From: Sulfuritalea sp.
GTDB taxonomy: Bacteria > Pseudomonadota > Gammaproteobacteria > Burkholderiales > Rhodocyclaceae
Assembly (NCBI GenBank): GCA_023700805.1
Contig: JAMPYF010000014.1
Span: 1 to 64,000, forward strand
Reading direction: 5' to 3'
Length of the DNA: 64,000 nucleotides
This document shows, in pieces, positions 1 through 64,000 of this stretch (position 1 is the stretch's first letter; every line of letters starts with the position of its first letter). The notes under the pieces were generated by a model. That model saw only the letters and a list, made by a program, of their open reading frames with translations. It searched no databases and was not told the origin of the DNA. The translations under genes and the position numbers were made by a program.

Positions 1-100
1 CTTGGTACCACCCCTTCCCTTCCCGAACAGGACCGTGAAACGAGACCGCGCCGATGATATTGCACTTCACCGTGTGAGAAAGTAGGTCAACGCCAGACTC
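1..100 (+). rRNA. rrf: 5S ribosomal RNA, 3' part
   Basis: The first 100 bases match the 5S rRNA pattern: CCCGAACAGG near position 21-30 (loop C region), CCGATGATA at 50-58 and the GAGAAAGTAGGTCA segment ending in CGCCAG, followed at once by a terminator. The 5' end lies before the window, so this is the distal end of an rRNA operon whose 16S and 23S genes should be to the left. The exact 3' end (about 98-102) is judged by eye. Confidence 0.9.
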
Positions 101-105
101 CCCAT

Positions 106-141
106 AAAAACCCCCTCCGGATTGCCGGTTGGGGGTTTTTT
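106..141 (+). terminator. Terminator of the rRNA operon
   Basis: Perfect 10-bp stem AAAAACCCCC (106-115) with GGGGGTTTTT (131-140), an inner CCGG/CCGG pairing in the loop and a T-run, directly after the 5S gene. A standard rho-independent terminator. Confidence 0.92.
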
Positions 142-228
142 GCTTTGGGGCATTGAGAAATCCGCCCTGTGCGCTCCGTCACGGGTCTCCCGTGAAAAAT
201 TGCTGTTCCCGCCTGCTAAAATAGCTCC

Positions 229-1197
229 ATGAAAACAAGCTTTCTGGAGTTCGAACAGCCGATCGCGGAACTTGAAGCGAAGATCGAGCAACTGCGCTTC
301 GTACAGGACGATTCGGCGGTCGATATTTCCGAGGAGATTTCTCGCCTCGACGCAAAGAGTCAAAGTCTCACCAAGGACATCTACGCGAAGCTCACCCCAT
401 GGCAATGCGCCCTGGTTGCGCGACACCCGCAGCGGCCGTATACGCTGGACTATCTGCAATTGGTATTCACCGACTTTCAGGAACTGCACGGCGATCGCAA
501 TTACGCCGATGATCATGCGATCGTCGGCGGCTTGGCCCGCTTCAACGGACAGTCGTGCATGGTGATTGGCCACCAGAAGGGGCGTGACACGAAGGAAAAG
601 ATTCATCGCAATTTCGGCATGCCTCGCCCCGAGGGATACCGAAAGGCGCTGCGCCTGATGCGGCTGGCCGAAAAATTCGGTCTGCCGATCTTCACTTTTG
701 TCGATACCCCGGGGGCATATCCCGGCATCGATGCGGAAGAGCGGGGCCAGTCGGAGGCGATCGGCCGCAACCTGGCGGTAATGACCGAGTTGAAGGTTCC
801 GTTGATCGCCACGGTGATCGGCGAGGGCGGCTCCGGCGGCGCTTTGGCAATCGCCGTTGCCGACGTAGTCGCCATGCTTCAGTATTCGACGTATTCGGTA
901 ATTTCGCCCGAAGGATGTGCGTCGATTCTTTGGAAAAGTGCCGAACGTGCCGGCGACGCGGCCGAGACCATGGGCATTACCGCACCTCGCCTCAAGTCTC
1001 TGGGTTTGATCGATCGCATCGTCAACGAGCCGGTTGGCGGCGCCCATCGCGACTATCGCCTTATCGCGCAGAATGTCAAAAAGTCTCTGCAGGAGGCACT
1101 CAAGCAGCTTGCCGGTTTGTCGTCAAGCGAGCTCATCGAGCGGCGCTTCGATCGTCTGATGAGTTATGGCCGCTTCAAGGAACAGGCCATCCACTGA
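229..1197 (+). CDS. accA: Acetyl-CoA carboxylase carboxyltransferase subunit alpha
   Basis: A 322-residue protein, the usual length for AccA. With AccD it forms the cytoplasmic carboxyltransferase that moves CO2 from carboxybiotin to acetyl-CoA, giving malonyl-CoA for fatty-acid synthesis. The N-terminal coiled segment (about residues 1-50), VDTPGAYPG, and the glycine-rich [12 protein letters not shown] stretch that forms the CoA-carboxylate site are all visible. The ATG at 229 gives the standard [17 protein letters not shown]-terminus. The gene follows an rRNA terminator, so it needs its own promoter within 142-228, and it overlaps tilS by 32 bases. Confidence 0.97.
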
Positions 1198-2137
1198 GGC
1201 CGTGTTGCAGGCTGTCGCCGCCTGCCTTTCTCGGTATGTCAGGCAGAATCAGTCGCTGGTCGTGGCTTATTCCGGCGGACTCGATTCGACTGTACTGCTA
1301 CACGCCGCAAATCGGATGGTGCAGGGTATCGGTTGCGATCTGTCGGCGCTTCACATTCATCATGGGCTCAGTGCGAATGCCGATGCTTGGGCCGAATCCT
1401 GCGCCAGTGTCTGTCGGGCGCAGGGCATTCCGCTTACGGTGATTCGGGTCGATGTACCGCGTTGCAGCGGGGAAGGCATGGAAGCTGCAGCGCGCCGTGT
1501 TCGCCACCAGGCTTTCGACGAGCATTCCGCCGACTGGATTCTTCTTGCTCACCACGCCGACGACCAGGCGGAAACCGTGCTGCACAATCTGCTGCGTGGT
1601 GCCGGAGTGCGTGGTGCGGCGGCGATGCCGGAGGTGCGCGGACGCCTGATGCGACCCCTCCTGGGTTTCGGGCGCGCCACTTTGCTTGCGTATGCGAAAC
1701 ACCATCGTCTGACATGGATCGATGACGAGAGCAATGCGGACACGCGGTATACAAGAAACTTTCTGCGACATCAAATTCTTCCGCCCATTATTTCGCGCTT
1801 TCCGCGGGGAAGCGAGCATCTTGCGGCTGCGGCAGGCCGTTTCGCCGAGGCCGATTCTTTGCTCGATGATCTGGCTCGCCTGGATCTTGGCGATAGTCAC
1901 GCCGAATTTCCCCTGCCACGGAAGCTGTTTAGGGAGATGCCAGCCCCCCGCGCCAGAAATCTGTTGCGGGCCATGCTGAAATGGCACCATGTTCAGCCGC
2001 CGGACGAGGTAAGGCTGGCAGAGTTCGTGCGTCAGTTACTGACCGCGGGCAGTGATCGGCATCCGAGCATCGACCTCGGACGCTATTCGCTGTGGTGCGA
2101 GGCCGGCAAGCTGCATTTCAGAAATCTAGCTCAGTAA
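1166..2137 (+). CDS. tilS: tRNA(Ile)-lysidine synthetase, short form
   Basis: TilS attaches lysine to C34 of the CAU-anticodon tRNA-Ile so that it reads AUA. The N-terminal ATP-pyrophosphatase PP-loop SGGLDST follows VVAYS near residue 34, and [13 protein letters not shown] is the second family signature. At 323 residues it is much shorter than the E. coli enzyme (about 430): it appears to keep the catalytic and central tRNA-binding parts and to lack the C-terminal TilS_C domain. The start at 1166 lies inside accA (32-base overlap), so translation is probably coupled; a later start is possible. Its end overlaps convergent dctR by 7 bases. Confidence 0.93.
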
Positions 2138-2748
2138 TCCTGCGTGTCGCCAAGCACACCAAGGACTTGTGACAACTCGACCGCCGAGCGCACCTGCATC
2201 TTCTCGAAAATGTGCGATCGATGGACCTCGACGGTGCGCATCGCAATATTGAGTTCGTCGGCGATGACCTTGTTCAGCTTGCCCGCCAGTATCAGCTGCA
2301 TCACTTCCTGTTCGCGCTGAGTGAGCTGCGCCAGCCTCTGCTGCAACAGCAGGAGCGATCCATCCTTCGCGGAGCGCCGTGTGTCATGGTCTATTGCGGC
2401 CAGGACCTTGTCTACGAGCGCATTGTCGTCGTAAGGTTTTTCAATAAAATCGAAGGCACCGTCCTTTAGCGCCTGCACCGCCATGGGAACGTCACCGTGA
2501 CCAGTCAAAAAGATGACGGGAAGGCGACACTTGAGCGCCCGTAGCCGGTCGAATAGCTCTATTCCGCTCATGCCGGGCATTCGCACATCGAGCAGCAGGC
2601 AGCCGCACAGCTTGGGGCTGACAAAGTCGAGAAAGGCTTCCGCGGACTCCCAGGTCCGCGAGGCAACGCGTCGTGACTGCAACAGCCATTGCAGGGCATC
2701 GCGTACCGCCGAGTCATCGTCGACTATTTGTACCGTGGGCGAGTTCAT
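2131..2748 (-). CDS. dctR: Response regulator, FixJ/DctR type
   Basis: A 205-residue two-domain regulator. The receiver domain (1-120) has the acidic pocket DDD at 10-12, phospho-acceptor Asp54 in LLLDVRMPG, and Lys104 in FIEKPYDD. A LuxR-type helix-turn-helix follows (about 138-200, LTQREQEVMQLILAGKLNK). It starts inside the last codons of the upstream kinase gene (ATGA overlap), so the two are one operon. Beside a DctPQM transporter, the likely role is activating dicarboxylate uptake, as DctSR does in Rhodobacter; that assignment is contextual. Confidence 0.88.
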   Translation of the reverse strand: MNSPTVQIVDDDSAVRDALQWLLQSRRVASRTWESAEAFLDFVSPKLCGCLLLDVRMPGMSGIELFDRLRALKCRLPVIFLTGHGDVPMAVQALKDGAFDFIEKPYDDNALVDKVLAAIDHDTRRSAKDGSLLLLQQRLAQLTQREQEVMQLILAGKLNKVIADELNIAMRTVEVHRSHIFEKMQVRSAVELSQVLGVLGDTQDY

Positions 2749-4712
2749 TGCATAGCGAGGGGCAGCAGAATGCGGAACGTCGTTCCCCCTCCGGGGTTGC
2801 TCTCGAACGACAATCTACCTCGATGATTTTCTACTATGGAGCGGCAGATTGCCAGTCCCATGCCCATGCCTTCAGCCTTGGTGGAAAACAGTGGATCAAA
2901 CAGCTTGTCGGCGGCGCCAGGGTCGATTCCGCAACCGCGATCGGAAATCGTTAGCCGGGCATAACCTTCGGCACAGTTCAGTCCGATCGATATCTGTCGC
3001 AGTTCGGGACCGCTGTCCTGCATCGAATCGATTGCATTGCGCAACAGATTGAAGAGTACCTGCTCGATCAGCACGGGATCACCTTCCACCGCGACGTGAT
3101 CCAGCAGATCAAGCGTCATGCGGATGCCGTTCCGGCGGATGTCCGCGTCCAGCAGACCCAGCGCGGCATCGATGCGCTCTCCGAGAATGATCTTCTCGAA
3201 GCGAGCTTCGCTTGGGCGGACGAGGCTGTATATACGGCGTATGACCTGTCCGGCGCGCCATGCCTGCTCCACCGCCTTGTCCAGTGCGGGCAAGACATCC
3301 GTTGCCGGCGCATGGTTGCGCAGGAGATTTGACGCGCCTGTACAGTAGCTCGATATGGCTGCCAAGGGCTGGTTCAGTTCATGCGCAATGCTCGACGCCA
3401 TCTCGCCGACAGCTACCAGGCGTGCCGTCGATTGCAGGCGATCCTGTTGCTGTCGGGCACGTTCTGCCGCCTGCTTGCGTTCGGTAATGTCCACCATCGA
3501 TCCCATCCAGCCCGAATGTTGACCGCGCGCATCGATCAGGGGCGCCTCATGGATCAGGACATCGATAATTTCACCGCTGCGGCGTTTGAACTTCAACTCG
3601 AAGCCCTCTCCGGGGCCTTCCCCGGCAAGCACGCGATCGTGAATCGCACGGGTTTCGTCCAGATAGTCGTCGACCCAGTAGGGCATGGGTGGGCGACGAC
3701 CTATTAGTTCGGATGCGGACCAGCCAATCATGCGGCAGAATGCCGGATTGACGTAAATAATTTCTCCGTCCAGATTTCGCGCCCGCATTCCCGTATCCAA
3801 AGAGTCTTCCATCGCCTTGCGGAATGCATGTTCCTGGCGCAGCTGTTCCTCCACCGCTTGGCGACGGAGCACGTGGCGGCGCAAAATCCAAAGGCTTCCC
3901 AGCACGATCATGGCAAGTATCACCAGGCTGGTCGACAGCAGTATGCTCGCCAGCGGCCTTGGCGCGTGGTAGGGCACGGCATGCAGGGCAAGTCCCCAGC
4001 CTGGTGGGTCGAAGGCGACCTGGTAGCCCTCGTCAGTAACGGCGGACTCGATCTTCGATCGCGTTCCAAGTATCTTGCCTGAGTCGCCCACGATGCTGAT
4101 GCGATAGCGTTCCGCGAGCCACCACGGAACGCTATCGCCGAGGATGTCCCGCACTCGGTAGATGCCGACCGCCACCCCGACGACCCTTCCCTCCCGTGAC
4201 ACCGGGACATGAACCTCGAATTGCCAATCGTTGGTAAAGAAAGGATACGCCGCACTGTAGACAGCCTTTCCCAACGATCGTGCCAGGCGGAAGCTCTGTC
4301 GCGAAGGCATTGCTTCGATCGCCTCGCCCACCAGATTGGGATCCATTGCCGCCGGATGGGCCTGTATGATTTTCCCTTCCGGGTCGAGCCAAATCACTTG
4401 CCGTAGGCCACTCTCGAAGCCAAACAGCGTCCTGGCGAAGGTTTCGAAGGCCTTTCCATCCGATGTGTGGACAAGATCGATTCGTCCGAGTAGTTCTTCG
4501 TTCCGAGTCAGATGGAAGCGCAGGTTCTGTTCCAGCCACAGGATGTCGCTGATCAAGGTTGTGCGCCTCTCCTCTTTGTCGGCACGATCGGACATCCAGA
4601 GCAGCAACGCCACGCCGCCAACGAACAGAATAAAGGCCAGCCGGGGTAATATCCACAGCCAGCGCCAGCGACTGGTTCGCTCCGGTAACGGCGCTTGCGT
4701 TGGGGGTTTCAT
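2745..4712 (-). CDS. dctS: Membrane sensor histidine kinase, DctS-like
   Basis: A 655-residue inner-membrane kinase. Transmembrane segments lie at about 20-40 and 255-277 and flank a periplasmic sensor region of about 210 residues, a layout typical of dicarboxylate sensors. A PAS domain (about 290-410) precedes HisKA with His444 in SSIAHELNQPL. The ATPase domain shows the N box (LLRNAIDSM) and the G boxes (DRGCGIDPG, GMGMGLAICRS). It is divergent from dctP, which strongly suggests that it senses the TRAP substrate. The ligand itself cannot be read from sequence. Confidence 0.88.
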   Translation of the reverse strand: MKPPTQAPLPERTSRWRWLWILPRLAFILFVGGVALLLWMSDRADKEERRTTLISDILWLEQNLRFHLTRNEELLGRIDLVHTSDGKAFETFARTLFGFESGLRQVIWLDPEGKIIQAHPAAMDPNLVGEAIEAMPSRQSFRLARSLGKAVYSAAYPFFTNDWQFEVHVPVSREGRVVGVAVGIYRVRDILGDSVPWWLAERYRISIVGDSGKILGTRSKIESAVTDEGYQVAFDPPGWGLALHAVPYHAPRPLASILLSTSLVILAMIVLGSLWILRRHVLRRQAVEEQLRQEHAFRKAMEDSLDTGMRARNLDGEIIYVNPAFCRMIGWSASELIGRRPPMPYWVDDYLDETRAIHDRVLAGEGPGEGFELKFKRRSGEIIDVLIHEAPLIDARGQHSGWMGSMVDITERKQAAERARQQQDRLQSTARLVAVGEMASSIAHELNQPLAAISSYCTGASNLLRNHAPATDVLPALDKAVEQAWRAGQVIRRIYSLVRPSEARFEKIILGERIDAALGLLDADIRRNGIRMTLDLLDHVAVEGDPVLIEQVLFNLLRNAIDSMQDSGPELRQISIGLNCAEGYARLTISDRGCGIDPGAADKLFDPLFSTKAEGMGMGLAICRSIVENHRGRLSFESNPGGGTTFRILLPLAMQ

Positions 4713-4745
4713 GGCGCGATGTTAGCGCGCCTCGCAAGTCTAGGT

Positions 4746-4770
4746 GCTATTTGCGGAAATCCACAATAGC
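4746..4770. promoter_or_regulatory. Interrupted dyad in the dctS/dctP divergent region
   Basis: GCTATT (4746-4751) and AATAGC (4765-4770) form an inverted repeat with a 13-base spacer, midway in the 151-base gap between dctS and dctP. The position suits a DctR operator controlling either direction. No published consensus was matched, so the assignment is inference. Confidence 0.3.
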
Positions 4771-4863
4771 CAGCGATTCGTACTCTGCGGAAAATGCGCG
4801 GACCGCAACGCACCTTGGCGTGCGGCTTGATTGATCTAGGCAAAATATCCAGGAGGATTCGAA

Positions 4864-5868
4864 ATGAAAATTCGCACAGCGTTTATCGGCCTTGTAGCCG
4901 CGACTTTCTCGGCGATGGCGATGGCCCAGGCGCCGATCGTGATCAAATTCAGCCATGTGGTGGCGGCCGATACGCCAAAAGGCAAGGCCTCGGAATTCTT
5001 CGCCAAGAAGGCGGCGGAACTGACCAAGGGCAAGGTCAAGGTCGAGGTCTATGCCAACAGCGCCTTATACAAGGACAAGGAAGAGATGGAGGCGCTGCAA
5101 CTCGGCGCGGTACAGATGCTGGCACCGTCGCTGGCAAAGTTCGGCCCGCTGGGGGCCAAGGAATTCGAAGCTTTCGATTTGCCTTACATCTTTGATAACA
5201 CGGCCGAACTCCACAAGATCACGCAGGGTCCCGTCGGCGCCTCATTGCTGGCCAAACTGGAACCCAAGGGCATCAAGGGGCTGGCATTCTGGGACAACGG
5301 GTTCAAGTCTTTCTCGGCCAACAAGCCGCTGATGTCTCCGGCGGATTTCAAGGGCCTCAAGATGAGAATCCAGTCCTCGAAGGTGCTGGAATCGCAGATG
5401 CGCGCCCTGGGCGCCTTGCCTCAGGTTATGGCCTTCTCCGAGGTCTATCAGGCGCTGCAGACCGGCGTCGTGGACGGCACCGAGAATCCGCACTCGAATC
5501 TCTACACGCAAAAGATGCATGAAGTGCAAAAGCACATGACCCTGACCGAGCATGGCTACCTGGGCTACGCGGTGATCACCAACAAGAAATTCTGGGACGG
5601 GCTGCCGGGCGACGTTCGCGGCCAGCTGGAACAGGCAATGAAGGAGGCGACCGTGTATGCCAATAGCATCGCCAAGGCGGAAAACGATGGCGCCCTCGAA
5701 AAGATCAAGGCGTCAGGGAAAACCCAAGTCCATACGCCGACCGCTGCTGAGCGCACCGCGTTCAAGAAAGCTTTGGTGAAGACCCATGCGGATATGGAGT
5801 CGCGCATCGGCAAGGAGACTATCCAGTCGATCTACAAAGAGACCGGCTTCGACCCGAGCAAGCTGTAA
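4864..5868 (+). CDS. dctP: TRAP transporter periplasmic dicarboxylate-binding protein
   Basis: A 334-residue solute-binding protein of the DctP family. The N-terminal signal peptide ends near AMAMAQ-AP (about residue 21). The mature protein begins IVIKFSHVVA, as is usual, and carries the conserved arginine region GLKMRIQSSKV that contacts the substrate carboxylate. It delivers C4-dicarboxylate (or a related organic acid) to the DctQM membrane subunits. A strong ribosome site (AGGAGG, 4851-4856) precedes the ATG. A hairpin just downstream should raise its expression over dctQM. Confidence 0.94.
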   Translation: MKIRTAFIGLVAATFSAMAMAQAPIVIKFSHVVAADTPKGKASEFFAKKAAELTKGKVKVEVYANSALYKDKEEMEALQLGAVQMLAPSLAKFGPLGAKEFEAFDLPYIFDNTAELHKITQGPVGASLLAKLEPKGIKGLAFWDNGFKSFSANKPLMSPADFKGLKMRIQSSKVLESQMRALGALPQVMAFSEVYQALQTGVVDGTENPHSNLYTQKMHEVQKHMTLTEHGYLGYAVITNKKFWDGLPGDVRGQLEQAMKEATVYANSIAKAENDGALEKIKASGKTQVHTPTAAERTAFKKALVKTHADMESRIGKETIQSIYKETGFDPSKL

Positions 5869-5884
5869 GCCGTCACGCAGCACT

Positions 5885-5915
5885 CCGCCGGCGCGACCAC
5901 GCGCCGGCGGCTTTT
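5885..5915 (+). terminator. Intercistronic hairpin between dctP and dctQ
   Basis: Perfect 10-bp GC stem CCGCCGGCGC (5885-5894) / GCGCCGGCGG (5901-5910) with a 6-base loop, then CTTTT. It lies inside the operon. A partial terminator or mRNA-stabilising stem here would give more binding protein than membrane subunits, as in many binding-protein transport operons. Confidence 0.7.
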
Positions 5916-5970
5916 GCAAAAACCCAACATTTCGGTCGGCAGGCAGGTCTCTGCTCGGGGAGCTCACCAC

Positions 5971-6711
5971 ATGAAATATCTCGATCGCCTTGAGGAATTG
6001 ATAATCACCTTCCTCATGGGCGCCGCGACGCTGATCATTTTCGTCGCGGTGATCCATCGCTACGCCGCGGGAATGAGCATCCCCGGTCTGCAGGATTGGC
6101 TGCTGGCCCTCGATCTGGGTTGGGCGCAGGAACTGACCATCATCATGTTCGTCTGGATGGCGAAGTTCGGCGCCGCCTACGGCGTACGTACCGGTATTCA
6201 CGTCGGTGTCGATGTGCTCATCAACCGGCTCGACGAAAGGATGCGAAAGAAATTCATAGTCTTCGGCCTGCTCGCCGGAGCGACCTTCACCGGCATCGTG
6301 GGAACGCTGGGCGCCTATTTTGTCTGGGAAAACGGTGCGCATTATGCGTTTCTTACGCTGACGGGCATGCCTGTCGGCGACATTCCCCAAGGACCGACGA
6401 CGCCGGATCTCGAATGGCCGACCTGGATGGTTTATTCGGCGATTCCCCTCGGCACCAGCCTGATGTGCTTCCGTTTCCTGCAAGTGCTCGTCAGCTTCCT
6501 CAAGACCGGCGAGTTGCCGCATCACGATCACGGCCATGTCGATGGCCTTGAAGAGGAGACGGTGCCGGTGGACGTCGATTTCTATGGCCTGGATGACAAC
6601 CTGCATATGCGCGACCTCAAGCACTCCATGGTTGGCGATGATCGCCGCAAGGTGGCTGCGCCGGTCGATCCCGATCGACGCAAGATCGATCTCGGAGGCG
6701 AGCCGAAATGA
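5971..6711 (+). CDS. dctQ: TRAP transporter small membrane subunit
   Basis: 246 residues from the ATG at 5971, chosen over an earlier in-frame start because GGGGAG (5957-5962) sits at the right spacing and the protein then begins MKYLDRLEELIITFLMG, typical of DctQ. Four hydrophobic segments are visible (roughly residues 10-30, 50-70, 90-115 and 145-165). It couples the binding protein to DctM. The soluble tail after about residue 180 is long and charged (many His/Asp/Glu), longer than in most DctQ proteins. The stop overlaps the dctM start (ATGA). Confidence 0.92.
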   Translation: MKYLDRLEELIITFLMGAATLIIFVAVIHRYAAGMSIPGLQDWLLALDLGWAQELTIIMFVWMAKFGAAYGVRTGIHVGVDVLINRLDERMRKKFIVFGLLAGATFTGIVGTLGAYFVWENGAHYAFLTLTGMPVGDIPQGPTTPDLEWPTWMVYSAIPLGTSLMCFRFLQVLVSFLKTGELPHHDHGHVDGLEEETVPVDVDFYGLDDNLHMRDLKHSMVGDDRRKVAAPVDPDRRKIDLGGEPK

Positions 6712-7991
6712 ACGCAACCATCATTTTCCTGCTGCTCCTGGCTCTGATGCTTACAGGCATGCCGATTTCGATTTCCCTCGGCCTGACCGTGCTCAGTTTC
6801 TTATTTCTATTCACGCATGTGCCGCTGGAGTCCGTGGCGCTGAAGCTGTTCACGGGCATCGAGAAGTTCGAGATCATGGCGATTCCGTTCTTCATCCTCG
6901 CCGGCAACTTCCTGACTCACGGCGGGGTGGCGAAACGCATGATCCGGTTCGCTTCGTCGATGGTCGGACACTGGTACGGCGGCCTCGGCTTATCCGGCGT
7001 GGTTGCCTGCGCCTTGTTCGCGGCGATTTCCGGCTCTTCCCCGGCGACGGTGGTGGCGATCGGCTCTATCCTGCTGCCGGCCATGGTCAAGGCGGGCTTT
7101 CCGAACAAGTTCGGCGCCGGCGTGATCACCACCTCGGGCGCACTGGGCATCCTGATTCCGCCATCGATCGTGATGGTCATGTACTCGGTGGCGACCAATA
7201 CCTCGGTCGGTGCCTTGTTCATGGCGGGGGTCGTGCCAGGACTTGGCCTGGCTCTGACGTTGGGTGCGGTGACCTACTACCGTGCGCGAAAGTATGACTA
7301 TCCGCGCTTGCCCAAGGCGTCCTTTGCCGAGCGCTTCAAGACTTTCCGCGAATCCGCCTGGGGCCTGCTGCTGATCGTAATCGTCATGGGCGGCATCTAC
7401 AGCGGCATGTTCACGCCGACCGAAGCGGCGGCGATGAGCGCGGTCTACGCGTTCTTTGTGGCGGTTTTCGTCTACAAGGATCTCGGGATAAAGGACGTCC
7501 CGCGCGTGCTGCTCAATTCGGCCAACATGTCGGCGATGCTGCTCTACATCATCACCAATGCCGTGCTGTTCTCCTTCATCATGACCAACGAGAACATCCC
7601 GCAGGCGCTGGCAGACTGGATGCTCGGCCATGGCCTGGGCATGATCACCTTCCTGCTCGCCTGCAACATCATCCTGTTGTTGGCCGGCAACTTCATGGAA
7701 CCATCGTCGATCGTGCTGATTTTTGCGCCGATACTCTTCCCGGTGGCGGTCAAGCTGGGCATCGATCCGGTGCACTTCGGCATCATGATGGTGGTGAACA
7801 TGGAAGTCGGCATGTGCCATCCGCCGGTCGGCCTCAACCTCTATGTGGCGTCGGGTATTACCAAGATGGGGATTACCGAACTGACGGTCGCAGTCTGGCC
7901 TTGGCTGCTTGCCATGCTTGGCTATTTGGCGGTTGTGACCTATTGGCCGGGCCTGTCGCTCTGGTTCCCGCGTTACCTGGGCATGATGTAG
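6708..7991 (+). CDS. dctM: TRAP transporter large membrane subunit
   Basis: A 427-residue, highly hydrophobic protein of the DctM/ion-transporter family with about 12 membrane segments. GISGSSPATVVAIG-like and GALGILIPPSIVMV signatures are present (residues about 105-155), as is FTPTEAAAMSAVYA. It is the sodium-driven permease of the TRAP system and takes substrate from DctP. Translation is probably coupled to dctQ through the 4-base overlap. A strong terminator follows. Confidence 0.95.
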   Translation: MNATIIFLLLLALMLTGMPISISLGLTVLSFLFLFTHVPLESVALKLFTGIEKFEIMAIPFFILAGNFLTHGGVAKRMIRFASSMVGHWYGGLGLSGVVACALFAAISGSSPATVVAIGSILLPAMVKAGFPNKFGAGVITTSGALGILIPPSIVMVMYSVATNTSVGALFMAGVVPGLGLALTLGAVTYYRARKYDYPRLPKASFAERFKTFRESAWGLLLIVIVMGGIYSGMFTPTEAAAMSAVYAFFVAVFVYKDLGIKDVPRVLLNSANMSAMLLYIITNAVLFSFIMTNENIPQALADWMLGHGLGMITFLLACNIILLLAGNFMEPSSIVLIFAPILFPVAVKLGIDPVHFGIMMVVNMEVGMCHPPVGLNLYVASGITKMGITELTVAVWPWLLAMLGYLAVVTYWPGLSLWFPRYLGMM

Positions 7992-8010
7992 AGATTCTTC
8001 GCCTCAGCGA

Positions 8011-8043
8011 CAAGGGCCCGGCGATGCCGGGCCCTTGTTTTTT
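8011..8043 (+). terminator. Terminator of the dctPQM operon
   Basis: Perfect 12-bp stem CAAGGGCCCGGC (8011-8022) / GCCGGGCCCTTG (8026-8037) with a 3-base loop, then six T. Confidence 0.95.
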
Positions 8044-8154
8044 GTGGGCACAGACCCGGTTCCGGCCGGGTTTCGGGTAAGAAACTGAGCTAAAATATCA
8101 CGTTAGCTTTTTGACTGGCAAAGAATTGTAGTTCAACCTGTTCTGGAGAAAGTA

Positions 8155-8580
8155 ATGGCTGTCGAACGCACCCTGTCGATCATCAAACCCGATGCAGTTG
8201 CAAAGAACGTGATCGGCAAGATTTATTCCCGCTTCGAGACGAACGGTCTCAAGATCGTCGCCGCGCGCATGATTCATCTCTCGCGTCAGGAGGCGGAAGG
8301 ATTCTATGCCGTGCACAAGGCGCGTCCCTTCTTCAAGGATCTGGTCGAATTCATGATTTCAGGTCCGGTCATGGTTCAGGTCCTGGAAGGCGAAGGCGCC
8401 ATTGCCAAGAACCGCGACCTGATGGGCGCCACCGATCCGAAGAAGGCCGAGGCCGGCACCATCCGCGCCGATTTTGCCGACAGTATCGATGCCAATGCCG
8501 TGCATGGCTCCGACGCGGCGGAAACCGCCGCCGTCGAGATCGCCTATTTCTTCCCGGCGCTGAACGTCTACTCGCGTTAA
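8155..8580 (+). CDS. ndk: Nucleoside diphosphate kinase
   Basis: A 141-residue protein of standard Ndk length. It transfers the gamma phosphate from ATP to other NDPs through a phospho-histidine. The active-site signature [12 protein letters not shown] carries that His (about residue 117), and the N-terminus [14 protein letters not shown] is typical. A ribosome site GGAG lies before the ATG. It heads the + strand run ending at bamB/der, with rlmN only 6 bases downstream. Confidence 0.98.
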
Positions 8581-8586
8581 GTTGCG

Positions 8587-9711
8587 ATGACCGTCAATCT
8601 CCTCGATTTCGATGCCGAAGGCCTGACAGCCTGGTTCGCGCAGCAGGGCGAAAAGCCTTTCCGTGCGCGTCAGGTGCTGCGCTGGATGCATCATTTCGGG
8701 GAGAGCGACTTCAATGCGATGACCGACATCGCCAAGTCGCTGCGCGAGAAACTCCTCGCCACCGCCGCCGTATCGCCACCGCCAACTATCAGCGACAAGC
8801 TGTCAGATGACGGCACGCGCAAGTTTCTGTTCGACGTCGGCAACCGCAATGCAGTGGAAACCGTTTTCATCCCCGAGGATGACCGCGGCACGCTCTGCAT
8901 TTCGTCCCAAGCCGGTTGCGCGCTCGAATGCGCCTTCTGCTCCACCGGTCGCCAGGGTTTCAACCGCAACCTCACCACGGCCGAGATCATCGGCCAGTTG
9001 TGGCAGGCCAATCGCGCGCTGGGGCGTGATCCGGCGAGCGGCAACTGCGGCGAACGCCTCATCAGCAATGTCGTTCTGATGGGCATGGGAGAACCCCTGG
9101 CCAACTTCGACAATCTGGTGCCGGCGCTGCGTCTGATGCTCGACGACAACGCCTACGGCCTGTCGCGGCGGCGCGTCACGGTATCGACTTCCGGCATTGT
9201 GCCGGCCATGGACCGCCTGGCCGAGGCCTGTCCGGTCGCCTTGGCAGTTTCCCTGCATGCACCGACCGACGGCCTGCGCGACAAGCTGGTGCCGATCAAC
9301 CGCAAGTATCCACTCGCCGAGCTCATGGCCGCATGCCAGCGTTATCTGCTGCATGCGCCGCGCGACTTCATCACCTTCGAATACGTGATGCTCGATGGCG
9401 TCAATGACAGCGATGCCGATGCGCGCGCACTGTTGCATCTGGTGCGCGACGTTCCCTGCAAGTTCAACCTGATTCCTTTCAACCCCTTTCCGGCTTCCGG
9501 CTTTCATCGCTCTCCGGCCGAACGGGTCAGGCGCTTCGCTTCCATCCTTATCAATGGCGGCATCGTCACCACGACGCGCAAGACGCGCGGTGACGACATC
9601 GATGCAGCTTGCGGGCAACTGGCCGGCAAGGTGCAGGACAAGTCGCGACGGGTACTGCGTGCCGCGGCCTCCGATACCCGCACCACTGCCGGAGTCGAAC
9701 TGCACCCATGA
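8587..9711 (+). CDS. rlmN: Dual-specificity 23S rRNA/tRNA adenine C2 methyltransferase
   Basis: A 374-residue radical-SAM enzyme that methylates A2503 of 23S rRNA and A37 of some tRNAs. The cluster motif CALECAFC (CxxxCxxC) is near residue 117, [11 protein letters not shown] follows, and the second catalytic cysteine lies in DAACGQLAG near the C-terminus. The ndk-rlmN-pilF order is common in betaproteobacteria. It contains one copy of the dispersed CCAGCGCCAACT-type motif (8767-8790, read as SPPPTI) in a region that varies between homologues. Confidence 0.97.
8767..8790 (+). repeat. Dispersed motif copy 1, in rlmN
   Basis: Core CCACCGCCAACT (8776-8787), one change from the CCAGCGCCAACT core; preceded by GCCGTATCG. 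It lies inside rlmN and encodes SPPPTI. Confidence 0.6.
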
Positions 9712-10496
9712 ACAAGACCCTGGTCGCGATTTGGATGGCACTGCTGCTGGCCGGCTGCACGGCAACCGGGGGTGGCTCCGGCCAGGGGGCGCAACAGGCG
9801 GTCTCCGCTCAGCCAGCGGAAAACGAGCAACAGCAGCGCGCCAAGGTGCATACCGAGCTCGGGTCCTTGTACATGCTCGATGGTCGTTCCGCGATTGCCC
9901 TCGAGGAAGCGCGGATTGCGCTTTCGGCCGATCCCAATTACGCACCGGCATACAATCTGCTGGGCCTCACCCACATGGTGCTCAACGAAACCCGGCTGGC
10001 TGAGGAAAACTTTCAGAAGGCCCTGCGCCTGGCGCCGGGCGATCCGGAAATCAGCAACAACTATGGCTGGTTCCTCTGTCAGAGCGGCCGCGAGCAGCTT
10101 TCAATAAGCCATTTCATGGCAGCGGCGCAGAACCCGCTGTACACGACACCGACCAAGCCCTACACCAATGCCGGCATATGCTCGCTGCGCCTGAAGCAGG
10201 ACAAGGCGGCTGAAGACTATCTGCTGACCGCGTTGCGCCTGTCGCCGACCAATACCCAGGCGCTGTTCTGGCTGGCCGATATCGCCTATCGCAAAGGGCG
10301 CCATGCCGAGGCGCGGCAGTGGACCACGGATATCGAGAAAATGATGGAACCCACTGCCGAGGTGATCTGGCTCGCTTTGCGTATCGAGCGGAAGCTGGGC
10401 AATCGCGAGGCGGAGGCGCGCTATGCAACGCAACTGCGGCGTCGGTTCGCCGGTTCGCCGGAACAGCGCTTGCTGGCGCAGGGGCAATATGACTGA
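9708..10496 (+). CDS. pilF: Type IV pilus biogenesis lipoprotein PilF/PilW
   Basis: 262 residues from ATG 9708, which overlaps the rlmN stop (ATGA). The N-terminus [17 protein letters not shown] is a lipoprotein signal with lipobox LAGC. After it come about six tetratricopeptide repeats (for example [18 protein letters not shown] and [19 protein letters not shown]). PilF/PilW is the outer-membrane pilotin that assembles the PilQ secretin. An in-frame upstream extension exists but lies inside rlmN and has no signal peptide, so it was rejected. Confidence 0.93.
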
Positions 10497-11358
10497 AGCG
10501 CGGGCGCTTGAGGGCATGGACACCGAACCGGCAGCGTTGGACGCGGCGGAGCTTGCCGATTCACCCGAGTCGAACACGCCGGGGTCCGTGCTGCGCCGGG
10601 CGCGTGAGTCGCGCGGCCAGTCGGTTGCCGATGTGGTGCAAGTGATACGCTTCAGTGCGCGGCAGATCGAGGCACTCGAGCGGGATGACTACGCCAGCCT
10701 GCCGGGTTCGACTGCGGTGCGTGGCTTGGTGCGCAACTATGCCAAGTTTCTCAAGCTCGATGCAGCACCCTTGCTCGCCCAGCTTGATCCGGCCGTGCCG
10801 GTACCCGAGGCCGATGTGCGTCCGCCCACCAACATGGGCGAAGCCGAGCATTCGAATTTCGTCGAGCAGATTCCCCCCAAACTCATCGCTGTCGGCGTCC
10901 TTCTCGTCGTGCTGGCACTGACCGCCTACTGGTATTTGAACTTGGCGGGCAACGAGGGCTTGACGCTGCGCCTGCTCGGCACGGACGGCGCTGTTGCCGT
11001 GGCCCCGCCCAGCCAGCTTGCTGCCCCAGCGCCCGTTGCCGAGCCGGTCGTGGCGCCGGCACCCGTGCCCGTGCCCGAGAATCAGCCCAATAGCTCCGGC
11101 GCCGTGTCGGGTGCGCCGTCGTCCGGCGGTCTGCGGGTCGAATTCGACGATCGTTCCTGGATCGAGATTCGCGACGCGACACAAAAGATCGTGTATGTCG
11201 GCGAGTACCCTGCGGGTACGCGGCAGAACGTCGAAGGCAAGGCGCCGTTCCAGGTCTGGATCGGCAAGGCCTCCGGTGTTCGCCTGTACATGGGCGAGCG
11301 CAGCATCGATCTCAAACCCCACACCCGCGAAGAAGTCGCCCGGTTCAGCCTGGAATGA
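10489..11358 (+). CDS. rodZ: RodZ-like helix-turn-helix membrane protein
   Basis: 289 residues from ATG 10489, inside the end of pilF (8-base overlap). An N-terminal Cro/HTH domain (about 25-95, [20 protein letters not shown]), one membrane segment (about 133-152, [19 protein letters not shown]), a Pro/Ala-rich linker and a C-terminal DUF4115 domain ([15 protein letters not shown]) form the RodZ layout. RodZ links MreB to the elongasome and helps set rod shape. The rodZ-ispG-hisS order is conserved in many proteobacteria. The stop overlaps the ispG start. Confidence 0.9.
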
Positions 11359-12599
11359 GCATGCCGTCAAGAGAGCCGACAGCGCGGCGCGCGAGCCGTC
11401 TTGCCATGGTGGGAATAGTTGGCGTTGGCGGCACGGCGCCGATCGTGATCCAGTCGATGACCAACACCGATACCGAGGATGTATTCGCCACTTCGATGCA
11501 GGTCGCACAACTGGCGCGTGCCGGCTCGGAACTGGTGCGCATCACGGTCAATACGCGCGAGGCCGCCGCTGCCGTGCCGAAGATCCGCGAGCGCCTGGCG
11601 CAGATGAACGTCGAAGTGCCGCTGATCGGCGATTTCCATTTCAATGGCCACAAGCTGCTGGCCGAGCACCCGGCCTGCGCCGAAGCCCTGGCCAAGCTGC
11701 GCATCAATCCCGGCAACGTCGGTAAGGGCGCCCGGCGCGACGAGCAGTTTGCGCAGTTGATCGAAATCGCCTGCAAGTTCGACAAGCCGATCCGCATCGG
11801 TGTGAATTGGGGCAGCCTCGATCAGGCCCTGCTGGCCCGCATCATGGACGAGAACGCCAGGCGTTCCGAGCCGAAGGATGCCACCGAGATCATGCGCGAG
11901 GCGATGGTCACCTCCGCCCTGGAGTCGGCGGCGCAGGCCGAGCAAGTCGGCCTCGCCGGCAACCGCATCGTGCTTTCGTGCAAGGTCTCGGGCGTTCAGG
12001 ACCTGATCGCGATTTACCGCGAACTGGCAGCGCGCTGCGACTATCCGCTGCATCTGGGCTTGACCGAGGCCGGCATGGGCAGCAAGGGCATCGTGGCCTC
12101 CACGGCTGCGCTCAGCGTGTTGCTGCAGGAAGGCATCGGCGACACGATACGCGTATCGCTGACGCCCGAACCGAACGGCGACCGCACGCGCGAAGTCATC
12201 GTCGCCCAGGAAATCCTGCAGACCATGGGGCTGCGCGCCTTCACTCCGCTCGTGGCGGCCTGTCCCGGTTGCGGACGCACCACCAGCACGGTGTTCCAGG
12301 AATTGGCGCAGGACATCCAGAGCTATGTGCGGGAGCGCATGCCGGAATGGCGCCTGGCGCGCGTGGGTGTCGAGAACATGACGCTGGCCGTGATGGGTTG
12401 CGTGGTCAATGGACCCGGCGAAAGCAAGCACGCCAGCATCGGCATCTCGCTGCCCGGCACCGGCGAAGCGCCGGTGGCGCCGGTGTACGTTGACGGCGAA
12501 CGGGTCATCACGCTGCGCGGCGACAACATCGCCGCTGAATTCCGCCAGATCGTCGACGATTATGTGGCAAGAACTTACCCTGAAAGAGCCAGTCATTGA
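11355..12599 (+). CDS. ispG: 4-hydroxy-3-methylbut-2-enyl diphosphate synthase
   Basis: 414 residues, the longer betaproteobacterial form. This iron-sulfur enzyme converts methylerythritol cyclodiphosphate to HMBPP in the MEP isoprenoid pathway. Cluster cysteines are visible in CPGCGRTTS and [20 protein letters not shown] and GSLDQALL are family signatures. The ATG overlaps the rodZ stop (ATGA). A dispersed motif copy (11414-11438) encodes IVGVGGT near residue 22, just before [11 protein letters not shown], where homologues are usually closer to NVPVGG. Confidence 0.97.
11414..11438 (-). repeat. Dispersed motif copy 2, in ispG
   Basis: On the plus strand AGTTGGCGTTGG (11417-11428), so the motif is on the minus strand with one change in the core. 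GGCACGGCG continues the conserved flank. Encodes IVGVGGT. Confidence 0.6.
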
Positions 12600-12642
12600 T
12601 CGCGTCGGGCGTTGATTTCCCGCGCCTGCCGGCTAAACCAAC

Positions 12643-13950
12643 ATGAGCCAGACACTGCAAGCCATCCGCGGCATGAATGACATCCTGCCGGTCGACGCCG
12701 AACTCTGGGAGCAGTTCGAGGAGGCCGTGCGCGATTGGCTGCGCGCCTACGGCTACCGCCCGATCCGCATGCCCATGGTCGAGCCGACGCCGCTGTTCGC
12801 GCGCGCCATCGGCGCCGTGACCGACATCGTCGAGAAGGAAATGTATTCCTTCGAGGATGCGCTGAACGGCGAAAGCCTCACCCTGCGTCCGGAGGGCACG
12901 GCGTCCTGCGTGCGTGCCGTGCTGCAGCACAATCTGCTCTACGACGGCCCCAAGCGGCTGTGGTACATGGGGCCGATGTTCCGCCACGAACGCCCGCAGA
13001 AGGGCCGCTATCGCCAGTTCCATCAGGTCGGTGTCGAAGCCATGGGCTTTGCCGGCCCCGACATCGATGCCGAGCAGATTGCAATGTGCGCGCGTCTGTG
13101 GGACGACCTCGGACTCGATGGCATCCGGCTCGAAATCAACTCCCTCGGTCAGAGCGACGAGCGCGCGCGCCACCGCGCCGACCTGCTCGCCTATCTCGAA
13201 ACCCATCACGACCAGCTCGATGCCGACGCCCAGCGCCGCCTGCACAGCAATCCGCTACGCATCCTGGATACCAAGAATCCGGCGCTGCAGGCCCTGGTCG
13301 AGGCGGCGCCGAAGCTGATCGACTATCTCGGCGAGGAATCGCTGAAGCACTTCGAGGGCGTGCAGCAACTGCTCAGGGATGCGGTGATTCCCTATCGCAT
13401 CAATCCGCGCCTGGTGCGCGGACTGGATTACTACAACCTCACGGTGTTCGAGTGGGTCACCGATCAACTCGGCGCGCAAGGCACGGTCTGCGCCGGCGGC
13501 CGCTACGACGGCCTGGTCGCCCAGCTCGGCGGCAAATCTGCGCCTGCCTGCGGCTTCGCCATGGGCATCGAGCGCCTGCTGGCGCTGTGGCAGGATCAGG
13601 GCCATCGCCACGAAACCCCGGCGCCCGATGCCTATCTCGTGCATCAGGGCGAGGCCGCCGGTCGCTTCGCCTTTCGCGTCGCCGAAGCGCTGCGCAGTGC
13701 CGGTTTTGTTATCCATCTGCACTGTGGCGGCGGCAGCTTCAAGTCGCAAATGAAAAAGGCCGACAGTTCCGGCGCGCAGCTTGCGCTGATAGTTGGCGAT
13801 GACGAGACGGCGGCCAATGCGGTCAGCGTGAAACCGCTGCGCGCGGGCCTCGACCAGCCTGCAGCGCAGGTTCGCGTGAGTTTCGACGATCTGGCCGATC
13901 ATCTCGGCGATATTCTTTTCCCCCTGGAAGACGACAATGGCAACCTATGA
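12643..13950 (+). CDS. hisS: Histidyl-tRNA synthetase
   Basis: A 435-residue class II synthetase. Motif 2 ([17 protein letters not shown], about residue 110), the histidine-specific [13 protein letters not shown] block, motif 3 ([11 protein letters not shown]) and the C-terminal anticodon-binding domain are all present. The N-terminus [11 protein letters not shown] is standard. It overlaps the next gene by 14 bases, which implies translational coupling. Confidence 0.98.
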
Positions 13951-14602
13951 CCTGGAAGAACAGGAACAGCTCGACGAGCTGAAAACCTGGTGGACGATGT
14001 ACGGCAACCTGGTGACCGGAATACTGGTCGTCGTGGCGCTGGCCGTGGCGGGATGGCAGGGCTGGAACTGGTGGCAGCGACAGCAGGCGGTCAAGGCTTC
14101 GGCGGTGTATTCCAGCCTGCAGACCGCGGCGATGCAGCGGGACGCCAAGCGTGCGCGCGAACTCGCCGGCGAGTTGATCGACAAGTATTCCCTTACGGCC
14201 TATGCCGGCATGGGGGCGCTGCTGGCAGCGCGGGTACAGGTGGATGCGGGCGACGGGAAGAATGCCCGTGTGCAACTGGCCTGGGCGGTGGAGAATGCCA
14301 AGGATCCCGGGCTGCGCGAACTGGCCCGGCTGCGCCTGGCGGCGGTGATGCTCGACGAGAAGGCCTACGACGAAGCCATGAAGCAGCTCGCCGCCGAGCC
14401 GGCGCCTGCGTTTGCGCCGCGCTTCGCCGAATTGCGTGGCGACGTGTTCGCCGCGCAAGGCAAGCTCGCCGAGGCGCGCAATGCCTATGACAATGCGCTG
14501 GAGAAATTCGACGCCCTGGCCAAGGATGACGAGGCGCGCCAGCGTGGCGGCTACAAGGAAGTGATCCAGGCCAAGCGCGACGCGCTCGGGGCGGCCAAGT
14601 GA
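13937..14602 (+). CDS. yfgM: YfgM-like membrane-anchored TPR protein
   Basis: 221 residues. A short cytoplasmic N-terminus ([15 protein letters not shown]) is followed by one membrane segment (about 30-50, [19 protein letters not shown]) and a periplasmic tetratricopeptide-like region. YfgM is an ancillary SecYEG-associated chaperone partner of PpiD. The position between hisS and bamB matches the conserved hisS-yfgM-bamB-der order. The stop is overlapped by the GTG start of bamB. Confidence 0.9.
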
Positions 14603-15759
14603 GCGTGCCGGTGGCGCCTGTGAAGCTGCTGGCGGTGCTTGCCGCGCTGGCCTTGGGTGCCTGCTCGACGGTGGAGAAGCTGAACCCTTTCGGTTCCAGC
14701 GAACCCAAGGTCAAGCCGGCCGAACTCGCTCCTATCCAATCGACGGCGGAATTGAAGAGCGCGTGGCAGGCGAGCGTCGGCAGTGCCGGTGAATTCACGT
14801 TTTCGCCTGCCGTGGTGGGCGATAGCGTCTATGCGGCAGCGCGCGACGGCGCCATCGCTCGCTTCGATGGTGGACGCCAGGCCTGGCGCATCGCCGCCGG
14901 CCAGCCGATTTCCGGTGGCGTCGGCAGCGACGGCAAGCTGGTCGTGGTAGGAACACCCAAGGGCGAGGTACTGGCCTTCGATGCGGCCAGCGGCCGCGAG
15001 GTTTGGAAGGCGCGTGTCAGTTCTGAAGTCCTGGCGGCCCCGGCCGTGACCGACGGGCTGGCCATCGTTCGCTCGGGCGACTCGCGGATATTCGGCTTCG
15101 ATGCGGTGGATGGCAAGCGGCGCTGGGTCTACCAGCGCAGTACGCCGACTCTGTCGCTGCGCTCGAATGTGGGCGTGGTGTCGGCGGGGAAAGTGACGCT
15201 GGCCGGATTCCCCGGCGGCAAGCTGGTGGCGATTGCCAACAACAACGGTGCTGCGGTGTGGGAAGTGACGGTTGCCCTGCCCAAGGGAGCGACCGAACTG
15301 GAGCGCGTTGCCGATGTCACCAGTTCCCCGGTGGTGAGCGGCAGCACGGTCTGCGCTGCCGCCTTCCAGGGGCGTGCCGCTTGCTTTGACAGCAATACCG
15401 GCAATACGATCTGGTCGCGCGAAATGTCCTCCAGTGCCGGTCTCGATATGGACAGCCGCCATGTCTATGTCACCGACGACAAGGGCGCGGTGCACGCGCT
15501 GGATCGCAACAGCGGGGCCAGTGTCTGGAAGCAGGACAAACTGGCCTTGCGCGGGCTTTCGCGTCCGCTGGCGCTTGGCGCCCAGGTCGCCGTCGCGGAT
15601 TATCAGGGCGTGGTGCATCTGTTGCGCGGGGATGACGGCGCCTTTGCCGCGCGCGCCACGACCGACGGCAGCGCGGTGCGTGCCGAGCCGGTGCGTTTCG
15701 GCGCCGGTATTTTGGTGCAGACCGCGAATGGTGGCTTGTATGCGCTCGAAGCGCGTTAA
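14599..15759 (+). CDS. bamB: Outer-membrane assembly lipoprotein BamB
   Basis: 386 residues starting at GTG 14599 (GTGA overlap with yfgM). The signal peptide ends in lipobox LGAC (LAALALGACSTVEKL). The rest is an eight-bladed PQQ-like beta-propeller with repeating AFDAASGREVWK and ALDRNSGASVWK type strands. BamB is the propeller subunit of the BAM complex that inserts beta-barrel proteins. Next gene: der, 48 bases downstream. Confidence 0.94.
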   Translation: MSVPVAPVKLLAVLAALALGACSTVEKLNPFGSSEPKVKPAELAPIQSTAELKSAWQASVGSAGEFTFSPAVVGDSVYAAARDGAIARFDGGRQAWRIAAGQPISGGVGSDGKLVVVGTPKGEVLAFDAASGREVWKARVSSEVLAAPAVTDGLAIVRSGDSRIFGFDAVDGKRRWVYQRSTPTLSLRSNVGVVSAGKVTLAGFPGGKLVAIANNNGAAVWEVTVALPKGATELERVADVTSSPVVSGSTVCAAAFQGRAACFDSNTGNTIWSREMSSSAGLDMDSRHVYVTDDKGAVHALDRNSGASVWKQDKLALRGLSRPLALGAQVAVADYQGVVHLLRGDDGAFAARATTDGSAVRAEPVRFGAGILVQTANGGLYALEAR

Positions 15760-15807
15760 TCTTTTGTCTATCCGTCACACCGATAACGCCGCGGGTGTCG
15801 GCTTAGC

Positions 15808-17127
15808 ATGAAACCAACCCTGGTGATCGTCGGTCGGCCGAATGTCGGCAAGTCGACGCTGTTCAATCGTCTCACGCGCTCGCGCGATGCGCTGGTGGCC
15901 GATCAGCCGGGATTGACCCGGGATCGCCATTACGGCCACGGCCGTCTCGGCAACAAGCCCTATCTGGTGGTCGATACCGGCGGTTTCGAGCCGCAGGCCA
16001 AGGAAGGCATCGTGCTCGAAATGGCACGTCAGGCCGAGGCGGCGATTGCCGAAGCCGACGTACTGATTTTCATGGTCGACGTGCGCACTGGCCTCGCGCC
16101 GCAGGACAAGGTTATCGCCGAACTGCTGCGCCGCAGCGGGCGTCCCGTGCTGCTTGCTGCGAACAAGGGCGAAGGCATGGACCGCGCGGTGGTGGCCGCG
16201 GAGTTCTATGAACTCGGCTGCGGCGATCCCTGCGTGATTTCCTCGGCTCACGGCGAGGGCGTGCGCGAATTGGTCGAGCTTGCGCTGGCGCCATTTCCCG
16301 AGCACAGCGAAGCGGAGGATGCCGCGGCGGGTCCCCGAGTCGCCATCGCCGGCCGCCCCAATGTCGGCAAGAGCACTTTCGTCAACACCCTGCTCGGTGA
16401 AGAGCGTGTGATCGCCTTCGATATGCCAGGGACCACGCGCGATGCCATCGAGGTGCCGTTCGAGCGCAATGGCCGCGCCTATACCCTGATCGACACGGCG
16501 GGATTGCGCCGCAAGGGACGCGTCTTCGAGACCATAGAAAAATTTTCGGTGATCAAGACCCTGCAGGCCGTCGAGGAGGCCAACGTGGTGGTGCTGATGG
16601 TCGACGCCACCCAGGAAATCTCCGACCAGGACGCGCACATCGCGGGTTTCATCATCGATGCCGGGCGGGCGCTGGTGGTCGCCGTGAACAAATGGGATGC
16701 GGTGGATAACTACCGTCGCGAGATCATCAAGCTGGATATTGCGCGCAAGCTGAATTTCCTCGGCTTTGCCCGTGTTCATTATGTTTCGGCCCTGAAAGGG
16801 CAGGGCATCGCCGGGATATTGTCGTCGGTGGATAAAGCCTACGCCGCGGCAATGGCCAAGATGTCGACCCCGAAACTCACCCGGGTGCTGATCGGCGCCG
16901 TGGAAAAACAGACGCCGCCGCGTCATGGCGCCTTCCGCCCCAAACTCCGTTACGCCCATCAGGGCGGCAGCAATCCACCAATCATCGTGATCCACGGCAA
17001 TGCGCTGGAGCACATCCCGGCTTCGTATACCCGCTACCTGGAGCGTTACTTTCTCGAAGCGTTCAAGCTGCAAGGGACGCCGCTGCGCATTCAGTACAAG
17101 ACTACCAAGAACCCCTACGTCGATTGA
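15808..17127 (+). CDS. der: Ribosome-assembly GTPase Der (EngA)
   Basis: A 439-residue protein with two tandem G domains: [12 protein letters not shown] at about residue 8 and [12 protein letters not shown] at about 183, each with DTGG or DTAG switch-II motifs and an NKWD-type G4 in the second domain. The first G4 is NKGE, a deviation from NK.D (usually NKVD). A C-terminal KH-like domain follows. Der acts in late 50S maturation. It lies between bamB and hfq, as in many betaproteobacteria. Confidence 0.97.
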
Positions 17128-17225
17128 CGTCTGTCCGCGAAGCGGCGCCATGCATGCAAGCACCTGTCCGTGTCGGTCTGGATACCGCCCCGCGGTGGTA
17201 CAGGGCGGACTCCCGGTTATGCAGA

Positions 17226-17251
17226 GCAAAAGTTGGCGCTGGTGGCACGGC
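17226..17251 (-). repeat. Dispersed motif copy 3, upstream of hfq
   Basis: Plus-strand AGTTGGCGCTGG (17231-17242), an exact core match in reverse orientation, with AAA before and GGCACGGCG after. Intergenic. Its TTGGCG could act as a weak -35 with CAAAAT 17 bases downstream, which is speculative. Confidence 0.7.
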
Positions 17252-17376
17252 GACGCAAAATCGATTACAGTATTCGACTCACAAAACCAATAGACCGCAA
17301 GCGAAGTTTCAGTGAGGGCTGGCGCCAGCCTTACCGGCGTTAAGCACAGCGGCCGCAACTATAAGGATCACCCATC

Positions 17377-17613
17377 ATGAGTAATAAAGGGCAAATGCTA
17401 CAAGACCCGTTTCTGAACACTTTGCGTCGTGAACATGTTCCGGTTTCCATCTACCTCGTCAATGGCATCAAACTGCAGGGGCAGATCGAGTCCTTCGACC
17501 AGTATGTTGTTCTGCTCAAGAATACGGTGACCCAGATGGTATACAAACACGCCATTTCGACGGTCGTGCCTGCGCGTCCAGTCAGTTTTGCCCAGGACCC
17601 CGAAGCCGATTGA
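17377..17613 (+). CDS. hfq: RNA chaperone Hfq
   Basis: 78 residues. The Sm1 ([20 protein letters not shown]) and Sm2 motif ([10 protein letters not shown]) are intact, and the C-terminal tail is short. Hfq hexamers pair small RNAs with target mRNAs. A ribosome site AAGGAT precedes ATG 17377. The upstream 249-base gap holds its promoter and one copy of the dispersed motif. hflX follows 45 bases downstream. Confidence 0.98.
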
Positions 17614-17658
17614 CCGCAATCTGCCGCCGCCGGCGAGCGCCATGAGGCCGTCGCCCTG

Positions 17659-18774
17659 ATGTTCGAACGTCCCGCCAGCGGCGAGAATGCGGTTCTGGTG
17701 CAACTTGATTTCGGCGAAGGCGACTTCGCCGAGCGCCTCTCGGAGTTCAAACTGCTGGTCGAAAGCGCCCGCGCGCGTCCGCTTGCGGTAATTTCCGGCA
17801 AGCGCGCAAGGCCGGACCCGGCGCTGTTTGCCGGCAAGGGCAAGGTCGCCGAGATCGGCGAGGCGGTGCGCCTGCACGCAGCCGATGTCGTGGTGTTCAA
17901 CCATGAGTTGTCGCCCGGTCAGCAACGCAACCTCGAACGCACCCTTGAATGCCGGGTGGTGGACCGCAGCAGTTTGATTCTGGACATCTTCGCGTTGCGC
18001 GCCAAGAGTCACGAAGGCAAGCTCCAGGTCGAATTGGCCCAGCTTCAGCACCTTGCCACCCGACTGGTGCGCGGCTGGACCCACCTCGAGCGCCAGAAGG
18101 GCGGCATCGGTCTGCGCGGTCCGGGTGAAAAGCAACTTGAAACCGATCGTCGCCTGCTCGGCAAGCGTGTCGCCTTGCTCAAGGACCGCCTGAAGCAAAT
18201 GGGACGGCAGCGCGAAGTGCGCAGACGTGCGCGCACTCGCGGCGCAGTATTGGCGATCTCCCTGGTCGGCTACACCAACGCCGGCAAAAGCACTCTGTTC
18301 AACGCCTTGACCAAGGCCGGGGCCTATGCCGCCGATCAACTCTTCGCCACGCTGGACACCACCTCGCGCCGGCTTTTTATCGAAGGGGCGGGGCCGATCG
18401 TGCTCTCCGATACGGTCGGCTTCATCCGCGATCTGCCGCATGCCCTGGTCGCGGCTTTTCAGGCCACGCTTGAGGAGACTGCACAAGCCGACTTGCTGTT
18501 GCACGTGGTGGATGCCGCCAGTCCCGATCGCGACCAGCAGATCGACGCGGTAGGTGCGGTATTGAAGGAGATAGGCGCGCTCGACGTGCCGCAGATCCTG
18601 GTGTGGAACAAGCTTGACCTGACGGCGGCAAGCCCCGCGATCGAGCGTGATGACTGTGGTAACATTTCGTCCGTTCGACTCAGTGCCCGCACGGGGGCCG
18701 GGATGTCCTTGCTGCGGGAGGCACTTGCTGAAACTGCGAGTCGGCACAAGGAATTTCCCGCCGCCGCCGCCTGA
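17659..18774 (+). CDS. hflX: Ribosome-splitting GTPase HflX
   Basis: 371 residues. The N-terminal HflX domain (about 1-180, with GPGEKQLETDRR and a coiled region LLKDRLKQM) is followed by a G domain with P-loop GYTNAGKSTLFNAL (about 202), DTVGFIRDLPH and NKLD. HflX rescues stalled or heat-damaged ribosomes by splitting subunits. At 371 residues it lacks the long C-terminal extension of the E. coli protein (426). The hfq-hflX-hflK-hflC order is the classical one. Confidence 0.96.
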   Translation: MFERPASGENAVLVQLDFGEGDFAERLSEFKLLVESARARPLAVISGKRARPDPALFAGKGKVAEIGEAVRLHAADVVVFNHELSPGQQRNLERTLECRVVDRSSLILDIFALRAKSHEGKLQVELAQLQHLATRLVRGWTHLERQKGGIGLRGPGEKQLETDRRLLGKRVALLKDRLKQMGRQREVRRRARTRGAVLAISLVGYTNAGKSTLFNALTKAGAYAADQLFATLDTTSRRLFIEGAGPIVLSDTVGFIRDLPHALVAAFQATLEETAQADLLLHVVDAASPDRDQQIDAVGAVLKEIGALDVPQILVWNKLDLTAASPAIERDDCGNISSVRLSARTGAGMSLLREALAETASRHKEFPAAAA

Positions 18775-18844
18775 TGGTTCTCTGACGTACTCCTCCTCCT
18801 TCTTTGACTACCCAATCCAAAACAACGTGATCGCCGGAATCCTC

Positions 18845-20116
18845 ATGTCTCTCAACGACCACGGCTGGGGCAACCAGCCCGGTGGCGGCAAGCGCGGCGG
18901 CGGCAATCAAGGCCCTCCCGATCTCGAAGAACTCTGGCGCGACTTCAATCGCCGCCTGTCCGGCCTGTTCGGCAACAAGGGTGGTGGTGGCGACAGCGGC
19001 GGCGGTGATGCCGGAAACCGGATGCCATCGATCAGCCCGAGGCAGTTCGGGGGCGGTATCGGCATTATCCTGATGCTGGTGGCCGTGGTCTGGCTGGGCA
19101 GCAGCTTCTACATCGTGGATGCTTCCCAGCGCGGCGTGGTACTCCAGTTCGGTCGCTTCAAGGAAACCACCGAACCCGGGCTGCGCTGGCGCTTGCCGTG
19201 GCCGATCCAGAGCCATGAAATCGTCAATGTCACCGGTGTGCGCACGGTCGAAGTCGGCTATCGCGGCTCGGACAAGAACAAGGTTCTGAAAGAGGCGCTG
19301 ATGCTGACCGACGACGAGAATATCGTCAATGTCCAGTTTGCCGTGCAGTATCTGCTTTCCGACCCGCAGGCCTATTTGTTCAACAACCGTCATCCTGATG
19401 ATACTGTGATGCAGGCGGCGGAAACCGCGATCCGTGAAGTGGTCGGCAAGAACAAGATGGACTTCGTGCTCTATGAGGGACGCGACCAGATCGCAGCGAA
19501 TACGCAAAAGCTGATTCAGGAAATTCTCGATCGCTACAAGACCGGTATTCTGATCCGATCGGTGAATATGCAGGGCACGCAGCCGCCGGAGCAAGTGCAG
19601 GCCGCCTTCGACGATGCAGTCAAGGCAGGCCAGGACCGCGAGCGGCAGAAGAACGAGGGCCAGGCTTACGCCAACGACGTGATTCCGCGTGCGCGCGGCG
19701 CGGCCTCGCGGCTGATGGAGGAGGCCACCGGCTACCGTCAGCGCATCATCGTTACCGCCGAGGGCGATGCTTCGCGCTTCAAGCAGATCCTCACCGAATA
19801 CAGCAAGGCGCCGGAAGTGACTCGCAGCCGGATGTATCTCGAAACCGTGCAGCAGGTCTACGCCAATACCAGCAAGGTAATGATCGATGCCAAGGGGCCG
19901 GGCAACCTGCTCTACCTGCCGCTCGACAAGCTGATGCAGGCCACGGCAGCCGTTACGGCGGCTCCGGCGACAGCAGAGGCGGCCGCAGTTCCGCGTGGTC
20001 TGGTATCTGGCAGCGCCGCCGCCAATCTGGATGCACCGCCACAGACCGAACGCTCGGCGCCGGGTGACGCGCGGGCGCGCGGAAATCTTGGCTCGCGTGA
20101 GCGGGGAGAACGTTGA
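18845..20116 (+). CDS. hflK: FtsH regulator HflK
   Basis: 423 residues from ATG 18845 (MSLNDHGWGNQPGGG). An upstream in-frame extension overlaps hflX in a different frame and was rejected. A Gly-rich cytoplasmic N-terminus, one membrane segment (about 76-96) and an SPFH/band-7 domain with the typical QRGVVLQFGRFKET start make it HflK. With HflC it forms a large inner-membrane cage around the FtsH protease. A Pro/Ala-rich tail of about 60 residues follows. The stop overlaps the hflC start (TGATG). Confidence 0.95.
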   Translation: MSLNDHGWGNQPGGGKRGGGNQGPPDLEELWRDFNRRLSGLFGNKGGGGDSGGGDAGNRMPSISPRQFGGGIGIILMLVAVVWLGSSFYIVDASQRGVVLQFGRFKETTEPGLRWRLPWPIQSHEIVNVTGVRTVEVGYRGSDKNKVLKEALMLTDDENIVNVQFAVQYLLSDPQAYLFNNRHPDDTVMQAAETAIREVVGKNKMDFVLYEGRDQIAANTQKLIQEILDRYKTGILIRSVNMQGTQPPEQVQAAFDDAVKAGQDRERQKNEGQAYANDVIPRARGAASRLMEEATGYRQRIIVTAEGDASRFKQILTEYSKAPEVTRSRMYLETVQQVYANTSKVMIDAKGPGNLLYLPLDKLMQATAAVTAAPATAEAAAVPRGLVSGSAAANLDAPPQTERSAPGDARARGNLGSRERGER

Positions 20117-20991
20117 TGCAGCGCCATTTGTCGTTTGTCGCTTCATTCCTATTCGGCCTGCTCGTGTTGTTTGCGATGACGATTTTTACGGTCGACCAGC
20201 GTCAGTTCGCGATCATTTTCCAGCTGGGCGAAATCAAGGAAGTCGTTTCCGAGCCCGGACTCGCATTCAAATGGCCGCTGATTCAAAACGTGCGGATTTT
20301 TGACAAACGCATTCTCACCATGGATTCGCCCGAGCCGGAGCGCTTCCTGACTGCCGAGAAAAAGCCGGTGCTGGTGGATTCGTTTGTCAAATGGCGCATC
20401 CACGACGTCAAGCAGTACTACATCTCGGTCGGTGGCGACGAGATGCTGGCCCGGACGCGGCTGTCGCAAACCGTCAACTCGGGCCTGCGCGAAGAGTTCG
20501 GCCGGCGTACGGTGCATGACGTGGTCTCCGGCGCTCGCGACGACATCATGGTTTCGGTGAAGAAGAAGGCCGATGCCGACATGCGCACGATAGGCGTGGA
20601 AATTGTCGACGTTCGCCTGAAGCGGGTCGACCTGCCGCCGGAAGTATCCGAATCGGTTTATCGCCGCATGGAAACCGAGCGCAAGCGGGTGGCCAACGAG
20701 TTGCGTTCCGAAGGGGCGGCGGAGGCCGAGAAGATCAAGGCCAACGCCGACCGCCAGCGCGAGGTGATCCTGGCCGAGGCCTATCGCGATGCCCAGAAAA
20801 TCAAGGGCGAGGGCGACGCCAAGGGTGCCGCGATCTACAACCGCGCCTTCGGCGAGAACCCCGAGTTCTATGCCTTCTATCGCAGTCTCGAAGCCTATCG
20901 CGGTAGCTTCAAGAACAAGAGCGACCTGATGGTCATGGAACCCAATTCCGAGTTCTTCAAGTACCTGAAGAGCAGCGGCAAGGGCAAGTGA
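20116..20991 (+). CDS. hflC: FtsH regulator HflC
   Basis: 291 residues from ATG 20116. An N-terminal membrane anchor (about 6-24, FVASFLFGLLVLFAMTIF) and an SPFH domain beginning VDQRQFAIIFQLGEIKEV are followed by a long charged helix (RKRVANELRSEGAAEAEKIK) typical of HflC. It partners HflK. The immediate overlap gives equimolar translation. Confidence 0.96.
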   Translation: MQRHLSFVASFLFGLLVLFAMTIFTVDQRQFAIIFQLGEIKEVVSEPGLAFKWPLIQNVRIFDKRILTMDSPEPERFLTAEKKPVLVDSFVKWRIHDVKQYYISVGGDEMLARTRLSQTVNSGLREEFGRRTVHDVVSGARDDIMVSVKKKADADMRTIGVEIVDVRLKRVDLPPEVSESVYRRMETERKRVANELRSEGAAEAEKIKANADRQREVILAEAYRDAQKIKGEGDAKGAAIYNRAFGENPEFYAFYRSLEAYRGSFKNKSDLMVMEPNSEFFKYLKSSGKGK

Positions 20992-21012
20992 TTTGGGCAG
21001 GTGCGGCTTGAA

Positions 21013-21198
21013 ATGCTGAATACCTTGCTGCTGGCTTTCGCCCTGATGCTGGTGATCGAAGGTCTCATGCCCTTTCTCGTGCCGCGCGTCTGGCGCGATA
21101 CCTTCCGCCGTGTGACTGAACTGAGCGACGGGCAGATTCGCTTCATAGGATTGTCATCGATGCTGGTCGGCGTCGTCCTGCTCACTGTATTTCGCTGA
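21013..21198 (+). CDS. DUF2065 small membrane protein (YjeT-like)
   Basis: 61 residues from ATG 21013; an in-frame GTG at 21001 is an alternative start. Two hydrophobic helices ([18 protein letters not shown] and [15 protein letters not shown]) flank a short charged loop [18 protein letters not shown], the pattern of the YjeT/DUF2065 family. Its position after hflC and before hisZ/purA matches E. coli yjeT between hflC and purA. Function unknown. Confidence 0.85.
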
Positions 21199-21203
21199 CT
21201 CTC

Positions 21204-23679
<2,476 letters not shown>

Positions 23680-23696
23680 TAGGGACAGGAAAAAGA

Positions 23697-23735
23697 AAGG
23701 GCCACTGGAGAAAATCCGGCGGCCCTTGCTTTTTT
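23697..23735 (+). terminator. Terminator after purA
   Basis: AAGGGCC (23697-23703) pairs with GGCCCTT (23721-23727), and inner CTGGA/TCCGG pairing extends the stem. T-run at 23730-23735. Confidence 0.85.
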
Positions 23736-23754
23736 CGTCATCGCATTACATGCT

Positions 23755-23839
<85 letters not shown>

Positions 23840-23859
23840 AGGCGCGAAACGAGGCGCGA

Positions 23860-23887
23860 ATTCTAAAGGAAAAACCCAGATTGTCAA
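23860..23887 (-). promoter_or_regulatory. Promoter of tRNA-Leu
   Basis: On the minus strand, TTGACA (23887-23882) and TAGAAT (23865-23860) are separated by 16 bases, about 20 bases upstream of the mature tRNA 5' end. This is near the sigma-70 consensus. The -35 box overlaps the proposed TTG start codon of rnr at 23881, so the two divergent genes share these bases. Confidence 0.75.
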
Positions 23888-26106
23888 ACAAGTCACTTAG
23901 CACCCACAAACTTTCGAAAATTCGTCGGGCTGACCCGCAGTTTGAGCGGGAACAAGCGCAATACGAGCACCCCCTGCCGAGCCGCGAATACATCCTGCAA
24001 ACTTTGACGGCGCAAGGGGCGCCACTGGAACTCGGGCGTCTGGTCGAATTGCTCGACGTGCAGCCATTTGAACTGGAGTCATTCCAGCGTCGCCTGGGGG
24101 CCATGGCGCGCGAAGCCCAGTTGATGCAGAACCGGCGCGGTGATTGGCTGATCCCGGACAAGGCGGATCTGGTGCGCGGTCGTGTTGCCGGCCATCCGGA
24201 CGGCTTTGGTTTCCTGATACCCGACGGCGGTGGCGCGGACCTGTTTCTTTCCGCCAAGGAAATGGACAAGGTGCTGCATGGCGACAAGGCGATTGCCCGG
24301 GTCATCGGTGTCGACCGCAAGGGGCGGCCGGAAGGCAAGATCGTCGAAGTCACCGAGCGCGCAAACCGGTTTGTGGTTGGGCGCGTGATCGAGGAACACG
24401 GCGTACGCTTTGTCGTTGCCGAGAATAAGCGCATCAGCCAGGATATATTGCTGGCGCCTCCCGAGAAGGGGGCCAAGAAGGCCCTCAAGGCGCAGTCCGG
24501 GCAGGTGGTGATGATCGAACTCATCGAACAGCCGAGCAAGCACGGACAGCCGATTGGCCGCCTGGTCGAGGTACTGGGCAACTACGCCGATCCCGGGATG
24601 GAAATCGAGATCGCCCTGCGCAAGCACGAACTGCCCTACGAGTTTTCGCCGGCCGCACTGGCCGAAACGAAGAAGTTGCCTGAGGCGGTGCGCAAGTCCG
24701 ACTGGAAGGGGCGCGAAGACATTACCGGCTTGCCCCTGGTGACCATCGATGGCGAGACCGCCAGGGATTTCGACGATGCGGTGTTTTGCGAACGCAAGGG
24801 CAAGGGCTTTCGCCTTGTCGTGGCGATCGCCGACGTTTCGCACTATGTGACTGCCGGCGGGGACCTGGATGGGGATGCCTACGCACGCGGCAACTCGGTG
24901 TACTTCCCACGGCGTGTGATTCCCATGCTGCCGGAGAAGCTCTCCAACGGCCTGTGCTCGCTGAATCCGCAGGTCGAAAGGCTGTGCATGGTTTGCGATA
25001 TGGAAATTGCCGGTACGGGAGCGATCAGGCGCTACCGGTTCTATCCTGCGGTGATGTTCTCGCACGCACGCCTGACCTACGAAGAAGTTGCGGCGGCACT
25101 TTACGAGAAGAATGTGGAAGTGCGCGCGCGTCTGGAGCCGCTGTTGCCCCATCTGGAGGCACTGGACGCGCTGTACCGCCAGTTGGCCAAGGAGCGTGTC
25201 AAGCGCGGCGCAATTGATTTCGAGACTGTTGAAACGCGCATGATTTTCGATGATCACGGCAAGATCGAACGTATCGAGCCTTACGAGCGCAATGATGCGC
25301 ATCGACTGATCGAGGAATGCATGCTGGCGGCCAATGTCTGCGCATCGGAGTTCCTGCGCGAATCTGAGCATCCGTCGCTGTATCGGGTGCACGAAGGTCC
25401 GACGCCGGAGCGCTTGGTCAAACTGCGCGATTTTCTCGGCACCTTTGGTTTCCAGTTGGGCGGCGGTGACGAGCCCAAAGCCAAGGATTACGCCAAATTG
25501 CTGGAGACCATCGGCCAGCGACCCGACCGACAACTGCTGCAAACCGTGATGTTGCGCTCATTGCGCCAAGCCATCTACAGCCCCGACAATGTTGGCCACT
25601 TCGGGCTGGCCTACGAGAGTTATACGCATTTCACGTCGCCGATTCGCCGCTATCCTGATCTGCTGGTGCATCGGGCCATAAAGTCGGCGCTGGCGGGACG
25701 GCGCTACGAACCGGGGAGCTGGGAAGAAATCGGCCTGCAATGTTCGATGACCGAGCGTCGGGCGGATGAGGCCACGCGCGACGTCGAAGCCTGGCTCAAG
25801 TGCTTCTACATGAAGGACCGGGTCGGCGAAATCTTCGAAGGCAGTATTTCTTCGGTGGTGCCCTTCGGCATCTTCGTGGCCCTGGACGGGGTATTTGTCG
25901 AAGGCCTGGTCCATGTCTCCGAACTCGGCCAGGATTATTTTCATTTCGACGAAAAGTTGCATGCCATGGTCGGTGAGCGCAGCGGCAGGCGTTTCCGCCT
26001 TGCCGACCGTGTGCGTGTGCAATTGACGCGAGTCGACATGGAGGCCAACAAAATCGATTTTCGCCTTGCCGAAGTGGCACCTGTGCATGGCAAGCCCAGG
26101 CATTGA
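23881..26106 (+). CDS. rnr: Ribonuclease R
   Basis: 741 residues from TTG 23881. The reading frame extends upstream to 23812, but that part would be antisense to the tRNA-Leu gene; AAAGGA at 23865-23870 fits the TTG. The order is an N-terminal cold-shock domain, the RNB catalytic domain (DGETARDFDDAV with the metal-binding aspartates, and HFTSPIRRYPDLLVHR), then a C-terminal S1 domain (VGEIFEGSISSVVPFGIFV). RNase R is a processive 3'-5' exoribonuclease that degrades structured RNA. The exact start is uncertain. Confidence 0.94.
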   Translation: MSNKSLSTHKLSKIRRADPQFEREQAQYEHPLPSREYILQTLTAQGAPLELGRLVELLDVQPFELESFQRRLGAMAREAQLMQNRRGDWLIPDKADLVRGRVAGHPDGFGFLIPDGGGADLFLSAKEMDKVLHGDKAIARVIGVDRKGRPEGKIVEVTERANRFVVGRVIEEHGVRFVVAENKRISQDILLAPPEKGAKKALKAQSGQVVMIELIEQPSKHGQPIGRLVEVLGNYADPGMEIEIALRKHELPYEFSPAALAETKKLPEAVRKSDWKGREDITGLPLVTIDGETARDFDDAVFCERKGKGFRLVVAIADVSHYVTAGGDLDGDAYARGNSVYFPRRVIPMLPEKLSNGLCSLNPQVERLCMVCDMEIAGTGAIRRYRFYPAVMFSHARLTYEEVAAALYEKNVEVRARLEPLLPHLEALDALYRQLAKERVKRGAIDFETVETRMIFDDHGKIERIEPYERNDAHRLIEECMLAANVCASEFLRESEHPSLYRVHEGPTPERLVKLRDFLGTFGFQLGGGDEPKAKDYAKLLETIGQRPDRQLLQTVMLRSLRQAIYSPDNVGHFGLAYESYTHFTSPIRRYPDLLVHRAIKSALAGRRYEPGSWEEIGLQCSMTERRADEATRDVEAWLKCFYMKDRVGEIFEGSISSVVPFGIFVALDGVFVEGLVHVSELGQDYFHFDEKLHAMVGERSGRRFRLADRVRVQLTRVDMEANKIDFRLAEVAPVHGKPRH

Positions 26107-26158
26107 CAGGGAAGCAATGTGTTTTCGACCCATCACCTGATCTTGAAAGGAACTATCA

Positions 26159-27322
26159 ATGTACTCCGGATTTCTTGATCTCCCCTGGTGGGGTTACCTT
26201 CTGGCGACGCTTGCCATGACCCACGTCACGATTGCCGGTGTCACCATTTTTTTGCATCGTCATCAGGCACATCGCGCGCTGGAACTCGGGCCCCTGCCGA
26301 GCCATTTTTTCCGCCTCTGGCTCTGGCTGACAACCGGCATGGTCACCCGGGAGTGGGCGGCGATTCATCGCAAGCACCACGCCAAGTGCGAGACTGCGGA
26401 AGATCCGCACAGCCCGCAAGTGGTCGGCCTGAATCGTGTGCTGTGGACAGGCGTGTTTCTGTATGTGAAGGAGTCGCGCAATCCCGATACCACGGAGCGC
26501 TACGGGCACGGTACACCCGATGACTGGCTGGAACGGAAACTCTATACGCCGCTGCACAAACTGGGTGTCGTCGTCATGCTGGGTATCGATGTCGTCTTGT
26601 TCGGTGTTTGGCCGGGTGTGCTGATCTGGGTCGTGCAGATGGTCTGGATTCCATTCTGGGCGGCCGGCGTGGTAAACGGGATCGGCCATTTCTGGGGCTA
26701 CAGGAATTTTGCCTGTGCGGATGCGTCGACCAACTTTTTCCCGCTGGGCATACTGATCGGCGGTGAGGAACTGCACAACAACCATCACGCTTTCGCCACT
26801 TCGGCCAAGCTGTCGAACAAGTGGTACGAATTCGACATCGGCTGGCTGTATATCCGGATGATGGAGTTGCTGGGTGTGGCGCGAGTCAAGAAAGTGGCGC
26901 CCAAGCCCCGGCTCGGCGCAGTTCGGCCCGCCATCGATCTGGATATGCTGCAGGCGGTTGTGACGCATCGCTACGATGTGCTGGCGAGATATCTCAAGAC
27001 CCTGCGCCAACTCGCCGCCGAGGAATTCGCTCAACTGAAGATAGACGCTCGTGAGGGCCGCACGATTAAGCGCCTGCTGGGGGCAGACGGCGCCGCACTG
27101 CCAGGGCCGCAGAAAGAGCGTTTGACGGCCCTTCTTGCCAGAAGCGAGCGTCTGGCCAGGGGCTATGCCATGCGCGCCGAGCTGGAGGCCTTGTGGGCCC
27201 GTTCTTCAGCCTCCCACGATCAGTTGGTGAAACAACTGCAGGATTGGGTGGCGCACGCCGAGCAAAGCGGCATTCGGCAGCTGGAGGAGTTTTCGCGGCG
27301 GCTGCGCAGCTATGCCGTCTGA
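26159..27322 (+). CDS. Acyl-CoA/acyl-lipid desaturase
   Basis: 387 residues, an integral-membrane di-iron desaturase. Three histidine boxes are present: HRHQAH (33-38), HRKHH (70-74) and HNNHH (206-210), with hydrophobic spans between them. The family introduces a delta-9 double bond into saturated acyl chains. The last ~150 residues form a charged, helical tail resembling that of the Pseudomonas DesA type rather than the shorter cyanobacterial forms. GGAAC precedes the ATG. Substrate (CoA or phospholipid) cannot be decided from sequence. Confidence 0.88.
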   Translation: MYSGFLDLPWWGYLLATLAMTHVTIAGVTIFLHRHQAHRALELGPLPSHFFRLWLWLTTGMVTREWAAIHRKHHAKCETAEDPHSPQVVGLNRVLWTGVFLYVKESRNPDTTERYGHGTPDDWLERKLYTPLHKLGVVVMLGIDVVLFGVWPGVLIWVVQMVWIPFWAAGVVNGIGHFWGYRNFACADASTNFFPLGILIGGEELHNNHHAFATSAKLSNKWYEFDIGWLYIRMMELLGVARVKKVAPKPRLGAVRPAIDLDMLQAVVTHRYDVLARYLKTLRQLAAEEFAQLKIDAREGRTIKRLLGADGAALPGPQKERLTALLARSERLARGYAMRAELEALWARSSASHDQLVKQLQDWVAHAEQSGIRQLEEFSRRLRSYAV

Positions 27323-27331
27323 AGCGGACTG

Positions 27332-27376
27332 CCCAACAATAAAAAACCCGCCAAAGGCGGGTTTTTTATTGTTGGG
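27332..27376. terminator. Bidirectional terminator, desaturase/rpmG
   Basis: A perfect 21-bp inverted repeat (27332-27352 and 27356-27376) with a 3-base loop AAA. Its core is CCCGCC/GGCGGG flanked by A6/T6 runs, so it gives a U-tract in both directions. It sits between convergent genes. Confidence 0.95.
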
Positions 27377-27386
27377 ATCGGCCAAA

Positions 27387-27554
27387 TTACTTCAGCTTCA
27401 CTTCCTTGTAGGCGACATGCTTGCGCGCCTTCGGGTCATATTTCAGAAACTCCAGCTTTCCCGGGGTGGTCTTCTTGTTCTTCGTGGTTGTGTAGAAGTG
27501 CCCCGTACCGGCTGTGGATTCCAGCTTGATCTTTTCGCGTCCGCCCTTGGCCAT
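27387..27554 (-). CDS. rpmG: 50S ribosomal protein L33
   Basis: A 55-residue protein beginning [20 protein letters not shown] and ending in a Lys-rich tail ([11 protein letters not shown]), the standard L33 length and sequence. It lies 14 bases downstream of rpmB, as in most proteobacteria. The N-terminal zinc cysteines of C+ L33 forms are absent, so this is the zinc-independent type. Confidence 0.96.
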
Positions 27555-27568
27555 GATGCTTTCTCCTG

Positions 27569-27805
27569 TTAGACGCGTTCGCCGCGCTGACGCAGCTCGG
27601 CGAGGACAACGTCGATGCCCTTCTTGTCGATGGTGCGCAGACCGGCGTTTGACACGCGCAGGCTGACCCAGCGGTTCTCGGTTTCGATCCAGAAGCGGCG
27701 GCTGTGCAGATTAGGCAGAAAGCGACGCTTGGTCTTGTTGTTGGCGTGGGATACGTTGTTCCCTACCATCGGGGCCTTGCCCGTCACTTGACATACGCGA
27801 GACAT
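27569..27805 (-). CDS. rpmB: 50S ribosomal protein L28
   Basis: 78 residues, [20 protein letters not shown] start, the standard L28 length. First gene of the rpmB-rpmG operon. AGGAGC stands 7 bases before the ATG. Confidence 0.98.
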
Positions 27806-27878
27806 GTAGTGCTCCTGAATGCTGATTTTGCAAAGTAGGCTAGTTTACAAACAATCGCCTGATAATTCAATCCCTTTT

Positions 27879-28559
27879 TTAAATCAATCCGCGTTCGGCG
27901 AAGGAAAGCGGCGCGGAGCCGCCGGCGACGATGAAATGGTCCAGAAGTTTGACGTCGATTATCGCCAGGGCCTGCTTCAATGACGAAGTGAGCACTTCGT
28001 CGGCACGCGAAGGCTCGGCAAGGCCGGAGGGGTGATTATGTGCCAGGATCACGGCGCCGGCGTTGTGCGCCAGAGCCCGTTTGACGACTTCGCGCGGATA
28101 AACGCTGGTTTGGGTCAGCGTGCCACGAAACAATTCCTCGCTAGCGATCAGCCGATTCTGCGCATCCAGCCACAGGGCGACGAAGACTTCGTGTTGCAGA
28201 TTGCCGAGGGACAGGCGCAGCCAGTCGCGAACGGCCTGTGGCGAGGCCAATGCATCCTTCAGCTTCAGCGGGCCGGCCAGCGCACGGCGCGCCAGTTCCA
28301 GCGTGGCGGCAAGCTGTGCTGCCTTGGCGGGGCCGATGCCTGGCAGGCGGGCGAGTTCCTTGGTGCTGGCGCCGCCGAGGGCGGCCAGATCGCCATCGAA
28401 GCTTGCCAGCAGTTCGCGGGCGAGATCCACGGCGCTTTTGCCACGGACGCCGACGCGCAGAAAGATTGCCAACAATTCCGCGTCGGACAGCGCCGCTGCG
28501 CCTTGTTGGGCGAGTCGTTCGCGCGGGCGTTCTGCCGCGGGCCAATCGCGTATGGCCAT
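27879..28559 (-). CDS. radC: RadC family JAB/MPN domain protein
   Basis: 226 residues. An N-terminal helix-hairpin-helix region (about 1-95, [15 protein letters not shown]) precedes a JAMM metalloprotease-like domain with [14 protein letters not shown]. RadC proteins were once linked to DNA repair; their biochemical role is unsettled. Divergent from coaBC with 46 bases between start codons, a widespread arrangement. Confidence 0.93.
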
Positions 28560-28605
28560 GGTTTACAATCCCCGCTTGAGTGCCGATTGGCGGGATTTTA
28601 ATGTC

Positions 28606-29808
28606 ATGAACGAATTTCAGGGCAAGCGCGTCGTGCTGGGGGTTACCGGCGGCGTCGCGGCTTACAAGGCAGCCGAACTGGTGCGCCTGCTGGTCAAGGC
28701 CGGGGCAGACGTGGATGTCGTACTGACGGCCGCCGGCGCCCAGTTCGTCGGTGCGGCAACTTTCCAGGCGCTCAGCGGCCGCCGGGTGTGGCAGGCGCTG
28801 TGGGATGAGCGTATGGACAACGGCATGGCGCACATCGACCTGACGCGCGGTGCGGCAGCCTTGCTGGTCGCCCCGGCGACGGCGGATTTTCTCGCCAAGC
28901 TGGCACATGGCTTTGCCGACGACCTGCTGTCCACGCTTTGTCTGGCGCGGGATTGTCCCTTGCTGGTGGCGCCCGCCATGAACCGCCAGATGTGGGAAAA
29001 CCCGGCCACGCAACGCAATGTCGCGCAGCTAGGAGCGGACGGCGTCAGCGTTCTCGGCCCTGCGCACGGGGAACAGGCGTGTGGCGAGGTGGGCGACGGA
29101 CGCATGCTGGAAGCTCCCGAACTGTTCGACGATCTGTACGCCTCACTTCAAGTCAAATCCCTGGCAGGCAAGCGCGTGTTGCTGACCGCCGGCCCCACCT
29201 TCGAAGCGCTCGATCCGGTGCGCGGGCTCACCAACTCGAGTTCGGGCAAGATGGGATTCGCGCTGGCGCGTGCCTGCGTCGAAGCCGGCGCAACGGTGAC
29301 ACTGGTCGCCGGGCCGGTTGCGCTCGCCACGCCACGCGGCGTACATCGCGTGGATGTGCAGAGTGCACTGCAAATGCGCGAGGCGGTGATGCAGGCGCTG
29401 CCCGGTCAGGATGTGTTCATCGGCGTCGCGGCGGTGGCTGACTACCGACCGCGGCAGGCGGCCGAACACAAGATCAAGAAGGGGAGTGGAGGCCTGACGC
29501 TGGATCTCGAAGCCAATCCGGATATTCTCGCCGAGGTGGCGGGACTGCCCGGCGCCCCATTCTGCGTCGGCTTCGCCGCCGAGAGCCGGAATTTGGAGGC
29601 CTACGCGGAAGGCAAGCGCGCGACGAAGAAACTCGCGCTGGTGGTTGGAAACCTGGTCCAGGACGGCTTGGGCGGCGACGGCAATGCGGTGACCCTTTTC
29701 GATGCGGGTGGCGCCCATGTGCTGCCGCCCGCGGACAAGTCCGCGGTGGCGCGCAGCATCGTCACGCATATCGTCCGTCTGATGGAGAAACCGCATGGCG
29801 AGTATTGA
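28606..29808 (+). CDS. coaBC: Bifunctional phosphopantothenoylcysteine decarboxylase/synthetase
   Basis: 400 residues from ATG 28606; an in-frame upstream extension antisense to radC was rejected. The N-terminal CoaC flavoprotein half begins [17 protein letters not shown] and has [13 protein letters not shown]. The C-terminal CoaB half starts about residue 183 ([20 protein letters not shown]) and contains the AAVADYRP motif. Two consecutive steps of coenzyme A synthesis. Overlaps dut by 14 bases. Confidence 0.96.
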
Positions 29809-30250
29809 TCTCAAATTGCTCGACGCCCGCCTGAACGACGAGCGCTACGCGCCGCAGTATGCGACACCGGGTTCGGCCGGGATCGATTTGCGCGCCTGCA
29901 TCGAGATGGCGATAAAAATCCATCCGGGCGAAACCATCCTTATCCCCACCGGCATAGCGATCCATTTGTCCGATCCGGGTTTGGCGGCAATGATCCTTCC
30001 GCGTTCCGGCCTGGGCCACAAACACGGCATCGTGCTGGGCAATCTGGTGGGATTGATCGATTCGGACTACCAGGGCGAAATCTTTGTGTCCACCTGGAAT
30101 CGCGGCCACGACACTTTCACACTGAATCCAATGGATCGTCTGGCGCAGCTGGTGGTGGTGCCGGTGGTGCAGGTGGCCTTCAATATCGTCGATGAATTTC
30201 CGGCCAGCGAACGCGGTGCCGGCGGCTTCGGCAGCACGGGACATCAATAG
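29795..30250 (+). CDS. dut: dUTP diphosphatase
   Basis: 151 residues, trimeric dUTPase. The five motifs are visible: [45 protein letters not shown] and [10 protein letters not shown]. It hydrolyses dUTP to dUMP, keeping uracil out of DNA and supplying thymidylate synthesis. The coaBC-dut pair is conserved across proteobacteria. Confidence 0.98.
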
Positions 30251-30297
30251 ACGGCGGAAAAACTCTGGGCAAATGCGCAGGAATGCGCATGCCAAAA

Positions 30298-30325
30298 ACA
30301 AACCCCGCCATGCGGCGGGGTTTGT
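30298..30325. terminator. Bidirectional terminator, dut/fccB
   Basis: A perfect 12-bp stem, ACAAACCCCGCC (30298-30309) and GGCGGGGTTTGT (30314-30325), with 4-base loop ATGC, between convergent genes. Confidence 0.85.
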
Positions 30326-30346
30326 GCTGCTTGCTGCTGATGCAGA

Positions 30347-31630
30347 TCAGGTCGACATTTCGGTCAAGATGTTCTTCAGCCAGCTTTCGGCATAGATCGC
30401 CTCGATCTCCGACAGGTCAGGCGAGACGCCGACCGAACCGGGCACCGCAATGATTGCGTTCTTCGCCTTGTCCACCGAGTAGACGCCGGTTACCTCGACA
30501 GCTTCCCTGGCCGAGATGAAACTGTAACAAGTGTTGATGCCGGAGAAATCGATGAGTTCCTTGCCGTTCATGGTGTTGACGATGTTAGTGGCGCAGGCCT
30601 TGGCTTCCGAGTTGGCCGAGTAGCCCGATTTCGGCATGGCGCCGGCCACGCATGCGTCGCCGATGACGTGGATACCCTTGTGGATCGTTGACTCGAAGGT
30701 CGTCGGATTGACCGGGCACCAGTTCTTGTCGGGACCGACCAAGCCGGCCGCGACGGCAATTTGGCCGGCGCGCTGAGGCGGGATGAGGTTGATGACGTCT
30801 CCCTTTACATCTTCGATTCCCTCGATCACCACGGTCTTGTTGCCCGCATTCACCTCGGTGACCTTCTTCGCCGGGCGGTAATCGATAATGCCCTCGTAGT
30901 GCTTCTTCCAGCCCTTCTTGAACAAGCCGGCCTTGGAAACGATATCGGGGTTGGCGTCGAGGACGATGATCTTTGACTTCGGCTTGTGCTGCTTGAGGAA
31001 CATCGCGATCATGCTGGTCCGTTCATACGGTCCCGGGGGACAGCGGAAGGGCGCCAGGGGGATCGATAGGACCACGGTCCCGCCTGCGGGCATGGCTTCC
31101 AGTTGCTTGCGCAGCAATACGGTTTGCGGACCGGCCTTCCAGGCATGGGGAATGGTCTCCGGCGTGCTCTTCGCGTCGTAGCCCTTGATTTCCTCGGTGC
31201 GGAAGTCGATGCCGGGAGAAAGAACCAGCCGATCATAGGTCACTTCACCGCTGGAGGTCATTACGACTTTTTTCGCGGCGTCGATTCCGGTGACCTCTGC
31301 CTGAAGCACCTTGACGCCGTGGTTGGCCGTCAGTTTGTCGTACTTGATGGTCAGCGGCGAAAGGTCTTTCATGAGACCGCCGATGTACAGGTTGCTGAAG
31401 GGGCAGGAAACGAAATGGTCGTTACGTTCGATCAGTACCACTTCGATGGAGGAATCCATCATGCGGATGTACTTCGCTGCAATCGTGCCGCCGTAGCCGC
31501 CGCCAACCACAACCACGCGCCGTCCGCCGGTCGGGCCGCTGAGGCTGCCACCGGTTCCGGCACAGGCTGCCAAGGCAAGGCTGGAGGCACCGCCCAGCAG
31601 CTTGATGAAATTTCTGCGATCCAGAGTCAT
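30347..31630 (-). CDS. fccB: FCSD-type flavoprotein, sulfide dehydrogenase-like
   Basis: 427 residues. A twin-arginine-like signal RRNFIKLLGG is followed by a hydrophobic stretch ending LALAAC, so export by Tat and possibly lipidation at Cys23 are suggested. The FAD-binding VVVVGGGYGGT follows. Cys197 (FRCPPGPYER) and Cys368 (NTCYSFIS) match the two redox-active cysteines of flavocytochrome c sulfide dehydrogenase, and HVIGDACV is the second FAD motif. It probably oxidises sulfide (or a related sulfur donor) in the periplasm and passes electrons to the c-type cytochrome encoded just upstream. Last gene of the four-gene operon. Confidence 0.85.
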   Translation of the reverse strand: MTLDRRNFIKLLGGASSLALAACAGTGGSLSGPTGGRRVVVVGGGYGGTIAAKYIRMMDSSIEVVLIERNDHFVSCPFSNLYIGGLMKDLSPLTIKYDKLTANHGVKVLQAEVTGIDAAKKVVMTSSGEVTYDRLVLSPGIDFRTEEIKGYDAKSTPETIPHAWKAGPQTVLLRKQLEAMPAGGTVVLSIPLAPFRCPPGPYERTSMIAMFLKQHKPKSKIIVLDANPDIVSKAGLFKKGWKKHYEGIIDYRPAKKVTEVNAGNKTVVIEGIEDVKGDVINLIPPQRAGQIAVAAGLVGPDKNWCPVNPTTFESTIHKGIHVIGDACVAGAMPKSGYSANSEAKACATNIVNTMNGKELIDFSGINTCYSFISAREAVEVTGVYSVDKAKNAIIAVPGSVGVSPDLSEIEAIYAESWLKNILTEMST

Positions 31631-31642
31631 ATTCGTTCCCCC

Positions 31643-32221
31643 TTATTTAACGCTGGCGTAGAAGTGCAACAGAGCGTCCAAATCCTGCTTGGACATCGGC
31701 TTGACCTTCTCTTCCATTTTTTCCGGCATCTTGCGCTTGCCCGACAGGTAGTCCGCCATCTGAATCTGCAGATAGGGCAGCCACTGGCTGGCCATCGCCG
31801 GCGTATCGTCCTTGCCTTCCTTACCGTCCTCGATGTGGCAACGGCCGCAATTGGCTTCCTGCAGGCTGGCGCCCTTGGCGATCTTCGCCGCGTCCAGGGT
31901 CTGATTGGTCGCATGCAGTTTCTGCTTGGAGAAGTACTCGCCCATGGCGACGAAGTCGGCATCGCTGAAACCCTTCGCCAGGCGGCCCATAACCGTTGCC
32001 GGGCGCGCTCCGCTCTTGAATTTCTTCATGGCGTCGACGATGGCTTCCTTCGACTGTCCAGCCAAACTCGGCATGCTCGGTCCGGCGCTACCGCCATTGG
32101 TGCCGTGACAGCCGGCGCAGGCATTGGACAGCATCGCCGCCGTGGGCGGTGCCGCCTGCGCCATTGCGGATATCGCCAGGACGCTGGTGGCCAGCGCCCA
32201 TCCTCTCCACTTCATCGTCAT
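31643..32221 (-). CDS. Dihaem c4-type cytochrome, FccA-like
   Basis: 192 residues with a Sec signal (cleavage near AQA-AP, about residue 23). Two haem c sites, CAGCH (35-39) and CGRCH (125-129), give two cytochrome domains as in cytochrome c4 and in the FccA subunit of flavocytochrome c. GGAGGAG stands 7 bases before the ATG. Twelve bases separate it from the fccB start, so the pair probably forms an FccAB-like complex. A general c4 electron carrier is the alternative. Confidence 0.85.
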   Translation of the reverse strand: MTMKWRGWALATSVLAISAMAQAAPPTAAMLSNACAGCHGTNGGSAGPSMPSLAGQSKEAIVDAMKKFKSGARPATVMGRLAKGFSDADFVAMGEYFSKQKLHATNQTLDAAKIAKGASLQEANCGRCHIEDGKEGKDDTPAMASQWLPYLQIQMADYLSGKRKMPEKMEEKVKPMSKQDLDALLHFYASVK

Positions 32222-32267
32222 TTTTGTCTCCTCCTTGGTATTGATGAAAGTACTGCTCGCAAAAAAC

Positions 32268-33167
32268 CTATTGCTTTTGTATGTCGATATAGCTCTTCAC
32301 GCCGGGATTCGGCTTGTCCAGACCAAACTGATAGCCGAGCGATACATAGTGGAAGCGCGCATTGGTGTAGTCCTCATGCACGGCGAAGCCGAAGTTATAC
32401 ACCTTGCCGGTAGTAATGGCATGGTCGCCCTTGCCGCCGCCGGCCAGGGTTCGCTCAAGCGTCACGACCCACTTGTTGCCTTCCTTTTTGCCTTCGGCCT
32501 TGACCAGTGCCTTGCCGCCCTCCATGTGGCGGGCCTCGGCGACATAGCCGTCGACCAGTCCTTTTTCGCCGCTACGGAACTGGATCAAGTCCATGAATTT
32601 GCCGGAGGCGACGTCGCCGCCCTTGATGAATTTGGTTTTCTTGTCGTCCTTGGCATCCTTCATGGTGCGCAGGTCGGTGTGGCAGGTTGCCCAGCAGCCA
32701 TTTATTTCGGTGCCTTCGACCGTGCCGCCACCGTCGAACATCATGGTCAGCTTGACTTCGTTCTTGGCGTCGAGCTTCTTGGTGCCGGTTTTTGGGGGTA
32801 TCCATTCGAATCGGAAGTAGACCTTGTTGCCATCATGCGCGGCTTGGAACATCACCGGGATCGATCCTGCCTTGCCGGCGGGCGGCGTGGGCTCGAGTAC
32901 GGTCTTGGAACTGCCAACCGGCTTGCCGGCAACGATGTTCGCACCGATCTCGTTGGCGTCACCCTCATGACATTTGGCGCATGGCCGCTTCTTGTCGACA
33001 ATATCCGGCACCGCCGAATGGTCGGGTTTGTTCATCACCCATTCCAGCGAGGATTGACCCGGATAGAACAAAGTCATCTTGCGCGGGGTAACCTTGCTCC
33101 AGTCGGGAGCTGCGAATGCCCCACCGGCAAGCAGCGCGCCCGTTACGACAAATGCAATCTTCTTCAT
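32268..33167 (-). CDS. Ethylbenzene-dehydrogenase-related haem protein
   Basis: 299 residues with a cleavable signal (GGAFA-AP, about residue 19). An N-terminal haem c site CAKCH (63-67) precedes a beta-rich domain resembling the gamma subunit of ethylbenzene dehydrogenase/DMSO-reductase-type enzymes (EB_dh family), which holds a haem b. Inside that domain is CWATCH (158-163), a CX3CH arrangement rather than CX2CH. No molybdenum subunit is encoded nearby, so it probably works as an electron carrier between the tetrahaem NapC-like protein and the c4 cytochrome. Redox partners are inferred. Confidence 0.75.
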   Translation of the reverse strand: MKKIAFVVTGALLAGGAFAAPDWSKVTPRKMTLFYPGQSSLEWVMNKPDHSAVPDIVDKKRPCAKCHEGDANEIGANIVAGKPVGSSKTVLEPTPPAGKAGSIPVMFQAAHDGNKVYFRFEWIPPKTGTKKLDAKNEVKLTMMFDGGGTVEGTEINGCWATCHTDLRTMKDAKDDKKTKFIKGGDVASGKFMDLIQFRSGEKGLVDGYVAEARHMEGGKALVKAEGKKEGNKWVVTLERTLAGGGKGDHAITTGKVYNFGFAVHEDYTNARFHYVSLGYQFGLDKPNPGVKSYIDIQKQ

Positions 33168-33200
33168 AATCTCATTCCTCTAGCAATGCACTGAAATCCG

Positions 33201-33839
33201 TCAGCTTTCCTTCTTGGCCGCCTTCGCGGCTTCTTCCTGCTCCAGCAACTGATGCACAGGTTTGTGGGCGATGCCCTTGTGGCAATCGATGCAGGTCTTG
33301 CCATCCTCGATCGCGCCTTCGTGCTTGACCACCGAGCGGTCTTTCTGCTTTTCCGGGTCCATGGTCTTGAAGTCGTGGCAGTTGCGGCATTCTTTCGAGT
33401 CCCGGTCTTTCATCCTTTCCCAGACCCGCTTGGCCATCGTCAGGCGATAGGCCTCGAACTTCTCCGGTGTATCGACCGTTCCCTGGATGTGGCCGACCAC
33501 GTCGCGGGCGGCCATGATCTTCTGCACGGATTTGAATACGTAGTCGGTCGGCGTCTTGCTGCTGGCGACATGGCAGTCGGCGCACTGTACCGTGGTGCCG
33601 CTGCGATTCTTGTAATGGACCGTCTTCTTCAATTCCTCGAAGGGAATCGTCATTTCGTGACAGGACATGCAGAACTCGGAACGATTGGTCCATTCCATGC
33701 CGGTGTTGAGGCCGCCCCAGACAATCACGCCGCCGAGCACGCCGATGACGATCATGCGCAGCATGGAGCATTTGGGCGGGTTCAGAAGGCAGCGGAAAAA
33801 CCCGTCTTTGCATTCGGTCTTTTGAGTGTCGTCAGCCAT
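33201..33839 (-). CDS. NapC/NirT-type membrane tetrahaem cytochrome c
   Basis: 212 residues. One N-terminal membrane anchor (about 26-45, MLRMIVIGVLGGVIVWGGLN) and four haem c motifs are present: CMSCH (57-61), CADCH (86-90), CRNCH (151-155) and CIDCH (183-187). The CxxCHxM arrangement at the first haem is family-typical. NapC/NirT proteins exchange electrons between the quinol pool and periplasmic partners. It is the first gene of the operon. No nitrate, nitrite or TMAO reductase gene is adjacent, so it is not assigned to a known reductase. Confidence 0.88.
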   Translation of the reverse strand: MADDTQKTECKDGFFRCLLNPPKCSMLRMIVIGVLGGVIVWGGLNTGMEWTNRSEFCMSCHEMTIPFEELKKTVHYKNRSGTTVQCADCHVASSKTPTDYVFKSVQKIMAARDVVGHIQGTVDTPEKFEAYRLTMAKRVWERMKDRDSKECRNCHDFKTMDPEKQKDRSVVKHEGAIEDGKTCIDCHKGIAHKPVHQLLEQEEAAKAAKKES

Positions 33840-34152
33840 TGTTAAAATCCAAATGGTCCGTAAGCCGAAAGCGGCAAAACGTTGGTTTTCGAGTCAAATG
33901 GAAATGGCCAAGCGTGCAGAACTGCGACCGAACATCCGATGCCGGTCCACATACGGACTGGCCCCAGTTTCTGCCCCACCCATCTCCTCCTGCAGCGATT
34001 TATTTACATCATTATTGGTCGCAGGGGGATTATTGCAGACCGTGCCCGATTGAGTGCACAAAAAAAAATGATTGCCCCATCGAGAGGGTTGCTTTTGGTG
34101 TCATCAATGTCAGCCGACTCGCACGCACCCAGACCTGTCAGACTCCCGCAGC

Positions 34153-34187
34153 AAAAACGGCACCCCCCTCGCGGAGAATGCCGTTTG
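34153..34187 (-). terminator. Terminator of aceB
   Basis: On the minus strand, AAACGGCA pairs with TGCCGTTTTT across an 18-base loop, with the T-run at the 3' end. It lies about 85 bases beyond the aceB stop. Confidence 0.7.
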
Positions 34188-34218
34188 CTGGCCGCAAGGA
34201 ATCCTTGCGCATCATGGC

Positions 34219-34245
34219 CGCCGTGTCGTCAGCGCCAACTCTTGA
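34219..34245 (+). repeat. Dispersed motif copy 4, intergenic
   Basis: Core TCAGCGCCAACT (34229-34240), one change, preceded by GCCGTGTCG and followed by CTTGA. Between aceB and its terminator. Confidence 0.65.
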
Positions 34246-34270
34246 ATTTTGCCTGGGATGCGATAGGCAG

Positions 34271-35863
34271 TTACTCCATTGCCTCGTACAACGGCAGCGT
34301 GAGGAACTCGGGATAGTTGTCGGCGAGCGACATTTCCTCGAAGATCTTCGCCGCCTGATCGTAGGTCTCGGTCTTTTCGCCCTGGGCAGTGACCGTGGCT
34401 TTCACCTTCGCCAGTTCCTCCGGGATGAAGCCTCGCACCATGTCGGCGGTGACCTTGCGGCCGTCATCGAGCTTGCCCTTGGGCGACACCACCCACTGCC
34501 ACACCTGGGAGCGGCTGATTTCGGCCGTGGCGGCGTCTTCCATCAGGTTGTGGATCGGCACGCAGCCGTTGCCGGCAAGCCAGGAGCCGAGGTAATGGAT
34601 GCCGACGTTGATGTTGTTGCGCACACCGACTTCGGTGATCGGCTGCTCGGGCTGGAAGTTGAGCCAGTCCTTGGGGCCGAAGTTTTCGTCGCGCTGCTTT
34701 TCCCACTGGTTGGGGCGCTCGCCCAGCACCTTCTGGAATTCTTCCGCGGCGATCGGCACTAGGCCGGGGTGAGCCACCCAGCCGCCATCGAAGCCGTCGT
34801 TGGCGTCGCGGGTCTTGTCATGGCGGATGCCGGCCAGCGCCTTTTCGTTGGCCACCGGGTCGTTCTTGATCGGGATCAGCGCACTCATGCCGCCGATGGC
34901 CGGGGCGCCGCGCTTGTGGCAGGCTTTGACCAGTGCCAGCGCATAGCTGCGCATGAAGGGTACTTCCATGGTGATGGCGCCGCGATTGGCAAGACAGAAA
35001 TCCTTGTTGCGCTTGAACTTCTTGATGCAGGAAAAGATGTAGTCCCAGCGTCCCGCGTTGAGGCCGGCACTGTGCTCACGCAGTTCGTAGAGAATTTCTT
35101 CGAGTTCGAAGGTGGCGAGGATGGTCTCGATCAGCACCGTGGCCTTGATCGTGCCCTGCGGCAGGCCGATCTCGTTTTGCGCCATGACGAAGATGTCGTT
35201 CCACAGGCGGGCTTCGAGGTGGCTTTCCATCTTCGGCAGATAGAAGTAGGGGCCGGCGCCGCGGGCGAGCTGTTCCTTGGCGTTGTGGAAGAGAAACAGG
35301 GCGAAATCGAAAATGCCGCCGGAGACGCGCTGGCCGTCGATCAGCACATGCTTTTCGTCGAGGTGCCAGCCGCGTGGCCTGACCTGCAGGGTAGCGATCT
35401 TGTCATTGAGCCTGTATTCCTTGCCCGCTTCATTCTTGAAGCTGAGCTCGCGGCGGATCGCCTTGTAGAGGTTGACCTGGCCCTGGATCTGGTTGTCCCA
35501 CTTCGGGCTGTTGGAATCCTCGAAGTCGGTCATGTAGGAGTCAGCGCCGGAGTTGTAGGCGTTGATGATCATCTTGGCTTCGACCGGGCCGGTGATCTCG
35601 GTGCGACGGCGCTCCAGGGCTTTCGGCAGCGGCGCGATCTTCCAGTCGCCTGCGCGGATGTGCCCGGTTTCCGGCAGGAAGTCGGGCATTTCACCGGCAT
35701 CGATGCGGGCCTGGCGGGCGACTCGGGCCTTGAGCAATTCCTGGCGGCGCGGCTCGAAGGCACGGTGCAGCTTGGCTACCAGCGCCATGGCTTCGGGCGT
35801 AAGAATCTTGGCGTAGTCGGCGGTGATGGGGGCGTTGATCTGAACGCCGGCGGGCAGGCTCAT
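34271..35863 (-). CDS. aceB: Malate synthase A
   Basis: 530 residues, the length of the AceB (isoform A) family. It condenses glyoxylate with acetyl-CoA to give malate. TGPVEAKMIINAYNSGADSYMTDFEDSN carries the active-site region (only part quoted by family), and ATVLIETILATFELEEILYE and NVGIHYLGSWL are also typical. It is the second enzyme of the glyoxylate bypass. Here it is separate from aceA and is transcribed divergently from a LysR-type regulator. Confidence 0.97.
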   Translation of the reverse strand: MSLPAGVQINAPITADYAKILTPEAMALVAKLHRAFEPRRQELLKARVARQARIDAGEMPDFLPETGHIRAGDWKIAPLPKALERRRTEITGPVEAKMIINAYNSGADSYMTDFEDSNSPKWDNQIQGQVNLYKAIRRELSFKNEAGKEYRLNDKIATLQVRPRGWHLDEKHVLIDGQRVSGGIFDFALFLFHNAKEQLARGAGPYFYLPKMESHLEARLWNDIFVMAQNEIGLPQGTIKATVLIETILATFELEEILYELREHSAGLNAGRWDYIFSCIKKFKRNKDFCLANRGAITMEVPFMRSYALALVKACHKRGAPAIGGMSALIPIKNDPVANEKALAGIRHDKTRDANDGFDGGWVAHPGLVPIAAEEFQKVLGERPNQWEKQRDENFGPKDWLNFQPEQPITEVGVRNNINVGIHYLGSWLAGNGCVPIHNLMEDAATAEISRSQVWQWVVSPKGKLDDGRKVTADMVRGFIPEELAKVKATVTAQGEKTETYDQAAKIFEEMSLADNYPEFLTLPLYEAME

Positions 35864-35899
35864 GAGGGACTCCTTGGTATGGGTTGCGGCAATGCGTGA

Positions 35900-35928
35900 A
35901 TTGTATTCTTGCCTATTCGGATACAGAA
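35900..35928 (-). promoter_or_regulatory. Candidate promoter of aceB
   Basis: On the minus strand, TTCTGT (35928-35923) and TACAAT (35905-35900) are 17 bases apart, about 37 bases upstream of the ATG. The -35 is weak, which would fit an activator-dependent promoter. Confidence 0.4.
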
Positions 35929-35934
35929 GCTATG

Positions 35935-35960
35935 ATTCGATCAATTGATTAGTGACGAAT
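35935..35960. promoter_or_regulatory. Dyad in the aceB/lysR divergent region
   Basis: ATTCG at the left and CGAAT at the right enclose the palindrome TCAATTGA (35941-35948). It sits directly upstream of the LysR gene start and of the aceB -35 box, the place where a LysR-type protein usually binds its own divergent region. No consensus was matched. Confidence 0.35.
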
Positions 35961-35968
35961 AGTATCGA

Positions 35969-36874
35969 ATGGATCAGTTCAAGCAGATTTCTGCCTTTGT
36001 CGGTGTCGCAAGTCGCGGCAGCATGTCAGCCACCGCCCGCGCCGAGGGGGTGACGCCAGCGATCATCGGCCGGCGCCTGGACGCGCTGGAAGAGCGGCTC
36101 GGGGTCAAGCTCTTGTTGCGTACCACGCGGCGGATTTCGCTGACCTTCGAGGGTGCGGCATTTCTCGAAGATTGCCAGCGCATCCTGCGCGAGTTGGCGG
36201 ATGCGGAGGGTGCGGTGAGCCTGGGTGGAATTCGCCCCGGCGGGCATTTGAAAATATCGGCTCCCGCCGGATTCGGGCGGCGTCACGTGGCGCCGCTATT
36301 GACGCGCTTCATTGAAGAAAATCCAGAAGTTACAGTGCGGCTCGACCTGTCCGACCGCATCGTCGACCTGGTGGAGGAGAACGTGGATTGCGCGATCCGC
36401 ATCGGCGAACTGGCGGATTCGAGCCTGATCAGCATACGATTGGGCGAAATGCGGCGTGTGGTAGTCGCCAGTCCGAATTACATCGCGCAGTTCGGCGTAC
36501 CGCCAGCGCCAACTTTTCTGGCCGAGCACAATTGCCTGTCGCTGCGCCAGCAACGCGGGTGGACGCTACGGGTGGAGGGTGAGGTACGGGTGGTCAAGGT
36601 GAGCGGTAAGTTGGAGTGCAACGATGGCGCCGTTCTGCACGATTGGGTGCTGGCCGGGAAGGGGTTGGCCTGGCGATCACTGTGGGAGGTCGGGGCCGAT
36701 ATCGAGGCGGGGCGGCTGGTCACGGTGCTGGATGAATTTGCGGCGCCACCGGCGGGTATTCACGCCGTGGTGCCGCAGCGCCGCCATCTGCCGCTGCGCG
36801 TGAGGTTGTTCATCGATCTGCTCAAGGCCAATTGGCGCGATCCGGCCTATTGGGCAGCCTCGGCAGGTGCATAG
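35969..36874 (+). CDS. LysR family transcriptional regulator
   Basis: 301 residues. An N-terminal winged helix-turn-helix (about 1-60, SMSATARAEGVTPAIIGRRL) and a substrate-binding domain follow the LysR pattern (short form, CrgA-like). It is divergent from aceB with 105 bases between starts, so it is the likely local regulator of malate synthase; the effector is unknown. A dispersed motif copy (36492-36518) encodes VPPAPTF in the linker preceding LAEHNCL. Close LysR homologues usually read a different short sequence there. Confidence 0.88.
   Translation: MDQFKQISAFVGVASRGSMSATARAEGVTPAIIGRRLDALEERLGVKLLLRTTRRISLTFEGAAFLEDCQRILRELADAEGAVSLGGIRPGGHLKISAPAGFGRRHVAPLLTRFIEENPEVTVRLDLSDRIVDLVEENVDCAIRIGELADSSLISIRLGEMRRVVVASPNYIAQFGVPPAPTFLAEHNCLSLRQQRGWTLRVEGEVRVVKVSGKLECNDGAVLHDWVLAGKGLAWRSLWEVGADIEAGRLVTVLDEFAAPPAGIHAVVPQRRHLPLRVRLFIDLLKANWRDPAYWAASAGA
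36492..36518 (+). repeat. Dispersed motif copy 5, in the LysR gene
   Basis: Exact core CCAGCGCCAACT (36503-36514), preceded by GGCGTACCG and followed by TTTC. Encodes VPPAPTF. Confidence 0.7.
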
Positions 36875-36889
36875 GACTGAAAGCGCGGG

Positions 36890-37714
36890 TTATGGCAACG
36901 CCTGCTTCAGGAAGCCGTCCAGTTGCCGGATCCAGGCCTCCCGGCCAAAGACGAAGCCGTCATTGTGACCACCCTCGATCTCAAGAAACTGCTTGGGCGG
37001 GCGGGCGGCGTCGAACAGTCGTCGCCCGTGGCTGTAGGGAATGATGTCGTCGTTGCTGCTGTGGATCACCAGCAGCGGACAGTTGATTTGAGCAAGACGA
37101 TCCAGATTGTCATAACGGATATGGGCAAGCCAGCGTATCGGCAGCAGTGGGTAAAGGTCGGCGCCCATGTCGGGAACGGAAGTGAAGGTCGACGCCAGCA
37201 CCAGCGCGCCGGGCCGATTTTTCGCCGCCATTCGTGTGGCGACTCCGCCACCCAGCGATTCGCCAAAGAGGACGATCCGCTCGGCAGGGAATCCGAGCTC
37301 TTGCGTGGCATGGCGCCAGGCGGCATCGGCATCCAGGTAAGTGCCTTCCTCCGATGGGCTTCCGCTGCTGAGGCCGTAACCGCGGTAGTCAATGATCAGA
37401 GTTGCCAGGCCCAGATCGTGGAACATGCGCAGATAGTCGAGCCGATGCGCAATATTGCCGGCATTGCCGTGGAAAAAGACCACCAGGCCGCGCGCCCCGG
37501 GTTTCCTGCCGGCTGGAACAAACCAGCCATCGAGAGTTTCACCGTCCGAAGTGGCCAGTTTCAGCGGGGTGAATGGCAGACCGATGGCCGCCGGGCTGGC
37601 GTGGAATCCGCGATCGATCTCGGGCAGGAACACCAGGGATGCTTGCTTGAAATAGATCAGGGCCATCAGGCCCAGATAGACCAACAGAACAATCTGGAGT
37701 GCTGACCACAGCAT
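36890..37714 (-). CDS. Alpha/beta hydrolase, Bem46/ABHD13-like
   Basis: 274 residues from ATG 37714, preferred over upstream TTG/ATG codons because AGAAGG stands 8 bases before it and the protein then starts with its membrane anchor (LWSALQIVLLVYLGLMALIY). The nucleophile serine lies in GESLGGG, the acid in HSSNDD and the histidine in GGHNDG; FFHGNAGN forms the oxyanion region. The family is membrane-anchored serine hydrolases of unknown substrate. Convergent with the LysR gene (15 bases apart). Confidence 0.85.
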   Translation of the reverse strand: MLWSALQIVLLVYLGLMALIYFKQASLVFLPEIDRGFHASPAAIGLPFTPLKLATSDGETLDGWFVPAGRKPGARGLVVFFHGNAGNIAHRLDYLRMFHDLGLATLIIDYRGYGLSSGSPSEEGTYLDADAAWRHATQELGFPAERIVLFGESLGGGVATRMAAKNRPGALVLASTFTSVPDMGADLYPLLPIRWLAHIRYDNLDRLAQINCPLLVIHSSNDDIIPYSHGRRLFDAARPPKQFLEIEGGHNDGFVFGREAWIRQLDGFLKQALP

Positions 37715-37806
37715 CGAGTGGACCTTCTTTGGCAGCCTGGCAGTCATTGATGAGCCAAATCCGAGCATGTGCTCCGTGGACAAATCACGCGCCTACTCTA
37801 ACCCAC

Positions 37807-37836
37807 AAAAAAGCCGCACCGGTTTCCCGGTGCGGC
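37807..37836 (-). terminator. Terminator of aceA
   Basis: The 10-bp stem GCCGCACCGG (37813-37822) / CCGGTGCGGC (37827-37836) with loop TTTC. On the minus strand it is followed by six T (37812-37807). Confidence 0.92.
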
Positions 37837-37864
37837 TTTCTGATGAAGGGCTGCCGAGTATTGC

Positions 37865-39175
37865 TTAGTGGAACTGCTCTTCTTCGGTCGAGCCGTGCAG
37901 CGCGGTGACTGACGAAGCGCCGCCCTGGATCACGGTGGTGACGTCGTCGAAGTAGCCAACACCGACTTCCTGTTGGTGCGACACGAAGGTGTAGCCCTGC
38001 TCGCGCGCTTTGAATTCCGGCTCCTGCACCATTTCTACATAGTGCTTCATACCTTCGCCGCGGGCGTAGGCGTGAGCAAATTCAAAAGTGTTGAACCAGT
38101 TGATGTGGATGCCGGCCAGCGTGATGAACTGGTACTTGTAGCCCATTGCCGATAGTTCGTCCTGGAATTTGGCGATGGTCTTGTCGTCGAGGTTCTTCTT
38201 CCAGTTGAAAGACGGCGAGCAGTTGTAGGCCAGCAGTTTGCCGGGTGACTTGGCCTGAACCGCCTGGGCGAACTCACGGGCGAAGCCGACGTCGGGTTTG
38301 CCGGTCTCGCACCAGACCAGGTCGGCGTAGGGCGCGTAGGCGACGCCGCGGCTGATGGACTGCTCGAGGCCATTTTTGACGCGGTAGAAACCTTCCGGGG
38401 TGCGTTCGCCAGTGCAGAACGGCTTGTCGTTGGCGTCGTGATCGGAGGTCAGCAGGTTGGCGGCCTCAGCGTCGGTACGGGCCAGAATGAGGGTGGGGAC
38501 GCCCATCGTATCGGCGGCGAATCGAGCAGAGATCAGCTTCTCGACCGCTTCCTGGGTGGAGACGAGAACCTTGCCTCCCATATGGCCGCACTTCTTGACG
38601 GCAGCCAGTTGGTCTTCGAAATGCACGGCCGCTGCGCCTGCAGTGATCATGTTCTTCATCAGTTCAAAGGCATTGAGCACGCCGCCAAAGCCGGCTTCCG
38701 CATCGGCCACAATGGGAAGGAAGTAGTCGATGAATTCCTTGTCGCCGGGATTGATGCCGCGCGACCACTGAATCTCATCGGCGCGCTTGAATGTGTTGTT
38801 GATGCGGCGAACCATGGTCGGCACAGAATCATAGGCGTACAGCGACTGGTCGGGGTACATGGTCTCGGACGTGTTGCCGTCGGCGGCGACCTGCCAGCCC
38901 GAAAGGTAGACGGCTTCGAGGCCGGCCTTCGCCTGCTGCATGGCCTGGCCGGCAGTGATCGCGCCGAAGGAATTCACATAGCCTTTCTTGGCCGTGCCGT
39001 TAACCAGTGACCAGAGCTTTTCCGCACCGCGGTGGGCGAGCGTGTGTTCGATGGGGAAGGTGCCGCGCAGGCGAACAACATCTTCGGCGCTGTATCCGCG
39101 CTTGATGCCTTTCCAGCGGGGGTTTTCAGCCCAGTCCTTGGCCAGGGCGGCGGCTTGTGCTTTACGATCACTCAT
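37865..39175 (-). CDS. aceA: Isocitrate lyase
   Basis: 436 residues from ATG 39175 ([15 protein letters not shown]) with AGAGGA upstream; a longer in-frame start was rejected. It cleaves isocitrate to succinate and glyoxylate. The catalytic-cysteine motif [21 protein letters not shown] and [15 protein letters not shown] are clear. It has its own promoter with a 20-bp palindrome at the -35 edge, so expression is probably controlled by carbon source. Confidence 0.98.
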
Positions 39176-39234
39176 GTTCAATCCTCTGCAGGGTCGTTGT
39201 CGAAGGGGGTGCTCCAAATAAGAGCACTCTTCGC

Positions 39235-39263
39235 AGTATAAAGAGGATTTTGCGTTGCAGCAA
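39235..39263 (-). promoter_or_regulatory. Promoter of aceA
   Basis: On the minus strand, TTGCTG (39263-39258) and TATACT (39240-39235) with an exact 17-base spacer, about 60 bases before the ATG. A good sigma-70 promoter whose -35 edge touches a perfect palindrome. Confidence 0.75.
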
Positions 39264-39282
39264 TAGTCTTATATAAGACTAT
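39263..39282. promoter_or_regulatory. 20-bp palindromic operator upstream of aceA
   Basis: ATAGTCTTATATAAGACTAT is a perfect 20-base palindrome whose end touches the aceA -35 box. The core TCTTATATAAGA recurs at 39385-39396. Such a site at -36 to -55 is where an activator, or a repressor blocking polymerase, would bind. Shape and size resemble GntR/FadR-type operators; the protein is not identified here. Confidence 0.7.
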
Positions 39283-39384
39283 AATAAATTTTTTATTGTT
39301 ATTTAACAATATATTGAAGAATTTGTTTCGTATTGTGGGAGGTGTTTCGCGATAGTAAAGAAATTTCGGCAATGCTGATATATA

Positions 39385-39396
39385 TCTTATATAAGA
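39385..39396. promoter_or_regulatory. Second copy of the aceA palindrome core
   Basis: TCTTATATAAGA, identical to the centre of the palindrome at 39263-39282, lies 118 bases farther upstream of aceA and immediately after the rraA stop. Two spaced sites suggest cooperative binding or looping. Confidence 0.6.
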
Positions 39397-39397
39397 C

Positions 39398-39883
39398 CTA
39401 GGGCTGATGAAGTGCCATGGCACTGACAATCACGCCATCTTCGTCTGCATAGAGCCATTCGCCGGGCATGAAAGTCACACCGCCGAAGCTGACCGGAATT
39501 TCGGCTTCGCCGACGTTTCTCTTTATGGTTTTCATCGGGTGCGTGTCGATCGCGAACACGCCGATGTCCATCTCGCCGATGGCGCGGGAATCGCGGATGC
39601 AACCATAGACGATGATGCCGGCCCAGTTGTTCTTGACGCCCAGCGCTGCAAGTTGATCGCCGACCAGCGCGCGGCGCAGGCTCCCGCCCCCGTCAATGAC
39701 CAGAACCCGGCCACCGCCCGGCGACTCGAGCGCTTGCCTTACCAGCGAGTTGTCTTCGAAGAGCTTGAGTGTCGCGATGCGGCCAAAGAAGGCGGGGCGT
39801 CCGCCGAAGCTGTTGAACATGGGTTCAACGACGCGCACCTGGCCTTCGTTGGCGTCGCAGAGGTCGGTTGTGAGCAGATCCAT
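39398..39883 (-). CDS. rraA: RraA family protein
   Basis: 161 residues. GDQLAALGVKNNWAGIIVYGCIRD is the family core; the GDQLA loop and the following Arg-Asp bind metal and substrate in the aldolase members. E. coli RraA inhibits RNase E, while many environmental homologues are 4-hydroxy-4-methyl-2-oxoglutarate/oxaloacetate aldolases. Sequence alone does not separate these. It lies upstream of aceA in the same direction but is separated from it by the aceA promoter. Confidence 0.88.
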   Translation of the reverse strand: MDLLTTDLCDANEGQVRVVEPMFNSFGGRPAFFGRIATLKLFEDNSLVRQALESPGGGRVLVIDGGGSLRRALVGDQLAALGVKNNWAGIIVYGCIRDSRAIGEMDIGVFAIDTHPMKTIKRNVGEAEIPVSFGGVTFMPGEWLYADEDGVIVSAMALHQP

Positions 39884-39964
39884 GATGAAAAATAATGAAG
39901 AAACGTTCAGCCGAGGATCACGCCGCGGGCAATGGTGCCCGCGGACATCGATATCCTGGACAAG

Positions 39965-42235
39965 CTAGATTGGCGACGGTATTGCAGGCGCGTTGACCGT
40001 ATCTTTAAAGCTCAGTTTGACTTTCTCGTGCTCGTCGAGATCGATGGTGACGCGTCCTCCATGCACCAGTTTGCCGAACAGCAGTTCGTCGGCCAGTGCG
40101 GAGCGGATGGTGTCCTGAATCAGTCGTGCCATCGGCCTTGCGCCCATGAGCGGATCGAAGCCCTTTTCCGCCAGCCAGGCGCGCAGCGCGTCGGTGAAGA
40201 TCGCCTCCACCTTCTTTTCATGCAATTGGCCTTCCAACTGCATGAGGAACTTGTCGACGACACGCAGGATGATCTCTGCGTCGAGCGCACGGAACGAGAT
40301 GATTGCATCCAGCCGATTGCGGAACTCCGGCGTGAACATACGCTTGATGTCGGCCATCTCATCGCCCTGGCCCTTGTTGTTGGTGAATCCGATACTGGTC
40401 TTCTGCAGTGCTTCGGCGCCGGCATTGGTGGTCATGACGATCACCACATTGCGGAAATCGGCCTTGCGGCCGTTATTGTCGGTCAAGGTGCCGTGATCCA
40501 TCACCTGCAGCAGGATGTTGAACACTTCCGGATGGGCCTTCTCGATTTCGTCCAGCAGCAGCACCGCATGCGGCTTCTTGGTCACTGCTTCGGTGAGCAA
40601 TCCTCCCTGGTCGAAGCCGACGTATCCAGGCGGCGCGCCTATCAGCCTGCTCACGGCATGACGTTCCATGTATTCCGACATGTCGAAACGGATCAATTCG
40701 ATGCCCATGCCATAGGCCAACTGACGTGCCACCTCGGTCTTGCCAACACCGGTGGGACCGGAGAACAGGAAGCAGCCGATGGGCTTCTGCGGGTCGCCCA
40801 ATCCGGAACGAGACATCTTGATGGCTTTGGCCAAGGCGTCGATCGCGGTTTCCTGGCCGAACACCATGTTCTTCAAGTCGCGGTCGAGGTTCTTCAGGGC
40901 CGAACGGTCGTCGGCCGAAACATGCTGTGGCGGGATCCGGGCGATTTTGGCGACGATATCCTCGATTTCGAGCTTGCCGATGGTTTTCTTTTGTTTTGAT
41001 TTCGGCAGAATGCGTTGGGCGGCGCCCGCTTCATCGATTACGTCGATCGCCTTGTCCGGCAGGTGGCGGTCGTTGATGTATTTGGCGGCTAGCTCGGCGG
41101 CACTGGAGATCGCGGCGGCGGAATACTTGACGCCGTGATGCTCTTCAAAGCGGGATTTGAGGCCGCGCAGGATCGAGACGGTTTCATCAACCGAGGGCTC
41201 ATCAACGTCGACCTTTTGAAATCGCCGCGACAGGGCATGGTCCTTTTCAAATACGCCGCGAAACTCGGTGTAGGTGGTGGCGCCAATGCACTTCAAGGCA
41301 CCGGACGACAAGGCGGGCTTGAGCAGGTTGGAGGCATCCATCGTTCCACCGGATGCGGCGCCAGCGCCGATCAGGGTGTGAATCTCATCGATGAACAGAA
41401 TGGCGTTCGGATTATCGGCCAACTGCTTGAGGACGCCCTTAAGGCGTTGCTCGAAATCGCCGCGATACTTGGTTCCGGCCAGGAGCGCGCCCATGTCAAG
41501 GCAGTACACCGTTGCGTTGGCAAGAATCTCCGGGACACGTCCTTCGACTATGTGGCGTGCAAGTCCCTCGGCAATCGCGGTCTTGCCGACACCTGCCTCG
41601 CCGACCAGCAGCGGGTTGTTCTTGCGGCGACGGCAAAGTGTCTGGATCACTCGTTCCAGTTCCCGGTCGCGGCCGATCAGAGGGTCGATCTTGCCGGTCA
41701 GGGCCAACTGGTTGAGGTTCTGGGTGAAGCTTTCCAGCGCTCCGCCTTTTTCCTGGGCCTCGCCTTCGGTTTCCGCCGGATCTTCCTTGCTCTTGGTCGC
41801 CGGAGTCTTGGTTATGCCGTGGGAAATGAAATTCACCACATCCAGTCGCGTGATGTTCTGTCGTTGCAGGAAGAACACCGCGTGCGAGTCCTTTTCGCCG
41901 AAAATGGCCACCAGTACGTTGGCTCCGGTGACTTCCTTCTTTCCCGACGACTGCACATGCAGAATCGCGCGCTGGATAACACGCTGGAAACCGAGTGTGG
42001 GTTGTGTATCTATTTCCTCGTTGCCGGCAACGGTCGGCGTGTGCTCGTTGATGAACGTCATCAACTCCTTGCGCAGCGCTTCGACGTCGGCCGCGCAGGC
42101 GCGCAACACTTCCGCTGCGGAGGGATTGTCCAGCAAGGCCAGCAACAGATGTTCGACAGTGATGAACTCATGGCGCTTTTGTCGAGCTTCGACAAAGGCC
42201 ATGTGCAAGCTGACTTCAAGTTCCTGGGCAATCAT
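39965..42235 (-). CDS. clpA: ATP-dependent Clp protease ATPase subunit ClpA
   Basis: 756 residues from ATG 42235 ([14 protein letters not shown]), with GGAGG just upstream; a 7-codon longer reading was rejected. Order: N-terminal Clp repeat domain (binds ClpS), AAA1 with GEAGVGKTAIAEGLA, AAA2 with GPTGVGKTEVARQLA and LLLDEIEKAHPEV. It unfolds substrates for ClpP, which is not in this window. The start touches the clpS stop (TAATG), so the two are coupled. Confidence 0.97.
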   Translation of the reverse strand: MIAQELEVSLHMAFVEARQKRHEFITVEHLLLALLDNPSAAEVLRACAADVEALRKELMTFINEHTPTVAGNEEIDTQPTLGFQRVIQRAILHVQSSGKKEVTGANVLVAIFGEKDSHAVFFLQRQNITRLDVVNFISHGITKTPATKSKEDPAETEGEAQEKGGALESFTQNLNQLALTGKIDPLIGRDRELERVIQTLCRRRKNNPLLVGEAGVGKTAIAEGLARHIVEGRVPEILANATVYCLDMGALLAGTKYRGDFEQRLKGVLKQLADNPNAILFIDEIHTLIGAGAASGGTMDASNLLKPALSSGALKCIGATTYTEFRGVFEKDHALSRRFQKVDVDEPSVDETVSILRGLKSRFEEHHGVKYSAAAISSAAELAAKYINDRHLPDKAIDVIDEAGAAQRILPKSKQKKTIGKLEIEDIVAKIARIPPQHVSADDRSALKNLDRDLKNMVFGQETAIDALAKAIKMSRSGLGDPQKPIGCFLFSGPTGVGKTEVARQLAYGMGIELIRFDMSEYMERHAVSRLIGAPPGYVGFDQGGLLTEAVTKKPHAVLLLDEIEKAHPEVFNILLQVMDHGTLTDNNGRKADFRNVVIVMTTNAGAEALQKTSIGFTNNKGQGDEMADIKRMFTPEFRNRLDAIISFRALDAEIILRVVDKFLMQLEGQLHEKKVEAIFTDALRAWLAEKGFDPLMGARPMARLIQDTIRSALADELLFGKLVHGGRVTIDLDEHEKVKLSFKDTVNAPAIPSPI

Positions 42236-42555
42236 TAATTTTCCTCCATCACGCAAGCTAGCGGGTGTTGGTGCCGACGTGAAAACTCGCTCACCTGTTC
42301 AACCTTTGTCGCGGCCACATCGCGAGGATACACTCCGCAGGCACCCTTTCCTTCGCGATGCACCTTGAGCATGACTTGCGTCGATTGTTCACGCGACAAA
42401 CCAAAAAACTTTTCCAGCACTATCACCACGAAATCCATCGGCGTGAAATCGTCATTCAGCAGCAATACCTTGTACATCGGCGGCGGTTTGGTACGACTCT
42501 GCTCTGGCGCCAGTACAGCGCCACTCTCCGGCCCGGCTTGCTTGCGTGTAACCAT
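42235..42555 (-). CDS. clpS: Clp adaptor ClpS
   Basis: 106 residues. The core [20 protein letters not shown] and the N-degron pocket are typical. ClpS hands N-end-rule substrates to ClpA, the next gene. It is divergent from the cold-shock gene across a 364-base gap. Confidence 0.97.
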
Positions 42556-42919
42556 AACTGGATTCTAATGTGATTCCCGTGCAGTTCAACACCAAGAAAA
42601 GGAGGGGATTAGGACTCCGATGGATTGGTATTTTGGGGTGTTCGGCCAAGATGCAAGGGGTGGGTCTGTGCGATGCAGCATCGAAAGTTGTTGACGCTGC
42701 TTGACAATGTGCGTAAAACGCGTAACGTGTTTAGTTCAAATTCCCCCGCAGTGACCTACGGTCGTCTCACAGTCTGTCAAATTGCAGCTCCTCTGAATCG
42801 CCGCTTGGCCCCCTCTGCTTTACCGAACTTGAACTTCAAACATGCCCCGGCCGGGGTGCGGTGTTTTGCAGCCCGCAGCGGTGGCCGATTCGTTCGTTTT
42901 TGATTAAGGAAAAAGTTAC
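42556..42919. other. Gap between clpS and the cold-shock gene, with a long leader
   Basis: 364 bases with no credible gene. It contains a candidate promoter at 42701-42728 and then about 185 bases of potential untranslated leader before the cold-shock ATG. Long, structured leaders are typical of cspA-type mRNAs and confer temperature control. A GC hairpin CCCCGGCCGGGG (42845-42856) and a ribosome site AAGGAAAA precede the start. Confidence 0.5.
42701..42728 (+). promoter_or_regulatory. Candidate promoter of the cold-shock gene
   Basis: TTGACA (42701-42706), a 16-base spacer and TAACGT (42723-42728). The -35 is perfect; the -10 is weak. Confidence 0.45.
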
Positions 42920-43123
42920 ATGGCAACTGGTACTGTTAAGTGGTTCAACGACGCCAAGGGTTTTGGTTTTATTACCCCGGATGACGGCAGCGAGGATTTG
43001 TTTGCGCATTTCTCGGCCATCAATATGGCTGGCTTCAAGTCCCTGAAGGAAGGTGACAAGGTAACTTTTGATGTGGTGCAAGGCCCCAAGGGCAAGCAGG
43101 CGTCAAACATTCAGAAGCCTTGA
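42920..43123 (+). CDS. cspA: Cold-shock domain protein
   Basis: 67 residues, a single cold-shock domain. RNP1 (KGFGFI) and the RNP2-like DLFAHFSAI are intact. It binds single-stranded RNA/DNA. The serine/alanine pattern [15 protein letters not shown] is the usual Csp core. The symbol is generic, since Csp paralogues cannot be told apart. Long leader upstream, strong terminator downstream. Confidence 0.95.
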
Positions 43124-43158
43124 TTTCGGCTCCCGGGTAATACCGGTTCCGATAAGGC

Positions 43159-43196
43159 AAAGCCCGCCCGGCGTGAGTCAGGCGGGCTTTGTTTTT
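43159..43196 (+). terminator. Terminator of the cold-shock gene
   Basis: AAAGCCCGCC (43159-43168) / GGCGGGCTTT (43181-43190) followed by GTTTTT. It lies only 17 bases from the stop of convergent icd and may serve both. Confidence 0.93.
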
Positions 43197-43212
43197 ATTG
43201 CAGCTGGCGTAA

Positions 43213-44442
<1,230 letters not shown>

Positions 44443-44610
44443 GCCTGCTCCGTTATTAATGGTGTGTTGAGAATCGAGAAGGATGCGGAATACATCAATT
44501 TTTATTATGCTCCAAAAAACCAGCCTCCTCCAGCCATCGTTGCGCAAGGAAAGCCGCCGCGGGGCGCACTGTTAGAATCGTCATGGTCAAGCCTAACCAA
44601 AATTCGCACC

Positions 44611-46383
44611 ATGTCCGCTGGCTCATCCGATGACCTCATTTCCGAATCCATTGCCAACGTTCTGGTCGATGGCTTCAACAAGCACTATCGGCTGTTCCAT
44701 GCGAGTTCGGCACTTGCCAAGCAGCGCTTTGATCAGGCGCGCTGGCAGGAAGGTCAGCAGGCCGTCAGGGATCGCATCCAGTTCTACGACGATCGGGTCC
44801 GGGAGACAACCGAGCGACTGCGTCGCGATTTGAATGCGGACAGCCTGAGCGACAGCGTCTGGCAACAGGCGAAGCTTCAGTTCATCGGTTTGCTGACGAA
44901 CCACAAGCAGCCTGAACTGGCAGAGACTTTCTTCAACTCGGTGTTCTGCCAGATTTTTCACCGCACTTACTTCCACAACGATTTCATTTTCGTGCGGCCG
45001 GCGGTTTCCACCGAGTACATTGAGTCCGATCCGCCCACCTATCGCTGTTACTACCCAAATGAATCAGGCTTTCGCGAGTCGATCCGCCAGGTTTTCGTCG
45101 ATTTCGGCTGGGCACGGGAATTCGACGACCTGGACCGCGACGTGGATTTCATTTTGCGCAGTATTCAGTCCCATCTTGGCACGGTTCCCGCGCGTGAAGC
45201 CAACCTGCAGATCCAGGTGCTCAACTCGGCCTTCTATCGCAACAAGGGTGCCTATGTGATCGGCAAGGCCGTCAACGGGGCTCTTGAGTATCCGTTCACG
45301 GTGCCGGTGCTGCATACGCCGGACGGCAAGCTCTACCTCGATACAGTCATCCTCGATGCATGGCGGATCGCGGTACTGTTTTCGCTGTCGCGGGCTTACT
45401 TCATGGTGGACATGGAAGTTCCTTCCGGCTATGTCCAGTTTCTGCGTTCGATCATGCCCAACAAGCCGCGCTCGGAGCTCTACACCATGCTCGGGCTGGG
45501 CAAGCAAGGCAAGACCATGTTCTTCCGCGACCTGATATTCCATCTGCATCATTCGGCGGATCAGTTCATCATTGCGCCAGGTATTCGCGGCTTGGTCATG
45601 CTGGTGTTCACCCTGCCGTCCTATCCCTATGTGTTCAAGGTCATCAAGGATGTCTTCGGCAGTTCGAAGGAAGTCGATCACGACACGGTGCGGCGCAAGT
45701 ACCAGTTGGTCAAGCAGGTGGACCGCGTCGGCCGCATGGCGGACACGCTGGAGTTTTCCAATGTAGCGTTGCCGCGCAAGCGCTTTTCACAAGAACTGAT
45801 CGAAGAGTTGTACAAGGAAGTGCCGTCGCTGATGGAAGAGGATGGTGACGACCTGATCATCAGGCATCTGTATATCGAGCGCCGCATGGAGCCGCTCAAC
45901 CTATACCTCGAGAAGGCGGAGAAGGCGGGGCGCGCCGAGCAGGTGGAGGACGCGGTGCGCGAGTATGGCAATGCCATTCGCGAGCTTGCCATTGCCAATA
46001 TTTTCCCGGGCGACATGCTGTGGAAGAATTTCGGCGTCACGCGCTATGGTCGCGTGGTCTTTTATGACTATGACGAGATTGAGTACATGACGGACTGCAG
46101 GTTCCGGCGCATACCGCCGCCGCCGAACTTTGAAGCCGAAATGTCCGGAGAGGCTTGGTATTCGGTATCACGCCAGGATGTTTTCCCCGAGGAGTTCCAG
46201 ACTTTCTTGCTGGTGTCGGACAAGATACGGGAGGCCTTCATGCGCCATCATCCGGATCTGTTCGACGTGGTGTTCTGGCAAAAAACCCAGGAGCAGATAC
46301 GCAAGGGTGCGATGCAGGACTTCTTCCCCTATCCCGAATCCCAACGCTTTTGCAACGTCTTTGGCAACGGTTGCCAAGCTTGA
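44611..46383 (+). CDS. aceK: Isocitrate dehydrogenase kinase/phosphatase
   Basis: 590 residues from ATG 44611 ([18 protein letters not shown]); a longer in-frame start was rejected. AceK reversibly phosphorylates Icd, diverting isocitrate into the glyoxylate bypass. The ATP loop [20 protein letters not shown] and the kinase-like [20 protein letters not shown] are typical. In E. coli it is in aceBAK; here it is divergent from icd and 5 kb from aceA. Its stop is overlapped by the rluE start. Confidence 0.97.
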
Positions 46384-47024
46384 GCCGTCTCATTCTCTTC
46401 AACAAGCCCTATGGGGTGCTGACCCAATTCACCGATGCCCAAGGTCGGCCCACGCTGGCTGATTACCTGCCCATTCCCGAGGTTTATGCTGCCGGTCGCC
46501 TCGATGCCGATTCCGAGGGCTTGGTCGTATTGACCGACGATGGCGCATTGCAGGCGCGGATTGCCGATCCGCGGCACAAGTTGGCAAAGCAGTATCGGGT
46601 GCAGGTGGAAGGCATTCCCACCGATGCGGCCTTGCAGCAACTTGCGGCAGGAGTGGACCTCGGCGATTTCCGCACGCGACCATGTCAGGTGCGTTGCATA
46701 GCCGAGCCGGAGGACCTATGGGAAAGGGCGCCGCCGATCCGCTATCGTGCGGCAATTCCTACCACATGGTTGGAATTGGTCTTGCGCGAGGGAAAGAACC
46801 GTCAAGTCCGACGAATGACGGCCCGCGTCGGGTTTCCGACACTGCGGCTGATTCGTTGGGCCGTGGGGGAATGGACCTTGGCGGGGCTTGCGCCGGGACA
46901 ATGGCGTGAATTCGAGGTTGCAGGTCAACCCGTTGCAAGGCCCCGCGTTAATCGCCGTGACGCCGCGAGTTTCCGCGGTGTCAAAAGAATCCCACCTACA
47001 AACAAACGAAAGGTAACACCATGA
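46380..47024 (+). CDS. rluE: 23S rRNA pseudouridine synthase, RluE-type
   Basis: 214 residues from TTG 46380, which overlaps the aceK stop (TTGA) and gives [17 protein letters not shown], the normal N-terminus. The RsuA/RluE catalytic motif [17 protein letters not shown] (Asp catalytic) and [12 protein letters not shown] are present. RluE converts U2457 of 23S rRNA. A C-terminal basic tail of about 30 residues overlaps the next start (ATGA). Assignment to RluE over other RsuA-family members rests on length and sequence pattern. Confidence 0.9.
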
Positions 47025-47284
47025 CCAAGCTCCTCGCGACCCTGTTTGCCGGCCTGATTGCCACCGCCGCTTTCGCTGCCGACGCACCGAAGGCTGCTAC
47101 TCCCGCCACTCCGGCGACTCCGGCTGCCCCGGCTGCCAAGGCGGCCGCCGCTCCGGCCACCCCCGCCACCCCGGCCGCCCCTGCCGCCAAGGCTGATGCG
47201 CCGAAGGCTGATGCCGCTCCGGCCAAGGCTGAAAAGAAGGCCAAGAAGGCCAAGAAGGCCAAGAAAGCTGAAGCCGCCAAGTAA
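47021..47284 (+). CDS. Exported Ala/Pro/Lys-rich small protein
   Basis: 87 residues of unknown function. A signal peptide ([16 protein letters not shown], cleavage before AD at about residue 20) is followed by [14 protein letters not shown] repeats and a lysine-rich tail of repeated KKAK units (from about residue 70). The mature part is almost entirely Ala, Pro, Lys, Asp and Thr, so it should be disordered and strongly basic at the end. AAAGG lies before the ATG, which overlaps rluE by 4 bases, and a strong terminator follows, so it is likely expressed. Confidence 0.8.
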
Positions 47285-47304
47285 TTTCCGCAGTCCGGAT
47301 TAAG

Positions 47305-47334
47305 AAATGGCAGGGGTACCTGCCATTTTTTTGT
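47305..47334 (+). terminator. Terminator after the Ala/Pro/Lys-rich gene
   Basis: AAATGGCAGG (47305-47314) and CCTGCCATTT (47319-47328), 4-base loop, then a T-run to 47332. Confidence 0.95.
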
Positions 47335-47472
47335 CTATTGATCCGGGATTGTCGATTAATCTGCCGATTCACTGAAAGTCCAGGTCCCGCGCCAGGGCCG
47401 GACTTGGTTTTTCACACCTGGTTCGGGTGTACAGCCGCTCCGCGGCCGTGAGTTTGTCGAAGGAGGTTCAAG

Positions 47473-47919
47473 ATGTTGTTGAGAACAGTGTTGCTGGCGC
47501 TGTCGCTGATCGTTTCCATGCCGGCATGGGCTCAGCAGCCGCAATTGCCCTTGCTCGAATTGTTTGCCGGAATGCACCGGATCGAAGCGGAAGTCGCCGC
47601 AACCCCCGAGAGTCGCCAGACCGGAATGATGTTGCGTACGGTCATGGCACCCCAGCGCGGGATGTTGTTCGTGTTTCCCGAGGCCGGAATCCAGTGCATG
47701 TGGATGCGCAACACGCTGTTGCCGCTGTCGGTGGCTTTCCTTGACGAAAAAGGCAAGATCATCAACGTCGAGGACATGCAGCCCAAGACGGACGCCAACC
47801 ATTGTTCGGCCGGGCCGGCACGCTTCGCCCTGGAAATGAATCTCGGTTGGTTCAGGAGTCGCGGTCTGGGTGCCGGATTTTCGATCACCGGAATTGGAAA
47901 AGCGCCTGCCGGCCGCTGA
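47473..47919 (+). CDS. DUF192 family exported protein
   Basis: 148 residues with a signal peptide ending at MPAWA-QQ (about residue 20). The DUF192 core is visible: ESRQTGMMLRT, GMLFVFPEAG, MWMRNTLLPLSVAFLD and FALEMNLGWF. The family is small exported beta proteins of unknown function. GAAGGAGG (47459-47466) lies 6 bases before ATG 47473. Confidence 0.9.
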   Translation: MLLRTVLLALSLIVSMPAWAQQPQLPLLELFAGMHRIEAEVAATPESRQTGMMLRTVMAPQRGMLFVFPEAGIQCMWMRNTLLPLSVAFLDEKGKIINVEDMQPKTDANHCSAGPARFALEMNLGWFRSRGLGAGFSITGIGKAPAGR

Positions 47920-47949
47920 AGACCGCCGATTGTTCGGCGCGATGCTCAA

Positions 47950-48150
47950 TCAATAGTGCGGCGGGATATCGTCGCGCAGGTTTCGTGGTTCGCTGGGCGC
48001 GGCCGGTTGCATCAACTGGTACAACTCGCGGATCTGCGCCTGAAGCAGATCGATCTGTTGCTGCTGGCGAAACACCGTGCGGTTGAGTTCTTCAAGGTGA
48101 TCTTCGTTGAGGCCGAGCTTGATTTCGAGTTCCGTGATCCTGGATTCCAT
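47950..48150 (-). CDS. slyX: SlyX family protein
   Basis: 66 residues: an N-terminal coiled coil (ESRITELEIKLGLNEDHLEE to about residue 48) and a short tail ending PPHY, as in SlyX. Function unknown. GAGGAATC precedes the ATG. Confidence 0.9.
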   Translation of the reverse strand: MESRITELEIKLGLNEDHLEELNRTVFRQQQQIDLLQAQIRELYQLMQPAAPSEPRNLRDDIPPHY

Positions 48151-48174
48151 GCCGATTCCTCAGTGTTCAAATGG

Positions 48175-48200
48175 AAAAGGGCGCCGCGCGGCGCCCTTTT
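48175..48200. terminator. Palindromic terminator between slyX and sodB
   Basis: A 26-base perfect palindrome made of AAAAGGGCGCCGC and its complement. Downstream of sodB on the minus strand it acts as a terminator with a short T-run; it also lies just before slyX. Confidence 0.8.
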
Positions 48201-48234
48201 CTGATGTCGACTCAGCCGTGCAGAGCCGTCTTGC

Positions 48235-48819
48235 TCAGGCGAAATTCCTTGCCGCGAAATCCCAGTTTGCCAGGGAATTGAGGAAGGTCTCGACAAACTT
48301 GGGCCGGGCGTTGCGGTAGTCGATGTAGTAGGCATGTTCCCACACGTCGATGGTCAGCAGCGCCTTGTTTTCGCTGGTCAGCGGTGTGCCGGCGCCCGAG
48401 GTATTGACGATATCCACCGAGCCATCGGGCTTCTTCACCAGCCAGGTCCAGCCTGAGCCGAAATTGCCGACGGCGGAGGTTTGAAAGGCCTTCTTGAACT
48501 CGTCGAAACTGCCCCATTTTTTGTTGATCGCATCAGCCAGGGCGCCGCTCGGCGTGCCGCCACCGCCAACTTTCATGCTGTTCCAGAAGAAGCTGTGGTT
48601 CCAGACCTGGGCGGAATTGTTGAAAATGCCGCCGGCCGGCGCTTTCTTGATGATGGCTTCGAGGTCGAGGTTCTCGTACTCGGTGCCCTTGATCAGGTTG
48701 TTCAGGTTGGTCGCATAGGCTTGGTGGTGCTTGCCGTAATGGTATTCGAAGGTCTCCTTCGAAATGTGCGGGGCCAGTGCGTCCATCGCGTACGGCAGGG
48801 GGGGGAGGGTATGTTCCAT
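48235..48819 (-). CDS. sodB: Iron superoxide dismutase
   Basis: 194 residues. Metal ligands by alignment: His27, His75, Asp158 and His162 ([13 protein letters not shown]). The YHYGKHH and WNHSFFW motifs fit the Fe-type; Fe versus Mn cannot be fully decided from this. A dispersed motif copy (48550-48575) lies inside the gene and encodes VGGGGTP in the loop after the second ligand helix. Confidence 0.95.
48550..48575 (+). repeat. Dispersed motif copy 6, in sodB
   Basis: Core CCACCGCCAACT (48560-48571) on the plus strand, antisense to sodB; preceded by GGCGTGCCG. Encodes VGGGGTP. Confidence 0.6.
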
Positions 48820-48900
48820 TTTGGTTCTCCTGTTGCAGTGGGATATAAGGCAGCAAACTTGACTATTATAGTCAAGAATAATTCATATGGCAAATGACCG

Positions 48901-50229
48901 CTAGTCGCAAACCGTTCTGACGATAGCCGCTTCGGCTTCGCCCCGCGCCAGATGAAGGCTTACGATTTGGTCTGGATGCAGATTGGCAGCATCGGTGACC
49001 AGGTTGCCGCTGGCATCGCGAACGATGGAAAAGCCGCGGGCCAGAATTGCCTCCGGATTGAGGTGTGCCAGTGCCGCCTCGATGTTTTCGAGGGCGTTCG
49101 TCCGTTTCTGTTGCTGTTCGCGCAGTGCGGTGCGCAGACGCTGCGCCAGCAACCCGAGTCGTCCGCTGCGTCGTTCGGTGCGCGGGATGTTGCGACCCAG
49201 GGCGAGAGCCGCGCGGCTCAGTCGCTCCCGGTGCCGACGCAATGCGCGCCCCAGAGAGGCGTCGAGCCGCGCGCCGAGCAGGGCGATGCGGTCACGCGCT
49301 TGCGACAGGCGTGTCGCCGGATGCATCAGGCGCAGCGAGAGGTGATCCAGTCCCTGCTGCTGCCGGGCCATACGGTACTGCATGGACCGCATCAGGGCGG
49401 TTCCCAGGTCTGCAATTTCGCCAGCAGCTTGGTACCAGCCTTGCGTGGCCAGTTCGGCGGCAGCGGTCGGGGTGGCGGCACGCAGGTCGGCGACGAAATC
49501 GGCGATGGTGGCATCGGTTTCATGACCGACGCCGCTGATCGTCGGCAGCGGACTGGCGGCAATCGCCCGGGCGACGACCTCTTCGTTGAAGGCCCAAAGG
49601 TCTTCGATGCTGCCGCCGCCGCGAACGATCAGCAGCAGGTCGCATTCATTGCGCCGACCAGCCGCCGCGATCGCCTTGGCGATTTCTCCAGCGGCACTGT
49701 CGCCTTGTACCGGGGTCGGATAAAGGATTGCCGTGAGATGCGGGGCGCGCCGCTTCAATGCCGCCAGCACGTCGCGCAACGCGGCGGCGCGCGGCGAACT
49801 GACAATTCCTATGCGCCGCGGGAAACGCGGCAGGGCGCGCTTGCGCCCGGGGCCAAACAGGCCTTCGGTTTCCAGTCGCGCCTTGAGGCGGGCGAAGGCC
49901 TCGAACAGACGGCCGAGTCCGGCACGACGCAGCGTCTCGATATTCAGTTGGAAGTCGCCCCGTGCTTCATACAGCGACACCAGGGCGCGCGCCTCGACCT
50001 GCAGGCCGTTTTCCAGTTTCCAGGGAATCGACTGGGCGCGCGAGCGGAACATTACGCAGCGCGCCTGGGCCGCTTCATCCTTGAGCGAGAAGTAGACGTG
50101 GCCCGAGGTGGCGCGGGTCAGGTTGGATATTTCTCCGGCAACCCAAAGCAGCGGAAACTCCCTTTCCAGGCTTTGGCGCGCAAGCCGGTTGAGTTCGCTG
50201 ATGGTGACGACGGTTGCAGGATCGAGCAT
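48901..50229 (-). CDS. xseA: Exodeoxyribonuclease VII large subunit
   Basis: 442 residues. An N-terminal OB fold (ELNRLARQSLEREFPLLWVAGE) is followed by the catalytic domain with GVGHETDATIADFVADLRAATPTAAAE and a long coiled C-terminus. With XseB it degrades single-stranded DNA. It is transcribed toward sodB with an 81-base gap. Confidence 0.96.
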   Translation of the reverse strand: MLDPATVVTISELNRLARQSLEREFPLLWVAGEISNLTRATSGHVYFSLKDEAAQARCVMFRSRAQSIPWKLENGLQVEARALVSLYEARGDFQLNIETLRRAGLGRLFEAFARLKARLETEGLFGPGRKRALPRFPRRIGIVSSPRAAALRDVLAALKRRAPHLTAILYPTPVQGDSAAGEIAKAIAAAGRRNECDLLLIVRGGGSIEDLWAFNEEVVARAIAASPLPTISGVGHETDATIADFVADLRAATPTAAAELATQGWYQAAGEIADLGTALMRSMQYRMARQQQGLDHLSLRLMHPATRLSQARDRIALLGARLDASLGRALRRHRERLSRAALALGRNIPRTERRSGRLGLLAQRLRTALREQQQKRTNALENIEAALAHLNPEAILARGFSIVRDASGNLVTDAANLHPDQIVSLHLARGEAEAAIVRTVCD

Positions 50230-50433
50230 GGGCTGGCAGAAGGCCTCGAGTGGAGGAAAAAAATTCTACAGCATCTGCCTAAGGCCGCATCCCTGCGGCA
50301 AGGCCCGGGAGCCATGCAGTCGCTGGTGGCGGTATCTAACTACATGTTTCATAGTTAAACTTTTAATGTTCTAAAATTGCTCCGACGAGCGCAAGTCCTT
50401 GCGGCTGGCTGGTTCGGCGAGTTTCGCACATGG

Positions 50434-50471
50434 TGATCCACAAGCTTATCCACAGATTCTGTGGATAAGCT
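50434..50471. other. Cluster of DnaA boxes with a 29-base palindrome
   Basis: Two perfect DnaA boxes TTATCCACA (50446-50454) and, inverted, TGTGGATAA (50460-50468) form a palindrome 50443-50471 with a 1-base centre. A third near-match TGATCCACA is at 50434-50442. They lie in the 377-base gap between xseA and exbB. No dnaA, dnaN or gyrB is nearby, so this looks like a DnaA-binding regulatory or titration site rather than an obvious oriC. Confidence 0.7.
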
Positions 50472-50606
50472 CGGCGCGCCGGGTGCCGGTCCGAAGGGCA
50501 TCAATCTGCGGCGACAAAGCTGTTGGCGGCCGGCATCCAGTTTGTATTGCCGAATCGGCCCACTCCGGCTAAAGTTCGCGCTTTCCCGCTCACCGGAGTT
50601 GCCCCC

Positions 50607-51212
50607 GTGTTTTCCATCATTCAGGCCGCCGGCTGGCCCATCTGGCCGCTGCTGCTGGCGTCCATCATCGCTGTCGCACTGATCATCGAGCGTGCCGCGG
50701 CACTGCGCCGCCCCAAAATCGTTCCCGCCGGGCTGCTGCAAAGCGCGGTGGCCGACTACCGCCAAAGCGGAATATCGGACGCTACGCTGGCGCGCCTCGA
50801 AGCCCATTCCCCGCTGGGCCGCGTGCTTGCCGCCGGCATGCGCAATGCCAGGAGTTCGCGCGAGATCATGAAGGAGGCGATCGAAGAAGCGGGGCGCGGC
50901 GTGGCTCATGAACTTGAACGCTTCCTTACCACGCTGGGCACCATTGCCTCGATTGCGCCGTTGATGGGCTTGTTCGGCACCGTGGTCGGCATGATCGAGA
51001 TTTTCGGTTCGCCGACGTCGTCGGGCAATAATCCGCAGGCGCTGGCTCACGGTATTTCGGTGGCGCTCTACAACACCGGTTTCGGTTTGATCATCGCCAT
51101 TCCGAGCATGATCTTCTATCGCCACTTCCGGGCACTGGTCGACGGTTTCCTGGTCGAGATGGAGCAGGAAGCAGTGAAGCTGGTCGAGGTCTTGCACGGC
51201 GAGCGCAAGTAG
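50607..51212 (+). CDS. exbB: ExbB/TolQ family proton channel protein
   Basis: 201 residues from GTG 50607 (MFSIIQAAGWPIWPLLLAS), with GGAG upstream; the longer reading lacks a membrane start. Three membrane segments (about 10-30, 105-130 and 150-175) surround TTLGTIASIAPLMGLFGTVVG and the conserved GISVALYNTGFGLIIAIP helix. With ExbD it converts proton motive force into mechanical energy for TonB-type transport. The TonB partner is not encoded here. Confidence 0.92.
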   Translation: MFSIIQAAGWPIWPLLLASIIAVALIIERAAALRRPKIVPAGLLQSAVADYRQSGISDATLARLEAHSPLGRVLAAGMRNARSSREIMKEAIEEAGRGVAHELERFLTTLGTIASIAPLMGLFGTVVGMIEIFGSPTSSGNNPQALAHGISVALYNTGFGLIIAIPSMIFYRHFRALVDGFLVEMEQEAVKLVEVLHGERK

Positions 51213-51222
51213 GGGCAGGGCC

Positions 51223-51642
51223 ATGAACTTCCAGCGAGGACGGCAGCGCGAAGAACTCGAGATCAATCTGATCCCGATGATAGACGTGCTGTTGGTGATC
51301 CTGATTTTTCTCATGATCAGCACCACCTATTCAAAGTTTTCCGGATTGGAAATCAATCTGCCGACGGCGGACGCAACCCAGAACAAGGAACAGCCGAACG
51401 AAATAAACGTGGTGGTCACCGCCGCCGGCGAGATCATGGTCAACCGCGCCCCGGTCGACGGTCGCGACATCCAGTCGATTGCCAACGCGATGAAGCGATT
51501 GACGGAAGGCGGCAAGGAACCGGTGGTGATCATCAACGCCGACGCCAAGGCGGCCCATCAAAGCGTCATCGACGTCATGCAGGCCGCCCAGCAGGCAGGC
51601 TTGTCGCACATTTCCTTTGCCACGCAGCAGGCGCAACGCTGA
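51223..51642 (+). CDS. exbD: ExbD/TolR family protein
   Basis: 139 residues. One membrane helix (about 17-38) contains the essential aspartate in LIPMIDVLLVILIFLM; the rest is a periplasmic domain. It follows exbB after 10 bases and overlaps lpxK by 26, so exbB-exbD-lpxK-ycaR-kdsB form one operon. Confidence 0.94.
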   Translation: MNFQRGRQREELEINLIPMIDVLLVILIFLMISTTYSKFSGLEINLPTADATQNKEQPNEINVVVTAAGEIMVNRAPVDGRDIQSIANAMKRLTEGGKEPVVIINADAKAAHQSVIDVMQAAQQAGLSHISFATQQAQR

Positions 51643-52645
51643 CGCCGGCGGACTTGCCGCCGTCTGGCGGAAACGCGGCCTGCTGGCCTGTCTGCTGTAC
51701 CCCTTTTCGCTGCTGTTCCTCGTCCTTGTCGCCTTGCGCCGCACCCTCTACCGCAGCGGCTTGCTGCCCGGCGAAGGCCTGCCGGTGCCGGTGGTGATAG
51801 TCGGCAACATTACCGTGGGCGGCAGCGGCAAGACACCGCTGGTCATCCATCTGGCGGCGCAATTGCGCGGTCTCGGACGGCATCCGGGCATTGTCAGTCG
51901 CGGCTATCGAAGCGACGCTCGGCAGGCGATGGAAGTCACAGTAGGCAGCGATCCCGCCGCCGTCGGTGACGAACCATTGCTGCTGGCGCGCAGTGCCGAT
52001 TGTCCGGTATTTGTCGGCCGCGACCGGCCGGCAGCGGCGCGCGCCCTGCTCGCGGCATACCCGCAATGCGATGTGATTCTTGCCGATGACGGCCTGCAGC
52101 ACTATCGCCTGAAGCGCGACGTCGAGATCGCGGTATTCGATGAAAGAGGAATCATGAATGGCTGGTGCCTGCCGGCCGGGCCTCTGCGGGAGCCCGTCGC
52201 GCGCCTGGCCGAGGTCGATGCCGTGGTGCACAACGGCAACGCCGTGTCGCCAGCGCCAACTCTTGATCGCCCCGTATTCGCGATGCGCTTGCTGGGCATG
52301 CGCTTTCACCGTCTCGACGATCCGCGGATCACCTGCGGCCCGGCCGATCTGGCGGGCCAAAAATTGCATGCGGTAGCCGGCATCGGCGCGCCGCAGCGCT
52401 TTTTTGATCACCTGCGGGAAATGGGATTGGTGTTCGCCGGGCATGCCTTCGCCGATCACCACGATTACCGCGCCGGCGATCTCGCATTTGCCGGCGACGC
52501 CATACTGACCACGGAAAAGGATGCCGTAAAATTGAGCCGCCTTTCCCTGTCGCTGCCGGTTTGGGTGTTGCCCGTAACGGCGGACGTAAACCCCGACCTT
52601 GCCGCATTCGTTCTGGAGAAACTCAATGGACACCCGTCTGCTTGA
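51617..52645 (+). CDS. lpxK: Tetraacyldisaccharide 4'-kinase
   Basis: 342 residues. The Walker A motif is [14 protein letters not shown] (about residue 63), and [11 protein letters not shown] is the family signature. It phosphorylates the lipid A disaccharide at the inner membrane (an N-terminal membrane helix is visible at about 25-40). A dispersed motif copy (52241-52265) encodes VSPAPTL, in a loop. Ends overlapping the Trm112-like gene by 20 bases. Confidence 0.94.
52241..52265 (+). repeat. Dispersed motif copy 7, in lpxK
   Basis: Exact core CCAGCGCCAACT (52250-52261) with GCCGTGTCG before and CTTG after; the flanks match copy 4 almost perfectly. Encodes VSPAPTL. Confidence 0.7.
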
Positions 52646-52802
52646 AATCCTGGTTTGTCCCGTCTGCAAGGGGCCGCTGGAGAACCGCAAGGCCACCGCT
52701 GAACTGGTTTGCAAAGGCTGCAAGCTGGCCTATCCGGTGAAGGACGGCATTCCGGTGATGTTGGAAGACGAGGCACGTCAGTTGGCTCCTGAAGAATACT
52801 GA
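52626..52802 (+). CDS. ycaR: Trm112-like/UPF0434 small protein (YcaR)
   Basis: 58 residues from ATG 52626 ([19 protein letters not shown]); an earlier in-frame start inside lpxK was rejected. A zinc-ribbon-like pattern, CPVC and CKGC, and [11 protein letters not shown] are typical. lpxK-ycaR-kdsB is a conserved operon order. Function unknown. Its stop overlaps the kdsB start (TGATG). Confidence 0.92.
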
Positions 52803-53575
52803 TGACCGTTCGCGTCGTCATTCCGGCACGCTACGCTTCGACGCGTCTGCCGGGAAAACCCTTGGCCGATATCGCCGGCCAGCCGATGATTGTTCGCGTG
52901 GCGGCGGCGGCGCGGCGCGCACGGGTGGATGGCGTATGGATCGCCACCGATGACGAGCGGATTGCCGCAGCCGTTGGCCGGCATGGCTTCGATGCCGTGA
53001 TGACGCGGGCGGACCACATCAGCGGCACCGATCGCATCGCCGAAGTGGCCGATCGATTGCAGTGGAATGACGCCGACATCGTGGTGAATGTGCAGGGCGA
53101 TGAACCTCTGCTCGATCCAGTCTTGATCGAGGCCGTGGCCGTGGCTTTGCGCGACGACCCCGAAGCGGCGATGGCGACCGTCTCCCATCCCCTGACGGCC
53201 GCCGCCGATTTCTTCAATCCCAACGTGGTCAAGGTCGTCTGCGACGCGCGCGGCCGCGCGCTTTACTTCAGCCGCGCTCCGATACCCTGGGATCGTGACC
53301 GCTTTGCAGCCGGGCCCGGCGAGTTGCCCGCGGACCTGCCGGCGCAGCGCCACATCGGCCTATATGCCTATCGGGTGAGCTTCCTGCGGCGCTTCGGACA
53401 ACTTGCCGCCTCGCCGCTTGAGCGCTGCGAGTCTCTGGAGCAGTTGCGCGCGCTTTGGCATGGTTATCCGATCCAGGTCGTCAGCGTCGATCACGCCCCG
53501 GCCCCCGGTGTCGATACCGCCGAAGACCTCGAACGCGTGCGTCGGCTGTTTGACGCAGACATCGATTCGGAGTAA
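52802..53575 (+). CDS. kdsB: 3-deoxy-manno-octulosonate cytidylyltransferase
   Basis: 257 residues. [14 protein letters not shown] is the nucleotide-binding start; NVQGDEPL holds the metal aspartate. It activates KDO with CTP for lipopolysaccharide core synthesis. End of the lpxK operon. Confidence 0.97.
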
Positions 53576-53625
53576 GTTTTGGCTTGCTCGAAAAAGTAAA
53601 AAGCACTTGTAAATCATGTAGATAA

Positions 53626-54300
<675 letters not shown>

Positions 54301-54349
54301 CGATTCTTGATGAAATAGGCGCCCGGCTCATTTTTGCGCAGGAGGTTTC

Positions 54350-55459
54350 ATGTCCAGTCACATCCGCCGCATAGCCGTGTGCACCGGGGGTGGCGACGCC
54401 CCCGGGCTCAATGCCGTCATACGGGCCGTGGTGATCGCCGCCGCCAATCGGGGCTGGGAATGCTACGGCATCCGTGACGGGTTCAACGGCATTCTCTTCC
54501 CCGAACGATACCCCGAGGGCGGCGTATCCCGCCTCACCCGCGAGAAGGTGCGCGGCATAGGGCATCTGGGCGGCACCATCCTCGGTACGACGAACAAGGG
54601 CAACCCGCTGCATTTCCCCATGAAAATGCCCGACGGCACGACCAAGGACATGGATCTTTCAGGGGAGATTCTCGAGTACTTTGCGCGCAAGGAAATCGAT
54701 GCCCTGGTTTCCATCGGCGGCGACGGTTCGCTGACCATCGCCAACGCCCTGCACCAGAAGGGGCTGCGCGTCGTCGGTGTGCCCAAGACCATCGACAACG
54801 ATCTGGACAAGACCTTCACTACGTTCGGCTTCGACACGGCGGTGGCGTTCGCCACCGAGTGTCTGGACCGCTTGCACAGCACCGCGGAAAGCCATCAGCG
54901 GGTGATGGTGGTCGAGGTCATGGGGCGTTATGCAGGATGGATCGCGCTGCATGCGGGCATTTCCGGCAGCGCTCACGCCATCCTGATTCCGGAGATTCCA
55001 TTCGATATCGACAAGGTGGCCGCCAAGATTCGCGCTCGGGATGCCGAGGGCAGAATGTATTCACTGGTCCTGGTAGCCGAAGGGGCCGAGCCCATCCACG
55101 GCCACAGGGAAGTGCTGGCCCCGGCGGAGATCGGTCATGCCGAGCGACTCGGCGGTGTCGGTGAACAAGTTGCGCGGGTACTCGGCGACCGCACCGGCAA
55201 GGATGTCCGGGTGGTGGTGCTGGGCCATTTGCTGCGCGGCGGCAGTCCCACTTCCTTCGATCGCCTCGCCGCCATGCGCTTTGGCACTGCCGCGGTCCGG
55301 GCCCTGGAGGAAGGGCAATCCGGCATCATGGTGGCGCTCGGATTCCCCAACGTGAATTATGTTGCGCTGGAGGAAGTCGCTGGCCGCATGAAGGCGGTCC
55401 CGCTCGACAGCGATACCCTGCAGACCGGCCGGGACCTGGGCATCGCCTTCGGTGATTGA
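54350..55459 (+). CDS. 6-phosphofructokinase, G104/K124 type
   Basis: 369 residues of the PfkA superfamily. Start GGGDAPGLNAVIRA, nucleotide-binding IGGDGSLTIAN, substrate VPKTIDNDLDKT and MGRYAGWIAL. At the donor-selecting positions (E. coli numbering 104 and 124) it has Gly (GGDG) and Lys (PKTID). Classical ATP enzymes have Gly/Gly and PPi enzymes Asp/Lys. The mixed pair is known in ATP-dependent trypanosomatid enzymes, so ATP is more likely, but the donor needs assay. AGGAGG precedes the ATG. Convergent with pfp. Confidence 0.85.
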   Translation: MSSHIRRIAVCTGGGDAPGLNAVIRAVVIAAANRGWECYGIRDGFNGILFPERYPEGGVSRLTREKVRGIGHLGGTILGTTNKGNPLHFPMKMPDGTTKDMDLSGEILEYFARKEIDALVSIGGDGSLTIANALHQKGLRVVGVPKTIDNDLDKTFTTFGFDTAVAFATECLDRLHSTAESHQRVMVVEVMGRYAGWIALHAGISGSAHAILIPEIPFDIDKVAAKIRARDAEGRMYSLVLVAEGAEPIHGHREVLAPAEIGHAERLGGVGEQVARVLGDRTGKDVRVVVLGHLLRGGSPTSFDRLAAMRFGTAAVRALEEGQSGIMVALGFPNVNYVALEEVAGRMKAVPLDSDTLQTGRDLGIAFGD

Positions 55460-55485
55460 TCCGGGACCTACGGCCCGGATCAATC
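55454..55485. terminator. Hairpin between the two convergent phosphofructokinase genes
   Basis: A perfect 12-bp stem GATTGATCCGGG (55454-55465) / CCCGGATCAATC (55474-55485), loop of 8. It includes the stop of the first gene and has no T-run, so it may stabilise 3' ends rather than terminate strongly. Confidence 0.5.
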
Positions 55486-55516
55486 GGCCACGATCAGCGC
55501 CGGTTCGGCGACCGGC

Positions 55517-56737
55517 TTATTTCCCGGATTTCAGGATCTTTTCGACCTTGTTGAGCCGCAGCCGATAGGCGTCGGGCATGCCGGAACCGAGCAAGGGGCG
55601 CAGGTAAAGGCGGAAGGCATCGGTGACGTCGGTACCGTTGGCGGCGATGAATTCATCTTCCATCACGCGCGTTTTCCCGGCCACGCTTTCCAGTGGGACC
55701 AACTGGTAATCGACGGAATAAAAGCCGGTGCGCTTGATCGCGACCGATCCGTCACGATCGCCCCACATGGCGTATTGCACGGCCTTCTCGCCGACTTCGC
55801 GCGCCTCGCGCTGATCGACATCCGAAACACAGCCCATGAATGACCGCTGCAGATAGCCGAAGGTGTCGCCGCGCACGCGCTTGATGCCGAGTTTGTTCTT
55901 GATCTCGTCGCACAGCAGGTCGGCAAGCGCCCCGGTGCCGGACAGCTGGACGTTGCCATGGGCATCCCGCTCCACCTGGCTGCTGAGCTGGGTGATGATG
56001 GGGGTGCCCTGGTTGTCATGGATGCCTTCGGATGCGGCAATCACGCAGCGGCCGTACTTGTCGTAGGTGGCTTTGACGTCCGTCAGGAATTTATCGACGC
56101 TGAAGACGCGCTCCGGCAGATAGATCAGGTGCGGGCCGTCATCGGGGAATTTCTTGCCGAGCGCGGACGCGGCAGTGAGAAATCCGGCATGCCGCCCCAT
56201 TACCACCGCAAGATAGACGCCGGTGAGTGCGGCGTTATCCAGATTGGCTCCCATGAACGCCTGGGCGACAAAGCGCGCCGCCGACGGAAAGCCCGGCGTG
56301 TGGTCGTTGCCGACCAGGTCGTTGTCGATGGTTTTTGGAATGTGGATGCAGCGCAAGGCATAGTTGGCGCGGCGCGCTTCCTCGCTGACGATGCGCACCG
56401 TGTCGGAGGAGTCGTTGCCGCCAATATAGAAGAAGTAACCTATGCCATGCGCCTTGAGGACCTTGAATATCTCCTGGCAATACTTCAGGTCAGGCTTGTC
56501 ACGGGTCGAGCCGAGCGCCGAAGACGGCGTGTTGGCCACCATTTCAATGTTGTGGCTGGTTTCCTGGGTGAGGTCGAGGAACTCCTCATTTATGATGCCG
56601 GACACTCCGTGATACGCACCATAGACCAGTTCGACATTGCGGAACTTGCGGGCTTCGAGAACGACGCCGGCCATCGACTGGTTGATGACTGCGGTCGGTC
56701 CTCCTCCCTGAGCAACTAACACCTTACCCTGCGGCAT
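55517..56737 (-). CDS. pfp: Pyrophosphate-fructose 6-phosphate 1-phosphotransferase
   Basis: 406 residues from ATG 56737 (MPQGKVLVAQGGGPTAVINQ), with AAAGGAAA upstream; a longer reading was rejected. The donor site is GGNDSSDT and IPKTIDND: Asp at position 104 and Lys at 124, the PPi-dependent signature. GNDHTPGFPSAAR and MGRHAGFLTAAS follow. The reaction is reversible, so one enzyme can serve glycolysis and gluconeogenesis. Close to hppA, which supplies or consumes PPi. Confidence 0.92.
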   Translation of the reverse strand: MPQGKVLVAQGGGPTAVINQSMAGVVLEARKFRNVELVYGAYHGVSGIINEEFLDLTQETSHNIEMVANTPSSALGSTRDKPDLKYCQEIFKVLKAHGIGYFFYIGGNDSSDTVRIVSEEARRANYALRCIHIPKTIDNDLVGNDHTPGFPSAARFVAQAFMGANLDNAALTGVYLAVVMGRHAGFLTAASALGKKFPDDGPHLIYLPERVFSVDKFLTDVKATYDKYGRCVIAASEGIHDNQGTPIITQLSSQVERDAHGNVQLSGTGALADLLCDEIKNKLGIKRVRGDTFGYLQRSFMGCVSDVDQREAREVGEKAVQYAMWGDRDGSVAIKRTGFYSVDYQLVPLESVAGKTRVMEDEFIAANGTDVTDAFRLYLRPLLGSGMPDAYRLRLNKVEKILKSGK

Positions 56738-57114
56738 GATCTGGCTTTCCTTTCGTTTGAACAGACTGGATTGATAATCCGGAATGCGAGCGAATATGAA
56801 TTCAGCATCGAGCACATGCAGGCGGCGAACCTGCAATTCAATATGTACTATATCCGGCATTATGCGCAGTCGGTATCCATCAACCCGATTTGGCCATCAA
56901 CAGATTTTGGCATCTGCGATCGGCAATTTGCGCATACTGCCGGAAACAGATAAGTCGATTAGACATACAAGGCAGCCTTCCCAGCCCCGGCAGCGCCGAA
57001 CAATCGGTCAAGTTTGAAGCAGCACTGGTTGCCGTGCCTGCGGCAACGATCCTTAGGATCGCGTGATAAACTTATGCGTTTGGTTCATTACATTAATCAA
57101 TCAGGGGAGAATTT
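56738..57114. other. Divergent regulatory gap between pfp and hppA
   Basis: 377 bases, no gene supported. Two adjacent inverted repeats lie 50-90 bases before hppA: GTTGCCG/CGGCAAC (57028-57034 and 57041-57047, 6-base loop) and CGATCC/GGATCG (57047-57052 and 57056-57061). They could be a leader structure or overlapping operators. No clear sigma-70 pair was recognised. Confidence 0.4.
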
Positions 57115-59208
57115 ATGTCAGCAGGACTGATGTTTGCGCTGATCTGTGCCGTGGCGGCGATCGCCTACGGCTGGATCATGAGCCAGTGGATTCTGGCCCA
57201 ACCGGCGGGCAACGACCGCATGAAGGGAATTGCTGCGGCGATTCAGGAAGGCGCCCAGGCATACTTGAATCGTCAATACACGACGATCGGCATTGTCGGC
57301 GTGGTACTCGCTGCGGCGATCTGGATCTTCCTCGGTACCACCACCGCCGTCGGCTTCATCATCGGTGCTGTATTGTCGGGCGCGGCCGGCTACATCGGCA
57401 TGAACGTTTCGGTACGCGCCAACGTGCGTACCGCCGAAGCGGCGCGCGTCGGCCTCAATGAGGCGCTCAACGTCGCCTTCAAGGGCGGCGCCATCACCGG
57501 CATGCTGGTGGTCGGTCTCGGCCTGCTGGGCGTTGCCGGCTACTACGCCGTGCTGAAGACGCTGGGCGGCACGGGCGCCAAGATGGAAGACATCATTCAT
57601 CCGCTGGTCGGCCTCGGCTTCGGTTCCTCCCTGATTTCGATCTTCGCCCGACTCGGCGGCGGCATCTTCACCAAGGGCGCCGACGTCGGCGCCGACCTGG
57701 TGGGCAAGGTGGAAGCCGGCATTCCCGAGGACGATCCGCGCAACCCCGCGGTGATCGCCGACAACGTTGGCGACAACGTCGGCGACTGCGCCGGCATGGC
57801 CGCCGACTTGTTCGAAACCTACGCAGTGACCACGGTGGCGACCATGCTGCTGGGCGCGCTGCTGCTGAAGGTGAATCCCGTGTTCGCCGAACAAGCCGTC
57901 ATTTATCCGCTGGCCCTGGGTGGCTTCTCGATCATCGCTTCGATCATCGGCGTGATGTTCGTCAAGGCTTCGCCGGGCGGCAAGATCATGAACGCCCTGT
58001 ACCGCGGCCTGATCGTCGCCGGCGTGCTGGCCCTGGTGGCCTTCTATCCGATGACCACCTGGTTGATCGATGATCGCCTGCTCGACAGCGTGCTCGGCAT
58101 CAGCGGCGGTTCGCAGATGCGCCTCTACGGAGCCGCGGTGATCGGTCTGGTGCTGACCGGCTTGATGGTCTACATCACCGAGTACTACACGGGCACCGAG
58201 TTCAAGCCGGTGCAGCATGTGGCACAGGCTTCCACCACGGGTCACGGCACCAACATCATCGCCGGTCTCGGCGTCTCGATGAAGTCCACCGCATGGCCGG
58301 TGCTGTCGGTCTGCGCCGCGATCTGGGCCTCCTACACCATGGGCGGTCTGTACGGCATCGCCATCGCTGCCACCTCCATGCTGTCGATGGCCGGCATCGT
58401 CGTCGCACTCGACGCCTACGGTCCGATCACCGACAATGCCGGCGGCATCGCCGAAATGTCCGAGTTGCCCGCCTCCGTGCGTGCCGTGACCGATCCGCTG
58501 GATGCCGTGGGCAACACGACCAAGGCCGTCACCAAGGGTTATGCGATCGGTTCCGCGGGTCTTGCGGCGCTGGTGCTGTTCGCCGACTTCACGCATGGCT
58601 TGGAATCGCTCAAGCCGGGCGTCAAGTTCGCCTTCGACCTGTCCGATCCGGCAGTCATCATCGGCCTCTTCATCGGCGGCATGGTGCCTTACCTGTTCGC
58701 CGCGATGGGCATGGAAGCCGTCGGCCGCGCCGCCGGTGCCGTGGTGGTCGAAGTGCGCCGCCAGTTCAAGGAAATCAAGGGCATCATGGAAGGCACGGCC
58801 AAGCCCGAATACGGCACCTGTGTCGACATGCTGACCAAGGCGGCGATCAAGGAAATGATGATCCCGTCGCTGCTGCCGGTGCTGGTTCCCGTGGTCGTGG
58901 CCTTCGGCATGAATGCGCTGATGGGCCCCGGTGCCGGTGTGCGGGCGCTGGGCGGTGTGCTGATGGGCACCATCGTGACCGGCATCTTCGTCGCGATCTC
59001 GATGACCACCGGCGGCGGTTGCTGGGATAACGCCAAGAAGTACATCGAAGACGGCCACTACGGCGGCAAGGGTTCCGAAGCGCACAAGGCTGCCGTGACC
59101 GGCGACACCGTGGGCGATCCGTACAAGGATACGGCGGGCCCGGCGGTGAATCCGCTGATCAAGATCATCAACATCGTGGCTTTGTTGATCCTGCCGCTGG
59201 TAGTGTGA
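57115..59208 (+). CDS. hppA: Proton-pumping membrane pyrophosphatase, K+-independent
   Basis: 697 residues with about 16 membrane helices. The catalytic [11 protein letters not shown] and [12 protein letters not shown] (with metal aspartates) are perfect. The key site reads [10 protein letters not shown]: Lys at the position where K+-dependent enzymes have Ala marks the K+-independent H+-pumping class. It couples PPi hydrolysis to proton export, or makes PPi from the proton gradient. GGGGAG precedes the ATG. Terminator downstream at 59231, inside the next reading frame. Confidence 0.97.
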
Positions 59209-60962
59209 TTCTTCGCAACATGTTTGATCGAACGGGCAGCCTGCGGGCTGCCCGTTTTTTCTTGTTGGTGGCCGTTCTGGCGGGCACCGCCCAGGCTTGG
59301 GCGCAGGGTGAGCAGCCGGAGGCGGCCAGCGGTTTTGCGCCCCGACCGGCGGCGGCCGGCAGCGCTTTCATGGCGGTCACGGCGAACGCCTATGCCACCG
59401 ACGCCGCCGTGGAAATCCTCGAACTGGGCGGCAACGCGCTGGATGCCGCGGTCGCCGCGCAGTGGGTGTTGAACCTGGTCGAACCGCAGTCCTCGGGCAT
59501 CGGCGGCGGCGGCTTCATGCTGCACTGGGACGCGAGGCGGCAGCGGGTGGCGGCCTGGGACGGCCGCGAGACGGCTCCCCGTGGCGCCAGCGCCAACTTT
59601 GCACGCCGCGCGGACGGAAGTCCGGCAGGTTTCGCCGAACTGGTGGCGACCGGCAAGGCAGTCGGCGTGCCGGGTCTCGTCGCCATGCTGGAAGCAGCGC
59701 ACCGACGCCACGGCAAGCTGAGATGGGAACGCCTGACGCGACCGGCACTGCGCCTGGCCGAGCACGGCTTTGCCATTTCGCCGCGCCTGCATCAGCTCTT
59801 GCGCGATGATCCGTTGCTACGCCGCGATGCGGCGGCGCTGGCCCTTTATTACTCGAAGAGCGGCGAGGCGAAGCCGGTCGGCGAGATCCTGCGCAATCCC
59901 GAGTTCGCCGCTGTCGTGCGCGCTGTTGCGGCGACGGGTGCAAATGCTTTGCATGAGGGGGAGTTGGCCGGCCGCATTGCCGCCGCAATCAGGCAGCGCG
60001 GAGGAGTGCTGACGACGGCGGACATGTCCGCCTACCGGCCGAAGCAGCGCGCTGCGGTCTGCGGCAAGTATCGTCGGTGGCGGATCTGCGGCATGCCGCC
60101 GCCTTCGTCTGGCGGCATTGGCGTACTGCAACTGCTGGGCCTGTTGGAACGCAGCGGGCTACCAGCAGGTGATCCGGCCGGCCCGGACGCGGCGCACCTG
60201 TTCGCCGAAGCCGGGCGACTGACCTATGCCGATCGGGCGCGCTATCTGGCCGATCCGGATTTTTTTGCCGTGCCGCAGCGCGCATTGCTTGATTCCCGCT
60301 ACCTGGAGCGGCGCTCGCGCCTGATCGAGCGCGGGCGCAGCATGGGTGTCGCCCAGCCGGGAGAACTTCCGGCCGGTCGCGCGCAGGCCGACGATGACGC
60401 TCCCGAACTGCCGGCGACGACGCATGTTTCGATTGTCGATCGGGCCGGCAATGCCGTGGCGCTGACCAGCTCGATCGAAAGCGCTTTCGGCAGCCGCATA
60501 CAGGTCCGAGGATTCCTGCTCAACAATCAGCTGACCGATTTTTCCGCGGCTGCAGAACGCGACGGCAAGCCCGTCGCCAATCGCCTGGAGCCGGGCAAGC
60601 GGCCCCTGTCTTCGATGGCGCCGACACTGGTCTTCGATGCCGCCGGACGGCTCCACGCGGTGCTGGGCTCCCCCGGCGGCAGCCGCATCATCAACTATGT
60701 GGCGCGGACCCTGGTCGCGCTGCTCGACGGCCAGGGGGATCCTGCGGCGGTCCTTGCCCTGCCGCATGTCGGCAACCGCAACGGGGCGACTGAAATCGAG
60801 CGCGGCCGTGTCCCGGACGCCTTGGCGCAGGAGCTGGAAAGGCGTGGCCATGCGGTGCAGCGCAGCGACATGACCAGCGGCCTGCATCTGATCGTGCGCA
60901 GCGCCGAGACTTGGTTGGGCGCAGTCGATCCGCGTCGCGAAGGCGTCGCCCGCGGCGATTGA
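59205..60962 (+). CDS. ggt: Gamma-glutamyltransferase
   Basis: 585 residues if starting at GTG 59205 (overlaps the hppA stop, GTGA); ATG 59220 is an alternative. A signal peptide ([18 protein letters not shown]) precedes the large subunit ([21 protein letters not shown]). The self-cleavage/nucleophile threonine lies in [18 protein letters not shown] binds the glutamyl group. It splits glutathione in the periplasm. The hppA terminator forms in codons 9-19, so expression depends on read-through or a promoter farther right, and the start is uncertain. A dispersed motif copy (59578-59603) encodes RGASANF. Confidence 0.9.
59231..59260 (+). terminator. hppA terminator inside the ggt signal-peptide coding region
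   Basis: An 11-bp perfect stem, AACGGGCAGCC (59231-59241) with GGCTGCCCGTT (59246-59256), loop TGCG and T6 at 59255-59260. It has all the features of a rho-independent terminator but lies inside the open reading frame of ggt. Confidence 0.88.
59578..59603 (+). repeat. Dispersed motif copy 8, in ggt
   Basis: Exact core CCAGCGCCAACT (59587-59598), preceded by CCGTGGCG and followed by TTGC. Encodes RGASANF. Confidence 0.7.
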
Positions 60963-62498
60963 CTAGGCGGCTTTGCGCCGAAAATCTCGCACGCGAAAAC
61001 CGAGCAGCCACAGGGTGGCGAAATAGCCGGCGATTCCGCCCAGCACCACGCCCGCCAGGCGCAGTACGCGCTGGCTGCCGCTCATCGCCAGCCATGCCGC
61101 ATCCCGGCCGCTGGCAAACCACAACACGCCACCCAGCACGATCAGCGCGGCGACGAGTTTCAGCGTGAACCGACCCCACCCCGGTCGCGGCCGATAGACG
61201 CCGCGCTGGCGCAGGCCACGCCAGAGCAAGCCGGCATTGACGCAGGAGGCGAGGCCGATCGACAGGGCCAGCCCGGCATGCTTGAGCCAGCCGATGAAGG
61301 CGATGTTCATCAGTTGCGTGAGCGCGAGGGTAAGCAGGGCAATCTTCACCGGTGTGCGGATGTCCTGGCGGGCATAGAAGCCCGGGGCCAGCACCTTGAC
61401 CAGGATCAGCCCGGTCAGGCCGATCGAATAGGCGACCAGCGCCTCGCGGGTGCGCAGCACGTCGGCAACGGCAAATGCACCGTACTGAAACAGGGTCGCC
61501 AGCAGTGGTACCGCCAGCATGGCCAGCGCCAGCGAGGCCGGCAGGGTCAGCATCAGGGTCAGGCGCAGGCCCCAGTCGAGCAATGCCGAGAAGTCCTCAG
61601 TATTGCCGCTGGCATGGGTCTTGGCCAGGCTTGGCAGCAGTATGGTGCCAAGCGCCGCACCGAGCAGCCCGGCCGGGAATTCCATCAGGCGGTCGGCATA
61701 GTAGAGCCATGAGACGCTGCCGTTTTCGAGGAAGGAGGCGAATATGGTGTTGATCAGCAGGCTGATCTGCGCCACGGAAACGCCCAGCACGGCCGGTGCC
61801 ATGAGCTTGAGAATGCGCTGCACACCCTCGTCCCGCCAGGCCAGGTCGAAGCGCGGTAACATGCCGATTTTCGCCAGGGCGGGCAACTGGAGTGCCAGCT
61901 GGAGCGCTCCACCCAGAAAAACCGCCCAGGCCAGTGCCAGTACCGGCGGATCGAACCAGGGCGCGGCGAACAGTGCCATGCCGATGAAGGACAGGTTCAG
62001 CAGGACCGGCGTGAAGGCGGGCAGGGCAAACCGGCTCCAGGTGTTGAGGATGCCGGCCGCCAGCGCCACCAGCGACATGAACAGGATGTAGGGGAAGGTG
62101 ATCCGGGTCAGTTCCACGGTGAGCTGGAACTTCCCGGCATCGGCGGCGAAGCCGGGCGCGGTCACCGCGATCAATACGGGCGCTGCGGCCATGCCGAGCG
62201 CAGTGACCGCGATCAGGATCAGGAACAGCACACTGGCGACGCGATCGACCAGGCTCTTGGTTTCCTCGTCGCCGCGGCGACCGCGGTATTCCGCCAGGAC
62301 GGGGACGAAGGCCTGGGAGAAGGCGCCCTCGGCAAACAGGCGGCGCAACAGGTTGGGCAGGCGGAAGGCGACGAAAAAGGCGTCGGTCATCATGCCGGCG
62401 CCGAAGCTGCGGGCGATCACGAAGTCGCGGACAAATCCCAGAATTCGGGACAGCAGGGTCATCCCGCTGACGGTGGCCAGAGCACGGAGCAGATTCAT
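60963..62498 (-). CDS. murJ: Lipid II flippase MurJ
   Basis: 511 residues from ATG 62498 ([20 protein letters not shown]); an upstream in-frame extension was rejected. About 14 membrane helices with [25 protein letters not shown] and other MurJ signatures. It flips the peptidoglycan precursor across the inner membrane. Its stop is immediately beside the ggt stop (no gap). It is divergent from rpsT, the usual arrangement. Confidence 0.96.
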
Positions 62499-62537
62499 CG
62501 CCTCTATGGTATCCGGGATGTCGCCGCCAGAAGCCGC

Positions 62538-62566
62538 TTGCAATGGGAGGAAGACCCCCCTATAAT
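62538..62566 (+). promoter_or_regulatory. Promoter of rpsT
   Basis: TTGCAA (62538-62543), a 17-base spacer, and perfect TATAAT (62561-62566). Start of transcription near 62573, about 30 bases before the ATG. Confidence 0.85.
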
Positions 62567-62601
62567 CACGCGCTTTCCCAAGATCTACCGGATATCGACA
62601 C

Positions 62602-62862
62602 ATGGCCAATACCGTCCAAGCCCGCAAACGTGCCCGCCAGGCGACCGAGCAGCGCGCTCACAACATGAGCCTGCGTTCGACGTTGCGTACCGCAATCAAG
62701 AAGGTGCGCAAGGCGATCGACGCTGGCGACAAGACCGCGGCGCAGGCGGTGTTCAAGGAGTCGCAGCCGATCATCGACTCGATCGCCGACAAGAACATCG
62801 TGCACAAGAACCTCGCCGCGCGTTCGAAGAGCCGCCTGTCGGCTGCCATCAAGGCACTCTGA
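62602..62862 (+). CDS. rpsT: 30S ribosomal protein S20
   Basis: 86 residues, Lys/Arg-rich, starting [17 protein letters not shown], the standard S20. Single gene with its own promoter and terminator. S20 binds 16S rRNA early in 30S assembly. Confidence 0.98.
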
Positions 62863-62885
62863 ACGCCCAGTATCAAGGGTTCCGA

Positions 62886-62920
62886 AAAAAGGCTGCCTCG
62901 ATTATCGAGGCAGCCTTTTT
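62886..62920 (+). terminator. Terminator of rpsT
   Basis: A 15-bp perfect stem (AAAAAGGCTGCCTCG / CGAGGCAGCCTTTTT) with 5-base loop ATTAT. Confidence 0.95.
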
Positions 62921-63004
62921 ATTTGCCGCAGCCTGTGTGAATTTCGGTATAACCACGTTTGTCATGCTTGTTTGTGAAATCCCCTGCTAAATTATATAAA
63001 TAGG

Positions 63005-63033
63005 TTGAGTTTGCTGAAGTCACTGCATATAAT
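63005..63033 (+). promoter_or_regulatory. Promoter of the 73-residue unknown gene
   Basis: TTGAGT (63005-63010), exactly 17 bases, TATAAT (63028-63033). A second pair TTGTGA / TATAAA (62972-62977, 62995-63000; 17-base spacer) lies just upstream, so there may be two tandem promoters. Confidence 0.75.
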
Positions 63034-63064
63034 CATCTGACTTCATTGAAGTGAAAGGGGTTTT

Positions 63065-63286
63065 ATGCAATCCCATCAGTTCATAAAATATGCATTTCGT
63101 ATCAAGACCCGGCTGGGTGTGGTCGTGGAGAATTTGATGATCCATGGTCGCGACGAGCACGAAGCCCAGCGCAAGCTGCGGCAGGTGTATCACGATTGCC
63201 AGATTCTGGAATGTGTTTGCCATCACGGCAGCGTTCGGGTCCCGGTGGCCAGCTTCGAGGAAGTCGCAAACCTCATCGTTCGCTGA
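63065..63286 (+). CDS. Hypothetical protein, 73 residues
   Basis: I do not recognise this protein. It is basic at the N-terminus (YAFRIKTRLGVVVENLMIHG), has a central helix-like DEHEAQRKLRQVYHDCQ, and a CVCHH motif with three cysteines overall in positions 45-53. No signal peptide or membrane segment. Its start has AAAGGGG at good spacing and a consensus promoter 30 bases upstream, so it is likely expressed. It is convergent with the ParA-like gene. Confidence 0.75.
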   Translation: MQSHQFIKYAFRIKTRLGVVVENLMIHGRDEHEAQRKLRQVYHDCQILECVCHHGSVRVPVASFEEVANLIVR

Positions 63287-63332
63287 GGCTGCGTCGGAAG
63301 TCAGTCACGCTCCGGTTGGCGCTCCCGGAGTT

Positions 63333-64000
63333 TCAGAGAAATCGCGCCGCCCTTAATTCTTCCAGCAAGGCCAGATAGTCCAGTGCACCCCGACTCGACG
63401 CGTTGTGGCTGAATATGTCGCGACTCATGGCCGGCGCTTCCGCGATTGCGACGTTTTCCGAAATCACTGTTTCGCACAGCTCGGCGCCGAATTGCTGGCG
63501 CAGACGATCCTGGATTTCGAAGCTCATCCGGCGCCGCCGGTCGAAGCGCGTCAGCAGGTAACGGCGTTCGATACGCCGTTTGATTACCGGCTCCAGCGCC
63601 TTCAGGGTGTGCTCGATCTGCAGGGCGCCGCGCAGGGACAGATAGTCCGAGGACACGGGAACCAGTATCCTGTCGGCGGCAAAAATCGCGTTGAGCGACA
63701 GCACGCCAAGAAATGGACAGCAGTCGATCATGGCGACGCTTTCGCCGCCGGTGCCTTCCAGCGCCTGCAAGCCGGCGTTGAGCCGGTTGAGGATGGCCGG
63801 CCCCTTGCCGAAGATGGAATCGACCTTGATCAGTTCGGCATGCGCCGGGACCAGGCGGCCTACCCCGTGCCAGATGACGGCGAGTTCATCGAGCGGCCGG
63901 TTATCCTGGTACAGCGCGAACACACTGTTGTGAGCCTCGCCCAGTGCCTGGCCATGGATCGCCGTCAGATGCGCCTGGGGATCGAGGTCGATCAGCAAGC
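63333..64000 (-). CDS. ParA/MinD-like ATPase, N-terminus beyond the window
   Basis: The last ~220 residues of a ParA-family ATPase. LLIDLDPQAHLT is the Walker A' aspartate region; MIDCCPFLGVLSLNAIFAADRILVPVSSDYLSL is the Walker B/DNA-partition block (quoted only in part). The P-loop KGGxGKT would lie beyond position 64000, so the gene is cut by the window edge. No parB is visible to its left. Role (plasmid-like partition, chemoreceptor or polar positioning) cannot be decided here. Confidence 0.82.
   Translation of the reverse strand, partial: LLIDLDPQAHLTAIHGQALGEAHNSVFALYQDNRPLDELAVIWHGVGRLVPAHAELIKVDSIFGKGPAILNRLNAGLQALEGTGGESVAMIDCCPFLGVLSLNAIFAADRILVPVSSDYLSLRGALQIEHTLKALEPVIKRRIERRYLLTRFDRRRRMSFEIQDRLRQQFGAELCETVISENVAIAEAPAMSRDIFSHNASSRGALDYLALLEELRAARFL

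Follow-up and report, generated by a model that had tools for sequence, protein, structure and literature searches.

In the window, the whole stretch of 64,000 nucleotides analysed here, a non-palindromic 26-bp motif, CGCCGTnnCGCCAGCGCC[A]ACTyTtG, occurs ten times. It is probably a DNA-uptake-signal-like sequence belonging to one lineage of Rhodocyclaceae, which takes in the genus Sulfuritalea and at least five others. We consider it best read as a signal resembling the DUS of Neisseriaceae and the USS of Pasteurellaceae in a third family, with uptake itself being putative. Our literature search, which covered only a minority of subscription papers and no bioRxiv preprints, turned up no earlier description of a motif of this kind in the family.

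The preliminary description of this DNA had listed eight copies, four of them with an exact core and six in the plus orientation. All eight were recovered with starts within one base of those given, and the four exact cores were as described; a weight-matrix scan of the window added two copies (in hisS and in an RNB-domain ribonuclease gene), so that six of ten now read in the plus orientation. Two copies are intergenic, the number given before, at 17227..17252 (-, exact core) and 34219..34244 (+); the genic count, given as six, rises to eight, all in genes with Pfam support. The genic copies are CGCCGTATCGCCACCGCCAACTATCA inside rlmN (8766..8791, +; gene 8587-9711 +), a copy antiparallel to its gene inside ispG/gcpE (11413..11438, -; gene 11355-12599 +), the added copy inside hisS, with two core mismatches (13787..13812, -; gene 12643-13950 +), the added G-dialect copy inside the ribonuclease gene (25678..25703, -; gene 24004-26106 +), and copies inside the genes for a LysR-type regulator (36493..36518, +, exact core; gene 35969-36874 +), Fe/Mn superoxide dismutase (48550..48575, +; gene 48235-48819 -), LpxK (lpxK; 52240..52265, +, exact core; gene 51617-52645 +) and gamma-glutamyltranspeptidase (59577..59602, +, exact core; gene 59220-60962 +). 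By a hand count from the gene ends, these eight genes give four frame/orientation classes; both orientations and at least two reading frames had been stated earlier. The copies had also been held not to be due to chance. With one mismatch or fewer, the core was matched ten times in the window versus 0.61 expected, and none of 100 shuffles reached ten; nine of the ten matches sit in full copies, the match at 27001 being the exception.

A genome-wide count of the core, proposed in the preliminary description as a check, gave a strong excess: the exact 12-bp core was matched 406 times in the 4.16-Mb genome (200 + and 206 -) versus 4 times for the reversed control. Conservation spanned from 10 bases 5' of the core to 4 bases 3' of it (26 bp in all), with two weakly constrained positions at -4/-3; outside these 26 bases there was essentially no conservation apart from a codon-like ripple. 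The weight matrix gave 94 copies for G000 (452 kb sampled), 80 for G001 (379 kb) and 94 for G002 (500 kb); with the reversed matrix there were 2, 3 and 0, respectively. The total is about 850 copies, as extrapolated from the sampled stretches, and the host density is about 2 per 10 kb. Hundreds of near-identical copies, far above chance, are what is expected of an uptake sequence.

The placement of the copies also agrees with that of an uptake sequence. The copies fall in all six frame classes and read in either direction, and intergenic DNA was favoured (2.3- and 1.9-fold enrichment); called genes overlap about two thirds of the copies (64 of 94; 52 of 80). Note that the gene calls were home-made and that one of the eight window genes checked, ispG, was assigned to the wrong strand, so that the frame census is approximate. 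Close pairs were depleted, 5 of 165 gaps being shorter than 500 bp versus 10.3% expected (p 0.0004). A copy was present in 24 of 25 sampled 20-kb stretches of the G002 chromosome. In this complete relative, no replichore bias was seen (31 + and 27 - on one arm, 13 + and 15 - on the other; Fisher p 0.65), which speaks against the replichore-orienting sequence considered in the preliminary description. Given the two orientations and several frames, the intergenic enrichment, the few close pairs and the lack of replichore bias, the motif is unlikely to be a mobile repeat or to act like Chi or KOPS.

Copies were conserved in place at sites shared between genomes. In the seven gap-free copies shared by G000 and G002, the 19 fixed bases differed by 1.5% versus 15.1% in the flanks; the corresponding figures were 3.4% versus 9.3% with G001 (n = 17), 13.2% versus 14.5% with G011 (n = 2) and 10.5% versus 18.2% with G046 (n = 1), gapped copies (five for G001, one for G002 and one for G010) being left out. 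Few shared copies could be aligned, and their conservation varies, being weaker for G011 and G046. Alignable G000 copies were present in place without gaps in seven of eight cases in G002, five of five in G023 and four of four in G005. Thus, on small numbers (seven of eight with G002), the copies are kept at orthologous sites and are not insertions, as in uptake sequences. Within the window, the ribonuclease gene copy has a counterpart at the same position in G002, G011, G013 and G023; the position of the LysR gene copy was aligned in eight relatives, of which G011 has a partial motif only; and the gamma-glutamyltranspeptidase gene copy is present in G023 and G005 and is gapped and missing in G002.

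Dialects exist among related taxa, as they do for uptake sequences, and at aligned copies the dialect changes happen in place. At the ninth base of the core, most samples have G; a clade of three species that includes the source genome has A, and another species partly has T. At this 19th base of the 26-mer, A was found in 79 of 94 copies of G000 and 67 of 80 of G001, G in 93 of 94 of G002, and T in 8 of 26 of G011. The four copies of G297 are spelled GCCGCC..GCCGAGT, and the motif has a T-rich 3' end in other genera. The switch to A was independent of the reading frame, with 32 A and 7 G where it changes a residue versus 66 A and 9 G where it is synonymous (p 0.40; one T omitted), the former showing no significant lag. 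Related motifs with at least 50 copies occurred in 37 of 297 genomes of the family and in 6 of its 68 genera, the majority of related genera being without the motif; outside the family, only 0-5 copies per genome were found (386 genomes). In a genus sweep with the A-dialect core alone, the motif was apparent in only 3 of 25 genomes because the dialects differ. Densities from G006, G010, G014, G020, G041, G042 and G046 are biased upward, several of the stretches having been picked for a motif-like match. The copies of one species, G017, look eroded; a de novo k-mer search of 100 kb pointed to no clear replacement dialect there, by a test that is weak on small samples and that missed the known motif in G018. 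G285, a congener of motif-rich species, has zero copies. A third family with several dialects, an eroded-looking species and a motif-free congener would permit comparative tests of what makes uptake sequences appear, switch and disappear, and environmental microbiology would gain a read-out of DNA exchange partners.

The mechanism that we infer is drive by transformation. Motif-carrying DNA would be favoured by a receptor on the cell surface, which is probably a type IV minor pilin, the fragments taken up would recombine into the chromosome, and motif-bearing alleles would thereby spread and stay (molecular drive); a shift in receptor specificity would lead to hundreds of copies being rewritten in place, giving the dialects. 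A ComEC-family gene was found in 50 of 50 genomes, the DprA family above the cut-off in 18 of 20, and ComP_DUS-family pilins above the cut-off in 47 of 50 genomes and in none of 14 control genomes. None of the three marks the motif: all of them occur in motif-poor genomes too, and ComEC-family matches were obtained in 10, DprA-family matches in 11, of the 14 controls. Of 20 motif-bearing genomes, one scored above the cut-off for ComEA (TIGR00426), as did two of 12 motif-poor ones, and the PF12836 matches in motif-bearing genomes were mostly frames of about 800 amino acids, which are not ComEA-sized. A pilin query from G002 had matches in 50 of 50 genomes. The solved relatives of two pilins were pilins, none named ComP among the matches listed. 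Phyletic pattern did not single out a receptor, as ComP_DUS, one G002 pilin, ComEC, DprA and ComEA all fail to split motif-bearing from motif-poor genomes. The near-absence of ComEA and the want of a prominent receptor candidate weigh against the uptake reading, as do the copies on some phage contigs and the lack of an excess of inverted pairs.

As for foreign DNA, a 58.8-kb stretch with a phage-type integrase, picked for being copy-poor, has two interior copies versus 12.4 expected. Compositionally odd DNA held fewer copies, significantly so in only one of three genomes. An exact copy of the G or A dialect is present in at least 120 viral stretches, and 60 of 120 loci examined have two or more; beyond the copy for which these loci were selected, the mean over the 120 was 0.85 per 10 kb, versus about 2 in hosts. 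Three contigs with phage genes have several copies each: L281 (six in 8.6 kb, with RNA ligase and HNH), L313 (four in 14.7 kb, with RecE/RecT) and L300 (five, with the tail-fibre J family). A viral scan restricted to the A dialect gave zero matches, and nothing matched in a plasmid search with one host gene as the query.

Among the other explanations, chance or ordinary codon usage, in favour of which nothing was found, has a practically negligible probability given the 406 core matches versus 4, the several frames and the intergenic copies. A small mobile repeat inserted into many genes, as the preliminary description had also considered, would account for the copy number and the clade limits, but it is very improbable, as the copies of G000 stand gap-free in G002, G023 and G005, nothing is conserved beyond the 26 bases, and dialects change in place. 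The intergenic enrichment and the T-rich 3' end in other genera would suit a transcription terminator or regulatory element, which we consider highly improbable because most copies touch called genes and inverted pairs are not in excess (13 of 174 versus 10 at random places). A terminator role for such pairs was rejected with the same random-place control, the first counts (6 of 94 and 5 of 80) having looked raised. Of the three candidates in the preliminary description, the uptake or recombination signal is the best supported, by abundance, dialects, gap-free orthologous copies and irrelevance of frame, and the other two, the replichore-orienting sequence and the mobile repeat, were not upheld.

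An abundant nucleoid protein, or one that organises the chromosome, might instead bind the motif, the spaced copies being anchors and a changing specificity selecting the dialects site by site. The few close pairs, the absence of replichore bias, the distribution along the G002 chromosome and the mostly missing ComEA agree with this explanation; nevertheless, we hold it unlikely. To our knowledge, a 26-bp asymmetric site with about 850 mostly genic copies, switched even where a residue is altered, is unusual for such proteins, and the explanation predicts neither the phage copies nor the copy-poor island; most related genera are without the motif. It is doubtful that the motif, instead of being an uptake signal in the established sense, is a genome-wide self mark that is read by some protein in cells without recognisable ComEA, distinguishes own from foreign DNA and is copied by phages; if so, dialect shifts would be barriers to gene flow. 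Quite unlikely is an intracellular self-identity mark, by which a nuclease, repair or defence pathway would favour motif-carrying DNA or leave it intact, and which phages of these hosts would copy so as to be taken for self. The several copies on L281, L313 and L300 favour it, but viral loci chosen for a copy are otherwise poorer in copies than hosts, no Chi-like strand bias was seen, and we know of no 26-bp self-identity mark of such a kind.

The preliminary description had set the motif apart from REP, Chi and the Neisserial uptake sequence, and we came to the same view. Like REP/MITE-type repeats, the motif occurs in hundreds of copies, but it is not palindromic and has no insertion signature relative to relatives. 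Chi and KOPS are likewise short, frequent and asymmetric; the motif is much longer, and its orientation is unbiased by replichore. The Neisserial DUS proper is the 10-mer GCCGTCTGAA or its dialects, often arranged as inverted terminator pairs. It was rejected as the identity of the motif, since the consensus differs and inverted pairs are not in excess. In the USS, a T-rich stretch comes after an asymmetric core, an anatomy shared by the motif, which differs from the USS in sequence, GC-rich core and host family. In the accessible part of one source, ComN (PpdA) is the candidate USS receptor (PMC12616744). The putative uptake signal resembles the DUS, for which genome-wide copies, dialects, genic and intergenic positions, orthologous conservation and copy-poor islands are described in the accessible parts of the sources (PMC3630211, PMC2397512, PMC7371117): the motif also has hundreds of copies and dialects across genera and species, is genic and intergenic, is conserved at orthologous places and is low in at least one island. 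It differs from the DUS in sequence, family and length (26 bp with two loose bases versus 10-12 bp), in having no excess of inverted pairs, in that ComEA is mostly undetected in motif-bearing genomes, and in density, which is about one per 5 kb versus one per 400-1100 bp for the DUS in the accessible part of PMC7371117.

The anatomy of the motif was determined from the flanks of exact cores, 48 from 452 kb of the window's genome (G000) and 48 from 379 kb of its relative G001. The 26 conserved bases, which are non-palindromic, were arranged as CGCCGT, two loose bases, CGCCAGCGCCAACT, and yTtG; outside them, only a codon-like ripple was seen in the flanks of these 96 cores. The first weight matrix started from 97 exact copies and reached 164 sites on iteration, and the final matrix drew on 224 sites in 14 genomes of the window's genus; the matrix scores separated a high-scoring group from the background, the trough lying at about 12-24. 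In the 64-kb window, the core CCAGCGCCAACT with up to one mismatch had 10 matches (0.61 expected), of which the match at 27001 belonged to no full motif. All eight copies listed in the preliminary description were recovered with the weight matrix, which raised the total to ten by adding two on the minus strand (13787-13812 and 25678-25703); of the split into six genic and two intergenic copies, the intergenic two stood, and the copies inside genes with Pfam support numbered eight.

The enrichment suspected in the window held genome-wide: the exact core occurred 406 times in G000 (200 plus, 206 minus), far above the reversed pattern (4). The matrix gave 94 copies in 452 kb of G000 (reversed matrix, 2), corresponding to roughly 850 copies per genome when scaled up. 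The core with A as base 19 of the full motif, where the spelling differs between species (dialects), was abundant in only three of 25 genomes of the window's genus (406, 324, and 366 copies), with 1-10 copies in the remaining 22; the other sampled congeners, re-examined after DNA comparison matches, had the same motif, mostly with G where A stands. Among the matches listed, the A-dialect records were MAGs under the titles Sulfuritalea sp. and Rhodocyclales bacterium, with Rhodocyclaceae bacterium appearing once. With a degenerate pattern allowing one mismatch, at least 50 copies were found in 37 of the 297 family genomes, the family being inferred from those titles to be Rhodocyclaceae: 12/13 genomes in the window's genus, 10/11 in genus g35, 9/9 in g80, 4/4 in g62, and 1/1 in both g24 and g54; the remaining family genomes had at most 32 copies. 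The 386 genomes outside the family had only 0-5 copies each, with 27 having any.

The 19th base was A in 79 and G in 15 copies of G000, A in 67, G in 11, and T in 2 of G001, G in 93 and T in 1 of the relative G002, and G in 18 and T in 8 of the relative G011, in which the 17th base was C in 13 and T in 13. G is probably the ancestral dialect base, because the samples from other genera had G (except for one A in G109). In those genera, the 3' end mostly had a longer T run; in the 4 copies of genome G297, GCCGCC and GAGT replaced GCCGT and GACT. For the in-gene copies (one T left out), the dialect base was A in 32 and G in 7 in residue-changing frames and A in 66 and G in 9 in synonymous frames (p = 0.40); intergenic copies had 48 A, 10 G, and 1 T. 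In G017, of the window's genus, 32 copies remained; eroded-looking copies were seen there, among them one with the superoxide dismutase flank. Neither G285 nor G068 had a copy in its 20-kb sample. The degenerate-pattern count was also 0 for G285, which belongs to genus g35 with its motif-rich species; G285 and G017 are possible natural cases of motif loss.

In the comparison for insertion or substitution, alignable G000 copies were mostly gap-free in place in the relatives: 7/8 in G002, 5/5 in G023, 4/4 in G005, 2/2 in G013, 1/1 in both G006 and G046, 2/3 in G010, and 1/2 with one partial in G011; in G001, 20/21 were in place, of which 16 were gap-free. In the reverse direction, the copies found in G000 were 7/8 from G002, 4/5 from G005, 3/5 from G010, 5/5 from G023, 19/21 from G001, and 5/5 from G006, G011, G013, and G046 together. 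Divergence from G000 was compared between the 19 fixed motif bases and 100-bp flanks, intergenic copies in unalignable stretches lying outside the comparison: 1.5% versus 15.1% for the seven gap-free copies shared with G002, 1.3% versus 16.5% for G005 (n = 4), 2.1% versus 18.4% for G023 (n = 5), 3.5% versus 17.1% for G010 (n = 3), 3.4% versus 9.3% for G001 (n = 17), 5.3% versus 17.0% for G013 (n = 2), 5.3% versus 17.7% for G006 (n = 1), 10.5% versus 18.2% for G046 (n = 1), and, counter to the trend, 13.2% versus 14.5% for G011 (n = 2). The dialect base of the seven copies shared by G000 and G002 was A versus G in six and G in both in one.

With a home-made gene caller, 64/94 copies in G000 and 52/80 in G001 touched genes, and between-gene copies were 2.3 times (p = 6e-6) and 1.9 times (p = 5e-4) the expectation, respectively. 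All six frame and orientation classes were represented, the commonest being the opposite strand in frame 1 (43/94, stricter gene set). Gaps between copies were shorter than 500 bp in 5/165 cases versus 10.3% expected. In G001, 36535-95312 of contig C5 (58.8 kb, loci L058-L061) had 2 interior copies versus 12.4 expected, with a post hoc p-value, since the stretch was chosen as the most copy-poor; it encodes a phage-type integrase, a GmrSD restriction enzyme, NERD-kinase proteins, a COX1 oxidase, and an ImpB/MucB-family polymerase. Odd composition was significantly associated with few copies in G001 (p = 0.02); in G000 and G002 there was no significant association.

Judged from sequence patterns, the motif is rather probably a DNA-uptake-sequence-like system driven by uptake from outside, one of the candidates of the preliminary description. 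The motif resembles uptake sequences in being a long asymmetric word with hundreds of copies, most of which persist at their sites throughout a clade and are respelled there independently of frame, rarely lie near one another, and show no preference for either direction of replication (published DUS features from PMC3630211, PMC2397512, and PMC7371117). The motif would work like a DUS/USS system; by sequence, it does not belong to the neisserial DUS family. The small mobile repeat also proposed there does not fit copies kept and respelled in place, and the pattern is unlike such repeats; codon habits do not fit hundreds of copies regardless of reading frame. A replichore-orienting sequence, likewise suggested, was not borne out by the complete genome G002, in which no replichore bias in orientation was detected (31/27 versus 13/15, p = 0.65; 25 stretches of 20 kb, three near skew changes left out), and Chi or KOPS do not fit the length of the motif and its indifference to replication direction.

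ComEC-family genes were found in 50/50 genomes (also in 10/14 control genomes), ComP_DUS-family pilins in 47/50 (0/14 controls), and DprA over the cut-off in 18/20, all three irrespective of the motif. ComEA over the cut-off was found in just 1/20 motif-bearing and 2/12 motif-poor genomes, and of all the findings, this scarcity weighs most against plain transformation of the Neisseria type. Competence without ComEA exists elsewhere (Helicobacter ComH). Instead of uptake from outside, the driver is possibly a self-mark read inside the cell, or possibly a chromosome-organising protein. Two ComP_DUS-family pilins were present per genome in the A-dialect clade (G000, G001, and G016; in G000, contig C37 at about 211565 and 225219), and among the other congeners searched, one was present in 6/7 and two in G008.

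Viral contigs had zero matches with the A-dialect pattern, and at least 120 viral stretches matched the G/A pattern. The matrix gave 213 copies versus 3 reversed in 120 viral loci, 60 of which had two or more. Phage-family genes were present on all three loci inspected (L281, L313, and L300); in L300, four copies were spaced at intervals of 316 bp and a fifth followed after 385 bp, with tail-fibre-family genes on the same contig. Viral density beyond the selecting copy was 0.85 per 10 kb, lower than the 2 in the hosts; the viral value overstates phages at large because each locus was selected for a copy.

Outside the family, the copies in the 27 genomes (G395, G035, G348, and 24 more) were near full length, one to five per genome, and are possible traces of transfer; reversed control matches were found in about 9 of the 386. 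In the almost motif-free genomes G127, G172, and G101, a few copies were clustered on short stretches (G127:C1 1461266-1502244; G172:C1 at about 1.67 and 1.91-2.01 Mb; G101:C66 and C104), and these stretches may have been acquired from relatives that carry the motif. Two copies were confirmed in one 10-kb piece of G127, with identical short flanks.
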